From contig JAILKU010000011.1 of the NCBI GenBank assembly GCA_024693505.1, forward strand, positions 1 through 64,000: DNA of 64,000 nt, written 5' to 3'. This document shows positions 1-64,000 of the stretch, piece by piece (the first letter of the stretch is position 1; the number at the start of each line of letters is the position of its first letter). Position numbers and translations under genes: made by a program. The stretch comes from Bacteroidaceae bacterium (GTDB taxonomy: Bacteria; Bacteroidota; Bacteroidia; Bacteroidales; Bacteroidaceae). The notes under the pieces are model-generated. The model was not told the DNA's origin. It saw only the letters and a program-made list of their open reading frames with translations, and did no database searches.

Positions 1-340
1 CGTAATGGATATGGACACTCTGAAGGACTCTATCCAGATGCTGGCTGCGGCCCTGAAGCAGGGCAAGAGTATCGTCATCTTCCCGGAGGGAACCAGGACG
101 CGCAACGGCCAGGTCGGCGAGTTCAAGAAGACCTTTGCCATCCTTAGTCGCGAGCTGAACGTGCCTGTTGTGCCGGTAGTCATCAGCGGTGCCTTCGAGG
201 CCCTGCCGCGCGGTAGCTCCTGGCCTCGCCGACGCCCCGTCGGTATCAGGTACCTCGCCCCCATCTTGCCTGGAGGGGAAGACTATGATGTGCTGAGCCG
301 TAAGGTTGAGGATGTGATAAGAAAGAGACTTGGCCAATGA
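1..340 (+). CDS. PlsC-like acyltransferase, C-terminal part (5' end outside window)
   Basis: The reading frame is open from the first base and ends at TGA 338-340, so this is the C-terminal end of a longer gene. The internal ATG at position 5 is not a convincing start. The motif FPEGTRTRNG followed by FKKT matches block III of the PlsC/lysophospholipid acyltransferase family (acyl-phosphate or phospholipid binding), and VPVVPVVISG matches block IV. The catalytic HX4D motif would lie upstream of the window. The family transfers an acyl chain to lysophosphatidic acid or a related acceptor at the inner membrane. In Bacteroidetes such a domain can also form the C-terminus of an AMP-binding (acyl-CoA/ACP synthetase) fusion, and that cannot be decided here. 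The stop overlaps the start of the hemolysin III gene (ATGA), suggesting translational coupling. Confidence 0.8.
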   Translation, partial: VMDMDTLKDSIQMLAAALKQGKSIVIFPEGTRTRNGQVGEFKKTFAILSRELNVPVVPVVISGAFEALPRGSSWPRRRPVGIRYLAPILPGGEDYDVLSRKVEDVIRKRLGQ

Positions 341-957
341 CACTAAACGGAAACTTCTGGACCCATCTTGCTGGCACGCTCTTTGCCTTGTGTGCCTTGT
401 GGATTGCCTGGCCAGCGGCTGCGCTCGGCTGGCAATGGGGTATGGGTGTCGCCCTGTTCCTGACGGGGATGTTCCTGATGTTTACCTCCAGTACCGTCTA
501 TCATGCCGCGCCGCCGGGACGCACAAAAGACGTCCTGCGCAAACTCGACCATATTAATATATATGTAATGATAGCCTGCTCCTACAGCCCCATCCTGCTG
601 GGCGTGGTGGGAGGCGCGCTGGGGTGGGGCGTCTTCGTGCTGATGTGGCTCGTCACGCTTGGGGGCGCCATCTCCAAGATAGTAGCCATCGGCCGCTATC
701 CCCGCCTCTCGCTGGCGGTCTATCTTATTATGGGCTGGAGCGTCGTCTTCATAGCCCGCCCCGTTTGGGAGCGGATAGGCATTCTCCCTCTATGCCTTAT
801 CCTTGCCGAAGGCCTGTTCTACACGGCCGGAACCTATTTCTATGCCCACGATGAAAGGCCTCATTATCATGCCATCTGGCACATCTTTGTTCTTTTGGGC
901 GCGATTGCGCATTGGGGCGCTGTAACGGCCATTATATATCAGGACCTTTATGCTTAA
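337..957 (+). CDS. Hemolysin III / PAQR family membrane protein
   Basis: The 206-residue protein is almost entirely hydrophobic, with about seven predicted transmembrane helices, the normal size for the hemolysin III (YqfA/PAQR) family. The diagnostic metal-site elements are visible: SSTVYH near residue 52, LDH near residue 70, and a C-terminal HYHAIWHIFVLLGAIAHW. These His/Asp/Ser residues form the zinc site in the PAQR/CREST superfamily. The precise activity of bacterial members is unsettled; they are linked to membrane homeostasis, and the name hemolysin is historical. The ATG overlaps the acyltransferase stop by four bases, so the two genes are probably cotranscribed, consistent with a lipid or membrane role. 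Confidence 0.9.
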   Translation: MTLNGNFWTHLAGTLFALCALWIAWPAAALGWQWGMGVALFLTGMFLMFTSSTVYHAAPPGRTKDVLRKLDHINIYVMIACSYSPILLGVVGGALGWGVFVLMWLVTLGGAISKIVAIGRYPRLSLAVYLIMGWSVVFIARPVWERIGILPLCLILAEGLFYTAGTYFYAHDERPHYHAIWHIFVLLGAIAHWGAVTAIIYQDLYA

Positions 958-1010
958 AAATGGGAATTACGATGTAATTTCCTGTTTTTTATAAAAAAAA
1001 GTTCCTAAAT

Positions 1011-1043
1011 GTTTTCTTATTATAAGAAATAGTAGTACTTTTG
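1011..1043 (+). promoter_or_regulatory. Putative Bacteroidetes promoter for the 1180-5397 gene
   Basis: TACTTTTG at 1036-1043 fits the -7 consensus TAnnTTTG. The -33 position (about 1012-1016) has only TTTTC, a weak match to TTTG. It lies 137 bases before the start codon, leaving a leader of roughly 130 nt that contains no ORF. Confidence 0.5.
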
Positions 1044-1179
1044 TCATGAAAGAGCGTAGAAAGTGTATGTTGAAAACCTGTGGGTGAAAGCTTCGGCGCC
1101 CCATTCCGTTGATCCGAATCTGATAATGAAAAAGTCATCTCATATTTAAATTTATTGTCTAACTAAATCAAATGTAATC

Positions 1180-4100
1180 ATGAAGAAAAAACTGTTCTTC
1201 GTCCTATTTGCCTTAATGGGTATGATAGGAAACAATGTGCACTTGCTTGCTCAGGAACTGCCTGAACCTGACTGCATGTGGACGTTCGACAATGCTGACG
1301 ACCTGATGGCTGCCAGCAAAGGATCCCTGCAGCTTGTACCTGCCGTACTGGGTAACAATAGCGTTACGCTATGTGCTACCCCTGCAGAAGCTAACATTAC
1401 TGTGGCAGAAGGCCCTACAGCTGCCAGCAAAGCTATTATGGTACCTGCAGCCTCTGCATTGGCCGTACAGCGCGGCGAGGGCAGCCCTGTCCTCTCTGCC
1501 TACACCGTCATGATTGACGTGAAGGTTCCCGATTCGGAGCCTTACGACGCTCTGTTCCAGATGAACACCAGCAATACCAATGATGGCGACCTCTTCATCC
1601 ACACCGGTAACGTTGGCGTAGGTGAGCTGGGTTACGGCGGCACCGTGGAGAGCAATACCTGGTATCGCATCATCATCAATGCCAAGGATGGCAAGTTCAC
1701 CTCTTACCTCAACGGTGAGTTCATCAAGCAGGTGAATATGGTAGGACGTTGGGAAATCGAGCACATCTTCTACATATTTGCTGACGAGGATGGCGAGAAG
1801 ACCGATTCCTATCTGGCCAAGCTGGCTATCTGGGAGAATCCTCTCTCCGAGGAGCAGATTGCCGCACTGGGCAATCCCAGCACTTCGCAAGGCAAGCAGC
1901 CCGGCGAGATTAGCACGCCCGAGGATCTGGTAGCCTTCAGCGAGGCTGTCAACAGCGGTGGTGCCCAGAATGGTTTCCTGACAGCCGACATCGACATGAG
2001 CGGTGTGACTATCGAGCCTATCGGCACCGAGGCCAACCTCTTCACCGGTACATTCGACGGCCAGGGCCACGTCATCAGCAACCTCACCATCGAGAAGGAG
2101 GGTGTTGAGTATGTAGGTCTCTTCGGTCGCGTAGGCGGTGGTGCCACCATCAAGAACTTCACCCTGAAGAATGCCAAGCTGAGCGGCCAGGCCTTCATCG
2201 GCATCGTCGGCGGTTCGAACGGCAGCGGTACAGTCACCCTGGACAAGCTGGGCTTCGAGGGCGAAGCTGTGGGTACGGCTCAGAACGTATCCGGTATTAT
2301 CGGTGTGAATATGAGCAGCGCAGCTACCTTCCGCATCAGCAACTGCTACGTGACGGGCAAGGTGGCCGGCGGTCGCGAGAGTGCAGCCATCACCGGTTGG
2401 ACCGGTGGCGGCCAGAGCTCTATAACCGGTTGCTGGAGCACGGCTGAGGTAAGCGGCAACGATGCAGGCAAGGCCTTCTATCGTAACGACGCTACCGTTT
2501 GGTCAGACTGCTATGACATCTATGGCGAGCAGGTTTCTGCTATTCCCGAAGGTTCTCTGGCAAGCGGTGAGCTGGCCTACAAGCTGAACGGCAACAGCGC
2601 CGACGGTGCTTGGCGTCAGACCATTGGTCAGGACGAGCATCCCGTATTTGCTGCCAGCAGCAAGAAAGTATATGCAAAGCCCAGCGAGGGCTTCCGTTGC
2701 GACGGTCTGCCTCTTGGTGACATCAGCTATACGAACGACGAGGTTGTTCCCGAGCTGCCTGCTCACGAGTATGACGGCTTCATCTGTAAGAACTGCGGTC
2801 AGATCAATCCCGAATTCGTTCAGCCCAAGAACGGCGTTTACGCTCTGGGTACTGCCGAGCAGTTGGCATGGTTCGCCCGCAAGGTGAACAGCGGTGCCGA
2901 CAAGGCTCTGAACGCTGTGCTGACAGCCGACATTGACATGAGTGCATATCCCGGCGTAGAGAATACGATCGGTACGGACAACAATGGTTATGCCGGTACG
3001 TTCGACGGCCAGTTCCACACCGTAAAGGTGGCTTATGTGAACAATGCCGATGGCGGTACTGAGGTAAGACACAGCACGGCTCTGTTCCGCTTCCTGAACG
3101 GCGGTACGGTGAAGAACATCATCACCACCGGTACGATCACCACGAACCAGAAGTACGCTTCCGGTCTTGTCGGTAAGACTCAGGGCAATGGCGGTACGAT
3201 GGAGAACGTGGAGACCCACATCGTCATCAACAGCGCAGTTGACGGCGACGGCACCCACGCCGGCTTCCTTGGCGTAGCCGATGCTCCTGCCACCATTACC
3301 AATGCACTCTCTGCTATCGTTATCAACGGTGACAGAACGACCTGCTGCGGCGGTCTCTCCGGTTGGGCTTCTCAGCCTGTAACCTTCAACAACTGCTTGA
3401 TGGTTGGTGAGATTAACGTTCAGGACGACGGTTCTTCTACCTTCTCTCGTAACCCCGGCGGTAACACCTACAATAACTGTTACTATAGGGACGGTGTGAA
3501 GGAGTTGCAGGATAACGGCAACGCAACGAAGGTTTCTGCCGACGTGCTGAAGAGCGGTGAGCTGACCTACTCCTTGAACTATCCCGACGTGAACGGCGGA
3601 GCCTGGCGTCAGACCTTGGGCCGCGATGCTTATCCTGTGATCAATGCTAATCATGCTGTGGTCTTCCAGGTGGATGGTAACTATGTGAACCTGCCTGGTG
3701 ATGCATTCAACATCGCAACAGCTGAGGATCTCTTCGCATATGCTGAGACTCTGAAGAGCGGTACTCTGGCGAATGCCGTGCTGACTGCCGACATCGACCT
3801 GGGTGGCGCTGAATGGACGGCCATCGGTTCTGGTAACGGCTACGGTAAGGCTGCCGGTATTGCCGATGTAACCAATGCTGGTTTCACAGGCGTATTCGAT
3901 GGTCAGGGCCACACCGTTTCCAACTTTACGATCAAGGACGGCGCCTTTGAGGCTGAGCCCGAGGCTGCTGGTCTCTTCGGTATCGTAACGGGTACGGTGA
4001 AGAACCTGGGCGTCATCAATGCTTCTTACAATGCTACCAAGGACTGCCGCGCCGGCGCAGTTGCAGGCGCTGTGGTGGCATCGGCTACGAGTGCCGGTCT

Positions 4101-5397
4101 CGTGGAGAACTGTTTCGTAATCAACTCCAAGATTCTCTCCGGCTCACGCGTCGTTGGTGGTGTGGCTGGTGCTGTCTATGGCGGTACAGTCAAGAACTGC
4201 TTCTCTGCCAACAACGAGCTCAGCGGTCACGGCGATCGCTTCGGCGGTGTGGCTGGTGATACTCACTCTGACAATGGCTGGGACGGTAAAGTCATTAATT
4301 GTTATACCGACCACGAACGTGTGACCAGCTCTCAGCACGGTCCCGTCGAGGCTTGCGTGGCTAGCCTGTCTGCTTCCGACTTCGCAAGTGGTGTGATTGC
4401 TGTCGGCCTCGGTGCAGCCTTCCGTCAGAATCTGGGCGAGGATGTTTATCCCGTGCTTGACAGAACTCATGGCATTGTGAAGGAGATTTCCGAAGCTGGC
4501 TATGCTACAATGTACGTTGCTGACGCTGTTAATGCTCCTGAGGGCGTTACCGCTTACACCGGCTCTATCCAGGGCAGCCTGGTTGACATGAAGCCTATCG
4601 AGGGCACGATTCCCGCTTGGGAACCTGTCGTACTGAAGGGCGCTCCCGGCTTCTACAGCTTCATTCCCTCTGCTTCTGAGAAGAGCACAGTTGTTGACTT
4701 CTCTGCTATGGGATACGAGAATGCACAGGATCTGACGGGTGCCACCATCTGCGTGGGCGACCTGGACATCAACTTCGGCAACGGCACGAACGAGAAGAAC
4801 GGTCCCAAGTACTACAACACAGGTACGGCAGCTCGTCTCTATGGCGGCAACACTATGAACATCTACGCACTGGGGCAGCCTATCACCAAGATAGAGTTCA
4901 GCTTCGGTCCTTCTAATGCTCCTACTGCAGAGGATGCTCAGTTCAGTGAAGGCAGCTACGATGTCGAGACCTACACCTGGACTGGCAGCGCCGAGAATGT
5001 GACGCTCACCCGCAACGCCGCTTCCGGCCACTATCGTATTGTCAGCATGAAGGTAACCTATGGCGGCGGCTCCAACATCGAGGGCAACGACCTCGTTGGT
5101 ACAGCTGTTGACCTGACAACCGACGGCAGTCAGTATGTACTGGCTCAGAAGGAAGGCGTAATCGGCTTCTATAAGGCTAATGCAGGTACTGTTATTGCAG
5201 CCGGTAAGGCTTATCTGCTCGGTGGTGCAGCTGGCACGAAGGGCTTCACCTTCAGCTTCAGTGACGAAACTGCTATTGAGACTGTCCAGGATGCTCAGGA
5301 GGTTGAGGATGTTCGGATTTATGACCTCTCCGGTCGTCGTGTTGAGAAGGCCACGAAGGGTATCTATATTATTAACGGCAAAAAGGTGTTGAAGTAA
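1180..5397 (+). CDS. Large secreted protein with GLUG-like repeats, LamG-like domain and T9SS-like tail
   Basis: This 1405-residue protein starts with a classical signal peptide (residues 1-25, ending in LLAQ). Residues about 30-230 resemble a concanavalin/LamG-type jelly roll. Three long modules follow (about 240-500, 550-810 and 840-1080). Each opens with an EDLxAF or AEQLAWF element and a TADIDMS/TADIDLG phrase, then FDGQ(G/F)H and LFG elements typical of GLUG and M26-type right-handed repeats. Each module ends with a W-R-Q-T-x-G-x-D-x-(Y/H)-P-V phrase. The C-terminus, beginning IYDLSGRRV and ending GIYIINGKKVLK, is the Prevotella-type sorting tail associated with T9SS export. The protein is probably surface-exposed and adhesive or glycan-interacting; no catalytic motif was recognised. 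It is preceded by its own promoter and followed one base after the stop by a small ORF. Confidence 0.8.
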   Translation: MKKKLFFVLFALMGMIGNNVHLLAQELPEPDCMWTFDNADDLMAASKGSLQLVPAVLGNNSVTLCATPAEANITVAEGPTAASKAIMVPAASALAVQRGEGSPVLSAYTVMIDVKVPDSEPYDALFQMNTSNTNDGDLFIHTGNVGVGELGYGGTVESNTWYRIIINAKDGKFTSYLNGEFIKQVNMVGRWEIEHIFYIFADEDGEKTDSYLAKLAIWENPLSEEQIAALGNPSTSQGKQPGEISTPEDLVAFSEAVNSGGAQNGFLTADIDMSGVTIEPIGTEANLFTGTFDGQGHVISNLTIEKEGVEYVGLFGRVGGGATIKNFTLKNAKLSGQAFIGIVGGSNGSGTVTLDKLGFEGEAVGTAQNVSGIIGVNMSSAATFRISNCYVTGKVAGGRESAAITGWTGGGQSSITGCWSTAEVSGNDAGKAFYRNDATVWSDCYDIYGEQVSAIPEGSLASGELAYKLNGNSADGAWRQTIGQDEHPVFAASSKKVYAKPSEGFRCDGLPLGDISYTNDEVVPELPAHEYDGFICKNCGQINPEFVQPKNGVYALGTAEQLAWFARKVNSGADKALNAVLTADIDMSAYPGVENTIGTDNNGYAGTFDGQFHTVKVAYVNNADGGTEVRHSTALFRFLNGGTVKNIITTGTITTNQKYASGLVGKTQGNGGTMENVETHIVINSAVDGDGTHAGFLGVADAPATITNALSAIVINGDRTTCCGGLSGWASQPVTFNNCLMVGEINVQDDGSSTFSRNPGGNTYNNCYYRDGVKELQDNGNATKVSADVLKSGELTYSLNYPDVNGGAWRQTLGRDAYPVINANHAVVFQVDGNYVNLPGDAFNIATAEDLFAYAETLKSGTLANAVLTADIDLGGAEWTAIGSGNGYGKAAGIADVTNAGFTGVFDGQGHTVSNFTIKDGAFEAEPEAAGLFGIVTGTVKNLGVINASYNATKDCRAGAVAGAVVASATSAGLVENCFVINSKILSGSRVVGGVAGAVYGGTVKNCFSANNELSGHGDRFGGVAGDTHSDNGWDGKVINCYTDHERVTSSQHGPVEACVASLSASDFASGVIAVGLGAAFRQNLGEDVYPVLDRTHGIVKEISEAGYATMYVADAVNAPEGVTAYTGSIQGSLVDMKPIEGTIPAWEPVVLKGAPGFYSFIPSASEKSTVVDFSAMGYENAQDLTGATICVGDLDINFGNGTNEKNGPKYYNTGTAARLYGGNTMNIYALGQPITKIEFSFGPSNAPTAEDAQFSEGSYDVETYTWTGSAENVTLTRNAASGHYRIVSMKVTYGGGSNIEGNDLVGTAVDLTTDGSQYVLAQKEGVIGFYKANAGTVIAAGKAYLLGGAAGTKGFTFSFSDETAIETVQDAQEVEDVRIYDLSGRRVEKATKGIYIINGKKVLK

Positions 5398-5398
5398 T

Positions 5399-5554
5399 AT
5401 GAAGAAGGTTTATATCATACCTCAGACGGGAGTAGCTTTCGCAGAGGTGACAAGTATGCTGGCAGAGAGTCTGCCCATCAGTGATGAGACTGTAGACGGC
5501 GGTGAAGCGCTGACTAAGGAAGAAAAGAGTTGGGACATCTGGGGCGATGAGTAA
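5399..5554 (+). CDS. 51-residue acidic peptide, tightly coupled to the upstream surface protein
   Basis: The ATG at 5399 begins one base after the TAA (5395-5397) of the 1405-residue secreted protein, so translation is probably coupled. The product starts MKKVYIIPQTGVAF, has a mid-section MLAESLPISD, and ends in the Trp/acid-rich tail WDIWGDE. There is no signal peptide or transmembrane helix. From general familiarity, short proteins of this shape (lysine start, IxPxT, LAxS, W-D/E end) recur downstream of secreted-protein genes in Prevotella and Bacteroides, but I cannot verify a family assignment. A strong terminator follows at 5588-5619, placing the peptide as the last gene of this transcript. 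Function is unknown. The tight spacing and terminator argue that it is real. Confidence 0.6.
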   Translation: MKKVYIIPQTGVAFAEVTSMLAESLPISDETVDGGEALTKEEKSWDIWGDE

Positions 5555-5587
5555 TTGACCCCGTCTCAATCAGAATAACTTGAATGA

Positions 5588-5619
5588 AGAGGAGAGTGCC
5601 CAGGCGCTCTCCTCTTTTT
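5588..5619 (+). terminator. Intrinsic terminator after the 5399-5554 gene
   Basis: AGAGGAGAGTGCC (5588-5600) pairs with GGCGCTCTCCTCT (5603-5615) with one G-T wobble, and a run of five T (5615-5619) follows. It closes the 1180-5554 transcript. Confidence 0.85.
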
Positions 5620-5764
5620 ATTCCGTAGCTTGACCAAGGTCGTGGCATTGCCTGGGCGAGTGCATTATCATGAGCGAGGCAGAGCAAACGATGGAAGACC
5701 CTTCATGGGATTGCAAGTCATATAATGGCGTAGGACGGTCTGAACCTCGGCGCAGGAAGGCAAA

Positions 5765-5827
5765 AACAACGCCGTTGTTTGGGCAAAACATCGGTGTAGA
5801 ATTGGCTAAACAACGGCGTTGTTTTTT
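5765..5827. terminator. Two mirror-image hairpins, likely bidirectional terminator
   Basis: AACAACGCCGTTGTT (5765-5779) and its exact reverse complement AACAACGGCGTTGTT (5809-5823) lie 29 bases apart. Each copy is itself a short hairpin. The right copy is followed by T5822-5827 on the plus strand and the left copy by T's on the minus strand. They can therefore act as two terminators in opposite directions, or pair with each other as one long stem. They lie just beyond the stop of the minus-strand 5849-9898 gene. Confidence 0.65.
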
Positions 5828-5848
5828 CCTGGCACTAAGAAGCCCCGC

Positions 5849-8800
5849 TCATTTGTTCCACAGCAGGGTGCCGTTGCCGGCCTGCCCGGCGGCCTCCACA
5901 ACGGGATGAGTGGTGCGACTGTTGTTCCAAAGAGTGACGTGGGATTCGCCCTTCTCGTCCAGTTGCAGGCTGGGGTTCCAGTAGAGGGTGCGGCGATAGT
6001 CGGAGGGCTCGGGCGGCGTCTGCTTCGAGTAGTCGGGGCTGTAGAACTGTGCAGGTCGTGCAAAACCCGGAAGGTTGGCCTTGCGGTAGGTAAACCTGTC
6101 GGGGGTATGACTGTCTTCATACGGATAGTAGGCGACAAAGACCTCGGGCAGGTTTGAGCCCCAGTAGCGGCGGTCGCCCTCCAGGCGCGGGCTGTAGTCG
6201 GTATAGACGACATAGCTTTCGGGCTTGTGGTAACCCATATCCCGGACTGCCGGATGGCTCTCGGGGAAGGACCGCAGATATTTGGGGTAGTACATGGAGT
6301 CGCGTGGTATGGAGTCCAGTTGCCTGATGATGCTCTGCTCCTCGGTAAGTGCATAGCGCTTCTTCATCTTCGAGGTCTTGTAGACTTGCGAGCCCCCGGT
6401 GATGGCATGTACATAAGGATTCGCGAGGCCCATGTCTCCGAAGAGGGTGCGCCCCAGGCGGTCGGGCATAAAGAGGATGATGCCGGCATCGGTCATCATG
6501 GTTTCTGCCTCGTCGCTGCTGAGTTTGAAAGCCGGCTGTGAATCATCGAAACGCCTCAGTCCGCCAAAGCGGGCCGAAATGGGAACTTCGCGCAACTGGT
6601 GGATGCTGTCGGCTAATAGTGCGGGTTCCATCAGCGCCCTGTCGGGTGAGTCGCTGAGATGTGTCTGATAGAAGGTGTATGGTTTTACGAAACGGGGCCA
6701 GGGACGGTCCAGGAGGACCAGGTTGTTATTGTTGTCTATCTCCAGACCCAGCCTGTTTTTCTTCTTTATGACTCGCTTTGTCTTCAGGTCGTTACGCTCA
6801 TTCAGGATGTCCAGTTTCGTCCATTGATTATTCCGGAACCAGTCTCCCTTGTCGTTGTTTGCTTCGTAGCGCCTGTATTTCTTTGCCATAGCCCGGAAGA
6901 TATACTCGCCGTAGAAACGCGGCAGTTGAATCTCGAAGTGCTGACCGCTGACCCGAAGTTCGGGGAAGTTATACCTTTGGCTGCCGCTGGGCGTCATCAT
7001 CTGCGAGGAAAGGACGTATTCCCTGCGTTTCCTGCTTGCCGCAGTAGCCCTGAGCGTCTTCATCCGGTCTTCTTGTGACTGTATATCAATACGGGGCAGG
7101 TCTTTGTCCTCCTCTATTTGCAGGGGCTCGGTATGCTCGTTTCCCAAAGATAATTCTCCCTTTACAAAGCTATATTTGCGTGCCCGCTTGAGTTCCCTTT
7201 CCTCTTCGCGCAGGCTGTTGGGGTCGAAGTTGAGGATGATTCCTCGCAGTATCTGGGCCCTCTCCCGGGGTTGCGTCTGTTTCCACTCTCCCTTGACGGC
7301 CATTTCATGCCAGTCGAACCGGCGCCAACCCTGCGTCATCATCAGCAGGTCCAGGGCCCGGCGGTGCTCTTCGTCGTCCTTTTCGAAGTACCATCCGGGA
7401 TTGGGGATAAAGCCCTTCAATTCGCTGGAAAGCAGCATTTCCGTCATGATGTTGCCGTTATCGAAGAGTTGGTCCTGCTGGTAACCGTCGCGGACGGAAA
7501 GGGAAAGACCCAGCCCCTCCCGTGAAGGGAGAGGATTTGCTGCCGTCACTTGCAGCTCAATCTTCTCGTATGGAATGTATTCGTTCTTTAGCCCGGAGAT
7601 GGTAAGCGTAGGCTTGGACAGCTCGGGTTTCGTGACGAAGAAGAGGCGGTCGGCATAAATGCGTCCCTGAGTATCGAACACCGTTACCTGATGGATACCG
7701 GCCTCTAACTTTGAATCATGAATGATGAATTGTGAATTGAGTTCGGCGAACTTCTCCATCACTCCTTCGTGCATTACCGTCAGAGCGAGGCTGTCAGGGT
7801 TGAGGCCGATGGCCTGTACCTTGATAATCCAGTCGTCGCCTGCCTGCTTTACGCTTAGTGCAACGCCTTGTTCCTCTGGCTTCGGCAGTTTTGCAGACAC
7901 CTTCTTCCCATCCTTTGTGGTGAAGGTGACTTCCCTCTCCATGTTACGTTCGGGCGTAATGGTGAAAATACCGCGTCCGCGATTGACGGCCGGAATCTCT
8001 TCCGAGCCCGCCTTTAGGCTACCCTCTAACTGCTCTCCATCGCTCCATGCCGCTTCAAAGGCCACGTTGTTCGGGATGCCTGCCACCAGATTGCCTCCTT
8101 CGGGGAAGAGTGAGAGGGTCATCTTGCGGCGGTTGGGGTCGCGGTGGTAGTAGCGCAGCATCGGCCGAAGCGTCATGTTGCGGGAATAGTCGCCCTTCAC
8201 CTTGGGACGGTCGTAGACGGGAAAAACGCGACTGTAGAGTTTCTCGTAGTCGCGATAGTAGTTCTTCTCCAGCTCTTTACTGAGGAACCATTCGCTCGCC
8301 GCCCATCCGTGCTTGTGCTCGAAGCAGCCCCAGTTGAGCTGCCAGCGCGTATAGGCCCTCAGCTCGTAGAAGCCGCTGTGCTGAATGGGGCGTTCCAGCA
8401 CGAAGTGACCTCGTCCCCATCCCTGTTTCATGTCGATTATCTTGCGTTCCACCAGATAGCCGTCGTTGTCGTACAGTTCTGCGTAGAGCACGTTGCTGAT
8501 GTTCGAGGGAGTGCAGAAGTCTGTCCGTTGCGTGTAGGCGGCAAACCAGATGGTGTCGCCCTGGAAGTATGAGGTGTTGTCCATGTGGAGGTAGACCTTC
8601 TCCTGAGGCCTCTTTTGGGCGAATGCCCATAGGTTGTCGCGAAGGGCCTTCAGTTTGGCATCGGCAACGCAGACGGTGTCTGGTGTGGGGAGCAGGCGCT
8701 TCTTGATGGCGGGCACACCGCCCTTCGTACCGAAAACGAGCTGCTCTTCGTGAGCCGTTCGTTTCACTATGCCGGAATGCTCCCACATGATAGAGTCGAA

Positions 8801-9898
8801 GCCGGCTGTGCTTATAGCTTCCTTGAAGTCCTCGCCCACAATCTTTCTTTGTCTCTTCTTCCTGCCCTTCAGCTGCGGGAACTCCATCTCGTCCACGTTG
8901 AAGACGATGCTGCGTATCGTCAGTTTCTGAGTTTTCATGTGTTGTGCGCTATGCGCCACCTCGGTGTAGCCGTTCTTGTGCTGGAACTCTATGTGTATGT
9001 GATTATCTCCCTCGGCCAATGCCTGGATGTCTCCCAATATTTTCATATAGAGTGTTTCGAAGTGACCGTCGAAGCGTAGCAGGCGATATGTGGCTGCATC
9101 AACATAGAGGCAGCCGGACAGCACGGGCGTCCCAGGGGCGTGGTTCTTTAGCTTCTGCCCGTTGTAGAACATATTGATGCGGCATATCTTCTCTCCGTTC
9201 TCGCCCGTAATGTAGACAGAGGAGATGTCGTAGTACTGGCTGTTCGCCTTCAGGTCGTTCAGGGGGAAAATGGCCTGGTTCCAGAAAGTGGTGGCACAGA
9301 CCATCGGAGCCACCTCCATCAGATGATGTATGTTTGTGGTGCTGATGTCCATCTCCTCCCATTCGTCGGCCTGGTCCTGCGACAGCTTGCCGTTCAGCAT
9401 CATGAAATTGTGCAGATTTACGGCCGAGCCGATGTCCATAATTGCCTCCAACATCTCGGCATTAGTGCTGTCCTTATTCACGACAACGCTGCGCGAGAAG
9501 TATCGCCTGCTACGCTTCTTCGCCTTTTTGTAGTCCTTCCTCAAGCGGTCTACCACCTTGCTGAGCAACTTGTTGTCGTCAGTTGGCCTTACCGTAACTT
9601 CGCGCAGGTCGATGGTCAGGGGCTTCAATCTTATGGGGCTTACCAGGTCGGCAGCCTTCAACGTCTGCGAGTAGTAGCCCACGCATCTTATGTGCATTAC
9701 CTCTTCGGGCTCCATCTTCAAGGTGAAGTCGCCCTCGTCATTGGTCAGCGTACCGCGGCCTTCTGATACGTAGATACTTACGCAAGGCAAAGGCTCGCCC
9801 GTCTCGGCATCGATTACGCGGGCGGTATAGGTCTGCTGCGCCGGCATCAGCTGAGGGCATAGCAGGGCGAGAAGGAGGGCGAAGAGAGTCTTTCTCAT
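5849..9898 (-). CDS. Large envelope protein with carboxypeptidase-regulatory-like and MG2-like domains
   Basis: A 1349-residue protein with a signal peptide (1-20, ending MPAQ). Residues about 22-100 form a CarboxypepD_reg-like beta sandwich (ARVIDAETGEPLPCVSIYV, then GTLTNDEGDF), the domain that usually precedes TonB-dependent receptors and other Bacteroidetes outer-membrane proteins. No plug or beta-barrel of a TonB receptor follows. Near residues 430-460 the phrase VYLHMDNTSYFQGDTIWF resembles the MG2 domain of alpha-2-macroglobulin-like proteins. The rest is predicted beta-rich, with a Lys/Arg-rich stretch around 930-970. This architecture occurs in Bacteroidetes proteins of unknown function, probably at the outer membrane or in the periplasm. 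A -7 element (TACCTTTG) lies just upstream on the minus strand. A heptameric repeat encodes part of residues about 720-729. It is a single-gene transcript bounded by terminator hairpins at 5765-5827. Confidence 0.7.
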   Translation of the reverse strand: MRKTLFALLLALLCPQLMPAQQTYTARVIDAETGEPLPCVSIYVSEGRGTLTNDEGDFTLKMEPEEVMHIRCVGYYSQTLKAADLVSPIRLKPLTIDLREVTVRPTDDNKLLSKVVDRLRKDYKKAKKRSRRYFSRSVVVNKDSTNAEMLEAIMDIGSAVNLHNFMMLNGKLSQDQADEWEEMDISTTNIHHLMEVAPMVCATTFWNQAIFPLNDLKANSQYYDISSVYITGENGEKICRINMFYNGQKLKNHAPGTPVLSGCLYVDAATYRLLRFDGHFETLYMKILGDIQALAEGDNHIHIEFQHKNGYTEVAHSAQHMKTQKLTIRSIVFNVDEMEFPQLKGRKKRQRKIVGEDFKEAISTAGFDSIMWEHSGIVKRTAHEEQLVFGTKGGVPAIKKRLLPTPDTVCVADAKLKALRDNLWAFAQKRPQEKVYLHMDNTSYFQGDTIWFAAYTQRTDFCTPSNISNVLYAELYDNDGYLVERKIIDMKQGWGRGHFVLERPIQHSGFYELRAYTRWQLNWGCFEHKHGWAASEWFLSKELEKNYYRDYEKLYSRVFPVYDRPKVKGDYSRNMTLRPMLRYYHRDPNRRKMTLSLFPEGGNLVAGIPNNVAFEAAWSDGEQLEGSLKAGSEEIPAVNRGRGIFTITPERNMEREVTFTTKDGKKVSAKLPKPEEQGVALSVKQAGDDWIIKVQAIGLNPDSLALTVMHEGVMEKFAELNSQFIIHDSKLEAGIHQVTVFDTQGRIYADRLFFVTKPELSKPTLTISGLKNEYIPYEKIELQVTAANPLPSREGLGLSLSVRDGYQQDQLFDNGNIMTEMLLSSELKGFIPNPGWYFEKDDEEHRRALDLLMMTQGWRRFDWHEMAVKGEWKQTQPRERAQILRGIILNFDPNSLREEERELKRARKYSFVKGELSLGNEHTEPLQIEEDKDLPRIDIQSQEDRMKTLRATAASRKRREYVLSSQMMTPSGSQRYNFPELRVSGQHFEIQLPRFYGEYIFRAMAKKYRRYEANNDKGDWFRNNQWTKLDILNERNDLKTKRVIKKKNRLGLEIDNNNNLVLLDRPWPRFVKPYTFYQTHLSDSPDRALMEPALLADSIHQLREVPISARFGGLRRFDDSQPAFKLSSDEAETMMTDAGIILFMPDRLGRTLFGDMGLANPYVHAITGGSQVYKTSKMKKRYALTEEQSIIRQLDSIPRDSMYYPKYLRSFPESHPAVRDMGYHKPESYVVYTDYSPRLEGDRRYWGSNLPEVFVAYYPYEDSHTPDRFTYRKANLPGFARPAQFYSPDYSKQTPPEPSDYRRTLYWNPSLQLDEKGESHVTLWNNSRTTHPVVEAAGQAGNGTLLWNK
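7710..7741. repeat. In-frame heptameric repeat (TGAATTG type) inside the 5849-9898 gene
   Basis: About four tandem seven-base units related to TGAATTG/TGAATGA lie inside the coding sequence. On the coding strand they give the segment SQFIIHDSK. The reading frame is kept. The array belongs to the heptamer family seen at gene junctions elsewhere in the window. Confidence 0.65.
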
Positions 9899-9922
9899 AA
9901 GTCATGAGTGCTTAAGCCGCTA

Positions 9923-9930
9923 CAAAGGTA
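9923..9930 (-). promoter_or_regulatory. -7 promoter element for the 5849-9898 gene
   Basis: On the minus strand the bases read TACCTTTG, a perfect TAnnTTTG, 25 bases before the ATG at 9898. No good -33 TTTG is visible. Confidence 0.6.
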
Positions 9931-10012
9931 CGCTTATTTTTACGTTTTAAGCATGGGAAAATCCCTACCATTTGATAGGGGAATCCCTAAGAAGTGGAGC
10001 GGGTGTTTTTCT

Positions 10013-10078
10013 GCTAGACCCGGGTCTGGTAATTGCTAGACCCGGGTCTTGCAATTGCGGAACCCGGGTCTAGCAAAA
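10013..10078. repeat. Three 22-base tandem repeats carrying an ACCCGGGT palindrome
   Basis: Units start at 10013, 10035 and 10057, exactly 22 bases apart. The first two share AGACCCGGGTCT, a perfect 12-base palindrome, flanked by GCT and an AATT end; the third has AACCCGGGTCT. The array is followed by CAAAAATTCC. Related copies lie at 29218-29240 and 59812-59890. It sits between the start of one minus-strand gene and the stop of the next. Confidence 0.85.
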
Positions 10079-10085
10079 ATTCCTC

Positions 10086-11015
10086 TTACTTCTTCTTCCT
10101 TATCCGATAGACGGCGCGGCGGATCTCCTCGACCGTTCCGGCTATCAGGTAGTACTCGTATTCGACTACCGAGTTCGGTTCGATGTGCTGCTTTCGTACA
10201 GGAGCGATATAGGACGTGGCGCCGTCCTCGGCCTCTCCGTTTCGAAAGGGGGTGAAACGGCCGGCCAGGAACGACTCGGCCGATGGGCTATAGACGCCGA
10301 AGCCCCAACCGTCGTCGCCGACGAACGCCATCCATTGCTCGCTGACGTCCTCGTAGTGCCCCCAACCGTTGGCATTCTCGCCGAAGCGAAGCTCTTCCAC
10401 CTCGACGCTGTCCGCAGGCAGCTTCTCAAATGGGCGGTCGCCGCGATAGGCGTAGAGATGGTTCAGGGACGAGATGGGATAGACGGCCGGAATCTCCTGG
10501 TCGTTGCCGGGGACGGTGCCGTAGATGGTATCGGTGCGATGGCAGGTCAGGCGGCAGCGCACATAGACGACGTTGCCGCGCAGCTCGGTCCACTGCTCCA
10601 TCTCGGCCTCGGCCGGGCAGTTGTCCATATCCCAGAGCATGGGAATGCACTTCACATAGGTGGAGCGACGGTCCTGCCGGCTCTCCAGTATCTGGGCCCG
10701 ATTACGCTTGTAGTCGCCCACCTGAATGGGGTTCCAGGGCCATGGCGACCAGAAATCGCTCTGCCCGTCGGCCTGTCGGTTCAAGCTCCGCCCGGCATAG
10801 TAGGACTGCTGAACGTAGCGCCCCTCGTCGCTGATGTTCACATAGTTACGCTCCGCCCGACCTCGTCCCAGATAGCAGATGGCCCCGCCTCGGGAGAGGT
10901 CCTGTCGCAGCGTAACCTGGCGCCCCTTCAGCTCGAGGTAGCCTGTATTCCTTTGGGCGCTGAGCGTAAGCGGAAAGATGAGAAGAACGGTCAGGATACT
11001 ACTCAGGAACCTCAT
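10086..11015 (-). CDS. Secreted protein of unknown function
   Basis: The likely start is the ATG at 11015 rather than the longer ORF start at 11093. From 11015 the protein begins MRFLSSILTVLLIFPLTLSA, a clear signal peptide, and overlaps the upstream CPBP gene by only 17 bases, as expected for coupled genes. The mature protein (about 289 residues) is rich in aromatic residues (DFWSPWPWNP, MLWDMDNCP, NGWGHYEDV, DGWGFGVYSP) and looks all-beta, like a carbohydrate-binding or lyase-type jelly roll. It ends in a basic RIRKKK tail. No catalytic motif was recognised, and I do not assign a family. It is the last gene of the probable 21511-10086 operon; a 22-base repeat array follows its stop. Confidence 0.6.
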   Translation of the reverse strand: MRFLSSILTVLLIFPLTLSAQRNTGYLELKGRQVTLRQDLSRGGAICYLGRGRAERNYVNISDEGRYVQQSYYAGRSLNRQADGQSDFWSPWPWNPIQVGDYKRNRAQILESRQDRRSTYVKCIPMLWDMDNCPAEAEMEQWTELRGNVVYVRCRLTCHRTDTIYGTVPGNDQEIPAVYPISSLNHLYAYRGDRPFEKLPADSVEVEELRFGENANGWGHYEDVSEQWMAFVGDDGWGFGVYSPSAESFLAGRFTPFRNGEAEDGATSYIAPVRKQHIEPNSVVEYEYYLIAGTVEEIRRAVYRIRKKK

Positions 11016-11826
11016 CGTTCTTCGTCTTGACGGTTTCGAGCTGCCAATAACGATACAGAATGTATACACACAGGACGGCCAGTACGGCAACAAGCGCCCA
11101 TTCGCAAACGGGAGTCAGCCCCATCCACTCGCCCATCTTGAAGTCGGCTGCCTTCTCGCCCAGGAGATTCATCTGCAGGACGGCTATGCTGTTGTTCAGG
11201 ATGTGTATGATGCTGGTAACCACTGCATTGCCCGTCTTATGATAGATGACAGAGAGGATGAGTCCCATCACAAAGGCGAAGGGAACCTGTGCCGGGTTCA
11301 GGTGGATAAGGCCGAAGCAGAGGGCGCTCACCACAGCAGCCAGCCAGAAGGGTTTTCCGCTGCGCTCCAGGCTGCCCTGGATACCCTCGCGGAACACCAG
11401 TTCCTCCACGATCGGACCTACAATGGCGATGCCCAGGATGCCCCAGACATTCTTTGCCAGGTCCATAAAGACATCTTCCATCATATCGGGCAGGTTCAGC
11501 ATCTCGCTGGCCATATCGGTCGAGAAGATTCCCACCACGGCAGCCAGTATGCCCAGCAGGGCGGGACACCAGCGCACCACGCTGCAGTCCAGCGCCTTCG
11601 GCAGGCGAATCATCTTCATGCCCCAAAGGATAAGGCACGAGAGCAAACCGGAAATGATGACGGCCAAGGCCAACAGGGTGGGCGAGGCCTGCGCTCCATT
11701 GGCCATTTCCCCTGCTGAATAGTGGTTAATGACTCCGCTCACTACTACCACAAGCAATCCACCCAAGCCCTGCATCACCAGGAAAATGACGAGGGCCAAA
11801 ACAACTTTCAAATAAACATTCTTCAT
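10999..11826 (-). CDS. CPBP family intramembrane metalloprotease
   Basis: A 275-residue protein with about eight hydrophobic segments. The CPBP (CAAX protease / bacteriocin-processing, Abi) motifs are complete: EELVFREG (Glu141-Glu142 with Arg146), FGLIH (His175), and HILNN (His208 with Asn211/212). These residues coordinate the catalytic metal in the membrane in this family. Bacterial members cleave or process membrane-embedded substrates; some give immunity to bacteriocins and many have unknown substrates. The gene overlaps the downstream secreted protein gene by 17 bases, so the two are probably expressed together. The spacer to the upstream GT14 gene holds a heptameric array. Confidence 0.9.
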   Translation of the reverse strand: MKNVYLKVVLALVIFLVMQGLGGLLVVVVSGVINHYSAGEMANGAQASPTLLALAVIISGLLSCLILWGMKMIRLPKALDCSVVRWCPALLGILAAVVGIFSTDMASEMLNLPDMMEDVFMDLAKNVWGILGIAIVGPIVEELVFREGIQGSLERSGKPFWLAAVVSALCFGLIHLNPAQVPFAFVMGLILSVIYHKTGNAVVTSIIHILNNSIAVLQMNLLGEKAADFKMGEWMGLTPVCEWALVAVLAVLCVYILYRYWQLETVKTKNDEVPE

Positions 11827-11863
11827 AACTTTTCTTATTTTAATTCATAATTTATTTTCTCTT

Positions 11864-11912
11864 AACTATGGACTCATAACTCTGGGCTATGGACTCATAA
11901 CTCTGGACTTTC
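11864..11912. repeat. Heptameric tandem array with 21-base higher-order unit
   Basis: Seven-base units GGACTCA, TAACTCT and GGGCTAT follow one another, and the set of three is repeated (units starting about 11871 and 11892), giving a 21-base super-repeat. The array spans the stop codon of the GT14 gene (11887) and encodes its last few residues. Confidence 0.8.
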
Positions 11913-12795
11913 TCAATTCTTCGACCAACTTGTCGCTGCGGCCGCTGATGACCTTGCGGCAGAACATCTTTCCGCTGGCGAGGAGGCGGTCCAGGTCCGT
12001 CTCGTCCATAATCTTGATGACGGGGTCGTACTCGATGAAGTGCAGGGGTGTCAGGGCCGCCAGACTCTGGTAGGGTCCCTGGCTGAGGATACAGCGCCCA
12101 GCCCACTGAGTCGAGTTGAAGGCGATGGTCTGGATGAGTGTTTCGGCCGGGCAGAAGCTGTCGCGGAAGTAGCGGGATATCTGCGGCTTCGTCTCGTACT
12201 GCTCCAGGACGTAGGCGGCCAGTTCCTCCGAGATGCACCACCAGGCACTGCCCTTGTAGAGTTTCCACTCCCTGCCATCCACTTGGAAGTGACGCTTCTT
12301 GCGGTAGCCCGTCAGCTGAAGGGCTTTGCGGGCCAGAATGGCGAGTTTGCGGTTCCGGAAGTAGGGGCGCGATATGGTGTACATCTTCTGTTGCCGCTCG
12401 CCGATGTCTGGCGTATCGAGGCAAATGCCCTGCAGGAACTCGCGCCCAGCATTCTCCCGAAGGAACTGGTTGATATGCGAAGGGCTCCACAGCGGATAGT
12501 CCATCCCGCTCAGGAAGAAGATATGGTCGAAATGGCGCGGAAAGTGTACTGCCGCACGAATCAGGTTCATCTGGTATTCCACCTCAAGCATAGTGCCCCA
12601 TTGCACATTCACCCGCTCGGGAATGAAGTGGACGTTGGGCTGGTTGAGTTCCTTGAGGAAGGGCGCGATGTCCGCCTTTAGGTCGATATGCACAAAGTAT
12701 TCGGCCTCGGGCTGGAGGGCTTCGACAAGGCGCTTCAACTGAGGCGCATCGGTATGGGCTGATATCAGGTATGCGAGAGAGAGGTTAGAGTCCAT
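11887..12795 (-). CDS. GT14-type (core-2/I-branching) glycosyltransferase
   Basis: This 302-residue protein matches the Branch / beta-1,6-N-acetylglucosaminyltransferase-like family (GT14). The N-terminal YLISAHTDAPQLKRLVEAL is followed by YFVHIDLKAD, QWGTMLEVEYQMNLI and FFLSGMDYPL, then the acceptor-side GSAWWCISEE. The family is metal-independent and has an inverting GT-A fold; bacterial members add branching sugars to surface glycans. No signal peptide or transmembrane helix is present, so it is probably cytoplasmic or peripheral. It is 17 bases downstream of the flippase gene, which suggests a shared role in polysaccharide or LPS assembly. The ATG and stop both lie in heptameric arrays, so the terminal residues MDS and the tail are likely repeat-derived. 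Confidence 0.85.
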   Translation of the reverse strand: MDSNLSLAYLISAHTDAPQLKRLVEALQPEAEYFVHIDLKADIAPFLKELNQPNVHFIPERVNVQWGTMLEVEYQMNLIRAAVHFPRHFDHIFFLSGMDYPLWSPSHINQFLRENAGREFLQGICLDTPDIGERQQKMYTISRPYFRNRKLAILARKALQLTGYRKKRHFQVDGREWKLYKGSAWWCISEELAAYVLEQYETKPQISRYFRDSFCPAETLIQTIAFNSTQWAGRCILSQGPYQSLAALTPLHFIEYDPVIKIMDETDLDRLLASGKMFCRKVISGRSDKLVEELRKSRVMSP

Positions 12796-12832
12796 AGTTC
12801 ATAGTCCATAGTTTATAGTTCATAGTTATGGG
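12788..12832. repeat. Heptameric tandem array (TAGTYCA type)
   Basis: Six consecutive seven-base units close to TAGTTCA/TAGTCCA lie between the flippase stop (12813) and the GT14 start (12795), and run into both genes. On the minus strand they supply the GT14 start codon. Confidence 0.85.
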
Positions 12833-14276
12833 TTCGCTTTTTCAATAGGTATGCTATTGACTCCTTCATGATGTGGGCTCCACTAATCCACATTATTAAT
12901 ATATATAAGGAAGCGGCCATAACGACTTTTGCCAGCAATAGGAGCAGGAGGTTTTGGATGGGGTGCGTAGCCCACCAGGTAAAGGCCATTACGGCAAGGC
13001 TGGTCAGGAGGAAGGGGAGCACATCGCACAGGGCATCGAGCCAACGAAGGCCTATCAGACGGCGGGCTATGGACTGCCATACAAAAAGCCACAGCACGTT
13101 TATGCCGATGAAATAGACCACCATCACATACAATCCGAATCGTTTCAGAGCCACCAGCCCTACAAGGATGAGCAGACTCAGGCAGAGTGTGCTCCACATA
13201 TTGATATTGCTCCGTCCGCGACTGATAGCCAACTGGCTGTAGAGTGTGAGCAGGGGGAAGATGGCACCATAGAGACTTAGCATGGAGAGCAGCGTGGCAC
13301 TCTCGCTCCATTTCTCTCCCACCACCAGCACCAGAAACTCTCGGGCAATGAGGCCCATACCCAGCAGGCAGGGGAATGAGATGAAGGAGACAAAGCGTAG
13401 CATCTTGCGGAAGGTGCGCCGATAACGCTCCTCTTCATCAACTACGCGCGACAGAACGGGCTGCGCCACGCCTATCAGCATCCCGTTGATGGTATTGGAC
13501 GACATATCGGTCCATTTGCGGGCTGCGCCGTAAACGCCAGCCTGATAATCGCCGTAATACTTGCCGAGCAGCAGTCCGAAAGCGTTGCTGCTGAGACTGT
13601 TCACGATATTCGTAAGCAACAGCTTGCTGCTAAATCCGAACATGCGCCATGCAGGATGAAGGTCGATATGCAGCGAAGGCCGCCATGGCGAATAGCACCA
13701 GTTCATCAGAGCTACCACAAGGACGAACAGCACATACTGAACGGCCAGGCTCCAGTAGCCAAAGCCCGTCCAGGCCATCGCAACAGCCACGCAGCTGGAA
13801 ATGACTTGCGAGACGATGGCGATGATGCAGCTCTGGCGATTCATCAGATGGATGAAGAGATAGGCGCGCTGAACAGTGCCCAGGCTACTGAAGAAGAAAC
13901 CCAGGAAGAGGAAACGGCTCAGCCACAGGAGATCGGGGTCGTGATAGTAGTTTACGATAAAGGGGGCACAGAAGAATAGGAGGAGGTAAAGGGCCGTCCC
14001 GATGCCGGCCTGACACCAGAAGACGGCATTATAGTCGCGATGAGTGCGTTCCTTGAGGTTGCATAGGGCGGCTGTGAACCCACTCTCCTGCAGGACGCTG
14101 GCCAGGCCGGCAAAGACCATCAGCTTGGTTATCTTGCCCTGGGCAGAAGGGTCGAGCCGCTGCAGGATGAGGATGCCGAAGAGGGCACCCAGCACCTGCA
14201 CCGTCCCGTTATTCAGCAGGCCCCAAAGGAAACCGCGGGCAGCGCGAGACTTAAGAGTCCATAGTTCAGAGTCCAT
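12813..14276 (-). CDS. Polysaccharide flippase (MOP/Wzx-like)
   Basis: A 487-residue integral membrane protein with 12-14 hydrophobic helices, the usual size for MOP-superfamily oligosaccharide flippases. The N-terminal ARGFLWGLLNNGTVQVLGAL is the amphipathic/TM1 signature of the RfbX/Wzx group. A central YYGDYQAGVYGAARKWTDM segment matches the conserved loop of this family. It would move lipid-linked glycan intermediates across the inner membrane. The GT14 gene follows 17 bases downstream and metG lies 9 bases upstream. The first residues MDSELWTLKS are encoded by a heptameric array at 14251-14290, so the native start may have been extended by repeat growth. Confidence 0.87.
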   Translation of the reverse strand: MDSELWTLKSRAARGFLWGLLNNGTVQVLGALFGILILQRLDPSAQGKITKLMVFAGLASVLQESGFTAALCNLKERTHRDYNAVFWCQAGIGTALYLLLFFCAPFIVNYYHDPDLLWLSRFLFLGFFFSSLGTVQRAYLFIHLMNRQSCIIAIVSQVISSCVAVAMAWTGFGYWSLAVQYVLFVLVVALMNWCYSPWRPSLHIDLHPAWRMFGFSSKLLLTNIVNSLSSNAFGLLLGKYYGDYQAGVYGAARKWTDMSSNTINGMLIGVAQPVLSRVVDEEERYRRTFRKMLRFVSFISFPCLLGMGLIAREFLVLVVGEKWSESATLLSMLSLYGAIFPLLTLYSQLAISRGRSNINMWSTLCLSLLILVGLVALKRFGLYVMVVYFIGINVLWLFVWQSIARRLIGLRWLDALCDVLPFLLTSLAVMAFTWWATHPIQNLLLLLLAKVVMAASLYILIMWISGAHIMKESIAYLLKKRTHNYEL

Positions 14277-14290
14277 AGTCCTGGACTAAG
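14251..14290. repeat. Heptameric tandem array between metG and the flippase gene
   Basis: Units GAGTCCA and TAGTTCA alternate with seven-base spacing. The array contains the flippase start codon (14276) and reaches the metG stop (14286). Confidence 0.8.
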
Positions 14291-16343
14291 AAATCCTGCT
14301 TCCGCCTTTTACTTCTTCCATCGTTGTTGTGAGACTTAGGTTACCGTCGAAGTTTACGGCGCTCAGAATCATGCCGCAGCTCGTTTCGCCCATCATCTGG
14401 CGCGGAGCCAGGTTGGCGATGAAGAGCACGCGCTTTCCGACAAGTGTCTCAGGCTCATACCACTGGGCGATGCCGCTCAGGATGGTACGGTCCTGCCCGC
14501 TTCCGTCATCGAGAGTGAACTTCAGCAGTTTCTTCGACTTCTTAATCCTCTCGCAAGCCTTAACGAGACCCACTCGGATATCCAGCTTCTCGAAGTCCTC
14601 GAAGGGGATGGTATCCTTCACCGGCTCGGCCTTGTAATTAGCTATCTCATTATTTTTAATGATATCCTCGAGCTTTTTCTTCTGGGCGGCAATCACGTCG
14701 TCTTCTATCTTCGTGAAGAGCAGTTCGGGCTTGGGCAACTGCTTGCCGGCGGGCAGGAGCGTCGTTCTGCCCAGGTCCTCCCACGAGAAGCTTTCCATAG
14801 CAATCATCTCCCTGAGCCGTTTGCTGCTGAAGGGCAGGAAGGGCTCGAAGGCGATGGCAAGGTTGGCTGTTATCTGAAGGCTGAGGTTGATGATGGTCTT
14901 CACGCGCTCAGGGTCGGTCTTCACAACCTTCCAAGGTTCGCAGTCGGCGATGTATTTGTTGCCGATTCGGGCCAGGTTCATAGCCTCTTTCTGTGCTTCG
15001 CGGAACTTGAACCCCTCGAGCAGTTGCTCCAGCCGTTCCTTGACGTCGCAGAACTCAGCCAGTGTCTGGCGGTCATAGTCGTTGAGCTCTCCGCACTCGG
15101 GCACGCGGCCTTCGTAGTACTTCTGTGTGAGCTGCAGAGCGCGGTTCACGAAGTTGCCATAGACGGCCACGAGCTCGTTGTTGCATCGAGCCTGATAGTC
15201 ATCCCAGGTGAAGTCGTTGTCCTTGGTCTCGGGCGCATTAGCCGTCAGCACATAGCGCAACTCGTCCTGGCGGTCAGGCATCTCGTCGAGGTACTCGTTC
15301 AGCCAGACGGCATAGTTCTTGCTGGTGCTGATCTTGTTGCCCTCCAGGTTCAGGAACTCATTGCCTGGAACGTTGTCGGGCAGGATGTAGTCACCGTGCG
15401 CCTTGAGCATTGCGGGGAAGACGATGCAGTGGAACACGATGTTGTCCTTGCCGATAAAATGAATCAGGCGCGTCTCGGGATCCTTCCACCAGGTCTCCCA
15501 CGAACCCCACTCGGGATGAGCATCGCAGAGCTCCTTCGTATTTGAGATGTAGCCTATCGGGGCATCGAACCAGACATAGAGCACCTTACCCTCCGCCCCT
15601 TCGATGGGCACGGGGATGCCCCAGTCGAGGTCGCGGGTTACGGCTCGCGGACGCAGGCCGCCGTCGAGCCAGCTCTTGCACTGGCCATAGACGTTCGAAC
15701 GCCATTCCTTGTGCTCTTCCAGAATCCACTTCTCCAGCCAGGGCTGATCCTTGTCGAGGGGCAGGTACCAATGCTTGGTGGCCTTCTTCACCAGAGGATT
15801 TCCCGTTTCGGCATTGTAGGGATTGATGAGTTCCTCGGGTGAGAGCGTGGCTCCGCACTTCTCACACTGGTCGCCGTAAGCTTCTGGAGCGTGGCAGCGG
15901 GGGCACTCGCCGCGGATATTACGGTCAGTCAGGAAATGGCCTGTCTGCTCGTCGTAGAACTGCTCGGTCGTCTGCTCCACGAACTTGCCTTCGTCATAGA
16001 GCTTGCGGAAGAAGTCGCTTGCCAACTTGTGGTGAGTGGGACTGGTGGTACGGCTGTAGATGTCGAACGAAATGCCGAAGCGCTCGAACGAGTCCTTGAT
16101 GAGCTTATGGTAGCGGTCCACCACCTGCTGAACAGTGATGCCCTCCTTGCGGGCACGAATGGTAACAGGCACGCCGTGTTCGTCGCTCCCGCCAATGAAG
16201 ATGACGGGGCGCCCCTTCAGCCGGAGGTAGCGCACGTAGATATCTGCCGGTACATAGACGCCGGCCAGATGACCGATATGAACGGGACCGTTGGCATAGG
16301 GAAGTGCCGAGGTCACGGTTGTTCTCTTGAAGTTCTTTTCCAT
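14286..16343 (-). CDS. metG: Methionine--tRNA ligase
   Basis: Cytoplasmic enzyme charging tRNA-Met with methionine using ATP. At 685 residues it has the full length of the two-domain form. The HIGH motif is at residues 22-25 (VHIGHLAG). The knuckle with CPRC and CEKC (about 145-161) binds zinc. KISTS near residue 340 is the KMSKS-loop variant common in this enzyme. The C-terminal 100 residues (from about 585, with KLDIRVGLV and [14 protein letters not shown]) form the EMAP/Trbp111-like tRNA-binding domain responsible for dimerisation. It lies 35 bases downstream of rnr and 9 bases before the flippase gene, in what looks like one transcript of housekeeping and envelope genes. Confidence 0.97.
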
Positions 16344-16378
16344 CTTTATTATGATACTAAAATGTATATTTCTTTCTG

Positions 16379-18607
16379 TTATCGAACTAATTTAAAGTCT
16401 AATTGTTTGCGGTAGAGGTCGGCGCGTGCCACCTGTACCTTGACGCTGTCGCCCAGGTTATAGCAGTGATGGCGGCGGCGACCGATGAGGCGATAGTTCT
16501 TCTCGTCGAACTCGTAGTAATCGTCGTCCAAGTCGCGCAGCGGAACCATTCCCTCGCATTTGTTTTCGTTGACTTCCACGTAGAGTCCGAACTCCGTAAC
16601 GCCGCTGATGGTTCCCTGGAACGTCTCGCCCAGATGATCCTGCATGAACTCCACCTGCTTGTACTTGATGCTGGCGCGTTCGGCCTGAGCTGCCACCTGT
16701 TCTGTGTCTGAGCACTGGTCGCAGAGCCCTTCGTACTTTTCCTGGTTGGCAGAGCGCCCGCCCTCGGCATACTTGGTGAGGAGGCGGTGCACCATCAGGT
16801 CGGGATAGCGGCGGATGGGACTGGTGAAGTGCGTGTAGTAGCGGAAGGCCAGGCCGTAGTGCCCGATGTTGTGCGTGCTGTAGCGTGCTTTCATCATGGC
16901 CTTCAGGGTAACCATCTCCACTACGTTCTGCTCTTTCTTCCCCCGGACGTCATTCAGCAGTTTGTTAAGTCCTTTCACCGTTTCCTCCTTCGAGCCGACG
17001 GCCCTTAGCTTGTAGCCGAACTTGCTGACAAACTCGGCCAGATTCATCATCTTCTGGGGGTCGGGCGTATCGTGAATACGGTATGGCAGCACCTTCGGCT
17101 TCTGGTTCTTGGGAACGTTGCCGATGCTCTCGGCAACAGTACGGTTAGCCAGCAGCATGAACTCCTCCACCAGCTTGTTGGCATCCTTTGCCACCTTGAA
17201 ATAGACGCCTGTCGGCTTGCCCTCTTCATCCAGGTTGAAGCGCACTTCCTGACGGTCGAAGTCCACAGCCCCGGCGGCAAAGCGGCGCCGGCGCAGTTCC
17301 TTGGCCATGCGGTTCAGCACAATCAGCAGGCTGCGCTCCTCTGTGCCAGGTGCAAACGAGGTGGTAGGCGTACCGGCTCCCTCAGCCTGTCGAACGGCAT
17401 CGCCGGGGGCATCGTAGTCTTCAGGACTGGCCTCGTGTTCCTCTTCCAGTATTTGCTGCACCTCCTCGTAGGTAAAGCGCCGGTTGCTGCGCGTGACGGT
17501 ATGGGCCAGGTGCCACTTCTTCACCTCGCCCTTCTCGTTCATGCGGAAGATGACGCTGTACGTCAGCTTGTCCTCGTCCGGTCGCAGGGAGCAGATGAAG
17601 TTGCAGAGCCGCTCGGGCAGCATGGGAACCGTCCTGTCCACCAGATAGACGCTGGTGCCGCGCTTCTGAGCCTCCTTGTCTATGATGGAGCCCTCGGTGA
17701 CGTAGTGCGAGACATCGGCGATGTGGACGCCTACTTCGTATAATCCGGCCTTGAGCGGACGTATGCTCAGGGCGTCGTCGAAGTCCTTCGCGTCGTACGG
17801 GTCAATGGTGAAGGTGAGCACATCGCGCATATCCTCGCGGCGTGCTATCTCGTCGGGCGTAATGCCTGGTGTCAGCTTCTCGGCAGCCTTCTCCACCTGT
17901 TGCGGATAGACGTAGGGCAGCCCGTATTCGGCCAGTATGGCGTGCATCTCGGCATTGTTCTCGCCCGTCTTGCCCAGGATGTCCATAACCTTTCCGATGG
18001 GGTTCTTCGCGTTTTCGGGCCATTCCACAATCTTCACAACGGCCTTGTCGCCTGTCTGTCCCTTCTTCAGGTTGCTCTTCGGGATGAAGATATCGGTGGC
18101 CAGTGTGCGGTCTTCGGTGAGGAGATAGGCGAAGTCCTTGCGCACCTGCAGTGTACCTACGAATGTCTTGTCCTTGCGCTTCAGAATGTCTGTGACGGCC
18201 GCTTCGCGAACGTGGTGCTTCCTGCGGGCAAGCATCGTGACGCGCACCAGGTCGCCGTCCATAGCGTGCATGCTGTTTCGCTCGGCCACCAGGATGGGTT
18301 CGCCGCCCTCAGCGGGCTCGAAGGTGTTCTTGCCGTTGGCCTTGCGGTGGAAGATGCCCTCCATCACCTGGGTGGGAGCGTTCAGGACGTAGGTGTACTT
18401 GTTCGTTTCTTTGATGTAGTCGTCCATCATCAGGTTCTCCAGGATGTCCAGGCAGAGCATCTTGGTGGGGTGCGTAGTCAGGCCCAGCAGCCGGTAGATG
18501 GTCTTCAACTCATATTCTTCGGTAGGATTTTCCTGGAACAGGTTTACCACCATCTTTTCCAGATCCTTTTTCTTGAGGCCTCGGCCTCCGGTCTTCTTCT
18601 TGCTCAT
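16379..18607 (-). CDS. rnr: Ribonuclease R
   Basis: 3'-5' exoribonuclease of the RNase II/RNB superfamily, which degrades structured RNA and takes part in RNA quality control. The 742-residue protein has an N-terminal winged-helix-like segment (residues 10-80), cold-shock OB domains (about 80-240), the RNB catalytic domain containing [15 protein letters not shown] (aspartates that bind Mg) and HIADVSHYV, and a C-terminal S1 domain ([19 protein letters not shown]). A Glu/Asp/Gly-rich segment around residues 385-420 looks like an unstructured insertion inside the RNB domain. It is cotranscribed with metG. The start at 18607 keeps the usual Lys/Gly-rich N-terminus. Confidence 0.96.
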
Positions 18608-18612
18608 ATCTG

Positions 18613-18692
18613 TAAAGGTTCAAAGGTTCAAAAGTTTAAGGTTCAAGGTTCAATTTTGAATTTATCAATTTTGAATTTTGCATTTTGAATTC
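18613..18692. repeat. Long heptameric array (AGGTTCA then ATTTTGA types)
   Basis: About eleven tandem units of seven (occasionally eight) bases fill the gap between rnr and the phosphoesterase gene. They run about 55 bases into the phosphoesterase 3' end, supplying its last residues (about MQNSKLINSKLNLEP). The first half is AGGTTCA-like and the second ATTTTGA-like. Confidence 0.85.
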
Positions 18693-19544
18693 TTCCATCG
18701 TGATATCCCCGCTACGGGATACGGTCACGATGGCAAAGCTGTTGTGTGCAGGGTACTCGTTTTCTATCATGGCCCGCATCGTGCAGTAGTGGATGCCGTT
18801 CCGCTGGCTGTAGTGGCCGATGTGGTGGTGTCCCTGGATGACGGCCAGCACGCGGTGACTCTGCTCCAGCAGGCTCACCACTTCGTCTGCATTGCTCAGG
18901 CACACGCTGGGATCCACGCCCGAGAAACGGTCCAGAAGCTGGTGGCAGAACACGATGGCAGGCCTCTTGCTGCGCTCCAACTCACGGCGCAGCCACGCGA
19001 TCTCTTCCTCGTGCAGCCAGGCCTTCTGCCACTGGAAGTTGCCTTTGCAATAGGGCGTCTTGTCCTCGTTGAAGTTGCCGTCCAGCACGATGAACTGAAT
19101 GCCCCGTGCCGTAAAGGAGTAGTAGCTGCGTCCGTCGGCCTTGCCCGGATTGTGCGTATGCTGCAGGAACTCCTCCTTCGAGATGCAGTCCATATCGTGA
19201 TTTCCCAGGACGTGATACACCTTTCCGCGGAATCCCTGCATCACCGATTCTATGTCGTCCAGGAACTTCAGGGCCGTGACGGGATCCTGCCTCTCGTCCA
19301 TGTCCTTGAAGTCGCCCAGCTCGATCACGAAGTCCAGCTTCGAACGGTTGAAGACATCAATTGCGTCCTGAAGTTTCCGCTTCGACTGCCGGTAGTAGCG
19401 GTTGATGTTCGTCTCGCGCTCGGCATAATGCAGGTCTGTGACTACGCCAAAGTGCAGGGGAGAGGACTGCAGGGAATGCAACGGCAGGGAGGACACCCAG
19501 AGGGCGCTGCCCGACAAGCATTGTATGAAGGTTCTTCTTTTCAA
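18636..19544 (-). CDS. Exported calcineurin-like metallophosphoesterase
   Basis: A 302-residue protein. RRTFIQ at residues 3-8 followed by a hydrophobic stretch resembles a Tat signal, so the enzyme is probably periplasmic. All metal-ligand blocks of the calcineurin-like phosphoesterase fold are present: TDLHY (Asp37, His39), GDFKD, GNHD, a VFCHQ block, and GHHH near residue 249. It is closest in layout to secreted Bacteroidetes phosphodiesterases/alkaline phosphatase-like enzymes; the substrate cannot be told from sequence. The C-terminus is encoded by a heptameric array. Only 14 bases separate it from the upstream glycosidase-like lipoprotein gene. Confidence 0.88.
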   Translation of the reverse strand: MKRRTFIQCLSGSALWVSSLPLHSLQSSPLHFGVVTDLHYAERETNINRYYRQSKRKLQDAIDVFNRSKLDFVIELGDFKDMDERQDPVTALKFLDDIESVMQGFRGKVYHVLGNHDMDCISKEEFLQHTHNPGKADGRSYYSFTARGIQFIVLDGNFNEDKTPYCKGNFQWQKAWLHEEEIAWLRRELERSKRPAIVFCHQLLDRFSGVDPSVCLSNADEVVSLLEQSHRVLAVIQGHHHIGHYSQRNGIHYCTMRAMIENEYPAHNSFAIVTVSRSGDITMEEFKMQNSKLINSKLNLEP

Positions 19545-19558
19545 ATTTGTGTTGTAAG

Positions 19559-21511
19559 TTAGTAATCCTCAAGCACTTCCATCTTGTCCCACAGGCGGCG
19601 CAGGGTCTCCAGTCGGAATGCCCCCGGCCACGCCACCAGCCAGTCGTTGATGCGCTTGATGTCGGCATTGCCCGTGAATCCCCACTGGCATTCGAAGTAG
19701 GCCTCGTTCTGCGAGCCGGCGGGCCGCAGGTGCCCGTTGATCTCCAGCGTGCCGTCCGAGACGAACTGGTTGCCGTTCCGCCAGATGGCCCGCGCCTTTT
19801 CCAGCCACTGCCTGTCGCCCGTGATGTCCGCCAGCTCGATCCATTCCGGCACCCAGTAGAGGGCGTAGGGATCCAGGTGGTTGTGCTGGACGGAGACGGA
19901 GGTGGCGCCGAACGTATGATAGCCGTAGTCGGCAAAGTTGTCGCCCTCGGGATAGACTTCATCGTAATGCCAGAGCCAGGTGGAGAGGTAGTACGAGATG
20001 CTTACTGCATCCTCCACGAAGGCCTGCTCGCCGGTGAGCCTGTAGAATCGCAGGGCCGAGCGGAGCAGGGAGATGCTGGACTCCTTGTCGATGCACCAGG
20101 TGTCCAGTGCGCCGGCTGTGGTGAACCCGTTCTCGTGCAGTTCGCGGATATAGAAATCGTATGCCTTGCGGGCCGATGCCAGGTATGCCTCGTTCCGGCT
20201 TCTCCTGTAGGCCTCTATCATGGCCGGCACCATGAAGCAGCCCACCGTTCCCTCGCGGTAGAGTGCCTCGCCGTCCTGCTTCCAGCCCTTGGCGTAGCAG
20301 CCGCTTGCCTGCTGGTCGTTCATTACGAAATCGCATATCGCATAGGCAAGGCTCTCGTATCCGGGCCGTTCGAAGCCGCACTGGCGGGCCACATCGCAAG
20401 CCTCGAAGTAGTTGACGGCGGCCGTGCCCAGGTTGCAGGCGTCGATGGCTCCCTGACCGCCGTAGAGAATATTGTCGTAGTGGCACACAAACAGTCCGTT
20501 GGGCAGGGCGCAGCGGCTCCAGGTGTCCAGGGTGGCCATTCCCTTCTCCAGCGACTCCTGGCTGCCGTTCTTCAGGTAGTCGTGGAGCAGCGAGATGGCG
20601 TATGAGGCGTTCTGCCCGCACCACCCGATCTCGTACTTGCCGCCCAGCCGCTGCTGCCAGTTGCCGTCGGAGTCAAGCAGGAGTCCGATGCTGAAGCCCC
20701 TGTAGTCGCCCTCCTCGGCCCAGAGCGATTCCCTTGCATACCGGGTGCCCAGTTCCCAGAGGCGCTGGGGAGAGGCCACTTCCACCTGCGGCTTGCGGGC
20801 CATTTCCCATGCTTTCCTGAGGAAGGAGCGCATCGCCGCATGTTCCGCCTGGGCGGGAGCGACATGCACATAGACCTTCATCGTCACCTCCTCGCCCTTC
20901 CTGAGTGAACAGGTCTTCCGGTAGCCCTTGTCGAACCGGTCGCGGCCGGAGTAGGTCACGGGCATCTCCTCGCCGGGCCACAGATAGCAGTGGCGCGTCT
21001 GCTCCCCGTCGGGTTGGATGGAGACGGAGAAGTCCTCCCTCTCGCCCTTCGGAGCCTCGCTCCAGGTGGCAAAGGCATACGAGCTGCCCTCGGAGTACAT
21101 CGCGCCGGGGATGGGTGTACGCCGGTACGACACTGTGCGCCACTGGCCGTTCTCGTCGGCTCCCTTCGGCTCCCGTCCCTTGCCCCAGTGGTTGCCGTTG
21201 TACGAGACGGCCGGAATCATCCAGTAGCTGCTGGGCGAGAGGTGCGTGAACCCCATCTGCAGGCGGGCGTCCTCCACGTCTCTCGCGGCCTTGAACACGC
21301 AGGTTATGCTGAAGGTCTGCCCGTCCAACCTCTCCGTCCGTTCAGAATGACTGATGCCCTCCGTCTCCGCAATGTCCAGCCGGCCTACTACGCTGTCTCC
21401 CTTTGCCAGGCACAGCGCCCCGTCCCTCTGCGTCCAGCGGAACGCGCTTCCAGGTCGGCATCCCTGGAGCAGGGCACAGCAGACGGCAAGTATGATTAAC
21501 TCCTTTCGCAT
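19559..21511 (-). CDS. Glycosidase-like surface lipoprotein, (alpha/alpha) toroid type
   Basis: I place the start at the ATG 21511. The longer ORF start (21541) lies upstream of the -7 element at 21524-21531, and the 21511 start begins with a lipoprotein signal ending in the lipobox ALLQGC (Cys18). The 650-residue product has a beta-rich N-terminal half (to about 230). An alpha-helical repeat region then carries ExGWCGQNASYAISLL, GLFVCHYDN, GCFMVPAMIEAYRRS and HNHLDPYALYWVPEW, typical of six-hairpin glycosidases and related epimerases or lyases. The exact family is unknown to me. It is probably anchored at the cell surface and acts on a polysaccharide. It is first in the likely 21511-10086 operon. 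Codon use is very GC-rich. Confidence 0.65.
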   Translation of the reverse strand: MRKELIILAVCCALLQGCRPGSAFRWTQRDGALCLAKGDSVVGRLDIAETEGISHSERTERLDGQTFSITCVFKAARDVEDARLQMGFTHLSPSSYWMIPAVSYNGNHWGKGREPKGADENGQWRTVSYRRTPIPGAMYSEGSSYAFATWSEAPKGEREDFSVSIQPDGEQTRHCYLWPGEEMPVTYSGRDRFDKGYRKTCSLRKGEEVTMKVYVHVAPAQAEHAAMRSFLRKAWEMARKPQVEVASPQRLWELGTRYARESLWAEEGDYRGFSIGLLLDSDGNWQQRLGGKYEIGWCGQNASYAISLLHDYLKNGSQESLEKGMATLDTWSRCALPNGLFVCHYDNILYGGQGAIDACNLGTAAVNYFEACDVARQCGFERPGYESLAYAICDFVMNDQQASGCYAKGWKQDGEALYREGTVGCFMVPAMIEAYRRSRNEAYLASARKAYDFYIRELHENGFTTAGALDTWCIDKESSISLLRSALRFYRLTGEQAFVEDAVSISYYLSTWLWHYDEVYPEGDNFADYGYHTFGATSVSVQHNHLDPYALYWVPEWIELADITGDRQWLEKARAIWRNGNQFVSDGTLEINGHLRPAGSQNEAYFECQWGFTGNADIKRINDWLVAWPGAFRLETLRRLWDKMEVLEDY

Positions 21512-21523
21512 CGTATTTAAATA

Positions 21524-21531
21524 CAAATTTA
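21524..21531 (-). promoter_or_regulatory. -7 promoter element for the 19559-21511 gene
   Basis: On the minus strand the bases read TAAATTTG (TAnnTTTG). It lies 12 bases before the ATG at 21511, which places transcription start too far downstream for the ATG at 21541 to be used. Confidence 0.6.
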
Positions 21532-21606
21532 CAGTTTTCACTTTGCAAATTTATGAAAAAACTGAAATAGTTCCCGCTGAATTACCTCTTTTTATTAGAA
21601 AAAACC

Positions 21607-21614
21607 TACCTTTG
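21607..21614 (+). promoter_or_regulatory. -7 promoter element for the epimerase gene
   Basis: TACCTTTG fits TAnnTTTG exactly. It lies 28 bases before ATG 21643 but only one base before ATG 21616, so the latter cannot be the translation start of this transcript. Confidence 0.65.
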
Positions 21615-21642
21615 TATGCAGAATATCACAAAACGAACGTCT

Positions 21643-22695
21643 ATGAGCACTATTTTGGTCACCGGAGCCAGCGGTTTTATTGGCAGTTTCATTGTTTCAG
21701 AGGGTCTTCGCCTCGGTTACGAAGTATGGGCAGGTATGCGGGGCACCAGCAGCCGCTCCTACCTGCAGGACGAGCGCATCCGCTTTGCCGAGCTCGACCT
21801 CTCCAACCCCGCCCGCCTTGCCGGGCAGCTGCAGGGCTACAAGAGCCGGCTGGGAGACCGCGGATGGGACTATGTGGTACATGCGGCAGGCGCCACCAAG
21901 TGCCTGCACCCCGAGGATTTCTTCCGCACCAACACCGATGGCACGCGCAACCTCATCGACGGCCTGCGACAGGCTGGAATGGTGCCCCGCCGCTTCGTCT
22001 TCCTGAGCAGCCTGAGCATCTTCGGCGCCGTGAGGGAGGAGCCCGTCAGGAAAGCCACGCCCGACAACCCCTGGATCTACAGCCCCATCCTGCTCACCGA
22101 CCAGCCGCGGCCCAATACCGCCTACGGGCGCAGCAAGCTCCAGGCCGAGCGGTACCTGCAGGCCAAGCAGGACTTCCCCTACACCATCCTGCGTCCTACC
22201 GGCGTCTACGGCCCCCGCGAACGCGACTACTTCCTGATGGCTCAGAGCATAGCCGGGCATATCGACTTTGCCGTCGGATACAAGCCGCAGGAGATCACCT
22301 TCGTCTACATGATGGACGTGGTGCAGGCCGTTTACCGCTGCCTCGATGCCCCCGCAGCCCTGGGACGCGCCTACTTCCTCTCCGACGGGCAGGTATACAA
22401 CAGCCGCCGATTCAGCGACCTTCTGCAACAGGAGCTGGGCAACCCCTGGGTGCTCCACGTCAAGGCTCCTCTCTGGTTCCTGCGCATCGTCTGCTGGCTG
22501 AGCGGGCAAACCAGCCGAATTTCCGGCCGGTTGAACGCCCTGAACGACGATAAGTACCACATTCTGAAGCAGCGTAACTGGCAATGCGACATCGAACCTG
22601 CCCGCCGCGACTTCGGCTACGACCCGCAATGGACGCTCGAGGAGGGTGTCCGTCAGTCAGTTCGCTGGTACAAGGAGAACGGATGGCTGAAATAG
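21643..22695 (+). CDS. NAD(P)-dependent epimerase/dehydratase (extended SDR)
   Basis: A 350-residue cytoplasmic Rossmann-fold enzyme of the extended short-chain dehydrogenase family. It begins MSTILVTGASGFIGSF, with the nucleotide-binding GxxGxxG at residues 8-14. The catalytic pair is in NTAYGRSKLQAE (YxxxK), and RPTGVYGPRERDYF is the conserved substrate-side block. The substrate is uncertain: sugar-nucleotide epimerase, dihydroflavonol-reductase-like or steroid-dehydrogenase-like are all possible. The start was chosen because the promoter element at 21607-21614 excludes the ATG at 21616. It diverges from the glycosidase-like lipoprotein gene. No terminator was found directly after it; the downstream spacer holds several palindromes. 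Confidence 0.88.
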   Translation: MSTILVTGASGFIGSFIVSEGLRLGYEVWAGMRGTSSRSYLQDERIRFAELDLSNPARLAGQLQGYKSRLGDRGWDYVVHAAGATKCLHPEDFFRTNTDGTRNLIDGLRQAGMVPRRFVFLSSLSIFGAVREEPVRKATPDNPWIYSPILLTDQPRPNTAYGRSKLQAERYLQAKQDFPYTILRPTGVYGPRERDYFLMAQSIAGHIDFAVGYKPQEITFVYMMDVVQAVYRCLDAPAALGRAYFLSDGQVYNSRRFSDLLQQELGNPWVLHVKAPLWFLRIVCWLSGQTSRISGRLNALNDDKYHILKQRNWQCDIEPARRDFGYDPQWTLEEGVRQSVRWYKENGWLK

Positions 22696-22810
22696 GGGAG
22701 CGGGATTTGTGTGGGCAGCTCGTGCCTGCGTCTTCTCTTCGTAAAATAATTTCAACAACCTTTCTGCTTGGTCGTATTATGGAGTACCTCTCCTGTCCGC
22801 TGAAATCTTG

Positions 22811-22851
22811 TGCCAAAAAGCCAGTTACTGCGCAAAATCGCGATTTTGGCA
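22811..22851. repeat. Inverted repeat with CAAAATCGCGATTTTG palindrome
   Basis: TGCCAAAA (22811-22818) is inverted as TTTTGGCA (22844-22851). The right half also contains the perfect 16-base palindrome CAAAATCGCGATTTTG (22833-22848). The two stem arrangements are mutually exclusive. No T-run follows, so it is not a standard terminator for the epimerase gene. Confidence 0.7.
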
Positions 22852-22996
22852 CACTGTAAACCCTGCATTACTGTCTATTCCTGTAAACAGAGAAATTTCA
22901 TTGTGTAAATATATTTCATACATCATCTTAAGCTCTTTACACCCAATTTTGATTTTTGAATTTATAAATTTTGAAATTGAAAACAGGGTGCTATGT

Positions 22997-23160
22997 GTCA
23001 TGAGTGTCATGTGTCACGAGTGTCATTAAGGATTTTTGATTGGGCGGGTGATTTCAGGCTCATAATATATATAAATAGATTCATCTATTTATATATATTA
23101 TGCGGACTTTTCGCACTCCGATTTTGCTTAATGACACTCATGACACATGACACTCATGAC
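22997..23160. repeat. Compound inverted repeat: 34-base iteron arms
   Basis: The arm at 22997-23030 and the arm at 23127-23160 are reverse complements at 33 of 34 positions. Each arm is built from about four direct iterations of GTGTCAT, spaced by GA or nothing (GTGTCATGA, GTGTCAT, GTGTCACGA, GTGTCAT). The 96 bases between the arms contain the AT-rich palindrome at 23061-23102. The whole could fold as one long cruciform or RNA hairpin. It is followed by a run of A rather than T, so it is not a typical plus-strand terminator. Confidence 0.9.
23061..23102. repeat. 42-base AT-rich perfect palindrome
   Basis: The left arm (23061-23080) starts CATAATATATAT and ends AAATAGAT; the right arm (23083-23102) is its exact reverse complement. 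Only two bases (TC) separate them. It lies in the middle of the compound inverted repeat 22997-23160. The plus-strand flank 23103-23126 is unpaired. Confidence 0.92.
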
Positions 23161-23211
23161 CGCCCCGAAAAAAAAATGCCCAAGTATTCGTGAACCGCAA
23201 TCAAAATGTCG

Positions 23212-23219
23212 TACCTTTG
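23212..23219 (+). promoter_or_regulatory. -7 promoter element for the 23439 gene
   Basis: TACCTTTG fits TAnnTTTG, with a weak ATTCG around the -33 position. It would give a leader of about 210 nt before ATG 23439. Confidence 0.55.
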
Positions 23220-23377
23220 CACCGTCGAAACTGATGAAGCCGGCAGACGGGCTGAAACGGTGAAAAATTGCAAGGGTTAAGACCCACAAGTGCGCGCAAA
23301 GATAGTAGCAATTATTTCCCCGCCAGCGCCTAGCAGGAGCGGAATCAGGCGACAGAGTGAGCTGCAGCAGAATTATC

Positions 23378-23435
23378 CACCAACAACAAACGACCACCAA
23401 CTACAAACCACAAACCACCAACCACAAACGACAAG
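23378..23435. repeat. C/A-rich heptameric array in the leader of the 23439 gene
   Basis: Eight consecutive seven-base units close to CACAAAC/CACCAAC end just before ATG 23439. There is no G apart from two CGAC variants, so the leader would be unstructured RNA on the coding strand. Confidence 0.8.
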
Positions 23436-23438
23436 ACT

Positions 23439-23729
23439 ATGGCCAGAACAGCAATTGCACATCAGCACGAGGTAAAGCTCGGTAAGAATGCGGGGATGAA
23501 GTTCGCGATGCATCCCGCCTCGGGCATGCCCACCTGGGAGAACGAATCGTTAGCAGAGGCCTCCACCCGCAGCGGTATCTCTGCAGCAGTGGTCAGGGTG
23601 GCCGGGGAGGCCTCAGGCAAGATGATTCTCATGACAGTAGCCCCATTTTCAAGTGGACAGGATGCAGCAGGCAAGAAGATTCGCATGAAAGTAGCCCCTG
23701 TTTTATGCGGACAGAAAGCAGAAATATGA
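23439..23729 (+). CDS. Small protein of unknown function with an internal repeat
   Basis: A 96-residue ORF preceded by a good -7 promoter element (23212-23219) and a C/A-rich unstructured leader, and followed by the typA promoter. It starts MARTAIAHQHEVKLGKNAG. Residues about 58-94 consist of two imperfect copies of an 18-residue unit, (A/S)GKxIxMxVAPxxxGQxA, mirrored by a 57-base DNA repeat, so the tail grew by tandem duplication. There is no signal peptide or transmembrane helix. The middle part (ESLAEASTRSGISAAVV) faintly recalls the helix of Bacteroidetes HU-like DNA-binding proteins, which often have similar leaders, but the resemblance is too weak to name it. Expression looks plausible; function is unknown. 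It could also be a decayed gene. Confidence 0.5.
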   Translation: MARTAIAHQHEVKLGKNAGMKFAMHPASGMPTWENESLAEASTRSGISAAVVRVAGEASGKMILMTVAPFSSGQDAAGKKIRMKVAPVLCGQKAEI

Positions 23730-23760
23730 CAAATAAGGAAAAACTCTGAGGGTCTATTGA

Positions 23761-23790
23761 TTGCCGAGTGAAGTATTTTTTGTAATTTTG
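23761..23790 (+). promoter_or_regulatory. typA promoter
   Basis: TAATTTTG at 23783-23790 fits TAnnTTTG. TTG at 23761-23763 is a partial -33 with a 19-base spacer. ATG follows at 23817. Confidence 0.7.
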
Positions 23791-23816
23791 CGCCCGAAAT
23801 TCAGAAAAAAGGAAAA

Positions 23817-25628
23817 ATGCAGAATATTAGGAACATTGCCATCATTGCCCATGTCGACCATGGGAAAACGACGCTTGTGGACAAGATGCTGCTGGCCGGG
23901 AACCTGTTTCGCGAGAACCAGCAGACGGGGGAGCTGATGCTGGACAACAACGAGCTGGAGCGCGAGCGCGGCATAACGATCCTGTCGAAGAACGTGTCCA
24001 TCAACTACAAGGACACGAAGATCAACATCATCGACACGCCGGGACACAGCGACTTCGGCGGCGAGGTGGAGCGCGTGCTGAACATGGCCGACGGATGCCT
24101 GCTGCTGGTCGATGCCTTCGAGGGCCCCATGCCGCAGACGCGCTTCGTGCTGCAGAAGGCGCTGCAGATCGGACTCAAGCCCGTGGTGGTGATCAACAAG
24201 GTGGACAAGCCGAACTGCCGTCCCGAGGAGGTGTACGAGATGGTCTTCGACCTGATGTGCGACCTGGACGCCAGCGAGGAGCAGCTGGACTTCCCCGTCA
24301 TCTACGGCTCGGCCAAGAACGGATGGATGGGCGAGGACTGGAGCAAGCCCACGGACGACATTACTTATCTGCTGGACGCCATCCTGAAGTACATCCCCTC
24401 GCCCCAGATCCTGGAGGGCACGCCCCAGATGCTCATCACGAGCCTCGATTACAGCAACTACACGGGACGCATCGCCGTGGGACGCGTTCACAGGGGCACC
24501 CTGCGCGAGGGCATGAACATCACCATCGCCCACCGCGACGGCACGCAAGAGAAGACGAAGATCAAGGAGCTGCATACCTTCAGCGGAATGGGCCACCAGA
24601 AGACGAAGGAGGTGAGCAGCGGCGACATATGCGCCATCATCGGCCTGGAGCGCTTCGAGATCGGCGACACCATCTGCGACTACGAGCAGCCCGAACCGTT
24701 GCCCACCATCAGCATCGACGAGCCCACGATGAGCATGCTCTTCACCATCAACGACAGCCCGTTCTTCGGCAAGGAGGGCAAGTACTGCACCAGCCGCCAC
24801 ATCCACGAGCGCCTGCAGAAGGAACTGGAGAAGAACCTGGCCCTGCGCGTGGAACTGGCCGAGGGAAGCACCGACCACTGGATCGTGAGCGGCCGCGGCG
24901 TGCTCCACCTATCCGTGCTGATCGAGACGATGCGGCGCGAAGGATACGAGCTGCAGGTGGGACAGCCTCAGGTGATCTACAAGGAGATCGACGGCCAGAA
25001 GTGTGAGCCCATAGAGGAGATGACGATTAACGTGCCCGAGGAGTTCAGCTCGAAGATGATAGACATGGTAACGCGCCGCAAGGGCGAGATGACGAGCATG
25101 GAGTCGCAGGGCGACCGCGTGAACATCGAGTTCATGATTCCCAGCCGCGGCATCATCGGCCTGCGCACGAACATCCTGACGGCCAGTCAGGGCGAGGCGA
25201 TCATGGCTCACCGCTTCAAGGAATATCAGCCGTACAAGGGCGACCTGAACCGCCGGGTGAACGGCAGCATGATCAGCATGGAGACGGGGACGGCCTTCGC
25301 CTACAGCATCAACAACCTGCAGGACAGAGGGCGCTTCTTCATCGAACCGCAGGAGCAGGTGTACGCCGGTCAGGTGGTGGGCGAACACGTACATGAGAAC
25401 GACCTGGTGGTGAACGTCACCAAGGCCAAGCAGTTGACGAACATGAGGGCCAGCGGGTCGGACGAGAAGGCACGCATCATTCCCGCCACGATTTTCTCCC
25501 TGGAGGAGGCACTGGAGTACATTAAGGAAGACGAATACGTGGAGGTGACGCCGAAGAGCATGCGCATGCGCAAGATTATCCTCGACCACCTGGAGCGCAA
25601 GCGCGCAGGACGCTCTGCCGAGGCCTGA
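23817..25628 (+). CDS. typA: Translational GTPase TypA/BipA
   Basis: Ribosome-associated GTPase of the EF-G family, needed for 50S subunit assembly and stress adaptation. The 603-residue length matches the family. G1 is AHVDHGKTT (about residues 10-18), the switch I region has RGITI, G3 is DTPGH, and G4 is NKVD. Domains II, III and V follow (from about 200), then the TypA-specific C-terminal domain ending [11 protein letters not shown]. It has its own promoter. A short tandem repeat and a bidirectional terminator follow at 25675-25784. No anomalies were seen. Confidence 0.97.
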
Positions 25629-25674
25629 GCCCCGCACTCCGCCCACGCCTCGCAACCGGTGTGAGCTGGCTGCC

Positions 25675-25743
25675 TGCAAACATACAAGACACTAGCAGCT
25701 GCAAACATACAAGACACGAGCTGCCCGCAACATACAAGACACA
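25675..25743. repeat. Three direct repeats of an ACATACAAGACAC unit
   Basis: After the typA stop, ACATACAAGACAC occurs three times, preceded by GCAA(A) and separated by short GC-rich linkers based on AGCTGC. Copies begin near 25680, 25705 and 25730. Spacing is about 24-25 bases. Confidence 0.8.
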
Positions 25744-25749
25744 AACGAA

Positions 25750-25784
25750 AGGCCCCGCCGCTTTGGCGAGGCCTCTCTTTTTTT
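25750..25784. terminator. Terminator between typA and the S41 protease gene
   Basis: AGGCCCCGCC (25750-25759) pairs with GGCGAGGCCT (25765-25774) with one mismatch, followed by a T-run at 25778-25784. The genes are convergent. On the minus strand a shorter T-run follows, so it may serve both. Confidence 0.85.
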
Positions 25785-25801
25785 GTAGGTCGGGTTCTGC
25801 T

Positions 25802-28800
25802 CTACTTGCCGTCAATCTGCTTCAGGAGCTCGCGGACGGCTGTCTCCAGCTGCAGGTCGGTACCCGTTACGACGGTCTCGGGCAGGTTTAGGACGGGGAT
25901 GTCGGGCTCCAGCTGGGTGTTCTCGAGGTAGGAGCCGTCGGGCAGCTGATAGCCAACCACGGGAACGCCGAAGACGAGGGAGGCGTCCTGGAGGGTCTCC
26001 CAGTTGACGGAGCTCATGGTGCCGGGCACGGGTGCGCCCACCAGCTTGCCCAGCTTCTGATGGCTGTACACCCAGGGCGTGCCGTGGGCGTTGCTGTAGT
26101 TGCCCTCCGACTGGATCATAATGCTGGGGTGGTTGTATCGGCGGCTGGGCATGTCGCAAGCCTCGCGGCCGCGGATGACCTGCGTGAAGTACTTGTGGCC
26201 CGAGAAGAGGATCTCGATGTCCTCGTGGAGTCGTCCTCCGCCGTTGTAGCGCGTGTCGATGACGATGCCCTCCTTCAGGTTGTACTTGCCCAGGATGTCG
26301 GAATAGACGTCGCGGAAGCTGGCGTCGTTCATGCTCTCCAGGTGGACAAACCCCAGGCGTCCGCCGGAGAGGCGCTCCACCTCGGCTGCGCGGCTCTTGA
26401 TCCAGCGCTTGTAGAGCAGTTCGTTCTGATGCGAGCGGCTGATGGGGAGCACCACTTCGTCCCACTCGCCTGCGCTTCCCTTCAGGCTTACGAGGGTCTT
26501 CTTGCCCAGGCACTGGTTCAGGAGCTGCGAGAGGTCGGTATCCTTGCCCACCGGCTGTCCGTTGACGGCCGTGATGACGTCGCCCGCCTTCACCTTGCTC
26601 TTGGCGCGGCTGAAGGGACCGCCATCCAGCACGTCGGTTATCTTCATGCCCTCGCCGTCAGACTTCATGTCGTAGAGGAGCCCCAGCTGGGCCGTTGCGT
26701 CGCCTCCGGCTGAGGGGTAGAATCGCCCGCCGGTATGGCTTACGTTCAACTCGCCAAGCAGTTCGCTCAGCATCTCGGCGAAGTCGTAGTTATAGGTGAT
26801 GTGGGGCAGGAAACGTGCGTAGTTCGTTACCATCATGTTCCAGTCGCACCCGTTGTAGTCAGTTCGGAATATCTTCTTGTTGATCTGCTTGGCTATGTGG
26901 CGCAGCATGTACTCGCGCTCGTCGGCCAGGTTGAGTCTCATCTTGGCGCTATAGCTGATGCCGGTTATCTTGTCGCCCTTCTCGATCTTCTTCATGCTGC
27001 TGCCCAGCGAGTAGAGGTTGCCGTCCTTGTCCATCTGCAGGGCGCCGCTTCCTCCCTTGCTCAGCAGCTTGGTCTCGTGCTTGCGCAGGTCCATCTTCCA
27101 CAGGTCGGGCTCTCCCTCGAAGGCGGCGAAGTAGTAGAGGCTCTCGCCGTCCTTGCTGACGATGGCGTCACCCAGCCGGCTGCTGTTCGGGGTCAGGCGC
27201 ACGATTCGTTCCTCCAATCCCTCGAACTCTATCTGAAGCGTCTTGGTGGAGTCGGCATCGTCCTTCTTGTCGTCTTTCTTCTCATCTTTCTTGTCATCCT
27301 TCTTGGCGTCCTTCTTGTCCTTGCCGTCCTCCTTGCCGTCAGCTTTCTTGTCCTCCTTCTTCTCGTTCTTCTTCTCGAGTTCCTTCAGCAGGGCATAGTC
27401 CTCGGGCGAGAGGCGGTAGCGGTCGTAGGCGTCCTGGGTCAGGAAGGCCAGGAAAACATCGTCCTGACTGCCCCACGAGGCGTGGCTTCGCATGCCGTAG
27501 CGTTCGCTCTGGAAGAGGATGGCCTTGCCGTCCATCACCCATCTGGGGTTCCCGCTCATGTATCCGCTCTGCGTGATGGGGTGTATCTCTCCGCCCTCGG
27601 CACTCACGATGCCCTGGTCCTGATAGGGATCGCGGCGGTTGGCGATGTAGCTCAGGACGAACCACTTGCCGTCGGGGCTCCACTCGTAGCTGAATCCGCC
27701 GTCCTGGCTGTACCATTGGCTGCCGTCCGTAACCTGCGTCACCTTCTTCGACTCGAGGTCCACCACCTTCAGCTTCGTTCGGTCCTCGATGAAGGCCAGC
27801 TTCTTGCCGTCGGGGCTGTACTTGGGCTTGCGGCGCTCCACCTGGGAGAAGTCAATCCGTCCCTCCAGCTTGAGGGCGGGCAGCTCGGGGAAGATGCTCT
27901 CCTCCTTGATGAGGGTGGCGTTGGCGAAGTTCAGGTCGTCGTCGCGCACGATGCTGGCCTTGAAGAGCTGCCAGTTTCCGTTTCGCTCAGAGGCATAGAC
28001 GATGGTGCGTCCGTCGGGCGCGAAGTCCGGCTCGGCCTCGGCACCTGCCGTCTCCGAGATGCGGCGCGTAGTGGCATACTCGCTTGTGGTGACGAACACC
28101 TCGCCCCGAACCACGAAGGCTATCTGCTTGCCGTCGCTGCTCACCACGGCCTGGCGCGCCCCGCTCGAGAAGCTCAGGTCGCGGATGGCGGGCTCGTCGT
28201 CCCTCGTCAGGCTGATGCTCAGCTTCTGCGCCTTTCCCCCGGCCTTCTGGGTGTATATCTCGCCGTTCCAGGTGAAGCAGAGCAGGCCGTCGCGGGCCAC
28301 GCTGAGGAAGCGTACGGGATGCGTCTTGAAGTTGGTAACAGCCTTCGGAGTATCAGCCTTGGTGCCTCCGCCCTGGGCCTCGCAGGAATAGACGTTCATG
28401 CTGCCTCCGTCGCGCTCGCTCAAGAAGTATAGCGTCTTGCCGTCGGGACTTACGGCCGGGTTGCGGTCCTCGCCCGGACGGAGCGTCAGGTTGGTGTGCC
28501 TGCCGGCGGCTATGTCGTAGAACCAGACGTCGCGGGTGATGGACGAGGTGTGATGCTTGCGCCACTCGTCTTCATACCCCTTGCAGTCCTGATAGTAGAA
28601 GCCCTTGCCGTCGGGGGCAAAGCAGATCATCTCGGCCGGGGTGGCCAGCACCTGCAGGGTGCGCCCTCCTCCGACGGGCACCTTGTACAGCTCGGACAGG
28701 CGGCCGGAGGGAAACATAACGCTCTCGGCCGGATCCTGGATCTGCGCCTTGAAGAGCACCCACTTGCCGTCGGGCGAGAAGGCCTGGGGTTCCTCTGCCA

Positions 28801-29143
28801 CACTGTTGAAGGTGAGCCGCGCAGCTGCGCCGCCTCCGGCAGGCATCAGGAAGATGTCCATATTGCCGTGACGGTCGCTGGCGAAGGCTATCTGGCTTCC
28901 GTCGGGGCTCCAAACGGGCGAGCACTCGTAGCTGTCCTGGGTTGTCAGGCGCTGTGCCTCGCCCCCGCCCGCAGGTACCTTATATATATCGCCCTTGTAG
29001 CAGAACGCCACCTGTGTCCCGTCGGGGCTCACCTGCACATCCCTCAGCCAAAGCGGCGTAACGGCATTCTCCGCCTTTGCGGTTGTCCACATGCCTGCCA
29101 GCACGATTGCCAGCACGGCCCTCAAAAGTTGTCTTGTCTTCAT
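25802..29143 (-). CDS. Tricorn-like S41 family peptidase with beta-propeller
   Basis: The start is the ATG at 29143: the upstream start at 29197 lies beyond the -7/-33 promoter (29168-29198), and 29143 begins a signal peptide (MKTRQLLRAVLAIVLAGMW, then TTAKA). The 1113-residue protein has an N-terminal TolB/WD40-like propeller with recurrent phrases such as VSPDGTQVAF, WSPDGSQIAF and FSPDGKWV (to about 580). A Lys/Asp-rich linker (about 590-636) follows, then a PDZ domain (about 814-880, with VKAGDVITAVNGQPV) and an S41 catalytic region (about 915-1105, with GIVIDTRYNGGG and VGAPVPGTMSSVNWE). It is probably periplasmic and degrades peptides or quality-control substrates. Bacteroidetes carry several such paralogues. 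It is monocistronic. Confidence 0.9.
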   Translation of the reverse strand: MKTRQLLRAVLAIVLAGMWTTAKAENAVTPLWLRDVQVSPDGTQVAFCYKGDIYKVPAGGGEAQRLTTQDSYECSPVWSPDGSQIAFASDRHGNMDIFLMPAGGGAAARLTFNSVAEEPQAFSPDGKWVLFKAQIQDPAESVMFPSGRLSELYKVPVGGGRTLQVLATPAEMICFAPDGKGFYYQDCKGYEDEWRKHHTSSITRDVWFYDIAAGRHTNLTLRPGEDRNPAVSPDGKTLYFLSERDGGSMNVYSCEAQGGGTKADTPKAVTNFKTHPVRFLSVARDGLLCFTWNGEIYTQKAGGKAQKLSISLTRDDEPAIRDLSFSSGARQAVVSSDGKQIAFVVRGEVFVTTSEYATTRRISETAGAEAEPDFAPDGRTIVYASERNGNWQLFKASIVRDDDLNFANATLIKEESIFPELPALKLEGRIDFSQVERRKPKYSPDGKKLAFIEDRTKLKVVDLESKKVTQVTDGSQWYSQDGGFSYEWSPDGKWFVLSYIANRRDPYQDQGIVSAEGGEIHPITQSGYMSGNPRWVMDGKAILFQSERYGMRSHASWGSQDDVFLAFLTQDAYDRYRLSPEDYALLKELEKKNEKKEDKKADGKEDGKDKKDAKKDDKKDEKKDDKKDDADSTKTLQIEFEGLEERIVRLTPNSSRLGDAIVSKDGESLYYFAAFEGEPDLWKMDLRKHETKLLSKGGSGALQMDKDGNLYSLGSSMKKIEKGDKITGISYSAKMRLNLADEREYMLRHIAKQINKKIFRTDYNGCDWNMMVTNYARFLPHITYNYDFAEMLSELLGELNVSHTGGRFYPSAGGDATAQLGLLYDMKSDGEGMKITDVLDGGPFSRAKSKVKAGDVITAVNGQPVGKDTDLSQLLNQCLGKKTLVSLKGSAGEWDEVVLPISRSHQNELLYKRWIKSRAAEVERLSGGRLGFVHLESMNDASFRDVYSDILGKYNLKEGIVIDTRYNGGGRLHEDIEILFSGHKYFTQVIRGREACDMPSRRYNHPSIMIQSEGNYSNAHGTPWVYSHQKLGKLVGAPVPGTMSSVNWETLQDASLVFGVPVVGYQLPDGSYLENTQLEPDIPVLNLPETVVTGTDLQLETAVRELLKQIDGK

Positions 29144-29167
29144 TATATTATAATATGTATTGCGGTA

Positions 29168-29198
29168 CAAATTTACGGATAAGACGGGGATATACAAA
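29168..29198 (-). promoter_or_regulatory. Promoter of the S41 peptidase gene
   Basis: On the minus strand TTTG (29198-29195), a 19-base spacer and TAAATTTG (29175-29168) give the full -33/-7 consensus. It lies 25 bases upstream of ATG 29143. Confidence 0.8.
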
Positions 29199-29217
29199 GC
29201 AAAACGAGATTAAATTT

Positions 29218-29240
29218 GCAAAACCCGGGTTTTTTGGAAT
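29218..29240. repeat. Single copy of the ACCCGGGT 22-base repeat family
   Basis: GCAAAACCCGGGTTTTTTGG is followed by AATTTCC, matching the unit plus tail found at 10013-10090 and 59812-59890, in the same orientation. It lies between the protease promoter and the tRNA terminator. Confidence 0.7.
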
Positions 29241-29286
29241 TTCCACCCGCCTCCCAAGTGGTAAAATGCCGGCACCCCGTCCTATG

Positions 29287-29318
29287 AAAAAGGTTCCAAC
29301 TATCACAGCCGGAACCTT
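29287..29318 (-). terminator. Intrinsic terminator of tRNA-Val
   Basis: On the minus strand AAGGTTCC (29318-29311) pairs with GGAACCTT (29297-29290), followed by T's (29290-29287). It lies 33 bases after the tRNA 3' end. Confidence 0.85.
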
Positions 29319-29351
29319 CTCAATGTCAAACTATGTTTCTTCTACAATTAT

Positions 29352-29429
29352 TGGTAGGGACGATCGGGCTCGAACCGATGACCTCTGCAATGTGACTGCA
29401 GCGCTCTGAACCAACTGGGCTACGCCCCT
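29352..29429 (-). tRNA. tRNA-Val (anticodon CAC)
   Basis: A complete cloverleaf can be drawn on the minus strand. Acceptor AGGGGCG pairs with CGTCCCT (one G-T), anticodon stem CTGCA with TGCAG, and T stem ATCGG with CCGAT around loop TTCGAGC. The seven-base anticodon loop GTCACAT places CAC at positions 34-36, reading GUG (Val). Discriminator A and an encoded CCA (29354-29352) complete the 78 nt. The D stem GCCC/GAGC has one C-A mismatch. It has its own promoter and terminator. Confidence 0.88.
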
Positions 29430-29448
29430 AAACCATCAATAACCGGTG

Positions 29449-29480
29449 CGAAATTACAAAGAACTGCGGGATTACGCAAA
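29449..29480 (-). promoter_or_regulatory. Promoter of tRNA-Val
   Basis: On the minus strand TTTG (29480-29477), a 20-base spacer and TAATTTCG (29456-29449, one mismatch to TAnnTTTG) precede the tRNA 5' end by 19 bases. Confidence 0.55.
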
Positions 29481-29503
29481 TTTTTGGACGGAAAAATGCG
29501 GAA

Positions 29504-30499
29504 TCATGGCTTCTTTGTGATTTTTTGCACGAAATAGTCCAGGATACGACTTGCCTGCTGGGGCGAAACACTCAGATAATAGTGCCGTCCACCCGGCTCT
29601 GCGCGGTAGAGCGAGGAACCCTCGTCCGTGATAGTGATGCGTCCGGGCTCGGAGACCTGGAAGAAGTCGCGGGGATCGACGGCAAACAAAACGGCAGTGA
29701 GGTCCCAGGTGGGACGGTCCTCAATCTTCGGCAGGTAGGCCTTGTAGGCATCTACGATGGGGTGGTGATCCGTCCAGCCGAAGTCGTTCAGGATGCTGCT
29801 GGCCGGGTACTTGATCTGCAGTCCCAGCTCGAAGGGCGAGGTGTATATCTCGGTGGGCCAGTCGTTATAGACGCGCTGGCAGGCGGGTATGTCGTTCACC
29901 ACGTTATACTCGTGGAACTTGGCATCCTGCATGTGCCCCGCCATAGTGACGAGGCGCTCCACCTTGCGCTCCACCAGCTGGCGCCCGGTCAGCGGGGAGT
30001 ACTCGTCGGCCGGGGTGTCGAGCAGCAGGGCCAGGTTGGTGCTGAAGCCCACCGAGACGATGGTCACGGAGTGGTCCTTGGCCCGCGCAAGCAGCTTGCG
30101 GTAGAGCTTCGGGGCAGGCAGCAGCTTGCCGTAGTCCTTCAGAGTCCTTTTGTACAGGGGCTTTCCGGTCGCGTCGGTCTCTTCGCACACGACCTGTGTG
30201 TAGTTGCTGCCGGCCACAATGCTCTGGTCTGCCCGGTGGCTGAGTCCTATGGGGATGCGGCGCTGCCCGTACCATGTATTGAGCAGGTCGATGAAGCGTG
30301 GCGGGAACTGGCCCTCCTTGTTCAGCATGACGGCCATAAGACGGATGTCGCCGTCCTTGGCAAACTTGTAGAGCATATCGATGGCCAGGGCATCGTCGAC
30401 ATCGTTGCCCATGTCGGTTTCGAAAATCACGTTCTGCCGGCGGGCCTGCAAACCTAAGGCGAGGCCCAGTCCGAAGAGGATGACTGCAATTCTTTTCAT
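29504..30499 (-). CDS. Secreted nucleoside hydrolase-like protein
   Basis: The start at 30499 gives a signal peptide (MKRIAVILFGLGLALGLQAR); the longer ORF start at 30661 would run through the preceding gene's 3' end. The 331-residue product has the Ca-binding motif of inosine-uridine nucleoside hydrolases near the N-terminus (TDMGNDVDDALA, residues 28-38), then VTIVSVGFSTNLALLL and a VTMAGHMQDAKFHEYN block where the family has its central asparagine. The C-terminal Asp is likely in FGWTDHHP or nearby. Known members cleave N-glycosidic bonds of nucleosides, but secreted Bacteroidetes homologues near glycan genes have uncertain substrates. It is the last gene of the seven-gene minus-strand set, 22 bases after an oxidoreductase gene. 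Confidence 0.83.
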   Translation of the reverse strand: MKRIAVILFGLGLALGLQARRQNVIFETDMGNDVDDALAIDMLYKFAKDGDIRLMAVMLNKEGQFPPRFIDLLNTWYGQRRIPIGLSHRADQSIVAGSNYTQVVCEETDATGKPLYKRTLKDYGKLLPAPKLYRKLLARAKDHSVTIVSVGFSTNLALLLDTPADEYSPLTGRQLVERKVERLVTMAGHMQDAKFHEYNVVNDIPACQRVYNDWPTEIYTSPFELGLQIKYPASSILNDFGWTDHHPIVDAYKAYLPKIEDRPTWDLTAVLFAVDPRDFFQVSEPGRITITDEGSSLYRAEPGGRHYYLSVSPQQASRILDYFVQKITKKP

Positions 30500-30521
30500 A
30501 GGATTTCTGTTATGGTTGTCG

Positions 30522-31835
30522 TCAGGGTTTAAACATCCTCCAGGGCTTGCGGTACGTGGGCGCAACGAGCCGGTCGGCAGCTTTGTTGTGGAAGGTGTGC
30601 TTCTGGTCGTCGTAGGTAAGCGACTCTCCCGTCCGGGCGGCAATATTTCCCAGGTGGGCATACTTGGCGCAGAAGCTGCCGTTGCTGATGGGGCAGGCGG
30701 TATCGAGTCGGCGCGAGCGGATGCAGTCGAGGAAATTGCTCGTATGGTCCAGATGCTCGTCGTTGGTGGGCTTCCAGGTCTGAGCCTCCAGTTTCCCGTC
30801 GAGCGGTATTATCTCCATCCCCTCGCGGTTGACGATGAGGGTGCCCTCCGAGCCCTTGAACTCCAGGCCGTAGTTGCGTCCGTAGGGTCCGGACTCCAGT
30901 GCGGAGTTGCTCCATTGCATGATGAAGTCGGGGAAGGCATACAGGACGGTGAGCGTGTCGAATGTCTCGGCACAGTTGCGCGGGTTGGCATGATTGGCGC
31001 CGGAGGCTACGACACGCTGGGGCATGCCGCTGACGTTCATACCCCACAGTCCCATGTCGAGCAGGTGTACGCCCCAGTCGGTCATCAGGCCGCCCCCGTA
31101 GTCCCAGAACATTCGCCATAGGCCATGAATGTAGGTGGAACTGAACTGACGCTCGGGAGCCGGGCCGAGCCACATCTGAAAGTCCACGCCATCGGGCACG
31201 GAAGCTTCGCGGCCCATGGTCTGAACGTTCGCGTAGCCGAAGTTGGCCCAGATGTTCACGCGGGCGATCTTGCCCAGGCGTCCGCTGTCGATGTAGTTTT
31301 TCATCTCTTGCCAGAGCCGTGAGCTTCGCTGCTGCTGTCCTACCTGCACCACGCGCTGGTAACGCTGCTGCGCCCCGACCATCACGTCGCACTCGGCAAT
31401 GCTGTTGGCTACCGGCTTCTCCACATAAACGTCCTTGCCCGCAGCACATGCTTCGGCCATCATCAGGCAGTGCCAGTGGTCGGGCGTGGCTATGATTACG
31501 GCATCGAGGTCCTTACGCTCGAGCAGGCGGCGGTAGTCGCCATAGAGTTCAGGACGACGGCCCCACGCCTTCTCAGCCTCTGCCGCACGGTTCTGCAACA
31601 TATTCCGGTCGATGTCGCACAGGCCCACACAGTTTACGCCGGGATGTTTCATCATGTCGGACAGGTCGTACCATCCCATGCTCCTGCACCCGATGAGGGC
31701 TACATTGATTTGGTCACTCGCACTCACGCTCGCCCGGAGTGCCTTTGCCCGTAAAACCTCGGGCAGAACTATGCCAGCGGCCATTGCCGTTGCCGTCTGG
31801 CGAAGGAAATCTCTTCTTGTTGTCATAAGGCTCAT
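30522..31835 (-). CDS. Gfo/Idh/MocA family oxidoreductase with Tat-like signal
   Basis: A 437-residue NAD(P)-dependent oxidoreductase. The N-terminus TTRRDFLRQTATAMAAGIVLP has a twin-arginine motif (Arg7-Arg8) and a hydrophobic core, so it is probably exported folded with its cofactor. The Rossmann fold starts at INVALIGCRSMGW. EKP in DVYVEKPVANSIAE and ATPDHWHC are family hallmarks. The C-terminal domain ends TYRKPWRMFKP. The family oxidises or epimerises sugars, inositols and related compounds; exported Bacteroidetes members are common in glycan loci. It is paralogous to the adjacent gene at 31841-33046, with five bases between them. Confidence 0.9.
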   Translation of the reverse strand: MSLMTTRRDFLRQTATAMAAGIVLPEVLRAKALRASVSASDQINVALIGCRSMGWYDLSDMMKHPGVNCVGLCDIDRNMLQNRAAEAEKAWGRRPELYGDYRRLLERKDLDAVIIATPDHWHCLMMAEACAAGKDVYVEKPVANSIAECDVMVGAQQRYQRVVQVGQQQRSSRLWQEMKNYIDSGRLGKIARVNIWANFGYANVQTMGREASVPDGVDFQMWLGPAPERQFSSTYIHGLWRMFWDYGGGLMTDWGVHLLDMGLWGMNVSGMPQRVVASGANHANPRNCAETFDTLTVLYAFPDFIMQWSNSALESGPYGRNYGLEFKGSEGTLIVNREGMEIIPLDGKLEAQTWKPTNDEHLDHTSNFLDCIRSRRLDTACPISNGSFCAKYAHLGNIAARTGESLTYDDQKHTFHNKAADRLVAPTYRKPWRMFKP

Positions 31836-31840
31836 TAGGT

Positions 31841-33046
31841 TTAAGGTTTGAACATCTTCCAGGGCTTGCGGTATGGTCGGGTAATCAGCCGGTCGGCCAC
31901 TTTGTTGTGGAAGGTGTGGTGAAGGTCATCGTATGAAAGGGACATTCCAGTACGCGCAGCTATATTTCCCAGGTGGGCATACTTGGCGCAGAGGACGCCG
32001 TGTGTGATGGGACAGGCCAGCTGGTCGATCCGGCGCGAACGGACACAGTCCAGGAAATTACCGGTATGCACGACGTGCTCTCCCGGAGTAGCTAGCACCT
32101 TCATGGGCTCCATTCTCCCCGACTGCGGGATCACTTCCCACCAGTTGTAATTGGTAACCAGCGTACCGTTCTCTCCCTTGAACTCCAAGCCGTTGATGCT
32201 TCCGTAGGGTCCCGAGGCAATGGCGGTATTGCTCCACTCGATGTTGAAATCGGGCAGTTCATACAGGACATCGAGTGTGTCGAACGTCTCGGCCTTGTTG
32301 GCTGGGTTAACAAAGTTTCCGCCAACGGCTGAAACGCGCCGGGGCATCTCGGTCACATTCATGTGCCAGAGAGCCATGTCCAGCAGATGGGGTCCCATAT
32401 CGGTCATCAAGCCACCTCCGTAGTCCCAGAAACATCGCCAGCTCTGGTTTCGCGTCTGGCTATATGGCCGAAGTGGCGCAGGACCCAGCCACATGTCATA
32501 GTCGAGTGTAGCGGGAGGTTCTGCATCGGGGGTGGGATTGGTCAGGACGACGTAGGTGAAGTTAGCCCATATCTTTACACGCCCTATGTGGCCCAGCTTC
32601 CCACTTGCAATAAACTCATGGAGCTGTTTCCAGTGTTCGGCACTATGTTTCTGCTGCCCAACTTGCACCACCCGCTGGTAACGCTGCTGGGCAGCCACCA
32701 TGGCGTCGCACTCTCCGATACTGTTGGCGGCAGGTTTTTCAACGTAAACATCCTTTCCAGCCGCGCAGGCATCGGTCATAATAAGGCAGTGCCAGTGGTC
32801 GGGCGTGCCGATTATCACGGCATCAATGTCCTGACGCTCAAGCACACGCCGGTAGTCTCGGTACTGGGCGGGGCGTTTACCCCAGTTCTTCTCGGCCTCG
32901 GCTGTACGGTTGTCGAGGACTGTCTGGTCCACATCGCATAGAGCCACTAATTGTACTCCTGGATTCTGTAGCATGGCACAAAGGTCAGCCCAACCCATGT
33001 TACGGCAACCTATAAGGGCCACGTTTATGGTATCGTTTGCTTTCAT
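31841..33046 (-). CDS. Gfo/Idh/MocA family oxidoreductase without signal
   Basis: A 401-residue paralogue of the downstream neighbour, collinear over its length: INVALIGCRNMGW, GTPDHWHC, DVYVEKPAANSIGE and the end PYRKPWKMFKP. It begins directly at the Rossmann fold. The in-frame sequence back to the preceding stop codon contains no ATG and too little room for a Tat signal, so the enzyme is probably cytoplasmic. The pair therefore looks like a tandem duplication with split location. The substrate is unknown, presumably a sugar released by the neighbouring glycosidases. It lies 32 bases downstream of the isomerase-like gene. Confidence 0.9.
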   Translation of the reverse strand: MKANDTINVALIGCRNMGWADLCAMLQNPGVQLVALCDVDQTVLDNRTAEAEKNWGKRPAQYRDYRRVLERQDIDAVIIGTPDHWHCLIMTDACAAGKDVYVEKPAANSIGECDAMVAAQQRYQRVVQVGQQKHSAEHWKQLHEFIASGKLGHIGRVKIWANFTYVVLTNPTPDAEPPATLDYDMWLGPAPLRPYSQTRNQSWRCFWDYGGGLMTDMGPHLLDMALWHMNVTEMPRRVSAVGGNFVNPANKAETFDTLDVLYELPDFNIEWSNTAIASGPYGSINGLEFKGENGTLVTNYNWWEVIPQSGRMEPMKVLATPGEHVVHTGNFLDCVRSRRIDQLACPITHGVLCAKYAHLGNIAARTGMSLSYDDLHHTFHNKVADRLITRPYRKPWKMFKP

Positions 33047-33078
33047 AGTTATAGTTAAAGGATTGAGTGTAGTATGCG

Positions 33079-34065
33079 TTAATATTTGTCGATTAGTTTT
33101 TGCAGGTACTTCCGCGTCTTTATCATGTAGTCAGAAGTCCTGTCGCTCATCTCGTACTCTATAGTGATGGCACCGGAATAGCCCTGGGCCTTGAGCAACT
33201 TGATGATAGCCGGGAAATCAACATCTCCCTCGGGGATTGGCTTCTCGTGCCCCAAGTGGTAAGGGTCATCGGCCGAGGGGTAAGTGCCGTCCTTGGCGTG
33301 CATATCACGTACGAGATGACCGAACTGGCGAATGGCATCTGTGGGATTGGCCTTGCCGTAGAGCAGCAGGTTGGCAGTATCGCAGTTTATGAAGCAGTTG
33401 CCCGTGCCGATGTCTTTAATCGTGCGCAACAATGTTGTCGGCGTTTCCTGACCTGTCTCGAAATAAATATCCACACCACGCTCCTTTGCATAGGTCGCCA
33501 AATCCTTCATGACAAGGATAAACGACTTGTACTGCTCCGTACTCGGATCCTCTGGTATGAATCCGAAGTGGGAGTGCATGGCTGGAATTCCGGCTTTCTG
33601 ACAGAAATCGATACACTGACGGTAAACCTTCAACTTCTCTTCCCGGCCTTCGACCGGCGCGAGTCCTATTGTGGAGGGGCCTTCCTTGAAATCCCACACG
33701 CAGCGCCCCGGTATGGTAATGACAGTTGTTATCTTGATGCCATACTTCCGGCGTGCCGCAATCAGTTTGTCGATAGTTGCTTGGGAGCGATCTCCTGGAA
33801 AGCCGATTTGGCAAGACGTAAAGCCCATCTCGTGCAAGTTCTTAAACGTCGCATCTACATTGCCTTCACCACTGACGATACAACCGATGGTGATGGGAGA
33901 TACGTTGGATTTCATCCCACCTTTTCTCGCCATGCCAAAGCTCATGCAAGCATGGCTTTGGGCGGTTGGCTTAACGAAAACGTTCTTCTTTGCCATGCCA
34001 CAATTAGGCATGCTCATAGTAAATACTATGGACAGCAGGATAATTATGCCTTTTGTTGTCTTCAT
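33079..34065 (-). CDS. Secreted sugar isomerase/epimerase-like TIM barrel
   Basis: A 328-residue protein with a signal peptide (MKTTKGIIILLSIVFTMSMP). The body is a xylose-isomerase-like TIM barrel: GFTSCQIGFPGD, PAMHSHFGFIPED, DIYFETGQETP, FINCDTANLL, RDMHAKDG and GAITIEYEM place Glu, His and Asp residues at the strand ends where the family binds a divalent metal. Known relatives isomerise or epimerise sugars or open inositol derivatives. It is located between GH109 and two oxidoreductases, which together suggest oxidation/isomerisation of a released monosaccharide. Base composition is noticeably more AT-rich than in the neighbouring minus-strand genes. Confidence 0.85.
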   Translation of the reverse strand: MKTTKGIIILLSIVFTMSMPNCGMAKKNVFVKPTAQSHACMSFGMARKGGMKSNVSPITIGCIVSGEGNVDATFKNLHEMGFTSCQIGFPGDRSQATIDKLIAARRKYGIKITTVITIPGRCVWDFKEGPSTIGLAPVEGREEKLKVYRQCIDFCQKAGIPAMHSHFGFIPEDPSTEQYKSFILVMKDLATYAKERGVDIYFETGQETPTTLLRTIKDIGTGNCFINCDTANLLLYGKANPTDAIRQFGHLVRDMHAKDGTYPSADDPYHLGHEKPIPEGDVDFPAIIKLLKAQGYSGAITIEYEMSDRTSDYMIKTRKYLQKLIDKY

Positions 34066-34071
34066 GTTATT

Positions 34072-35610
34072 TTATTTAAATTGTTTTAATAGTTTCTTTA
34101 GTTCCTTCTCAGCCGCCTTTGGTCCTTCTGCCTTCAAGATTCGGGTATACTGACGCGAGATGGAGTCTACCCGAACCTCATCCTGAGGCGTGGCATAAGC
34201 ATACCGGAATCCCTTCTGTTCATTCCAATGCCCACGGGTGAAATCAGGGACACGGACAGGAGCATTGTCATTATCCATAGACAGACCGCCTAACTCTGCC
34301 AGGCAGCACCATTCTGCCAGATCATAGACATCAATATCCAGGGGCAGGCCATGCTGCAGACAATAGACGAGGCGGAGCTCCATGATGAAGTCCATTCCGC
34401 CATGGCCTCCAACCTCGCGGGCAACTTTCTGGTATTTGGTTGCTATGGGAGATTCATACTTCTTGACCAAAGCATCAAAATCGGCTTTTGGCATGAACTC
34501 ATGACCCGATAGATTGTCGGTCGTAATATTGTCTACACCGACCGCCTTCATCTGCTCACTGCTCAGTGCATAGCCTTCCACGGGATACTTATTTGCAAAG
34601 CCCTTTGTTCCAGTCAACTGATAGCGACGGTTGTATGGTTGCGGGTTCATGACATCATGCTGAATCTCAATGACCTTTCCCTCAACGGTACGAATGAGAG
34701 TAGTGGTGTGGTCGCCGTTTCGATAAGGAGCATCCAGATCGGTCAAGTCCTGCGGGTACTCTTGCACAGCAACAGGACCAGTAACAGGCTTTGTGTCCAT
34801 AGCCACCAATGTCTTAAAGCGATCACCCCGGTGAATATTTAATAGTTGAGCTACCGGGCCAAGTCCATGAGTCGGATATATATCGCCACGATGTTCTTTA
34901 TTGTAACGCAAGCGCCAATTATGCCAATAGTTTGTCCAATGCCAAAGACTGTGCAGATAGGCCCCCTCCACATGTAAGATCTCACCGAAAACTCCATTCT
35001 GAGCCATATTGAGGGTATTCATTTCAAAGAAATCATAGCAGCAATTCTCCAGTATCATGCAATGCAAACGTTTCTGTTCTGCCAAATTAATTAAGTCCCA
35101 GCAGTCTTGAACAGTAAGGGCTGCCGGAACTTCCACAGCAGCATGTTTTCCATGCTCCAAAGCGCACTTGGCCACTGGCACATGATGTTCCCAATCGGTA
35201 GCGATATAGACCAGATTAATGTCCTCGCGCTTGCAAAGTTCTTTATAACCGTCTTCGCCATAATAGATATCTGCCTCAGGCAAACCAGCATCGGTTAAGA
35301 ACTTCTGGCACTTCTCTGCACGTTCCTTCTCATAATCACACAAAGCTACAATGCGAACTCCATTCATGTGAGTCCAGCGCTCCACAGCATAGGGACCACG
35401 ATTACCCAAACCAACAAACGCAACTCGAACGATTGGCAGAGCCGGGGCAACAAGGTTTAGGGCTGACTCCTGACCGGTAGGACGTTCTGGAGTTTCAACG
35501 ACAATTGTTCCCTTTTCCCAGTTCCAACGAAGCTGGGCTTTAAGATTGAAAGGTAAGGCCATCATTGTCATCAGAAAAGGAAGAGCCTTCAAAAAAGATA
35601 TTTTTTTCAT
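34072..35610 (-). CDS. GH109 family glycosidase (alpha-N-acetylgalactosaminidase type)
   Basis: A 512-residue secreted protein (signal peptide 1-25, ending NLKA) with an NAD-binding Rossmann fold: IVRVAFVGLGNRGPY at about residues 59-73. HVPVAKCALEHGKHAAVEVP, ENCCYDFFEMNTLNMAQNG, PTHGLGPVAQLLNIHRGD and EVGGHGGMDFIMELRLVY (near residue 402) are the hallmarks of GH109. Enzymes of this family use NAD+ in a redox/elimination mechanism to remove terminal alpha-GalNAc, first known from blood-group A conversion. The specificity of this copy is not proven. It is six bases upstream of the isomerase-like gene and 21 bases downstream of the GH30 gene. Confidence 0.92.
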   Translation of the reverse strand: MKKISFLKALPFLMTMMALPFNLKAQLRWNWEKGTIVVETPERPTGQESALNLVAPALPIVRVAFVGLGNRGPYAVERWTHMNGVRIVALCDYEKERAEKCQKFLTDAGLPEADIYYGEDGYKELCKREDINLVYIATDWEHHVPVAKCALEHGKHAAVEVPAALTVQDCWDLINLAEQKRLHCMILENCCYDFFEMNTLNMAQNGVFGEILHVEGAYLHSLWHWTNYWHNWRLRYNKEHRGDIYPTHGLGPVAQLLNIHRGDRFKTLVAMDTKPVTGPVAVQEYPQDLTDLDAPYRNGDHTTTLIRTVEGKVIEIQHDVMNPQPYNRRYQLTGTKGFANKYPVEGYALSSEQMKAVGVDNITTDNLSGHEFMPKADFDALVKKYESPIATKYQKVAREVGGHGGMDFIMELRLVYCLQHGLPLDIDVYDLAEWCCLAELGGLSMDNDNAPVRVPDFTRGHWNEQKGFRYAYATPQDEVRVDSISRQYTRILKAEGPKAAEKELKKLLKQFK

Positions 35611-35631
35611 AGGTAACAGATTATTATATGT

Positions 35632-37914
35632 TCAAAATATGATTTTCTTTTTGCCAAAGATATAGATTCCATGATGAGGTGGCCTCGTCAAACGCTGCCC
35701 CTGCAGGTTGTATATTTCTTCTGGAATAGTTTGCGAACGATTTGCTCCAACTATTTCTCTTGTCTCGACGTCACAGAGATCTACCTTTTCTATAGTCAGC
35801 AGTCCATCGGTTACGCCATTCGTTAGGTCTATTGTCAGTAAATATGTGTCGCCCTCCTGCAGATGTGCCGTACTACGCAGATATACGATTCCATCGGTAT
35901 GACCCAGGTAACCCTTTCCGATGTCAAACTGCACGTTGCTAAGTGTCAGACGATATTCACTGCCCGTACGCCCCATGAATTGGGGCTCCAGTGTGGCGTA
36001 ATTGCCATATATGCCGAACTCTACGTACGAGGGATTGAGCTGCTCGCCTACGGTTATCGTTGTCTGATAGATCTGGTCGTGCACTTCGGCTAGGGGGATG
36101 GCGCGCTCGGGATCCCACTTCGTGCCGCCGATGTAATATGGTTTCCCAATACTGCCGGCCGGGCCGAGCAGGAAGAGGCTGCCTTGGCCCGAAGCATCCA
36201 TTGGGCGCAGGGTGGGACGTGCGGTAAGGGAACGCTCGTTCAGGTTAACGGTTACGAGATAGGTGTCGCTTTGCGGCATCAGGCGGAGGTGTCCGTCTTC
36301 ATCTGGACGGAAGAAATCGGGATCAATATACCACTGCGAGATGTCTTCGCCGTTTAGGAAACTGGCCTCGTAAACCTCGCCTTGAGTGAGAGCGGCGGTA
36401 AGGGTGAAGCGTTCCACGCTGGATCGACTCATTTTGTGGCCGCCCAGGGTGAGTATAAGGTCGGGATCCTGGGCGCTGAGGAGCACGGAAACAACGCTCT
36501 TGGAGGGTAGGTTCACAGAACCCACGCCGATGCCGCTGACGCCGAAGCACACGGTCTTGGACGACGAACTGCTGTTGGTGGCAATTATGCCATATGTACC
36601 GTCTGGATTTTGGAAGCAGGCGTACTGGATGTCGGTTACGCCATTGTTTGTGCCAATGCGCACGGCACCTGGCCTGACAACGGCTGCGATATGGCTGATC
36701 ATGTAGAAATGACTGTTGGCGGTTACGGTGTGATAGTCGTTCTGGTCGATGTCCAGGGCACCGTAGCAGGTGGTGCACCCGCCGTCGAGGTTGGGGCCTT
36801 TGTTCAGGTCGAGCATGTAGTTCCAGACGAGGACGGCGCTGCAGTAGCGGTTCACCGTAGCGATGACGGTCTGCTCGGTATCGTAGAGCAGGCGCGCGCT
36901 GAGGTTGCGTCCGTCGTTCCACTCGCCGATGCTAGCCTCGGTGAATATCATATCCTGGAGGGGCGCCTTCTGGTGGATGTCGTCGAGCTCGGAGGGACTG
37001 CCTCCGTAGTTATGCCAGGCCGAGCCGACAATGAGCTCACGACCCTGCAGGCTCTCGCCCAGGGCATCATAGACCTTGATGGGGTAGTCTAGCTGGTCCG
37101 ATTTGCCATCATAGTTATAGTTGTGGTCGAAGACGTATATCTTCGTCTGCAGTCTTGCCTGCGCGAAGGCGGGTGCTAGGTGCTGCAGGAAGGCGGCCTG
37201 TTCGTTCCATGGCATGAGCAGGGAGGCGCAGTTACCGCCGTTGAGGGGCTCGTTTTGGGGTGTTACGGCATAGATCGGTATGCCCTGTGCCTGGAAGGCC
37301 TGCACAAAGCGCACGAAATACTGGGCATAGTCAGCATAGTAGCGGGGATTGAGGTGACCGCCCGTCCAAGAGTTATAGGCTGACTGGTCACTGAGGCTGC
37401 GTACCTTCATCCATCGGGGACAGGTCCAGGGTGCGGCGATGATCTTCAGCTGAGGATTTATCTGCAGGATTTCTTTCAGGATGGGAATGACAAAGTCCGT
37501 CTCGTCTTTCTGCAGGGCGAAGTTGGAGAGTCCCTGCTTGTCGCAGAGCGTATATTCGGTACTGCTGAAATCGCTGCATCCGATGCTGATGCGCACGTAG
37601 CTGCATCCGTATCCGGTCGTGGCGCTGAAGGTGCGGCGAAGCAAGGCCTGGCGGTCGCGCGGCTGCATCCTGAGCAGGTTGTAGCAGGCACTATAGGTCA
37701 TGGCATAGCCGAAACCTTCCATTGTCTGGTACTGCTCAGAGGGCCGTAGGATGACGGAACTGCCGGAGATTGTGCTACGCGTCTTCTTGACCGCCATCTC
37801 CATTAGCTTCTTGCCGTCGGCGGTGGTGGTGTAGGTCTGGTAATATTGGGCCCGCAGTGCCGATGCACAGCACAGCAGAAGGAACAGAATTGTTTTTCTT
37901 AATTCATAATTCAT
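35632..37914 (-). CDS. GH30 glycosidase with T9SS-like tail
   Basis: The start is set at ATG 37914 (MNYELRKTILFLLLCCASA), which begins the signal peptide. The in-frame ATGs at 37935 and 37956 come from a 21-base repeat and add two copies of MNFGLWI. The 760-residue product has the GH30 (beta/alpha)8 barrel with acid/base Glu in VTPQNEP (about residue 220) and nucleophile Glu in FTEASIGEW (about 330), and the family's side beta-domain. An additional beta module (about 430-690) follows, and a C-terminal sorting-like tail ending IYIFGKKKIIF. GH30 members cleave beta-glucosidic, beta-xylosidic and related bonds; the subfamily is undetermined. Probably cell-surface or secreted. Nine bases separate the longest ORF from the GH31 stop. 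Confidence 0.87.
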   Translation of the reverse strand: MNYELRKTILFLLLCCASALRAQYYQTYTTTADGKKLMEMAVKKTRSTISGSSVILRPSEQYQTMEGFGYAMTYSACYNLLRMQPRDRQALLRRTFSATTGYGCSYVRISIGCSDFSSTEYTLCDKQGLSNFALQKDETDFVIPILKEILQINPQLKIIAAPWTCPRWMKVRSLSDQSAYNSWTGGHLNPRYYADYAQYFVRFVQAFQAQGIPIYAVTPQNEPLNGGNCASLLMPWNEQAAFLQHLAPAFAQARLQTKIYVFDHNYNYDGKSDQLDYPIKVYDALGESLQGRELIVGSAWHNYGGSPSELDDIHQKAPLQDMIFTEASIGEWNDGRNLSARLLYDTEQTVIATVNRYCSAVLVWNYMLDLNKGPNLDGGCTTCYGALDIDQNDYHTVTANSHFYMISHIAAVVRPGAVRIGTNNGVTDIQYACFQNPDGTYGIIATNSSSSSKTVCFGVSGIGVGSVNLPSKSVVSVLLSAQDPDLILTLGGHKMSRSSVERFTLTAALTQGEVYEASFLNGEDISQWYIDPDFFRPDEDGHLRLMPQSDTYLVTVNLNERSLTARPTLRPMDASGQGSLFLLGPAGSIGKPYYIGGTKWDPERAIPLAEVHDQIYQTTITVGEQLNPSYVEFGIYGNYATLEPQFMGRTGSEYRLTLSNVQFDIGKGYLGHTDGIVYLRSTAHLQEGDTYLLTIDLTNGVTDGLLTIEKVDLCDVETREIVGANRSQTIPEEIYNLQGQRLTRPPHHGIYIFGKKKIIF

Positions 37915-37963
37915 AATCCATAATCCAAAATTCATAATCCATAATCCAAAATTCATAGTTCAT
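37901..37963. repeat. Heptameric array with duplicated 21-base super-unit
   Basis: Nine consecutive seven-base units close to TAATTCA/TAATCCA. The triplet TTCATAA, TCCATAA, TCCAAAA is present twice, giving a 21-base repeat that preserves reading frame and creates two extra in-frame ATGs before the GH30 signal peptide. Confidence 0.9.
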
Positions 37964-37965
37964 TC

Positions 37966-40900
37966 CTAGCTTCTAACCAGTATTTTCCTACTCTGTCGGA
38001 TGTGCTGACCCTCAATCTCCAGCAGATAGAGGCCAGGCCAGGGAGCATTCCAACTGACTTGGGTACCTTGGAGCGTAGCCATTTGAAGTCCGCCTGGTGA
38101 GTGGATGGAAACCGTAACGGGCTCGTCGGATGTGATGTTGAGGGTACTCCCACGAGCTACGACTGAAACACCGGACTGCTGTGCCGACTCTACTCCCTCT
38201 GGTAGATCGGTGCCCAGGTACTCGCCTGTGACGGTCTCCAGGAAGACATTGCATGTAATGCGGTAGTAGCCATCCTCACCGATTGTCCACTTGTAGTCGT
38301 TGGAGTTGTTGTAAATCGCCTGGCGCGCTTTTAGGATAGAGGCATCTTGTCGGTAGGGGTGGAGCGACTTTGGCCCCCATCCGTACTGCCCCAGTATCTT
38401 GAAGCGCTTAGACTCTACGTTGCTTGTATAGTTCTTCAGTTCGCCCACCCAAGTCCATTCGTAGGGGTTCAAGGGGTTCTGTACCATCGGCTTGCCAGCA
38501 TCCAGTTGCCAGCCGCCTTGCCCATCCTGGGTACAGCCACCAACGATCCAGGTCTCGTACCACCAGGTGAAGAGTTCTCCGCTGACAGTTCTACTGGACG
38601 TAGATACGGTGAAGCGGTAGTTATTGGCGGCGAAGGGCACTGTCCATGCTGCGTTCTCTGGAGAGGCTACGGGAGAGCAGGAAATGCCACTGTTTACAAT
38701 TGTGCTGCCAACTAGTCTGGGTGCATAATAGTGGGTGGTGGGTCGAATCTCGCTGGTGTTGATGATATAAAGCTCGCCAGGCTCCAGGGGACCGTGGAAT
38801 TTGAAGGTGCCGTCTTCCCATTTCTCTAAAGGAATGACCTCTCCGCCTGGCACGGCGCTGCCGGTTACATAGAGAGTGGTCTGAGCCCGCACTCCTTCGT
38901 TGACCATTTCATCATCTTCCTCTTTTGGCAGGCAGGGCAGTTCCTGGGCACCCTCCAACCTGAGCACAATTTCGCGGTCGCAGGTTGTAGGGGGCACCAG
39001 CACGGTTAACTCGCCGGTCGTTTCCTCATATGAAATCTGTTCCTGACTCACCGCCTCGCCGTTCAGTGTGATGCTTTGGGGTTGTTTGGCCTGCCCCAGG
39101 AAAACGATGCGCCAAGAGCGTTGGACGGGAATGCCTTCGTAGGTACCTTCGCGAGGAGCTATACGTAGCGTCAGACCATTGGCGCTATGCGTTTGGGTGA
39201 AATAGGTGTTGGCCACTTTTCCCTGGACATAGTCCTGATTCGTGCCATCGTCTTCGTAGAAACGACCCGTTCCGTCGGCTCCCGGTACGGCAAAAAGTAA
39301 AATCTCATCAGGCGTGGTCTGTACAGTACGCTGCACAGAATAGTTCACGATGACGGCTCCCGGACGGTAATAAACGGGAAACTCATCGGTGGTAAAGCTG
39401 CCGGTGAACGTAGTACCCCCCTCGCGAAGGGTATGGTTCGTGACGTCCCACCATTGCCCTTGGGGTAACCAAATGCGGCGCTGGCTGAACCCGTCTTCTG
39501 AGGGTGTATAAATTGGTGCCACCAAAATGTCCGGACCGAACATATACTCGTCTTCGAAGCGGTAGGCATTGTTCTCCTCGGGCCAGTCGTAGTAGAGCGG
39601 ACGGTTCATGCCAACCCCCGTCTCGTAAGTCTCGCGTGCCGCGGTGTAGAGGTAAGGGAAGAGCTGATAGCGCAGGCGAATAGTCTGGCGTAACTGTTCG
39701 AAGTTCGGATATTTCCAGATGCGGCGCTCCAGCTTGCTATCGTTTGTGGCATGAGTGCGGAAAATGGGAGTATAGACACCAAACTGTAACCATCTCTGTA
39801 ATAATTCAGGATCATTGTTGCCACCCTGATGGCCGCCCAGGTCGTGGCCAAAGTAGTCGTAGCAGACATTGCTGGCCGTACTGGTGAAGGAAATTTCATA
39901 GGCCAGTGTGCTCCAGGCCGCCCAGGCATCGCCAGAGAAACAGATTGGGTAGCGGTGGCTGCCCAGGCCGCCCCAGCGGTGATAAATGACGGGGCGAAGC
40001 TCGGGACGGTTGCGTCGCATATCCTCGAAGAAGACGTGGTTAATCCAGAACGTCTCGCCTAGACCCGGTACATCGTCCACCAGAAGGTGTTGTTGCCAGT
40101 CTTGCCACCAAAAGTCCACGCCCAGTTCTTCATGCGGACGAATGATGTCCTTGAAGAATGCCTTGTAGAAATTGTAATCCTCAATCTTCCAGGGAATGGT
40201 TCCCGTAAAATCGCTTCCAAGTCCCAAGTCGGCTTTCAGAACCTTATAATTATCTTCATGACTGCCCACTCCGTCGGCAGGATGCAGGTTCAGTGCCGTC
40301 TTCACACCGTGGTTGTGCATGTAGTTTATCAAGTTCTTAGGGGTGGGGATGAGTGTCTTGTTCCAGCTCCATCCCGTCCATCCGCTCTTGTGCCAGTCCA
40401 TATCCATAATGAGCACATCCATCGGCACATCGTTATTCTCCGCGTCACGTATAATCTGCTGGAACTCGGTCTGTTTGTAGGCCCAGTAGCGGCTATACCA
40501 ATAGCCGAAGATGTACTTCGGAGGCATGGGGACACGCCCTGCCACCTTGATGAAGTCGCCCAGGCACTTCCGGTATTCGTGGCCGTAGCCCAGGAAGTAC
40601 CAGTCGGTTGCATTCTTGTCCACGGGCTCGCCCCACCAGAGGAAACCGTCCTCGTTCGGAACCAGGGCAAACGTTGTGCTGCCGTCTCCGCGCTTTGTCT
40701 TCGGACTCTCGTCGATGATGGCCCATCCGGCTCTTGAGAGCAGTCCCTTTTCCAGGTCACCGCGTCGGCTGTCGCCCCAGGCCTGGTCAAGAGTGCGGTT
40801 CGTACCCATCAGATTCACAGCATCGTCCTTGCCGGGGTACCAGATGACTTCCTGTCCGTTCATGTAGAAGGTGATGGACAGATTGTCGGGCTTCTTGTCC

Positions 40901-41235
40901 GTAGCCTTGGGCACTGAGCCCTCCTTGTAGCGCAGGGTCAGATGCTCTGTTTGAATGGTCAGGTAGCCGTCCGCGGTCTCAGCGGTAAAGTTGGGCACAG
41001 GCAGGCGACGGTTCACTACGGTAAAGGTGGCGCGGTCCTCGAACTGTGCATTGCTGCTGTACTGAATGCGTATCATTTGACTGGTGAGTACCGTAAAGCG
41101 TACGTTCCCGCTCACCACGACAGCTGCCGGGTCGGCAACAGGGTTCCACGACTCCTGAGCCTGCAGGAAAACTGGAACCAATAAGTGAGCCGCCAGCAAC
41201 AATGTTTTTTTTATGAAGTTCAAAGGATTATTCAT
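37966..41235 (-). CDS. GH31 alpha-glucosidase/xylosidase with T9SS-like tail
   Basis: A 1089-residue secreted enzyme (signal peptide MNNPLNFIKKTLLLAAHLLV, cleavage near FLQAQ). The GH31 barrel spans roughly residues 230-570. VDFWWQDWQQH (about 375) holds the nucleophile Asp and FSGDAWAAW (about 433) the acid/base Asp. YFGHDLGGHQGG and THATND are further GH31 blocks. After the proximal and distal beta domains (to about 760) comes a carbohydrate-binding or SusE-like region (about 790-1010), then a sorting-like tail ending SRKILVRS. It should release alpha-linked glucose or xylose at the cell surface. It is the first gene of the glycan set and begins only 12 bases after the rel stop. Confidence 0.9.
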   Translation of the reverse strand: MNNPLNFIKKTLLLAAHLLVPVFLQAQESWNPVADPAAVVVSGNVRFTVLTSQMIRIQYSSNAQFEDRATFTVVNRRLPVPNFTAETADGYLTIQTEHLTLRYKEGSVPKATDKKPDNLSITFYMNGQEVIWYPGKDDAVNLMGTNRTLDQAWGDSRRGDLEKGLLSRAGWAIIDESPKTKRGDGSTTFALVPNEDGFLWWGEPVDKNATDWYFLGYGHEYRKCLGDFIKVAGRVPMPPKYIFGYWYSRYWAYKQTEFQQIIRDAENNDVPMDVLIMDMDWHKSGWTGWSWNKTLIPTPKNLINYMHNHGVKTALNLHPADGVGSHEDNYKVLKADLGLGSDFTGTIPWKIEDYNFYKAFFKDIIRPHEELGVDFWWQDWQQHLLVDDVPGLGETFWINHVFFEDMRRNRPELRPVIYHRWGGLGSHRYPICFSGDAWAAWSTLAYEISFTSTASNVCYDYFGHDLGGHQGGNNDPELLQRWLQFGVYTPIFRTHATNDSKLERRIWKYPNFEQLRQTIRLRYQLFPYLYTAARETYETGVGMNRPLYYDWPEENNAYRFEDEYMFGPDILVAPIYTPSEDGFSQRRIWLPQGQWWDVTNHTLREGGTTFTGSFTTDEFPVYYRPGAVIVNYSVQRTVQTTPDEILLFAVPGADGTGRFYEDDGTNQDYVQGKVANTYFTQTHSANGLTLRIAPREGTYEGIPVQRSWRIVFLGQAKQPQSITLNGEAVSQEQISYEETTGELTVLVPPTTCDREIVLRLEGAQELPCLPKEEDDEMVNEGVRAQTTLYVTGSAVPGGEVIPLEKWEDGTFKFHGPLEPGELYIINTSEIRPTTHYYAPRLVGSTIVNSGISCSPVASPENAAWTVPFAANNYRFTVSTSSRTVSGELFTWWYETWIVGGCTQDGQGGWQLDAGKPMVQNPLNPYEWTWVGELKNYTSNVESKRFKILGQYGWGPKSLHPYRQDASILKARQAIYNNSNDYKWTIGEDGYYRITCNVFLETVTGEYLGTDLPEGVESAQQSGVSVVARGSTLNITSDEPVTVSIHSPGGLQMATLQGTQVSWNAPWPGLYLLEIEGQHIRQSRKILVRS

Positions 41236-41247
41236 AAGTGTATTCTA

Positions 41248-43473
41248 TCAAAGTCTCTTAACCTCCTTTATTTCGTCTATTTTCTTTAAATCACGACAAA
41301 TTGTCTGCAAATTGGAAACGTCATGGACTTCCAAAAGGATTTCTCCCTGGAATATGCCATCCTGTGCTTCGATGTTAAGCCGCTTCATATTTACATTTAG
41401 CTGACGAGAAAGAACTTCCGTGATTTGATGCATTACGCCTAAGTGATCTATCCCTTCCATGTGAATTGTTGCGGGGAAAAACAATTGCTTATGAGTATCC
41501 CAGTTTGCAGCCAGAATGTGATTGCCGTCGCTTGCCTTAAGTTTGTCTGCAATGGGGCACTGACGTTTGTGGATAGTTATGCTGTTTTTTTCGTTAATAT
41601 AACCCAGGACATCATCACCTGGGATTGGACGGCAGTGCTCACAGATAATATAATGCCCGATTGTCTCCTCGTTCAGGAGAAGCGTTTTCTTGCGGTCCAT
41701 TGTCCATTGTTCATTGTTCATTGACCATTGGTCTGATGACTGTATCCCTTCTGCATGCATGAAGGGAATATAGCGCCGCCAGGCGCGACGGGTCTGAAGA
41801 ACTTTCCGGTCAGGTGAAGACAGCGTTATGGTTCCATTCCCTATTGCCAATAGCAGTTCCTCTCGGGAGGAAAAACCATGAAGCTGGCGCAGACGATCAA
41901 TATTTACACTGTCTGGCTCCTTCTCAATTTGTTTAAAGAATTCTGTTAACAAATCCTCTCCATGCTTCTGCTTTTCTCTTTCCTCGCGACGGAGAATGGC
42001 CTGAACTTTACCCCGGGCCTTAGCCGTAGTGACGTATTCCAGCCATTGCGGTTCAACCTTTTGTTCCCTGGATGTCAGAATTTCCACCTGATCGCCGCTC
42101 TCCAATCGGTGATTGATGGAAACCAGACGATGGTTTACTTTTGCAGCAATGCAATGCGTGCCTAAGAAGGTGTGAATATTGAAGGCAAAATCGAGAACTG
42201 TACTTCCTGCAGGCATTGTTTTGAATTCACCTTTAGGCGTCACCACGAAAATCTCACTGGCATACAGGTTCAGTTTAATCGCATCAAGGAAATCTATTGC
42301 ATTTGGCTGAGGGTCGTCAAGTATTTCCTTTATTGTACCGAGCCATCGGTCAAGCTCGTTCTCGCTGTCTTCGATCGTGCCTCCTCCCTCCTTATATTTC
42401 CAATGAGCAGCAAATCCCTGTTCGGCCATGTCATCCATTCGACGACTTCTTATCTGGACTTCTACCCAGCGCCCGGTCTTGCTCATCAATGTGGTGTGCA
42501 GAGCCTGATAACCGTTTGTCTTCGGGTGGTTTATCCAGTCACGGAATCGCTCCGGATGAGGCTTGTATATCCGGCTACAGACTGAATAGATTTGGAAGCA
42601 ACGTGCGTTTTCATCTACACCATCCTCTATCTCAAAAATAATCCTGACCGCCAGAATGTCATAGATTTCCTCGAATGAGACATGTTTGTTTTGCATTTTG
42701 CTCCATATACTATAAGGAGTTTTTATGCGAGCCTTTATTTCATATTTCAGTCCGATTTGGTCTAAACTCTCGCGGATAGGCTGGGTGAACTGCTCAAATA
42801 TCTCATGCAGATGCCCCTCCATACTTGCCAGCCTGTCCTTTAGCTGCTGGTATTCTTCGGGATGTTCATATCGGAAACTTAGGTCTTCCAGCTCCTCTTT
42901 CACTTTATTCAGTCCCAGACGATTTGCCAGTGGCGCATAAATGTACAGCGTTTCTCCTGCGATTTTATATTGCTTGCCCGGGAGCTGGCTTCCCAAAGTA
43001 CGCATATTATGTAAACGGTCAGAGATCTTGATGAGGATTACCCGGATATCGTTACTCATCGTCAGCAGGAGTTTCTTGAAGGACTCTGCCTGTGCAGAAG
43101 CTTTGTCACCGAAGATTCCACCTGAAATCTTTGTCAGCCCATCCACGATTTCGGCTATTTTCGGCCCGAAGAGATTTGCAATGTCCTCTATTGTGTAGTC
43201 CGTATCTTCAACTACATCATGAAGTAACGCTGCACAGATGCTGGTGCTCCCTAATCCGATGGACTCACAGGCGATCTGTGCCACCGCAATAGGATGCATG
43301 ATATATGGCTCGCCCGAGAGACGACGGACTCCTTTATGGGCCTGCTTCGCAAAGTTATAAGCCTTGTCGATAATTTCAACATGCTTGCGGTGATGCGAGT
43401 TAAGGTAGGTCTCCACCAAATGCTGGTAGGCCTCGCTCACCATTTTCTCGTCTTTAATCTCTCTCTCCGTCAT
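41248..43473 (-). CDS. rel: RelA/SpoT family (p)ppGpp synthetase/hydrolase
   Basis: A 741-residue bifunctional stringent-response enzyme making and degrading (p)ppGpp. The HD hydrolase domain (about 45-190) contains HPIAVAQIA and the metal motif LLHDVVEDTD, indicating that hydrolase activity is retained. The synthetase domain (about 235-360) has RIKTPYSIWSKM and DILAVRIIFE. TGS (about 400-460), helical/zinc-finger (CEHCRPIPGDDVLGY) and C-terminal ACT domains follow. Between TGS and the zinc finger, residues about 581-593 (QWSMNNEQWTMD) are encoded by a heptameric array, an insertion not expected in the family. It lies 13 bases downstream of the lytic transglycosylase gene, in an order common in Bacteroidetes. 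Confidence 0.95.
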   Translation of the reverse strand: MTEREIKDEKMVSEAYQHLVETYLNSHHRKHVEIIDKAYNFAKQAHKGVRRLSGEPYIMHPIAVAQIACESIGLGSTSICAALLHDVVEDTDYTIEDIANLFGPKIAEIVDGLTKISGGIFGDKASAQAESFKKLLLTMSNDIRVILIKISDRLHNMRTLGSQLPGKQYKIAGETLYIYAPLANRLGLNKVKEELEDLSFRYEHPEEYQQLKDRLASMEGHLHEIFEQFTQPIRESLDQIGLKYEIKARIKTPYSIWSKMQNKHVSFEEIYDILAVRIIFEIEDGVDENARCFQIYSVCSRIYKPHPERFRDWINHPKTNGYQALHTTLMSKTGRWVEVQIRSRRMDDMAEQGFAAHWKYKEGGGTIEDSENELDRWLGTIKEILDDPQPNAIDFLDAIKLNLYASEIFVVTPKGEFKTMPAGSTVLDFAFNIHTFLGTHCIAAKVNHRLVSINHRLESGDQVEILTSREQKVEPQWLEYVTTAKARGKVQAILRREEREKQKHGEDLLTEFFKQIEKEPDSVNIDRLRQLHGFSSREELLLAIGNGTITLSSPDRKVLQTRRAWRRYIPFMHAEGIQSSDQWSMNNEQWTMDRKKTLLLNEETIGHYIICEHCRPIPGDDVLGYINEKNSITIHKRQCPIADKLKASDGNHILAANWDTHKQLFFPATIHMEGIDHLGVMHQITEVLSRQLNVNMKRLNIEAQDGIFQGEILLEVHDVSNLQTICRDLKKIDEIKEVKRL
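41695..41731. repeat. Heptameric array (TTGTYCA type) in frame inside rel
   Basis: Five seven-base units TTGTCCA/TTGTTCA/TTGACCA lie inside the coding sequence and encode a Met/Asn/Gln/Trp-rich segment, WSMNNEQWTMD. The frame is kept. Confidence 0.85.
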
Positions 43474-43486
43474 AGTATCATTTTAC

Positions 43487-44761
43487 TCACTTCACTCTCA
43501 ATTTCTGCCCGGCCCTGATATTTGTCCCTCTCAGTCCGTTAAGTTGTTGCAGCTTACGCACCGTAGTATGGTTCCGACTGGCGATAGCTCCCAGGGTGTC
43601 TCCGTTTTTCACTGTAACCGTTTTCCTTCCAGAGGTAGAAGCGGCTGTTTTTTTCTCAGGTGTCGAAACATCCACTACAGGCCTGTTTTTTACCATTCCT
43701 GCTACCGGCTTCACATAGACCGAGTCACCGGCTTCAAGAAAAGCCGAGATATGCTGAGCCTGCATTCTTAAAGTGCAGGGACGCATATTCCCGGGAACGA
43801 GCATCGTACGATATTGGGGATTCAAAGCCTTCAGTTCATCAAACCCCACACCGCAAACGGCCTCAATCTGCTCCATCCTGACATCTTTTGCCAGCGACAA
43901 TGTATCAGTTCCCATGGGAAGTGTTGTATTTACAGGGCAGATATTGTGGTCGCAGTAATAGTTCATGATATAATTTGCCGCAATGAAGGCAGGCACGTAG
44001 CCCTGAGTCTCACGCGGCAGATATGGGTAGATCTTCCAGTAGTCCATAACCCCGCCTGCCCGTTTTATGGCCTTATTTACATTTCCCGGTCCGCAGTTAT
44101 AACTGGCAATCACCAGGGTCCAGTCGCCAAAGATGTCATAAAGGTCTTTCAGATAATGGGCTGCGGCATAACTCGACTTTATGGGGTCTCTTCGTTCGTC
44201 AATAAGACTGTTCACCTCCAGTCCGTATTGTTTACCTGTGGTAATCATAAACTGCCACAACCCGGCTGCACCCACTCGGCTGGTCGCACTTGGGTTCAAG
44301 GCGCTCTCGATAATCGGCAGATACTTCAGTTCCAAAGGAATCTGATAGCTCTCGAGGGCCTCCTCGAAGATGGGGTTGTAAAAATTTGAGGCACCCAGCA
44401 TAATACTGACGGTGCGGCGCAGGCGTCCGCTATACTGGTCTATGTATCTGCGAACGATGTCATTGTATGGCATTTCAATGACATTGGGCAGACGTTGCAG
44501 TCGACTGATATATACCTCAGGCTCAAAGGTGGGATTCTCGCCCGTTGTCTCGCAGTTCTCGTCGAAGGTCAGGAAATTCCTCACGCTCCAGTCGCGCAGT
44601 AAACTGTCTATTTCCTGAATCTGCATGCCTTCAGGCAATACCAGGCTGTCTCCCTCGGCCACGATGGCTTCCCCATTCTCCACCGCTTCCTGGCCAACGG
44701 CATTTGTGCTCGTCAGCCAGCCTAGAATGAGGAGTAAAGATATGCTCTTGGTCTTCTTCAT
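43487..44761 (-). CDS. Membrane-bound lytic murein transglycosylase (MltD-like) with LysM
   Basis: A 424-residue exported protein (signal peptide to about 23). The SLT domain (about 140-265) shows ESALNPSATSRVGAAGLWQF, with the catalytic Glu at its start, and ASYNCGPGNVNKAIKRAGG. The C-terminal LysM (about 377-424, VKNGDTLGAIASRNHTTVRK) binds peptidoglycan; a weaker LysM-like stretch lies near 325-360. It cleaves glycan strands between MurNAc and GlcNAc to form 1,6-anhydroMurNAc during wall remodelling. It lies between the DUF5683 gene (43 bases) and rel (13 bases), a conserved Bacteroidetes neighbourhood. Confidence 0.93.
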   Translation of the reverse strand: MKKTKSISLLLILGWLTSTNAVGQEAVENGEAIVAEGDSLVLPEGMQIQEIDSLLRDWSVRNFLTFDENCETTGENPTFEPEVYISRLQRLPNVIEMPYNDIVRRYIDQYSGRLRRTVSIMLGASNFYNPIFEEALESYQIPLELKYLPIIESALNPSATSRVGAAGLWQFMITTGKQYGLEVNSLIDERRDPIKSSYAAAHYLKDLYDIFGDWTLVIASYNCGPGNVNKAIKRAGGVMDYWKIYPYLPRETQGYVPAFIAANYIMNYYCDHNICPVNTTLPMGTDTLSLAKDVRMEQIEAVCGVGFDELKALNPQYRTMLVPGNMRPCTLRMQAQHISAFLEAGDSVYVKPVAGMVKNRPVVDVSTPEKKTAASTSGRKTVTVKNGDTLGAIASRNHTTVRKLQQLNGLRGTNIRAGQKLRVK

Positions 44762-44803
44762 CTCAATATCCTAATTTTTTTCTTAACCTAATCTAACTTT
44801 TCT

Positions 44804-45655
44804 CTAAAATGCCAATACGCATCCCAGGCCGTATGACGTGGAATGGTACTTATTTCCGGGCAGGCCAGTCTCAATGACGGCCGGTTCCAGTCTGAGGCTC
44901 AAATCCTCGTTTATGTCAAACGACGACAGTTCGGCATCGACATAGGCGTCGATGACGGAAATCAGGTAGACCCCGGCAAAGGCGAAAATGCTGAGGTCGC
45001 GGAAACGCCGGAAGTGGTTCTTCTTGTTCTTGAAGATTGTCTTAAAGCGTTCCTCCTTGCCCGAAATGTCATATCCTATCGGCAACATCTTCATGTAGCT
45101 CTGCGTTCCAGGGTCGCTGTCCATTATGTCCAAATATGCCTGCTGGTAGTCGTGCAACATCATGTTGTTCCAGGTCAAGGCATAAGTACAGCCCAAAAAG
45201 CCGCCATAGACAATGGGCAGCTTCCAGTATTTCCGGTTATAGATCTGTCCGCCGCCGGGGAAGACCAGTGCCAGCCACATGGAACGGATGGGGTCTGGCC
45301 GGAAGTGACTCGACGGGGCGGGAGTCAGAGCACGGTGTAGCAGGCTGTCGGCATAGGCTCCCAGTCTAGTGGAGTCTGCCAGCAACGAGTCGGCCAACTG
45401 GTCTTTAATCTTTTCCTTTAACGGTTTAGACTTCAGCGAATCCTTGACTAGGGAATCGGGCTTTTCGGCTGCCTGACGCATCAGGGCCGAATCGGGCACT
45501 TCCGTCAGCCGGCCTTTACGGCGATGACCAGTTGCCGTTTTCCGGTCGCGCTTCACTTCTTGGGGAATCGAGTCGTTGACCGTCTGTGCCCGAAGCTCAG
45601 CCGCCCAGTTTGCGCATCCCCACAGGAAGCATAGCAGCAGGAGCCGCTTCATCAT
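44804..45655 (-). CDS. DUF5683 family protein
   Basis: The start at ATG 45655 (MMKRLLLLCFLWGCANW) opens a signal peptide; the longer ORF begins with TTG and overlaps parB. The 283-residue protein has a disordered, charged region (about 25-100) and then the DUF5683 core: DPIRSMWLALVFPGGGQIYNRKYWKLPIVYGG, two hydrophobic helices, and the loop YKNKKNHFRRFRDLSIF-like segment. It is found almost only in Bacteroidetes, directly between parB and a lytic transglycosylase. Its function is not known; the membrane segments and neighbours suggest a link between chromosome segregation and the cell wall. Confidence 0.87.
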   Translation of the reverse strand: MMKRLLLLCFLWGCANWAAELRAQTVNDSIPQEVKRDRKTATGHRRKGRLTEVPDSALMRQAAEKPDSLVKDSLKSKPLKEKIKDQLADSLLADSTRLGAYADSLLHRALTPAPSSHFRPDPIRSMWLALVFPGGGQIYNRKYWKLPIVYGGFLGCTYALTWNNMMLHDYQQAYLDIMDSDPGTQSYMKMLPIGYDISGKEERFKTIFKNKKNHFRRFRDLSIFAFAGVYLISVIDAYVDAELSSFDINEDLSLRLEPAVIETGLPGNKYHSTSYGLGCVLAF

Positions 45656-45675
45656 CACTATGTATCTTACCCGTC

Positions 45676-46572
45676 TCAATGCTTCAATTGGTCCAGCAGT
45701 TCGATGATGCGCTCCAGCTCGCGTTCGTTGGCAAAAGATATGCTAATCTTTCCGCGCCCCTTTTCGGAGCAGGTCAGCTGTACCTTCGTCTGGAAAAAGT
45801 TGCTCAGGCTGTCCTTCAGCGCAGAAAACTCGTCGCTCAACCGACCTCCTTTCGGACGGATTGACTTTCCGCCCGTCACCTTCACGGAAGCGCCTTCATT
45901 CAGGCCCTTCACCAGTTCCTCGATGCGCCGTACACTCATTTTCTCCTTCTGCATTTCGGCAAACACCTTCAGCTGCAGAGCAGGATCGTCAAGCGAGAGC
46001 AGGGCACGGGCGTGTCCCATGTCTATTTCGCGGTTCTTCAGCGCCATCTGTATCGTGGCCGGCAGCTTCAGCAGGCGGAGGTAGTTGGTTACCGTGGCAC
46101 GGTTCTTGCCCACCCGGTCGCTCAACTGCTCCTGAGTCAGCCCGTATTGCTCGATCAGGTGCTGGTAGGCTAGGGCTATCTCCAGAGCTGTCAGGTCCTG
46201 TCGCTGAATGTTCTCCACCAGCGCCATTTCCATCATATTCTCGTCGTCCACAGTCCGGATATAGGCCGGGATGCGTGTCAGGCCGGCTATCCGACTGGCT
46301 CGCCAGCGACGTTCGCCGGCTATGATCGTATATGTGCCGTCGCCCATATCGCGGAGGGTGATGGGCTGTACGATGCCAATCTGCCTTATGCTGCTGGCCA
46401 GTTCCTGCAGGCCGTCTTCGTCGAAATCCCTTCTCGGCTGGTCAGGGTTCGGTTCTATCTTGTCCAGGCTCACCTCCGAAATGTTCGATGAGCCTTCCGT
46501 CTTAACGTCGTCCATGCTGATGAGGGCATCCAGTCCCCGTCCCAGCGCATTATATTTCTTTTTTACTGCCAT
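45676..46572 (-). CDS. parB: ParB/Spo0J chromosome partitioning protein
   Basis: A 298-residue DNA-binding CTP-switch protein that loads on parS sites and spreads. The N-terminal box II GERRWRASRIAGL and MALVENIQRQDL mark the ParB CTPase domain (about 35-125). The helix-turn-helix (LTQEQLSDRVGKNRATVTNYLRLL) follows, and a C-terminal dimerisation segment ends IELLDQLKH. It is 20 bases downstream of parA. I found no convincing parS sequence inside this window. Confidence 0.96.
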   Translation of the reverse strand: MAVKKKYNALGRGLDALISMDDVKTEGSSNISEVSLDKIEPNPDQPRRDFDEDGLQELASSIRQIGIVQPITLRDMGDGTYTIIAGERRWRASRIAGLTRIPAYIRTVDDENMMEMALVENIQRQDLTALEIALAYQHLIEQYGLTQEQLSDRVGKNRATVTNYLRLLKLPATIQMALKNREIDMGHARALLSLDDPALQLKVFAEMQKEKMSVRRIEELVKGLNEGASVKVTGGKSIRPKGGRLSDEFSALKDSLSNFFQTKVQLTCSEKGRGKISISFANERELERIIELLDQLKH

Positions 46573-46592
46573 AGTTTCTCTGTTCTCTGTAT

Positions 46593-47369
46593 TTATTTCT
46601 CGTTTTTCTCGTTTTTCTCGATAATCTCCTGTGCCAGGGCCAGATGAGCCTTTGCACCCACCGAGTCGGCGTCGTAGAGGATGGCGGGCACGCCGTGTCC
46701 GGGTGCCTCTCCCAGCTTCACATTACGCTGTATGACGGTCTTGAAGACCAACTCGCGGAAGTGGCGCTTCACTTCGTCGTACACCTGATTTGCCAGACGG
46801 AGCCGGCTGTCGTACATCGTCAGCAGGAAACCCTCGATTTCCAGTTGGGGGTTCAGCTTGCGCTTCACGATCTTGATGGTATTCAGCAGTTTGCTGATTC
46901 CCTCCAGGGCGAAGTACTCGCATTGCACGGGTATGATGACGCTGTTGGCGGCCGTCAGGGCATTGACCGTAATGAGTCCCAAGCTGGGACTGCAGTCAAT
47001 CAGCATGTAGTCGTAGTCTTCGGCCAGAGTGGCCAGGGCGTTCTTCAGGACGCGCTCGCGGTCTTTGGCATTCAGCATTTCTATCTCGGCCCCCACCAGG
47101 TCAATGTGCGAGGGTATAATGTCCATTCCGTCTATATCGGTGGTATAGATCGCTTCGCGAGGGTCGACATGGTCCATCAGGACGTTGTACAGGGAGCATT
47201 CCACCTGAGTGACATCTACTCCCAAGCCCGATGAGGCATTTGCCTGAGGATCGGCGTCGATGAGCAGGACGCTCTTCTCCAAAGTTGCCAACGAGGCGGC
47301 CAGATTCATGCTCGTGGTCGTCTTACCCACTCCACCCTTCTGATTAGCTATTGCAATAATTTTTCCCAT
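46593..47369 (-). CDS. parA: ParA/Soj chromosome partitioning ATPase
   Basis: A 258-residue deviant Walker ATPase. Walker A KGGVGKTT is at residues 11-18, LLIDADPQANASSGLG follows, and the Walker B region is DYMLIDCSPSLG. It forms ATP-dependent dimers on DNA and segregates ParB-parS complexes. It is the first gene of the minus-strand series parA-parB-DUF5683-MltD-rel and is divergent from surE. A weak -7-like TATCTTCG lies on the minus strand at 47397-47390. A poly-Lys/Asn C-terminus (EKNEKNEK) derives from a short AT-rich repeat at 46595-46615. Confidence 0.96.
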   Translation of the reverse strand: MGKIIAIANQKGGVGKTTTSMNLAASLATLEKSVLLIDADPQANASSGLGVDVTQVECSLYNVLMDHVDPREAIYTTDIDGMDIIPSHIDLVGAEIEMLNAKDRERVLKNALATLAEDYDYMLIDCSPSLGLITVNALTAANSVIIPVQCEYFALEGISKLLNTIKIVKRKLNPQLEIEGFLLTMYDSRLRLANQVYDEVKRHFRELVFKTVIQRNVKLGEAPGHGVPAILYDADSVGAKAHLALAQEIIEKNEKNEK

Positions 47370-47439
47370 ATAATTACCTATTTTGGGTGCGAAGATAATA
47401 TTTTCTTTTGAAATATCCGCCCAGTTTAAACAATTTTAT

Positions 47440-47447
47440 TACTTTTG
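47440..47447 (+). promoter_or_regulatory. -7 promoter element for surE
   Basis: TACTTTTG fits TAnnTTTG and lies 22 bases before ATG 47470. It is downstream of the alternative ATG 47383, which is therefore unlikely to be the start. The -33 region is poor. Confidence 0.6.
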
Positions 47448-47469
47448 CAGTCCTAAATTTGGATTATTT

Positions 47470-48225
47470 ATGAAAAAGAAGCCACTTATACTGATTACAA
47501 ACGACGATGGAGTGCACGCTCAAGGCATTCGCGAGCTTACCGAGTTAATGATGAAATTAGGCGAAGTTATTGTCGTCGCTCCCGACTCAGCCCGTTCGGG
47601 TTCGGCATGTGCCATAACGCCTGTTCAACCTGTACGCCTCGAGATGCTCAGCCGGTCTGAAGGCCTCTCCGTCTGGTCCTGTTCCGGCACACCCGTCGAC
47701 TGCGTAAAGCTGGCGTTGGAGAAGGTAGTGCCCTACGAGCCCGATTTGTTGGTCAGCGGCATCAATCATGGCGACAATGCCTCCATCAGCCTTCATTACA
47801 GCGGCACCATCGGAACCGTTCTCGAAGCCTGCATGAAAGGCATACCCGCCATAGGCTACAGCCTGCGTACGAGAGAACAGGAATGTGACTTCTCGCCATA
47901 CCGAAAAATCATTACTCAAATTGCGCAGAGCGTTTTGGCGGACGGACTGCCGCAAGATGTCTGCCTTAATGTGAATTTTCCTGTAACCGACCGTCTGCAG
48001 GGCGTTAGCGTCTGCCGAATGGCCCGCGGAAGCTGGCAGCAGGAGTGGCGACAGACGGAACGGGAGGGCGAGTATACACTTACCGGATTCTTTACAAATC
48101 TGGAGCCTGAGGCAAGCGATACGGACTACTGGGCGCTGGACCATAACATGGCAGCCATTACCCCCTTGCAGCTGGACATGACGCACTATCCGTCTCTCAA
48201 CCGGAAATTCACGACCGACCTGTAA
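47470..48225 (+). CDS. surE: 5'/3'-nucleotidase SurE
   Basis: Cytoplasmic metal-dependent phosphatase acting on nucleoside monophosphates and short polyphosphates. From ATG 47470 the protein is 251 residues, matching the family; the longer ORF start at 47383 lies before the -7 promoter element. ITNDDGVHAQGI holds the metal-binding Asp pair at residues 12-13. SGSACAITP, SGINHGDNAS and HYSGTIGTVLEACMKGIPA are conserved blocks. It is divergent from parA. No clear terminator follows; a repeat array at 48270-48365 separates it from the TolC-like gene. Confidence 0.95.
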   Translation: MKKKPLILITNDDGVHAQGIRELTELMMKLGEVIVVAPDSARSGSACAITPVQPVRLEMLSRSEGLSVWSCSGTPVDCVKLALEKVVPYEPDLLVSGINHGDNASISLHYSGTIGTVLEACMKGIPAIGYSLRTREQECDFSPYRKIITQIAQSVLADGLPQDVCLNVNFPVTDRLQGVSVCRMARGSWQQEWRQTEREGEYTLTGFFTNLEPEASDTDYWALDHNMAAITPLQLDMTHYPSLNRKFTTDL

Positions 48226-48269
48226 CCCTTCCGCTTCAGGCAAAGGCAAGTTGCAAGCTATAGTTTCCC

Positions 48270-48365
48270 TAACTGGACTCTAATTGAACTCTAATTGGAC
48301 TCTATTTGGATTTATGTATATCTCTAGTTCCTCTCTAGTTCCTCTCTAATTCCTCTCTAGTTCTT
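48270..48365. repeat. Two adjacent 11-base tandem arrays
   Basis: Units TTGGACTCTAA-like (48275-48310, about three copies) are followed after a short gap by TTCCTCTCTAG-like units (48324-48365, about four copies). Both have an 11-base period and share CTCTA. They lie between surE and the TolC-like gene. Confidence 0.85.
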
Positions 48366-48449
48366 GAAAGTAGAGATGTAGATGAATATAAGAGGAATAC
48401 ACTATGAGCATTTCATGAACAACAAGCGAGATTTCAGTAGAATAATATA

Positions 48450-49901
48450 ATGATGTATAAGATGAGAAACAGAATGATTTTCCTCTTTTCCGTGTGGTGC
48501 GCCTGGGCGATGGCTGAGGGTGCAGACACGCTGGATATAACGATGATGGAGGCCATACGCCTGGCACAGGAACAGTCGTCGGAGGCACAGGCCGCCCGTC
48601 ATCAGCTTGAGTCGGCCGAGTGGTCGTACCGCTACTACAAGGCGAACTACCTGCCTTCGGTATCTCTCTCTTCTTCGCCCAACCTGAACCGGCAGCTGAA
48701 CAGCATAACGCAGAACGACGGCACAAACGTGTTCGTCCAACAGAACCAGCTGAGTACCGACCTGTCGCTGAGCATAACGCAGAATGTGGCGCTGACGGGC
48801 GGCAGCTTCTTCCTGCGCAGCAGTCTGCGGCGGCAGGATGAGTTCCACGACCATCTGCATGCCTACAGCAGTACGCCCTTCCAGGTGGGTTACCAGCAGA
48901 ACCTGCTGGGCTACAACAGCCTGCGATGGGCACAGCGGACAGAGCCTTTGCGCTACCGGAGGGCGCTGAAGCAGTATCGCGAGACGATGGAGCTAGTGGC
49001 TTCGCGGGCCAGCAGCTACTTCTATTCGCTTGCATCTGCCCAGACAGAGCTTGACATCGCGCGGCAGAACCAGCAGGTGGCCGACACGCTGCACCGATAT
49101 GCTCAGGGGCGCTACGGCATAGGCACGATAACGGAGAACGACATGCTGCAGCTGGAGGTGAACAAGCTGTCTGGCGAAGCAGACCGGATGGATGCCGAGA
49201 TATCTGTCGATGAGGCGATGCAGACGTTGCGCAGTTTCCTGGGTTTCCGCCAAGATGTTGTTCTGCGCGTGGTGCCCGATACGGTAATCCCGGACCATCA
49301 GCTTTCGGTGGACGAGGCACTGGCGGCTGCCCTGACGAATAGTCCGGACCCCGACTACTACGAGCTGACGCGGCTGGAGGGTCGCAGCAACCTGGCTCAG
49401 GCAAAGGCCAACCGCGGACTGCGGGCCGACCTCTACGTGCAGTTCGGACTCTCACAGACTGGCCCGACGATAGGTGAATCGTACCGTCACCCCCTGAATC
49501 AGGAGTATGCCAGCCTGGGCATTCAGCTTCCCCTGCTCGACTGGGGTCGCGGAAAGGGCCGGGTGCAGGTGGCCCGTTCGCAACTGGAGCTGACGGAGAC
49601 GCAGGCCGAGCAGGGTATGATGGACTTCCGGCTGAACGTAATGAAGATGGTACGCCAGTTTAATGTTCAGGGTCATCGCGTAGAGGTGGCCTGGCGCAAG
49701 CGGCAGACGGCCCTGCGCCGATATGAGGTAGCGCGCTGGCTCTACGTCCAGGAGCGCACAACTCTGCTGGAGTTCAATAACAGCGTGGTGGAGAAGGATG
49801 GTGCCCAGCGGGCTTACATTTCGGCCCTGCGCACCTACTGGAACCTCTACTACGGCCTGCGTAGTATGTGCGGAACGGAGATATTTGGGGAAAAGGACTA
49901 G
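48450..49901 (+). CDS. TolC-like outer membrane channel protein
   Basis: A 483-residue outer membrane efflux protein (signal peptide about 1-24 from MMYKMRNRMIFLF; ATG 48462 is an equally plausible start). Two repeated halves each have a long coiled-coil pair and beta segments (QSSEAQAARHQLESAEWSYR; LAQAKANRGLRADLYVQFGL), as in TolC/OMF trimers. The C-terminal half ends with NNSVVEKDGAQRAYISAL. It would form the exit duct of an export system across the outer membrane. The adaptor gene follows after 68 bases; no inner-membrane transporter gene is nearby. Confidence 0.88.
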   Translation: MMYKMRNRMIFLFSVWCAWAMAEGADTLDITMMEAIRLAQEQSSEAQAARHQLESAEWSYRYYKANYLPSVSLSSSPNLNRQLNSITQNDGTNVFVQQNQLSTDLSLSITQNVALTGGSFFLRSSLRRQDEFHDHLHAYSSTPFQVGYQQNLLGYNSLRWAQRTEPLRYRRALKQYRETMELVASRASSYFYSLASAQTELDIARQNQQVADTLHRYAQGRYGIGTITENDMLQLEVNKLSGEADRMDAEISVDEAMQTLRSFLGFRQDVVLRVVPDTVIPDHQLSVDEALAAALTNSPDPDYYELTRLEGRSNLAQAKANRGLRADLYVQFGLSQTGPTIGESYRHPLNQEYASLGIQLPLLDWGRGKGRVQVARSQLELTETQAEQGMMDFRLNVMKMVRQFNVQGHRVEVAWRKRQTALRRYEVARWLYVQERTTLLEFNNSVVEKDGAQRAYISALRTYWNLYYGLRSMCGTEIFGEKD

Positions 49902-49934
49902 GCCGTCCTAGGAAAACCTAGGGCTTCCTAGCAA
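49897..49934. repeat. Short CCTAGG-based array, period 10-11
   Basis: About four units with CCTAG at their start, spaced by 10-11 bases, directly follow the TolC-like gene stop. They resemble the TAGG-rich 10-base array at 58477-58545. Confidence 0.7.
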
Positions 49935-49969
49935 GAAAACAGAGTAAGAAACAAAAATAAAAGAACGAT

Positions 49970-51223
49970 ATGGATATCAAGTTGAAGAAAAGGCCGTGGT
50001 ACGTCCGTTATCGCGGGTATCTGGCAGCGGCAGTTTGCGTGCTGGCCCTGATGGTTTATGCCGCTGTGCAGTTGGCAGCCCCCTCGCACAGGCAGGTTAG
50101 TGTGGAAGAAGAGCAGGTGGCTGTCGTCAAGAAGCAGGACTTCCTGGAGTTCCTGGACGTGGACGGCACTGTGCAGCCCATTTCCGTCATCCGCGTGAAT
50201 GCTCAGGAAAGCGGAATGGTGAAGCGCATCGTGGCCGAAGACGGACAGCAGATGAAGGAGGGTGATACGCTGCTGGTGCTCTCGAACGCCAACCTGGAGG
50301 CCGAGATGCAGGAACAGCAGATGAAGTACGAGCAGCAATGCCTTGGTTTCCGCCGGCAATTGCTGGAGATGGAGCAGAAGGGCATTACGCTGAGGCAGCA
50401 GGCCCTCCAGACGCGATATGAGATGCAGCGACTGGAGAAGAGCTTCGCCCTGGAGGAGGACGAGGCCCGGATGGGTGTGAAGAGCAAGGCGCAGCTGGAG
50501 GTGGCGCGCGATGAGTATGAGTTCCAGCGCCAGAAGACGGCCCTTGCCATGGAAAGCCTGCGGCATGACTCGCTGCTGAACGTGATGCAGCACCAGCTTG
50601 TAGAGCAGCAGATGGAGGGCGAGAGGAAGCAGATGGAACGGCACCGCAGCAGGCTGAGCCATCTGGTAGTCCTCTCACCCGGCGCAGGCCAGCTGGGCGG
50701 ACTGAATGCCACAATCGGGCAGCAGATATCCAGCGGAGGAACGGTGGGCGAGCTGAGCGTTTTGACGAGCTACAAGGTATCGGCCCGGCTGAACGAATAC
50801 TACGTGGACCGCATTACGACCGGCCTGAAGGCCTCGACAACGCACCGCGGGAAACGATACGACCTGCGCCTGAATCGCGTTCTGCCACAGGTTCAGGACC
50901 ATGCCTTCAGCGTCGAGCTGATCTTCCAGGGCGAGCTTCCGCCGGACATCCGGGTGGGTAAGTCGCTACGTCTGAAGCTGGAGCTGGGGTTGCCCGAGCA
51001 GGCACTGGTCATCCCGCGCGGCAATTTCTTCCAGCATACCGGCGGGCAGTGGGTGTTCCGCATCGACCAGAAGGACAAAAGCAGGGCCACCAAGGTGCCC
51101 ATCACGCTGGGGCGGCAGAACCCGCTGCAGTATGAGGTGCTCGACGGCCTGCAGGAGGGCGACTGCGTAGTCATCTCGGGCTACGATCAGTTTGGCGAGG
51201 TAGAAGAACTCCGCATCGACTGA
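49970..51223 (+). CDS. HlyD/MFP-type periplasmic adaptor subunit
   Basis: A 417-residue membrane fusion protein. An N-terminal membrane anchor (about 14-36, GYLAAAVCVLALMVYAAVQL) is followed by a barrel-sandwich half (FLDVDGTVQPISVIRVNAQESGMVKRI), a long alpha hairpin coiled coil (about 95-215, Glu/Gln/Lys-rich), the second lipoyl half and a beta-barrel domain (about 240-415). It links an inner membrane transporter to the TolC-like channel encoded just upstream. Its transporter partner is not in the window. The substrate is unknown. Confidence 0.87.
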   Translation: MDIKLKKRPWYVRYRGYLAAAVCVLALMVYAAVQLAAPSHRQVSVEEEQVAVVKKQDFLEFLDVDGTVQPISVIRVNAQESGMVKRIVAEDGQQMKEGDTLLVLSNANLEAEMQEQQMKYEQQCLGFRRQLLEMEQKGITLRQQALQTRYEMQRLEKSFALEEDEARMGVKSKAQLEVARDEYEFQRQKTALAMESLRHDSLLNVMQHQLVEQQMEGERKQMERHRSRLSHLVVLSPGAGQLGGLNATIGQQISSGGTVGELSVLTSYKVSARLNEYYVDRITTGLKASTTHRGKRYDLRLNRVLPQVQDHAFSVELIFQGELPPDIRVGKSLRLKLELGLPEQALVIPRGNFFQHTGGQWVFRIDQKDKSRATKVPITLGRQNPLQYEVLDGLQEGDCVVISGYDQFGEVEELRID

Positions 51224-51357
51224 GGCGCTTGGTCCCTCAGTGCGGATGCAAATTTACACAGGCCCAGGAGTATATTTCCTGCAGTTCCGGCAGAATTTTT
51301 CCTTCGGCCCGGTTTCTTTTTTTTCCCTTGGTCGGTGTACTTTTCTGCCCCGATTCC

Positions 51358-51388
51358 TTTGATATTAATGCGGGAAACCGTATCTTTG
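51358..51388 (+). promoter_or_regulatory. Promoter of the beta-helix protein gene
   Basis: TTTG (51358-51361), a 19-base spacer and TATCTTTG (51381-51388) give the full Bacteroidetes consensus. ATG follows at 51417. Confidence 0.85.
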
Positions 51389-51416
51389 CAGGCGAAAACA
51401 TCCAATAACAGAGCTT

Positions 51417-53417
51417 ATGAAGACGAAGAGACTCTTCCTTTCCATCCTGCTGAGCCTTACTGCCATCCTGGGCATGCAGGCACGCGATTTCTATGTTTCC
51501 CCTTCGGGAAGTGACCAGGCAGACGGTTCGCGCAAGCATCCCTGGCTGTCTCCGGTAGCGGCTGCAGAGAAAGTCATGAACTTTATGCGCAGTAATCCCA
51601 TAGAGGATGTCAGGCTGATTCTGATTGCCGGCGAATACCTGCTGGAGCGCGGCATCGCACTCGACGGCACAGGCCTCACCAATCGCCTGACTATCATGGC
51701 CCGGAAGGGTGATACTGTAGTGCTGCGCGGAGACAGACAGCTGGGGAACTGGAAACCCGTAGCCGACGAGGCATTGCTTTCGCTATGGCCTGAGGAGTGC
51801 AGGGGGCACGTCTGGCAGACAGACCTGGCCGCCCTGGCCGACATGGGCGAACCGACAGGGGAGACGAACAGGGCAGACCTTTACCGGAACGGGAAGAGGC
51901 AGACGCTGGCCCGATGGCCAAACCAGGGATTCACCCATGCAGGCCAGGCTCTAGGCAGCACAGAATTGCCGCCCACGTGGAAGAATACCCACGGCACGAA
52001 GGAGGGCATACTGGAATACCGGGAGAGCCGCATAGACCGGTGGGCAAAGGAGGCCGAACCATGTCTCTTCGGATACTGGTTCTGGGACTGGGCCGAACAG
52101 TACCACAAGTTGGTAAAGGTAGATACGGCGCACCGGCGCCTGGAGATGGCCCAGCCCTATCATATCTACGGCTACGGAGACAACTGCCGTTACTACGGGC
52201 TGAATCTGCTGTGCGAGCTGGACAGCGCCGGCGAATACTACATCGACCGGAAGAGAAGTCAGATTTACTACTACCTGCCCCAGGATGCCGACCTGCAGCA
52301 AGACGAGCTGACCCTTTCCCTGCTTTCGGCACGTTATATGCTGAGTGTCAGGAATATGGAGGGCTTCAGAATGGAGGGCCTCACCCTGAGGGGCGGACGC
52401 GGCGGAGGCGTGGAGATCAGCGCAGGTAGGGACTGTGTGCTCAAGGAGTGCGCCCTGCTTCAGATGGGGCAGACGGCTGTGAATATCTCGGGCGGCTGGA
52501 ATCACAGGGTGGAGGACTGTCTCCTGCAGGAACTGGGACACGACGGCATCAAGCTCTTTGGCGGGAACCGGCGCACCCTGGAGCCCGCGGGACACGTTGT
52601 AACGGGTTGTACGGTTCGGGACTTCTCGCTCTACCGGCGCACCTATCAGCCGGCTGTCATCATGAACGGCACCGGCTTCACTATCAGCCATAACCTGTTC
52701 CAGGGTTCTAGCTCGTCGGCGATGCGCATCGATGCCAGCAACTGCCTCGTGGAGTACAACCAGGTGTTCGACGTGGTGAAGGAGAGCGACGACCAGGGCG
52801 GCATAGACATGTTCTTCGACTACTCGCGCCGCGGCGTCGTCATCCGCTACAACCATTGGCGCGACATAACGGGCAGCATGCTATGCGGAGCGGCAGGAGT
52901 GAGGTTGGACGACATCATCTCCGGAGAAACCATTTACGGTAATGTCTTCGAGCATGTGGGAGGCAGCCAGTTCGGCGGGGTGCAGATTCACGGAGGAAAG
53001 GACAATGTGGTGGAGAACAACCTGTTCTACGACTGTGTCCGTGCCGTGAGCTTTACGCCCTGGCCGCAGGAGTACTGGAAAGCCCAGTTCAACCGTGAGG
53101 ATCACCGGCGCCACATATTCGAAGAGGCGGACATCCGCAGCGAGATATACAAGAACCGCTTCCCCGAACTGCGCGAGCCCTACGACGCTCACCTGAACCG
53201 CAACTTCATCCGCAATAACCTGGCTGTGAAGTGTCCCGAACTTTTCAATGGTGCAGAGAAGGGCCAGAACGAGACGGAGAACAACTCGCTTCTGAAACCC
53301 GACAATGAGGACGCCCAGCAGCCGATGGCATTCTATCTGAAGTCTTCGGTGCTGAAGCGCTACGGTCTGCAGCCCATTCCTTTCGAGAAAATAGGACCGA
53401 AGAAGAAGTGGGATTAG
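51417..53417 (+). CDS. Secreted right-handed beta-helix protein
   Basis: A 666-residue secreted protein (signal peptide ending GMQA). The N-terminal region DFYVSPSGSDQADGSRKHPW is the characteristic opening of Bacteroidetes pectate-lyase-like parallel beta-helix proteins. Regular beta-helix coils run from about 300 to 590 (MEGFRMEGLTLRGGRGGGVEI, DCVLKECALLQM, VVTGCTVRDF). A Trp/Tyr-rich insert lies at about 190-280 (LFGYWFWDWAEQYHK). Relatives are glycoside hydrolases or polysaccharide lyases, but no conclusive catalytic set was identified. It has its own strong promoter and converges on the MFS gene, with nine bases between stops. Confidence 0.75.
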   Translation: MKTKRLFLSILLSLTAILGMQARDFYVSPSGSDQADGSRKHPWLSPVAAAEKVMNFMRSNPIEDVRLILIAGEYLLERGIALDGTGLTNRLTIMARKGDTVVLRGDRQLGNWKPVADEALLSLWPEECRGHVWQTDLAALADMGEPTGETNRADLYRNGKRQTLARWPNQGFTHAGQALGSTELPPTWKNTHGTKEGILEYRESRIDRWAKEAEPCLFGYWFWDWAEQYHKLVKVDTAHRRLEMAQPYHIYGYGDNCRYYGLNLLCELDSAGEYYIDRKRSQIYYYLPQDADLQQDELTLSLLSARYMLSVRNMEGFRMEGLTLRGGRGGGVEISAGRDCVLKECALLQMGQTAVNISGGWNHRVEDCLLQELGHDGIKLFGGNRRTLEPAGHVVTGCTVRDFSLYRRTYQPAVIMNGTGFTISHNLFQGSSSSAMRIDASNCLVEYNQVFDVVKESDDQGGIDMFFDYSRRGVVIRYNHWRDITGSMLCGAAGVRLDDIISGETIYGNVFEHVGGSQFGGVQIHGGKDNVVENNLFYDCVRAVSFTPWPQEYWKAQFNREDHRRHIFEEADIRSEIYKNRFPELREPYDAHLNRNFIRNNLAVKCPELFNGAEKGQNETENNSLLKPDNEDAQQPMAFYLKSSVLKRYGLQPIPFEKIGPKKKWD

Positions 53418-53426
53418 AGGAAAAAA

Positions 53427-54683
53427 TCACCGAAGCCGCTTCCTTAGGAAGTGCTGTCTGGTGATGAGGAAGAAGAGGAGGGTGCCGAGGGCGTTCACTA
53501 TCCATCCGCTCCAGAAGGCGGCACTATAGCTCAGCCATTCAGCCACAACGCCGCCGACGATTATCCCGAGTCCTACACCAAGGTCCCATGCCGTGAGCAG
53601 CGTGCTGTTTGCCGTGCCGCGCTGACTGTTCGGCGCCAGGTTGATGAACATGGTCTGAAAGGCTGGGAACATGTGCCCGTTGCCCAGTCCGATGATGAGG
53701 GCCGCGCCGTAGTAGCCGATGGGGTGGTGAACGGCGGCGAAGAGCAGGTAGCCGAACAGCGAGATAAGCACGCCGTGACCGGCGTTTTCCACCACGCGCC
53801 CTTCCCTTAGACTGCGGGCCCCGACGAGCCGGCTCAGGATTAGACCTGTGCTCAGAAGGGCAAAGAAGAGTCCCGTGCCAGCCGTAATGCCGAGCTTCTC
53901 CTTCCCGTAAATAGCAAGATACGTGCTGATGACGCCGTAAGAGAAGGCATAGCACGTCATGCAGATGAACTCGCGCCATCCCTCGAGCAGCAGGAAGCGG
54001 TCCAGCGAGAGCGGCCTCCGCTCAGCCTTCTGGCCGGGTTGCGGGTTGCGGGGACGAAGGCTCAGCGTACTGTTGATGAGGAATCCCAGCACGGCGGTAA
54101 ACATAGCTACAAGGAAAATGGCCTTGTAGTTCCCCCACCAGTGATAGACGAAGAGGCCGATGGTCGGCGAAATGGCTGTGGCCAGGTTGTTGCTCAGCCC
54201 GTAGTATCCGATTCCCTCGGCCCGTCGGTCGCTGGGCAGCACGTCTATTGCAACTGTGCTGTTCGCAACGGTAGTGGCACCCATAGGAGCGCCGTGGAGT
54301 GTGCGCACCACGAAGAAGGCAGCCAGCGAGCCGGCGATGAGGTATCCGCCGAACAGCATCGCGAAGATAAAGTAACAGAGGAGCAGTACTGCCTTGCGAG
54401 GAAAGCTATCGACGATGAAGCCGCTGAACGGCCGGATGAGCAGGGCCGTCAGGGCATATCCGCTCAGCACCATACCTATCTGGTCCTTGTTGGCGCCGAA
54501 CTCTTCACTCAGATAAAGCGGCAGAAGAGGTGTGAGCACCATGAAGGAGAAGTTGAGCATGAAGTTGGCACTCCAAACGCGCAGGTAGTTTGGATTCCAT
54601 AGCTTCCCCGTTGATGTATTATGCTGACCGGTTTGCACGGACTGAGGAGTTGACTGCTCTGTGTTATGCTGCGTGGAATGCAC
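53427..54683 (-). CDS. Major facilitator superfamily transporter
   Basis: A 418-residue protein with 12 predicted transmembrane helices. SGYALTALLIRPFSGFIVD matches the MFS loop 2-3 signature, and the pattern of two six-helix halves fits. It uses a GTG start at 54683 whose G is shared with the stop codon (TAG) of the upstream PqaA-like gene, so translation is probably coupled. The N-terminal 25 residues (Gln/Thr/Ser-rich) are cytoplasmic and not conserved in the family. The substrate is unknown; drug/sugar exporter families are possible. Confidence 0.87.
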   Translation of the reverse strand: MHSTQHNTEQSTPQSVQTGQHNTSTGKLWNPNYLRVWSANFMLNFSFMVLTPLLPLYLSEEFGANKDQIGMVLSGYALTALLIRPFSGFIVDSFPRKAVLLLCYFIFAMLFGGYLIAGSLAAFFVVRTLHGAPMGATTVANSTVAIDVLPSDRRAEGIGYYGLSNNLATAISPTIGLFVYHWWGNYKAIFLVAMFTAVLGFLINSTLSLRPRNPQPGQKAERRPLSLDRFLLLEGWREFICMTCYAFSYGVISTYLAIYGKEKLGITAGTGLFFALLSTGLILSRLVGARSLREGRVVENAGHGVLISLFGYLLFAAVHHPIGYYGAALIIGLGNGHMFPAFQTMFINLAPNSQRGTANSTLLTAWDLGVGLGIIVGGVVAEWLSYSAAFWSGWIVNALGTLLFFLITRQHFLRKRLR

Positions 54684-56047
54684 TACTCAAAAGGCTGATT
54701 GAACAGTTCCGCCGGGCTGGCTGTGAACATCCTGGTGGAAAGGGTGTATGGTTCCTTTTCGACGGGATGCTGGTAGTAGAGGCGCACGAAGAAGGCCTTG
54801 TAGCCGCTCCGGGGCAGGGCGGTGCGCACGTAGAAAGCCCGCTTTCGGGGCAACGGGAGCTCTGTAGGCCGGAAGGTCGATTTGCGGAAGTCCTTCGTCT
54901 CGGACTCAGCTTCCCACAGTTCCACTTTGAGGAGCTTGCTGCGGCCCGTTGCGATGGCGAGTTCGGCTTCTTGGCCCTGCAGGCGCGAGAGGAGTCGCAC
55001 ACTTGGGTAGCGCCATACGTGGATGGTCTGGTGGAAGAATGCCTCAAGCGCCATACTCGCCTCGCGGCCTCCGGCCAGGTCGTGTCCGGCATTCGGCGTA
55101 TAGTTTAGCAGACAGATGCCAGGCAAGTCGTTCACATAGTTCTTTATGGCGTCAACGGTCCAGAAGGGGTCGTTGGTCCCCATAAAGATGAGCTTCGGCA
55201 TGGTGAAGTTCTGGCGATAGGAATAGGGGTCCACCATACTGACAAGAGCCCGTCCCTCTGGATTCGAGATGGTCTCGGTAATGCCCAGGTTGACGTAGTC
55301 CTGAATCTCCCGGCTGTATGCTCCGTACATATGCTTCTGGTAGGGAACGTTGACGGGCATGTTCAGAATGTCTATCACCATCGGTGCGATGGCAACGATG
55401 CGGGGATCGGCAGAAGCGGCAGTCATCCAGGTTGTCCATCCGCGTTTGGATACGCCGTTCACGACGAAGCGGTCCACCTTCTTCTTCGACCGGCCCTGCG
55501 CAGCCAGTTCGCTTACGGCGTCCATCGCCCTCAGCGAACTCTTCACCATCGGGAAGAGCAGCGGCCACGTTTCATCACCTGTCGTCTGATACTGATGGAA
55601 GGTGTAGGATACCAGTTCGTCTTCCTTCAGTCCCCCGAAGAGCGGCTGGCGGGGAACCTGCCACAGGATGGCGCAGACGGCCTTGCAGTTGTGGGCTATC
55701 TGGCCCATTGTGCGGATGGTGCCGTCGGCCCAGTCGTGCGGCTTCAGCGCTCCAGTCTGCTCGTCCTCGCTTCCTCCGGTCAGATGGAGTAGTGCTTCGC
55801 GATGGCGCACCTTTTGAGGAATGAGCACCACGAGCTCGTGATTCCAGGGGATGCCTCTCCAGGTCTGCGAGGTGAGCTGGAGCCGGTAAGCCCGAATGTC
55901 GGCTTCCTGCGTACTGTCCACAACGGTCCAGCTGTACGACTCGTCGCCGTTTTGCAGATAGCGTTTCAGCGCTTCCTCGGGCGAGGCGGCCCGGACAGCT
56001 GATACTATTATAATAAGGAATAGGGGAAGTAGTTTCTTGCGAGTCAT
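54683..56047 (-). CDS. PhoPQ-activated pathogenicity-related (PqaA-like) alpha/beta hydrolase
   Basis: A 454-residue secreted protein (signal peptide ending VRAA). It matches the PhoPQ_related family: NHELVVLIPQKV, LHLTGGSEDEQTG, VNGVSKRGWTTW (nucleophile Ser near residue 197) and a C-terminal NAGHDLAGG, which gives the His of an alpha/beta hydrolase triad. Family members are induced by PhoPQ in Salmonella and have no defined substrate. The stop overlaps the MFS start by one base. Confidence 0.88.
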   Translation of the reverse strand: MTRKKLLPLFLIIIVSAVRAASPEEALKRYLQNGDESYSWTVVDSTQEADIRAYRLQLTSQTWRGIPWNHELVVLIPQKVRHREALLHLTGGSEDEQTGALKPHDWADGTIRTMGQIAHNCKAVCAILWQVPRQPLFGGLKEDELVSYTFHQYQTTGDETWPLLFPMVKSSLRAMDAVSELAAQGRSKKKVDRFVVNGVSKRGWTTWMTAASADPRIVAIAPMVIDILNMPVNVPYQKHMYGAYSREIQDYVNLGITETISNPEGRALVSMVDPYSYRQNFTMPKLIFMGTNDPFWTVDAIKNYVNDLPGICLLNYTPNAGHDLAGGREASMALEAFFHQTIHVWRYPSVRLLSRLQGQEAELAIATGRSKLLKVELWEAESETKDFRKSTFRPTELPLPRKRAFYVRTALPRSGYKAFFVRLYYQHPVEKEPYTLSTRMFTASPAELFNQPFE

Positions 56048-56123
56048 GACTTGGGCAGAAATAGAAGGGCCAAATAGATGAGAGGGACTATCGGGTTCCA
56101 GTAGGCCGGAGCGGCGAGCCGGG

Positions 56124-56573
56124 CTACATGCCTCTGATTTTCCATATTCGGTCGCGTGCTTCGTTGATTAGCTGGAACATCTGTTCGGCCTGAAGGCGAG
56201 AGGCCTCGTCGCGGGTCTGGATGCGGTCGGGGTGATAGAGTAGGGCGAGCCGCCGGTAGGCCTGGCGCAGTTCGTCGTTCGTGGCGGTGGACTTGACGCC
56301 GAGGATGCGGTAGGATTCCTCGATAGAGTCCACCCAGTTCGTCGAATGGTTGGGTGTATAAGAACGCTGATACTGGCCCTCGTCGCGGCTATAGCCCTGG
56401 GCATTCCGTTTCGTGCGATTCTGCCCCTTTGTCTGTGTCGATTTCCTATTTCTGCGCAGGTTGGGAAGGGCGAGTTCGAGCATCCATCCTACGAAGAAGC
56501 CGAAGAAGGCTCCGCGGATGGTATGGGTCAGAATCCAGACGGCGATGGCCAGTATCCAGCGTAGTTTAAACAT
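56124..56573 (-). CDS. Membrane-anchored J-domain protein
   Basis: A 149-residue protein with an N-terminal hydrophobic segment (residues 7-35, glycine/phenylalanine-rich) and a C-terminal J domain (about 86-149: YRILGVKSTATNDELRQAYR, HPD at 114-116, NEARDRI). A charged linker (40-80) connects them. It should recruit DnaK/Hsp70 to the inner membrane, as DjlA does, but it lacks the TerB-like module. It is 15 bases downstream of the GH2 gene. Confidence 0.88.
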   Translation of the reverse strand: MFKLRWILAIAVWILTHTIRGAFFGFFVGWMLELALPNLRRNRKSTQTKGQNRTKRNAQGYSRDEGQYQRSYTPNHSTNWVDSIEESYRILGVKSTATNDELRQAYRRLALLYHPDRIQTRDEASRLQAEQMFQLINEARDRIWKIRGM

Positions 56574-56588
56574 ACTTATTCCGTGTTA

Positions 56589-58433
56589 TTATTCTTTCTT
56601 CTTCCAGTCGCTCAGGTCGACGGGATTCTCGATGATGGAAGGTATCTTCTCGAAGATTGCCTTGATGCGGGCGGTGTCGAACTTCGGACGGCGATCGTAG
56701 TAGTAGATGCCGTTCTTCTCCTGTTCCACATCGGTGATCTGCGTATAGCAGAAGGCCACGACATGCGGACTCTCGCGGATGGCATCCACTTCGTCCTCGA
56801 GTATCTTGTAGAAGTCTTCGATGCTGTCGATGTTGGCACCGTAACCCCACGAAGTCTCCCTTTCGCTTTCGGGAATCCAGGGCAGTCCGCCGAACTCGTC
56901 CAGCATATAGGGCTGACCGGCGTAGTTTGCCAGGAACTTCTGGTCGCGAACGTTGCGATATGGCTCCTCGCCCGACTTGAACGTCATGTTCTTGCGGAGG
57001 TCGGGGCCGCGACTGTAGTCATGCACGCTCCAGATGTCGGTCTTTATGTGTCCGTCGCCGCTGCTGTCGTTGACAGGACGGGTGGGGTCAATGGCCTTCG
57101 TCAGGTCATAGACGTCTTTCATCAGACGGACATAGACGCCGTCGCGAGCGCCCCATGTCTCGTTGAAGGGCGTCCAGGTGACGATGGAGGGATGGTTCCG
57201 GTCGCGCACAACGACATCGGTCCACTCGCTCAGGAAGTTCCTTACGGCCAGCTCGTTGTTCACATCGAGGCCCCAGCTGGCTTCCTCGCCCCAAGTCAGA
57301 TAGCCGAGCTTGTCGGCCCAGTAGTAGTAGCGTTCCTCGAACACTTTCTGGTGCAGGCGTGCGCCGTTGAAGCCTACGGCAATGCTCATCTCGATGTCAT
57401 GCTTCAGAGCTTCGTCGGTGGGTGCTGTCCAGATGCCGTCGGGATAGAATCCCTGGTCCAGTACGAGACGTTGGAAGTAGGGCTTGTTGTTCAGATAGAA
57501 GTATCCGCCGGCCAGGTGTACCTTCCTCATTCCGGCATAGCTGCTTACCTCGTCGAGCACGTTCCCCTGAGCGTCCTTCACCGTAAAGCGGAGGTCGTAG
57601 AGGAAGGGATCCTCGGGGCTCCACAGGCGGGGCTTCTTGACCGGCAGCACGATGGTGGCCTCGTCGGCAGCCTGTACGGTGCGGCTGGCAACAACCTTCT
57701 TCCCGTCACTCATTTCCACGGTCAGGGTGTTACCGTTTGCCAGGCCATAGAACTGCGGACGAACCACGAGCTGGCTCTGATCGACGTCGGATATTGTCAC
57801 TACGCGCTGCAGGCCCTGCGCACTCACAGGCTCCATCCAGACGGTCTGCCAGATACCGGTTGTGCGGGTGTAGTTGCATCCTGCCGAGTACAGTCCGATG
57901 CTCTGCTTGCCGCCGGGCTGCCTGCCGCCTCTGAGGTCGTCGAGAACGCGCACTACGAGATTGGCCTGCTTGCCCGGCTGAACGAAGTCGGTGATGTCGA
58001 GCGAGAAGCTGGAGCCCGTTCCGTAGTGCCGGCCTACGAGCTTGCCGTCGATATAGATGTGCGACTCGTAATCTACTGCGCCGAAGTTCAGCATGATGCG
58101 GCGTCCTTTCCATGCCTCAGGCACGTTGAGAGCGCGGTGGTACCAGAGTGAGCTGATGAAGTCGGTGTAGCCCACTCCGCTGAGTTTGCTCTCGGGGCAG
58201 AAGGGAACGGTTATCTTCTGATCGAAGCCCTTGGAGTCCTGCCATCCGCGGTCCGAGCCGGTGCGCCCGAAGTCGAAGGTGAAGGTCCATGTGCCGTTCA
58301 GGTTCACCCAGTCTGTGCGCTGGAACTGTGGGCGCGGGTATTCCGGGCGAGGCACGTCGGCCCAGGCTTCCGAACCCATTGCGGCCAGGGCAAACAGCCC
58401 GGCCAGCAGCGTTTGTTTCAATAGGTTTCTCAT
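56589..58433 (-). CDS. GH2 family glycosidase
   Basis: A 614-residue secreted enzyme (signal peptide ending SEAWA). The N-terminal sugar-binding jelly roll (residues 35-190, with NYTRTTGIWQTVW), immunoglobulin-like domain (about 195-300) and (beta/alpha)8 barrel (about 300-600) follow the GH2 order. FNETWG near 423 contains the acid/base Glu and YMLDEFGG near 513 the nucleophile Glu. GH2 enzymes cleave beta-galactosides, beta-glucuronides, beta-mannosides and others; it is shorter than LacZ and has no C-terminal Ig domains. A 107-base gap with a 10-base repeat array separates it from the nucleotidyltransferase gene. Confidence 0.9.
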   Translation of the reverse strand: MRNLLKQTLLAGLFALAAMGSEAWADVPRPEYPRPQFQRTDWVNLNGTWTFTFDFGRTGSDRGWQDSKGFDQKITVPFCPESKLSGVGYTDFISSLWYHRALNVPEAWKGRRIMLNFGAVDYESHIYIDGKLVGRHYGTGSSFSLDITDFVQPGKQANLVVRVLDDLRGGRQPGGKQSIGLYSAGCNYTRTTGIWQTVWMEPVSAQGLQRVVTISDVDQSQLVVRPQFYGLANGNTLTVEMSDGKKVVASRTVQAADEATIVLPVKKPRLWSPEDPFLYDLRFTVKDAQGNVLDEVSSYAGMRKVHLAGGYFYLNNKPYFQRLVLDQGFYPDGIWTAPTDEALKHDIEMSIAVGFNGARLHQKVFEERYYYWADKLGYLTWGEEASWGLDVNNELAVRNFLSEWTDVVVRDRNHPSIVTWTPFNETWGARDGVYVRLMKDVYDLTKAIDPTRPVNDSSGDGHIKTDIWSVHDYSRGPDLRKNMTFKSGEEPYRNVRDQKFLANYAGQPYMLDEFGGLPWIPESERETSWGYGANIDSIEDFYKILEDEVDAIRESPHVVAFCYTQITDVEQEKNGIYYYDRRPKFDTARIKAIFEKIPSIIENPVDLSDWKKKE

Positions 58434-58476
58434 TGTTCTTTTTCTTTTTTGATGGGGTTAATAGGGGGAGTAGGTT

Positions 58477-58545
58477 TGACTAGGAATAACTAGGATTGGC
58501 TAGGAATAACTAGGATTGACTAGGTCTTCCTGGGGCTTTCCTAGA
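58477..58545. repeat. 10-base tandem array (TAGGAATAAC / TAGGATTGRC)
   Basis: Seven units of exactly ten bases, starting TAGG, TGGG or CTAG, alternate in sequence and reach the stop codon of the nucleotidyltransferase gene (58541). Confidence 0.88.
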
Positions 58546-59455
58546 ACATCTTGTCGGGATACTGCCCTTTTGCGTGCAGTTCGGCCAGTTTTGCCACTAC
58601 TTCCGGACGGTCCTCGGGATAGGTCACGCCAAACCACTTGCTCGTTGTGTCGAGCACCTCGCAGGTTGCCTTGCCTTGCTTGATGAGCGTGTCCACCATC
58701 AGCGGAATGAAGAACTCCGACTTCAGGTTCTCCTGGTTCTTGGGATCGGAGAGGAACTGACGGAAATAAGCCTCGCTATACTCGAAGTAGTCGGGTGTGA
58801 AGCCCCAGAAATTCATGCTGACGGGAGTCGTATCGGGTATGGAAACCCACTTGTCGTTCTCGTCCAGATACTGCACGACGCCGTCGCGGCGCTCTATCTT
58901 CGTGCGCTCCACAACGCCGGTCAGCAGGTGCGTCTTCTCGTCGTTCTCGCAGATGCCGCGGCTTACTGTGCCGCTCTCCGAGAGTGTGTTGTCCACGCGG
59001 AAGCCCACCATGGCATACTTTCCGGTACTTCCCTCGGGCAGCTCGCTCAGGAACTTGGCCATTACGCGGAAGGCGTCGCGATCGTAGAAGTCGTCGCAGT
59101 TCAGCACGGCAAAGGGCTCCTTGATGACGTCCTTGCCCATCAGTACGGCATGGTTGGTGCCCCAGGGCTTAACGCGTCCCTTGGGAACGGTGAATCCTTC
59201 GGGCAGGGCATCGAGACTCTGGAAGCACAGTTCGCAGGGTACGTGTCCCTCGTACTTCGACAGGATCTGGGTGCGGAACTGCTCTTCGAAGTCGCGCCGA
59301 ATCACCCAGACGATCTTGCCGAATCCGGCCTGAATGGCATCGTAGATGCTGTAGTCCATAATGCTCTGTCCCTGAGGACCGAGTGTGTCGAGCTGCTTCA
59401 GCCCGCCATACCGACTGCCCATACCGGCAGCCAAAAGAAATAATGTAGGTTTCAT
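58541..59455 (-). CDS. Sugar-phosphate nucleotidyltransferase
   Basis: The start is ATG 59455; the longer ORF start lies upstream of the -7 element at 59494-59501. The 304-residue protein begins MKPTLFLLAAGMGSRYGGLKQ, the nucleotide-binding loop of the NTP_transferase fold (residues 7-20). GRVKPWGTNHAVLMGKD and VLNCDDFYDRDAF (metal-binding Asp) are conserved blocks. It activates a hexose-1-phosphate with a nucleoside triphosphate. The exact sugar cannot be told, and it lacks the UGPase length. First gene of the run down to 53427. Confidence 0.88.
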   Translation of the reverse strand: MKPTLFLLAAGMGSRYGGLKQLDTLGPQGQSIMDYSIYDAIQAGFGKIVWVIRRDFEEQFRTQILSKYEGHVPCELCFQSLDALPEGFTVPKGRVKPWGTNHAVLMGKDVIKEPFAVLNCDDFYDRDAFRVMAKFLSELPEGSTGKYAMVGFRVDNTLSESGTVSRGICENDEKTHLLTGVVERTKIERRDGVVQYLDENDKWVSIPDTTPVSMNFWGFTPDYFEYSEAYFRQFLSDPKNQENLKSEFFIPLMVDTLIKQGKATCEVLDTTSKWFGVTYPEDRPEVVAKLAELHAKGQYPDKMF

Positions 59456-59493
59456 ACTCGTTTGTTTTATATTATATAATGTATAGTTTGTGG

Positions 59494-59501
59494 TGCAAAG
59501 A
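59494..59501 (-). promoter_or_regulatory. -7 promoter element for the nucleotidyltransferase gene
   Basis: On the minus strand the bases read TATCTTTG (TAnnTTTG), 38 bases before ATG 59455. The -33 is not conserved. Confidence 0.65.
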
Positions 59502-59811
59502 TACAACAATTATATGAAACTATTGCATTATTGCCTGAATAATTTTCAAACACGGCCGAAATAATCTAAAACATTATGCCTCTCAAAGGGATAGAGTGGG
59601 GGAATGTTTTCTTCGTAATTATCCGATCCGGCCTTTGAAATGTAGCGGCCGAGGTAGTGAAATGCGGCCTCGTATTCAATACATTTAGACTCGGTTCTGG
59701 AAGCTTTTTGTAAATTATTTTGGTCGGAAAAACGGTTCTCCTATTTCTTTAATTTGGATGAAGAGCGACTTTCTGCCTGTCGTTTTTTGGAGAAATATCG
59801 GTTCCATTATT

Positions 59812-59890
59812 GCAAGACCCGGGTTCCATAACTGCAAAACCCGGGTTTGCTAACTGCAAACTCCGGGTTCCACCCTAGCAAAATTCCGCT
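59812..59890. repeat. 22-base ACCCGGGT array, three units plus tail
   Basis: Units start at 59812, 59834 and 59856, exactly 22 bases apart, each beginning GCAA and holding an ACCCGGGT-like core (the third reads TCCGGGT). The tail GCAAAATTCC is shared with the arrays at 10013 and 29218, in the same orientation. Confidence 0.85.
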
Positions 59891-60003
59891 CCAATAGGGC
59901 TGAAATGACCTGTTTTCAGCATAAAAAAGCCGGTTCTGTGCTGCTGTCTTCAGCCCCTTTTTCCGTTAACGGTGTGATTCACAGTTCTTTACGCAGAACC
60001 GCT

Positions 60004-60057
60004 GAGAATCGCGTATATGCAATCGGAATGCCATTCCTCTCCAAATACGCGATTCTC
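60004..60057. repeat. Nested hairpin with GAGAATCGCGTAT arms
   Basis: GAGAATCGCGTAT (60004-60016) is inverted exactly as ATACGCGATTCTC (60045-60057). The loop contains a second inverted repeat, GGAAT with ATTCC. The 54-base structure has no T-run after it, so a terminator role is doubtful. Confidence 0.8.
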
Positions 60058-60115
60058 GCAAGGCATGTTGTAAGATTTTTTCTGAATCGTATAGGATTAG
60101 TGAAGGCATAGAAAC

Positions 60116-60820
60116 CTATTCCTTAATCCTGATGCGCTTAATGACAACCTCCTTAAGCGGCCGTTCATGCTCGTCGGTGCGCAGGCGGTTGATGTATTGC
60201 ACAACGGGCAAACCGTCCACAACCTCGCCGAAGACCGTATAGTCGCCGTCCAGATGAGGGCATCCGCCTCGGGTGGTATAGGCCTGCTTCTGCTGCTCGG
60301 TAAGTGGGGGACGGGTGCGGGTGGTGTCGCTGTCGCGCATAAACTGGTTCAGCTCTGCCAGAGAACCGCGGTCGTACACCTTTCCCGATACGATATAAAA
60401 CTGCGTAGAACTGCTTTCGCGACCAGGATTTACATCGTCCGCCTCTCGAGCCATAGCCAGGGCTCCGGCCTTGTGGAAGTGGCGCGGATAGACAATCTCG
60501 GGCGGAACGGTATAGTGGTACTTGGACGTATCGGCTGTAAGCTTCTGTCCGTGTGCCTTCAGGGTGAGATCGCCCGTCTGAATGGTGCCTTCGGGCACTA
60601 TGCGGTTCCAGAGGAGACCGTCGTAAACGCCTTCGCGGACGAGGCGGATGAAGTTGTCGCGGTGCTGAGGCGTATCGTCGTAGAGGCGAAGAGTGATATT
60701 ACCGCGAGAGGTCTCGATAACCACTTCAGTACGTCCGATGGCATCGCGCTTGCTGCCCGAACAGGCGGCAATCAACCAGGCTGAAAGGCCCAAAAGAACG
60801 GGAAAGAGGAGTTTTTTCAT
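60116..60820 (-). CDS. Cyclophilin-type peptidyl-prolyl isomerase lipoprotein
   Basis: A 234-residue periplasmic lipoprotein: the signal peptide ends in the lipobox LIAAC (Cys20). The cyclophilin core has EVVIETSRGNITLRLYDDTPQHRDNF, VREGVYDGLLWNRIV, QFYIVSG (active-site Gln/Phe) and YTVFGEVVDGLPVVQYI. A LTEQQKQAYTTRGGCPHLDG insert before the last block occurs in Bacteroidetes paralogues. It catalyses proline isomerisation in exported proteins. It is divergent from the TamB-like gene. The -7 element is at 60844-60851. Confidence 0.93.
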   Translation of the reverse strand: MKKLLFPVLLGLSAWLIAACSGSKRDAIGRTEVVIETSRGNITLRLYDDTPQHRDNFIRLVREGVYDGLLWNRIVPEGTIQTGDLTLKAHGQKLTADTSKYHYTVPPEIVYPRHFHKAGALAMAREADDVNPGRESSSTQFYIVSGKVYDRGSLAELNQFMRDSDTTRTRPPLTEQQKQAYTTRGGCPHLDGDYTVFGEVVDGLPVVQYINRLRTDEHERPLKEVVIKRIRIKE

Positions 60821-60843
60821 ACATTAAAGATGTTTAGCGCATG

Positions 60844-60851
60844 CAAACTTA
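60844..60851 (-). promoter_or_regulatory. -7 promoter element for the isomerase gene
   Basis: The minus strand reads TAAGTTTG (TAnnTTTG), 23 bases before ATG 60820. Confidence 0.6.
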
Positions 60852-60883
60852 CGAAATAAACTCCGTTTCTCCCGTTTTTTTCA

Positions 60884-60891
60884 TACCTTTG
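60884..60891 (+). promoter_or_regulatory. -7 promoter element for the TamB-like gene
   Basis: TACCTTTG fits TAnnTTTG and lies 24 bases before ATG 60916. The -33 is weak. Confidence 0.6.
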
Positions 60892-60915
60892 TTGCGGTAT
60901 TTGCTTAATTTCGGA

Positions 60916-63900
60916 ATGAAAAAGGCGCTGAAGTGGATATGCGGGATAGTACTGACACCATTGGTGACAGTACTATTGCTGGCCCTGTTGCTCTATGTGC
61001 CGCCTGTACAGCGCAGGGTGGTACAATGGGCCGCAAGCTATGCCAGCAGGCAGACGGGAATGCAGATATCCATCGGCCAGTTGCACATCTCCTTCCCGCT
61101 TGACCTGGACCTGCAGGGCCTGACGGTCATCGACCCGCCCGACACGCTAATCTGCGTAGAGCGTGCTGTAGCCGACTTGGACCTGAGTCACATCCTGCAG
61201 CGGCGCATCGGCCTGAATGCCCTGGACCTGGAGGGCGGACGGCTGAACCTGAGGATTGAGAGCAGCGACGACAGCGACAGCACGAAGACCTCGCTGCCGG
61301 AGTTACTGCTGGGCGTGGACAGGATCCGCATCGCACGAAGCAGCGTCATCATAACTCTGCCTGCCGACTCCATCGCTGTGGACGGCATGATAGACGAGGC
61401 CGTGCTGGAGGAGGGCGAGGTGGACCTGGCCCGCGGATATTATGCCGCCAAACACTTCTCGCTGGATGCGCAAAGGCTGGAGTATAGACGGGGTTTAAAG
61501 TTTCAAGAGCCAAAGGCTACGGGGGAAGAGCTGCAAAGCGAGACAGGGTTCGATCACCTGGCTTTCCGAGCTCTGGAGGCGGAACTGAAGGACTTCAGTT
61601 TCGACCAGCAGACGGGCGAGTTGAGAGGAAACTTGACCAGGGGAACCTTCGAGGAGGAAAGGGGCCTGGTGCTGAAGGCGCTGCGCAGTCAGGTCTTCCT
61701 GAACGGCGAGGGCATCCGCTTGGGCAAGCTCTACATGGAAACGCCGCACAGCAACGTCCAAGGCAACGTAAACCTGGAGTGGGGGGCGCTGAGGGCTCAG
61801 AAGGTTCAAGGGTTCAAGGGTTCAAAAGGTTTAAAAGGTTCAAATGTTCAAAGGGTTCAAGAGATGCAGGCCGTGCTGAAGGCCAGTCTGGGGCACGAAG
61901 ACGTAACGTGTCTGGCCGATCGCTATCTGGGGCAGGAGACGGCCGCCTTCTATCCCCAAAAGCCGATAGACCTGGACCTTGACGTTAAGGGAAACATAGA
62001 CAGCCTGGGCATCGACCTCTGCCACCTGAATATGCCAGGCGTGATGGACTTGCAGGCCACGGGATGGGCCACAGACATCCTGGACTCTCTGCACCGCGGG
62101 GCCGACATCGTATGGGACGCCAAAACGATGGACCTCTCCTTCGTAAACCGGATGGCAGACCTGGAAAACCTGCACCTGCCGCCAATGGTTCTGAACGCCA
62201 TCACCCGTATGAAAGGGCAACACTACGAAGCCGATGCCCTGCTGACCGAGGGAAGGGGACGCGCCCACATAAAGGGCACGCTGGACACCAAAACGATGAG
62301 CTACAAGGCTCGGGCCCGTATTCAAGGCCTTCAGCTGCACAACTTCCTGCCCTCTGATTCGCTCTACGAACTGACGGCCTCGGCATTTGCTGAGGGAAGG
62401 GGTACGGACTTCCTATCGCCCCGCACTCGCCTGAAAGCCGAGGCGCGGGTGGAACATCTCAGGTACGGCCGATGGAATCTGGACAGCCTGCGGGCGAATG
62501 CCCTGCTCCAACAAGGGTGTGCCGAACTGAACATGGAGAGCAACAACCGACTACTGGGAATGAACGGCTGCGTGAATGCCACGATAGACAAGGCCATCAC
62601 CGGCGCCACATTCAGCCTGGATATGAGCCGCATAGACCTTTATGCCCTTGGTCTGGTGCCCAAACCGTTTAAGTTGAGTATGGTCATGAATGTGGACGGA
62701 GAAAGCAACTTGCGCGATACTCACCAGCTGAGCGGGCACGTTCAGGCTATGGAACTGGTGCTGAGCGATACGGTAGTGCATCCCCTGGACATGAAACTGG
62801 AGGCCCTGATGCGGCCCGACACGCTCTATGCCAGCGCTGAGGCGGGAGATATGACCCTGACGATGCAGGCTCGAGGCGGACTGGAACTGCTGAAGGCACA
62901 GGCCGAGGCATTCGGCAGCGAACTGGACAGACAGCTGAAGGCTTACCAGCTCGACCAGGACACGCTACGCACCCTGCTGCCCACTCTGAGTCTGCAGCTC
63001 CACACAGGTCGAAACAATCCGCTCTGCAACTTCCTGCGTCCGATGGGTTATACCTTCGAAGCGCTCCATCTTGACTTGGCCTCGAACCCCACAGACGGAC
63101 TGAACGGTTACGGACAGCTGAACACGCTAAGCACGGGTGCCATACTGCTGGATACCATTCAGATGCGCATCTATCAGGACAGCACAGGCGTTAGCATGAA
63201 CGGACGAGTGCGCAACGGTCCGAGGAACAAGGTGGTGAGCTTCGAATCGACCGTGCATGCCGATCTGACACCAACGGGAGCGGCCGCTTCGCTCATCTTC
63301 CGCGACGCCAAGGGGAAGAAGGGTATGGACCTGGGCTTGCGGGCAGACATGGATCTGGACGGGATGACGCTGCACTTCACACCGCTGAACCCCGTTATCG
63401 CCTATCGTAACTTCACCCTGAATGCCGACAACTTCATTACGCTGACCAGCGAGCACCGCATCGAGGCGCTTGTTGACCTTCTGGCCGATGACGGAACGGG
63501 CCTGAAGCTCTACAGCACACCAAACGACGAGGCCCTGCAGGATCTATCGCTAAGCGTGAACCACTTCAACGTGGGCGAGCTGGCGCAAGTTCTTCCGTAC
63601 ATGCCCGATTTGGGCGGACTCCTGCATGGCGATTTACACTACATCCAAGCGGACAGTACAACGCTTTCCGTATCGACCGACATGACGGTTGAGCGCATGA
63701 CATACAACGGCACCGCAATGGGGAACATCGGGCTAAACGCCGTCTATCTGCCCAACCCGGACGGTACGCACTACGTGGACGGCATAATCAGTCAAGACGG
63801 CGCCGAAGTGGTGTTGCTGAACGGTATGTACCGTCAGGAGAACAGGCAGGGCGTGATAGAAGCTACGGCCCAGCTGCAGGAGCTGCCAATGAGTCTGGCC

Positions 63901-64000
63901 AATGTGTTCATACCGAGCGACGTCGCCCGTCTGGAGGGATGGGCGAACGGGGAGCTGGAGGTTGCGGGGCCGACGTCGAATCCGCTGCTGAGCGGACATG
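60916..64000 (+). CDS. TamB/AsmA-like envelope protein (3' end outside window)
   Basis: The reading frame from ATG 60916 is open through the last base of the window (1028 complete codons), so the gene continues beyond. It begins MKKALKWICGIVLTPLVTVL, one uncleaved membrane anchor, followed by a long beta-rich periplasmic part with repeated short amphipathic strands. The early block ASRQTGMQISIGQLHISFPL, then LDLQGLTV, is characteristic of TamB/AsmA (YhdP-type) proteins, which span the periplasm and aid outer-membrane protein or phospholipid transfer. The DUF490/TamB C-terminal domain would be downstream. A repeat-encoded Lys/Gly/Val-rich segment lies at residues about 295-315. Divergent from the isomerase gene. 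Confidence 0.82.
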   Translation, partial: MKKALKWICGIVLTPLVTVLLLALLLYVPPVQRRVVQWAASYASRQTGMQISIGQLHISFPLDLDLQGLTVIDPPDTLICVERAVADLDLSHILQRRIGLNALDLEGGRLNLRIESSDDSDSTKTSLPELLLGVDRIRIARSSVIITLPADSIAVDGMIDEAVLEEGEVDLARGYYAAKHFSLDAQRLEYRRGLKFQEPKATGEELQSETGFDHLAFRALEAELKDFSFDQQTGELRGNLTRGTFEEERGLVLKALRSQVFLNGEGIRLGKLYMETPHSNVQGNVNLEWGALRAQKVQGFKGSKGLKGSNVQRVQEMQAVLKASLGHEDVTCLADRYLGQETAAFYPQKPIDLDLDVKGNIDSLGIDLCHLNMPGVMDLQATGWATDILDSLHRGADIVWDAKTMDLSFVNRMADLENLHLPPMVLNAITRMKGQHYEADALLTEGRGRAHIKGTLDTKTMSYKARARIQGLQLHNFLPSDSLYELTASAFAEGRGTDFLSPRTRLKAEARVEHLRYGRWNLDSLRANALLQQGCAELNMESNNRLLGMNGCVNATIDKAITGATFSLDMSRIDLYALGLVPKPFKLSMVMNVDGESNLRDTHQLSGHVQAMELVLSDTVVHPLDMKLEALMRPDTLYASAEAGDMTLTMQARGGLELLKAQAEAFGSELDRQLKAYQLDQDTLRTLLPTLSLQLHTGRNNPLCNFLRPMGYTFEALHLDLASNPTDGLNGYGQLNTLSTGAILLDTIQMRIYQDSTGVSMNGRVRNGPRNKVVSFESTVHADLTPTGAAASLIFRDAKGKKGMDLGLRADMDLDGMTLHFTPLNPVIAYRNFTLNADNFITLTSEHRIEALVDLLADDGTGLKLYSTPNDEALQDLSLSVNHFNVGELAQVLPYMPDLGGLLHGDLHYIQADSTTLSVSTDMTVERMTYNGTAMGNIGLNAVYLPNPDGTHYVDGIISQDGAEVVLLNGMYRQENRQGVIEATAQLQELPMSLANVFIPSDVARLEGWANGELEVAGPTSNPLLSGH
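61799..61862. repeat. GGTTCA-type array in frame inside the TamB-like gene
   Basis: About eight units of AAGGGTTC/AAAGGTTC with an 8-9-base period encode a segment of Lys, Gly, Phe, Ser, Val and Gln (residues about 295-315). The frame is kept. It shares the GGTTCA core with the 18613-18692 array. Confidence 0.8.

Follow-up and report, generated by a model that had tools for sequence, protein, structure and literature searches.

Cyanobacterial heptameric STRR sequences have a period of 7, are dispersed and lie mostly between genes, and MITEs are non-autonomous inverted-repeat elements. Bacterial 23S rRNA intervening sequences (IVSs), e.g. that of Coxiella, carry a PF05635 ORF in their loop and terminal inverted repeats; in Coxiella, tandem heptameric repeats stand directly before the ORF and vary in number between strains. 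Such IVSs are located within rRNA genes, and RNase III excises them (PMC4990558). Here we analysed a stretch of 64,000 nucleotides (the window) from the genome of a rumen bacterium (G000; 3.59 Mb, 180 contigs, 87% completeness), which harbours many short arrays with a period close to seven bases. The initial annotation knew no standard element of this kind, thereby missing the inverted array pairs that, in relatives, surround PF05635 genes or short loops located between same-strand genes. Among the literature matches listed, no title or abstract start describes such elements, a result that concerns these matches and not print as a whole.

In the window, TRF detected a period of 7 or its multiples at seven sites and a period of 8/9 at the site first described as a looser 8-9-base relative at 61799-61862 (Table 1). 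A lag scan (score at least 16) returned four period-7 segments versus none in 10 dinucleotide-preserving shuffles; equal density in shuffled sequence, which the initial annotation had named as an argument against its own reading, is not what was found. Most of the period-7 arrays that it listed were recovered by TRF, except for 14251-14290, which falls below TRF score 30 and comprises about four units by eye. On the other hand, the step of seven is less strict than proposed at 18613-18692, where 7 and 8 are mixed. The array at 7712-7730 is weak (2.7 copies), and the TYCA-type units ascribed to most arrays do not extend to 23393-23434, whose unit is ACCACAA. Called genes read in frame through the arrays at 7710, 41695 and 61799; three in-frame cases had been noted before. 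An Rfam search of the window returned one tRNA and nothing else, and no Pfam match was obtained for ORF 23439-23729. Neighbouring strong arrays at most 2.5 kb apart form six direct and three inverted pairs, with no rule on their relation. The glycosyltransferase gene between the arrays at 11864 and 12788 was considered as a cargo and rejected, since the complementarity of these arrays (37 nt, 73%) is similar to that of several other distant pairs.

Table 1. Repeat arrays and hairpin arms of the window.
Position	Strand	Feature	Location	Detection
7712-7739	.	Short heptamer array	In frame within gene 5849-9898 (-)	TRF 7712-7730, 2.7 copies
11859-11909	.	Period-21 (3 x 7) array	Junction of glycosyltransferase stop and Rce1-like gene start	TRF
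12789-12827	.	Heptamer array	Over polysaccharide_synt (flippase) stop and glycosyltransferase start	TRF, lag scan
14251-14290	.	Short array	Over metG stop; supplies start codon of flippase gene	By eye
18614-18691	.	Mixed period 7/8 arrays (TTGAACC and AATTTTG types)	Upstream of RNase R gene	TRF
22945-22975	.	AATTTTG-type period-7 array	Adjoining hairpin element	TRF
22997-23030	+	Left hairpin arm (units TGACACTCATGACACA)	Between epimerase gene and gene 23439 / BipA	
23127-23160	+	Right arm of the same gene-less hairpin		
23393-23434	+	ACCACAA array	Immediately before ORF 23439-23729	TRF, lag scan
37896-37963	.	Longest heptamer array, 9.7 units	GH31 / GH30 junction, over GH30 gene start	TRF, lag scan
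41695-41730	.	Heptamer array	In frame within RelA/SpoT gene	TRF, lag scan
61797-61861	.	Looser period 8/9 array (AAGGTTCA)	In frame in gene 61060-63999 (+, runs off window)	TRF

Beyond the window, the pattern TATGRACTATGRACTATG (at most two mismatches) has 68 matches across the 3.59-Mb genome versus one for the reversed pattern, and the genome-wide check suggested at the outset thus confirms that the heptamer arrays are real and genome-wide. A dispersed array family with a common heptamer is also supported; a single heptamer class was found in 21 of 64 sampled arrays versus at most five in column-permuted controls, which is not the independent origin of each array expected of slippage microsatellites. 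A shared constraint could alternatively cause this common class, and, together with the genome-specific dialects of the arrays, the class points to copying or constraint. Over the window and 40 further stretches, where 83% of the sequence is coding, 53 of 64 period-7 arrays lie outside called genes (6 of these 53 at stretch ends) and 11 inside genes, which bears out the placement at gene borders described initially.

Complementary arms surround 23S_rRNA_IVP (PF05635) genes, hereafter IVP, whose product is related to PDB 2rld, and these genes lie in sense orientation. We compared 103 IVP loci (69 from the genus, 30 from the phylum and 4 near) with 196 control genes. Flank complementarity exceeded z = 3 at 64/69 loci from the genus and 17/30 from the phylum versus 9/196 controls, and period-7/8 arrays (score at least 10) were present on both flanks of 41/103 IVP loci versus 2/196 controls. 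Against a stricter null, drawn from the flanks of other IVP loci and inflated by homologous cassettes, 38 of the 103 remained above the 99% level (33/69 genus, 2/30 phylum, 3/4 near). The IVP gene is co-oriented with both neighbours at 92 of 94 callable loci, compared with a baseline of 518 in 969 gene triples; these 92 loci lie between two called same-strand genes rather than in an rRNA gene as an IVS does, the Rfam search, which showed no rRNA, having covered the window. An S23/IVP ORF occupies the loop in the relatives' cassettes and at loci C74 and C102 of G000. In whole-cassette folds (MFE) of seven cassettes, the arms pair over 29-77 bp. When paired as RNA, the true arms surpass shuffled ones only weakly in duplex energy (median z -1.26 for genus and -1.50 for phylum loci; below -3 at 29% and 27%, respectively), and this energy was for that reason dropped as a main argument. 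The idea that inverted arms mark IVP exclusively was likewise rejected, since DUF559 (PF04480) genes of the same genus are also flanked by them (z > 3 in 27 of 30).

One junction exists in both empty and occupied states in relatives. Among 30 loci at this V-ATPase junction, 10 have spacers of 3-6 nt, 9 carry gene-less hairpins made of arrays, with MFE z-scores between -3.6 and -7.4, and a single one carries an IVP cassette. Arm sequence is common to a gene-less hairpin and to IVP cassettes, namely a 32-nt string of hairpin L288 that recurs in cassettes L157 (same genome), L161 and L175. Arm units differ between species, and within a cassette both arms match. For instance, two groups of araD-araA IVP loci, whose proteins are 60-61% identical, have arms that score 26-32 against their own partner but 13-17 against an arm from the other group. 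The metG/flippase junction is occupied by an IVP cassette in relatives L050 and L116, and we considered whether its window counterpart is the scar of a lost cassette. The alignment is attractive; this candidate was nevertheless set aside, as the flippase start bears short arrays in relatives devoid of IVP (L298, L295) too and the metG tree does not separate gain from loss.

On balance, we favour the view that the arrays are members of one class of operon-junction hairpin elements working like rRNA IVSs. The full form would consist of the stop codon of gene 1, an array of 7-8 base units, a sense IVP/S23 four-helix gene, a complementary array and the start codon of gene 2; shorter forms would be pairs of complementary arrays around a short loop, and a single array would be one remaining or one nascent arm. 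Within the polycistronic transcript, the arms may pair with each other, and the resulting hairpin could be cut out of it, in the way RNase III removes rRNA IVSs, or tolerated there. Slippage would make the arrays longer, and copying across the hairpin would keep both arms alike. The elements would, on this view, be excised and mobile.

The window holds one gene-less array hairpin, at 22997-23160, with arms of 34 nt that are 97% complementary and separated by 96 nt; the segment 22925-23185 folds with an MFE of -100.8 (z -11.5). The window yielded no IVP ORF. It is plausible that its solo heptamer arrays are single arms of hairpin/IVP elements. Solo arrays follow the hairpin-arm orientation in 13 of 14 cases in G000 and in 17 of 23 octamers, while at the metG loci of relatives only 5 of 8 arrays obey this rule. 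Complementary, stem-forming termini characterise the IVP loci and the window hairpin but not most solo arrays. The main rival to the single-arm reading is neutral slippage, whereby arrays grow in place from seeds at gene borders (TAA/TAG/TGA, ATG), independently of IVP, and IVP arms suffer likewise. In line with this rather unlikely alternative, 81 of 85 sampled G000 arrays have no inverted partner within 400 bp (4 have one), and short flippase-start arrays exist without IVP. The hairpin-element view is also weakened by the number of IVP genes above the cut-off in G000, three versus far more arrays. Furthermore, copy number varies between close relatives at a single site, as in a VNTR: the araD-araA left arm has 19.4 units in G000 versus 4.3 + 3.4 in the sister species G401 (species, not strains, being compared here). 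G401 lacks the arrays at 37901 and 41695; its counterpart of 11859-11909 is degenerate and that of 18614-18691 shorter. At the equivalent of 12789-12827, L049 and G401 carry an array of a different unit (AACTTTG), and the L049 ortholog of gene 5849-9898 has none where 7712-7739 would be. Slippage alone, however, gives neither inverted complementary arms that change together nor an orientation rule for octamers, whose unit before start codons is without ATG, and the common heptamer class and genome-specific dialects also argue against it. Of the reading put forward initially, the dispersed family with a shared heptamer is retained; growth by slippage, which it also named, may account for individual arrays, most sampled arrays being solo.

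Selection could also keep the arrays at gene borders as translation punctuation that seals or couples neighbouring genes, an explanation that we regard as improbable. Neither 7 nor 8 is divisible by 3, so that the arrays place stop codons, and in some dialects also ATG, in each of the three frames; the arrays 12789-12827 and 14251-14290 cover stops and starts, and IVP left arms are richer in stops in sense than in antisense (4.81 versus 3.34 per 60 nt, p 1e-8, n 104). Right arms nevertheless show the opposite bias (3.81 in sense versus 4.96 in antisense), which is what plain complements should do. Location of 11/64 arrays within genes, the absence of arrays 37901 and 41695 in G401, and the presence of periods 9, 10 and 12 in IVP arms also speak against this function. 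An artefact of the metagenome-assembled genome is hardly credible: tandem arrays are error-prone in assembly and G000 is fragmented and incomplete, but assemblies that were deposited separately carry arrays at orthologous junctions between shared genes, and the heptamer pattern has 94 matches in G010, whose listed completeness is 100%.

If arrays and IVP cassettes are indeed one class of hairpin elements, PF05635, a widespread family of unknown function, would gain a genomic niche outside rRNA, and an enigmatic intergenic repeat would be tied to it; the unexplained heptamer may thus be connected with a little-studied selfish element. The origin and movement of rRNA intervening sequences would become testable in multicopy systems, and arms whose units vary between species yet agree inside each cassette would document, in nature, the copying of sequence from a hairpin template. 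A broader proposal, which we advance tentatively, is that Bacteroidota host phylum-wide, RNA-level selfish "operonic intervening sequences". These would be hairpins built of tandem arrays, some enclosing an S23/IVP gene and others none, settled between co-transcribed genes, tolerated since an intercistronic cut is harmless and kept complementary in their arms by copying across the hairpin; array dialects of 7-8 bases, such as those of the window, would be their footprint.

Among known systems, the arrays resemble cyanobacterial STRR sequences in their period of 7, their dispersion and their mostly intergenic position, the comparison being one of described features; we know of no link of STRR sequences to inverted IVP arms. 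As with MITEs, short gene-less hairpins accompany fuller elements that share their arms (L288 versus the IVP cassettes). Unlike in MITEs, the arms are tandem arrays and no transposase was identified here; to our knowledge, IVP is not known as one. DUF559 cassettes share with IVP cassettes a small gene, inverted arms and the strand of the neighbours (co-oriented with both in 25 of 27 callable cases), but the DUF559 arms shown, where a repeat is visible, are of the CCCCTCCCC/GGGGAGGGG type and not 7-8 base tandem arrays. Compared with rRNA IVSs, the loci examined here lie between protein-coding genes, both of their arms are tandem arrays with their own unit, hairpins also occur without a gene and arrays also occur singly, and excision is presumed. 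With the IVS of Coxiella they share a PF05635 ORF in the loop, inverted termini and heptamer repeats (PMC4990558).

Support for a link between arrays of 7-8 base units and operon-junction hairpin cassettes carrying a PF05635 gene (23S_rRNA_IVP) is good in the genus and moderate in the phylum. At the metG junction of two relatives (L050 and L116), a 118-aa gene flanked by inverted heptamer arrays matches this family; such a gene, referred to as IVP, together with its two inverted complementary arrays, or arms, is termed here a cassette. The genome of the window, G000, contains three PF05635 matches above the family cut-off (see table), and the IVP protein at C74 matches PDB 2rld at 2e-38. Members of the family were found in 126/139 genus genomes and, at a completeness of at least 90%, in 235/296 phylum genomes. 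We analysed 105 IVP loci (30 from the genus search, 40 picked from the genus list, 30 from the phylum and 5 own or near), which are high scorers and no random sample; the ORF was located in 104 of them (L129 was missed) and both flanks were present in 103. Complementarity between left and right flanks exceeded that of dinucleotide-shuffled flanks (z>3) at 64/69 genus and 17/30 phylum loci, against 9/196 control genes. When the flanks of other loci served as the null, which is inflated by homologous cassettes, 38 of the 103 loci lay above the 99% level. The genus arms with a score of 10 or more have periods of 7 (35), 8 (51), 9 (5), 10 (8) and 12 (10) bases. Ordinary genes often have arrays nearby too: controls carry one of such a score on at least one flank in 30/196 cases and on both in 2/196.

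The arms match each other within a cassette. At the araD-araA junction, where the IVP model is positive at 7 of 30 loci, the IVPs of L234 and L235 share 60-61% identity with those of L238, L240 and L246, and the array units differ. Arm scores are 26-32 for own arms and 13-17 after a swap between these two groups, L245 being without its right flank. Own arms were not ranked first at L246, because one unit is common to its group, and at L262. The spacers between the V-ATPase B and D genes were likewise compared across 30 loci. In G000 (L264) this junction is occupied by an IVP cassette, 10 loci have a spacer of 3-6 nt, and in two others it measures 0 (L278) and 16 nt (L271). Nine loci carry inverted-array hairpins (L267, L269, L281, L283, L285, L288, L290, L291 and L293), five have other spacers (L265, L266, L268, L280 and L282), and three are unreadable (L270, L272 and L287). 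G401 (L265), the closest to G000 among the genomes compared, has a 42-nt spacer at the site of the G000 cassette. Hairpin L288 and the IVP cassettes L161, L175 and L157, the last from the same genome as L288 (G379), have a 32-nt arm string in common.

The IVP ORF is co-oriented with both neighbours at 66/66 callable genus or near loci and 26/28 phylum loci (10 of the 104 loci, at edges, were excluded), compared with a baseline of 518/969 gene triples, or 95/180 with a short middle gene; the neighbours lie a median of 500 bp apart. The case for an element living at the RNA level is based mainly on this sense bias. Results from folding are mixed: in whole-cassette MFE structures of 7 cassettes the arms are paired over 29-77 bp, but the arm duplex is only slightly more favourable in energy than one with a shuffled arm.

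DUF559 (PF04480) genes, found in 100/139 genus genomes, are also flanked by inverted arms at L368-L397 and L063 and form a second class of operon-junction cassette. Arms with z>3 accompany 27 of 30 such ORFs, and 25 of the 27 callable ones share the strand of both neighbours; their arms have no 7-8 base arrays and show recurrent CCCCTC/GAGGGG stretches.

The initial annotation had reported dispersed period-7 arrays in the window; their positions hold, with corrections to details. Another 40 stretches of G000 (0.58 Mb) were examined, 20 on contigs with pattern matches and 20 on contigs without a listed match. In the former set, 7 is the top period among 4-35, with 37 segments (score 13 or more) followed by 27 at period 14 and 11 each at 21 and 22; in the latter it ranks second, with 4 segments versus 7 at period 22. 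Shuffled sequence gave a mean of 0 to 0.3 segments per period. Since both sets are biased by choice, the claim of abundance is based on the whole-genome pattern count, 68 matches versus 1 for the reversed control. Among the 64 period-7 arrays of the window and stretches, 21 belong to the AATTATG class (all rotations, both strands) and 13 to the AATGGAC class, while column permutation within arrays (20 runs) brought a class to 5 at most. As to period 22, it is the top tandem period in the metG loci of relatives (68 segments in 1.33 Mb), and dispersed copies similar to the ACCCGGGT-type repeats occur in G401.

Besides one gene-less hairpin, the window arrays are mainly solo, that is, without a nearby inverted partner. 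A partner lies within 400 bp of 4/85 sampled G000 arrays versus 0/85 random segments, and at 6 of 19 sites of the octamer family (20 fetched, one without an array). In same-strand gene spacers, the orientation of solo arrays tends to follow that of hairpin arms. Among G000 solo heptamers this holds for 13 of 14: 8 are reverse and close to stops, 5 are forward and close to starts, and 1 is an exception. Of 39 arrays, 10 that lay close to both borders, 2 distant ones and 13 whose orientation was unclear were excluded. For octamers at 50 loci it was found in 17/23 solo arrays and 8/8 in hairpins, arrays of the same locus not being independent and 32 without a clear place being excluded; at the metG loci of 80 relatives, 5 of 8 arrays agree. 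Codon seeds are another possible cause of this rule for heptamers and a less likely one for octamers. That the IVP cassette link extends to every one of the window's solo arrays is plausible but unproven. Flippase N-terminal starts at the metG junction differ from the window's in relatives with IVP and in those lacking it.

The metG tree pairs the window with L049 at full support, and L049 and G401 are taken as one genome because their junction sequences are identical. G401 shares 84% DNA identity with the window over 10-19 kb and 79% over 35.6-43.5 kb. At the compared sites, it lacks the window arrays at 37901 and 41695; the stretch at 11864 is degenerate, the run at 18613 is short, the unit at 12788 is a different one and those at 14251 have diverged. 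Array turnover between the two genomes is therefore fast. The spread of TATGRACTATGRACTATG (up to 1 mismatch) in the family is patchy, with matches in 25/301 genomes, including 6/22 of the window's own genus (G000 counted) and 5/19 of genus g30; the reversed control gave 6 matches in 4 other genomes of the 301. The octamer GTTGACRA is present in 68/139 genus genomes and absent from G000, G401, G010 and G374.

Repeat and cassette features in the window, elsewhere in G000 and in relatives
Place	Positions	Feature
Window	5758-5830	29-nt inverted repeat, 90% complementary, 15 nt loop, a possible terminator directly past the stop of gene 5849-9898 (-)
Window	10012-10076; 59800-59872	Intergenic 22-base tandem repeats around ACCCGGGT, GC-rich, partly palindromic
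Window	14251-14290	Array from which the flippase gene takes its start codon and first residues
Window	22997-23160	Spacer forming a gene-less hairpin
Window	48269-48363; 58471-58524	Arrays of another kind, period 11 (CTAATTGGACT, TCTCTAGTTCC) and 10/20 (TAGGATTGAC)
G000, C74		IVP gene, inverted arrays AATGGAC/GTCCATT on flanks, one unit
G000, C102		IVP gene, inverted arrays ATGTAAA/TTTACAT on flanks, one unit
G000, C52		Third IVP match, internal stop, at contig end
L159	1078-1452	IVP cassette arm of 375 bp, 8-base units, higher-order period 24
L063	20938-21330	DUF559 gene flanked by inverted arms

According to PMC4990558, intervening sequences (IVSs) occur within 16S and 23S rRNA genes and are excised by RNase III, with a terminal stem of 28 bp. 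The same paper describes heptameric repeats that precede the S23 ORF and differ in number among strains, and these repeats of the rRNA IVS parallel the link between arrays and IVP genes found here.
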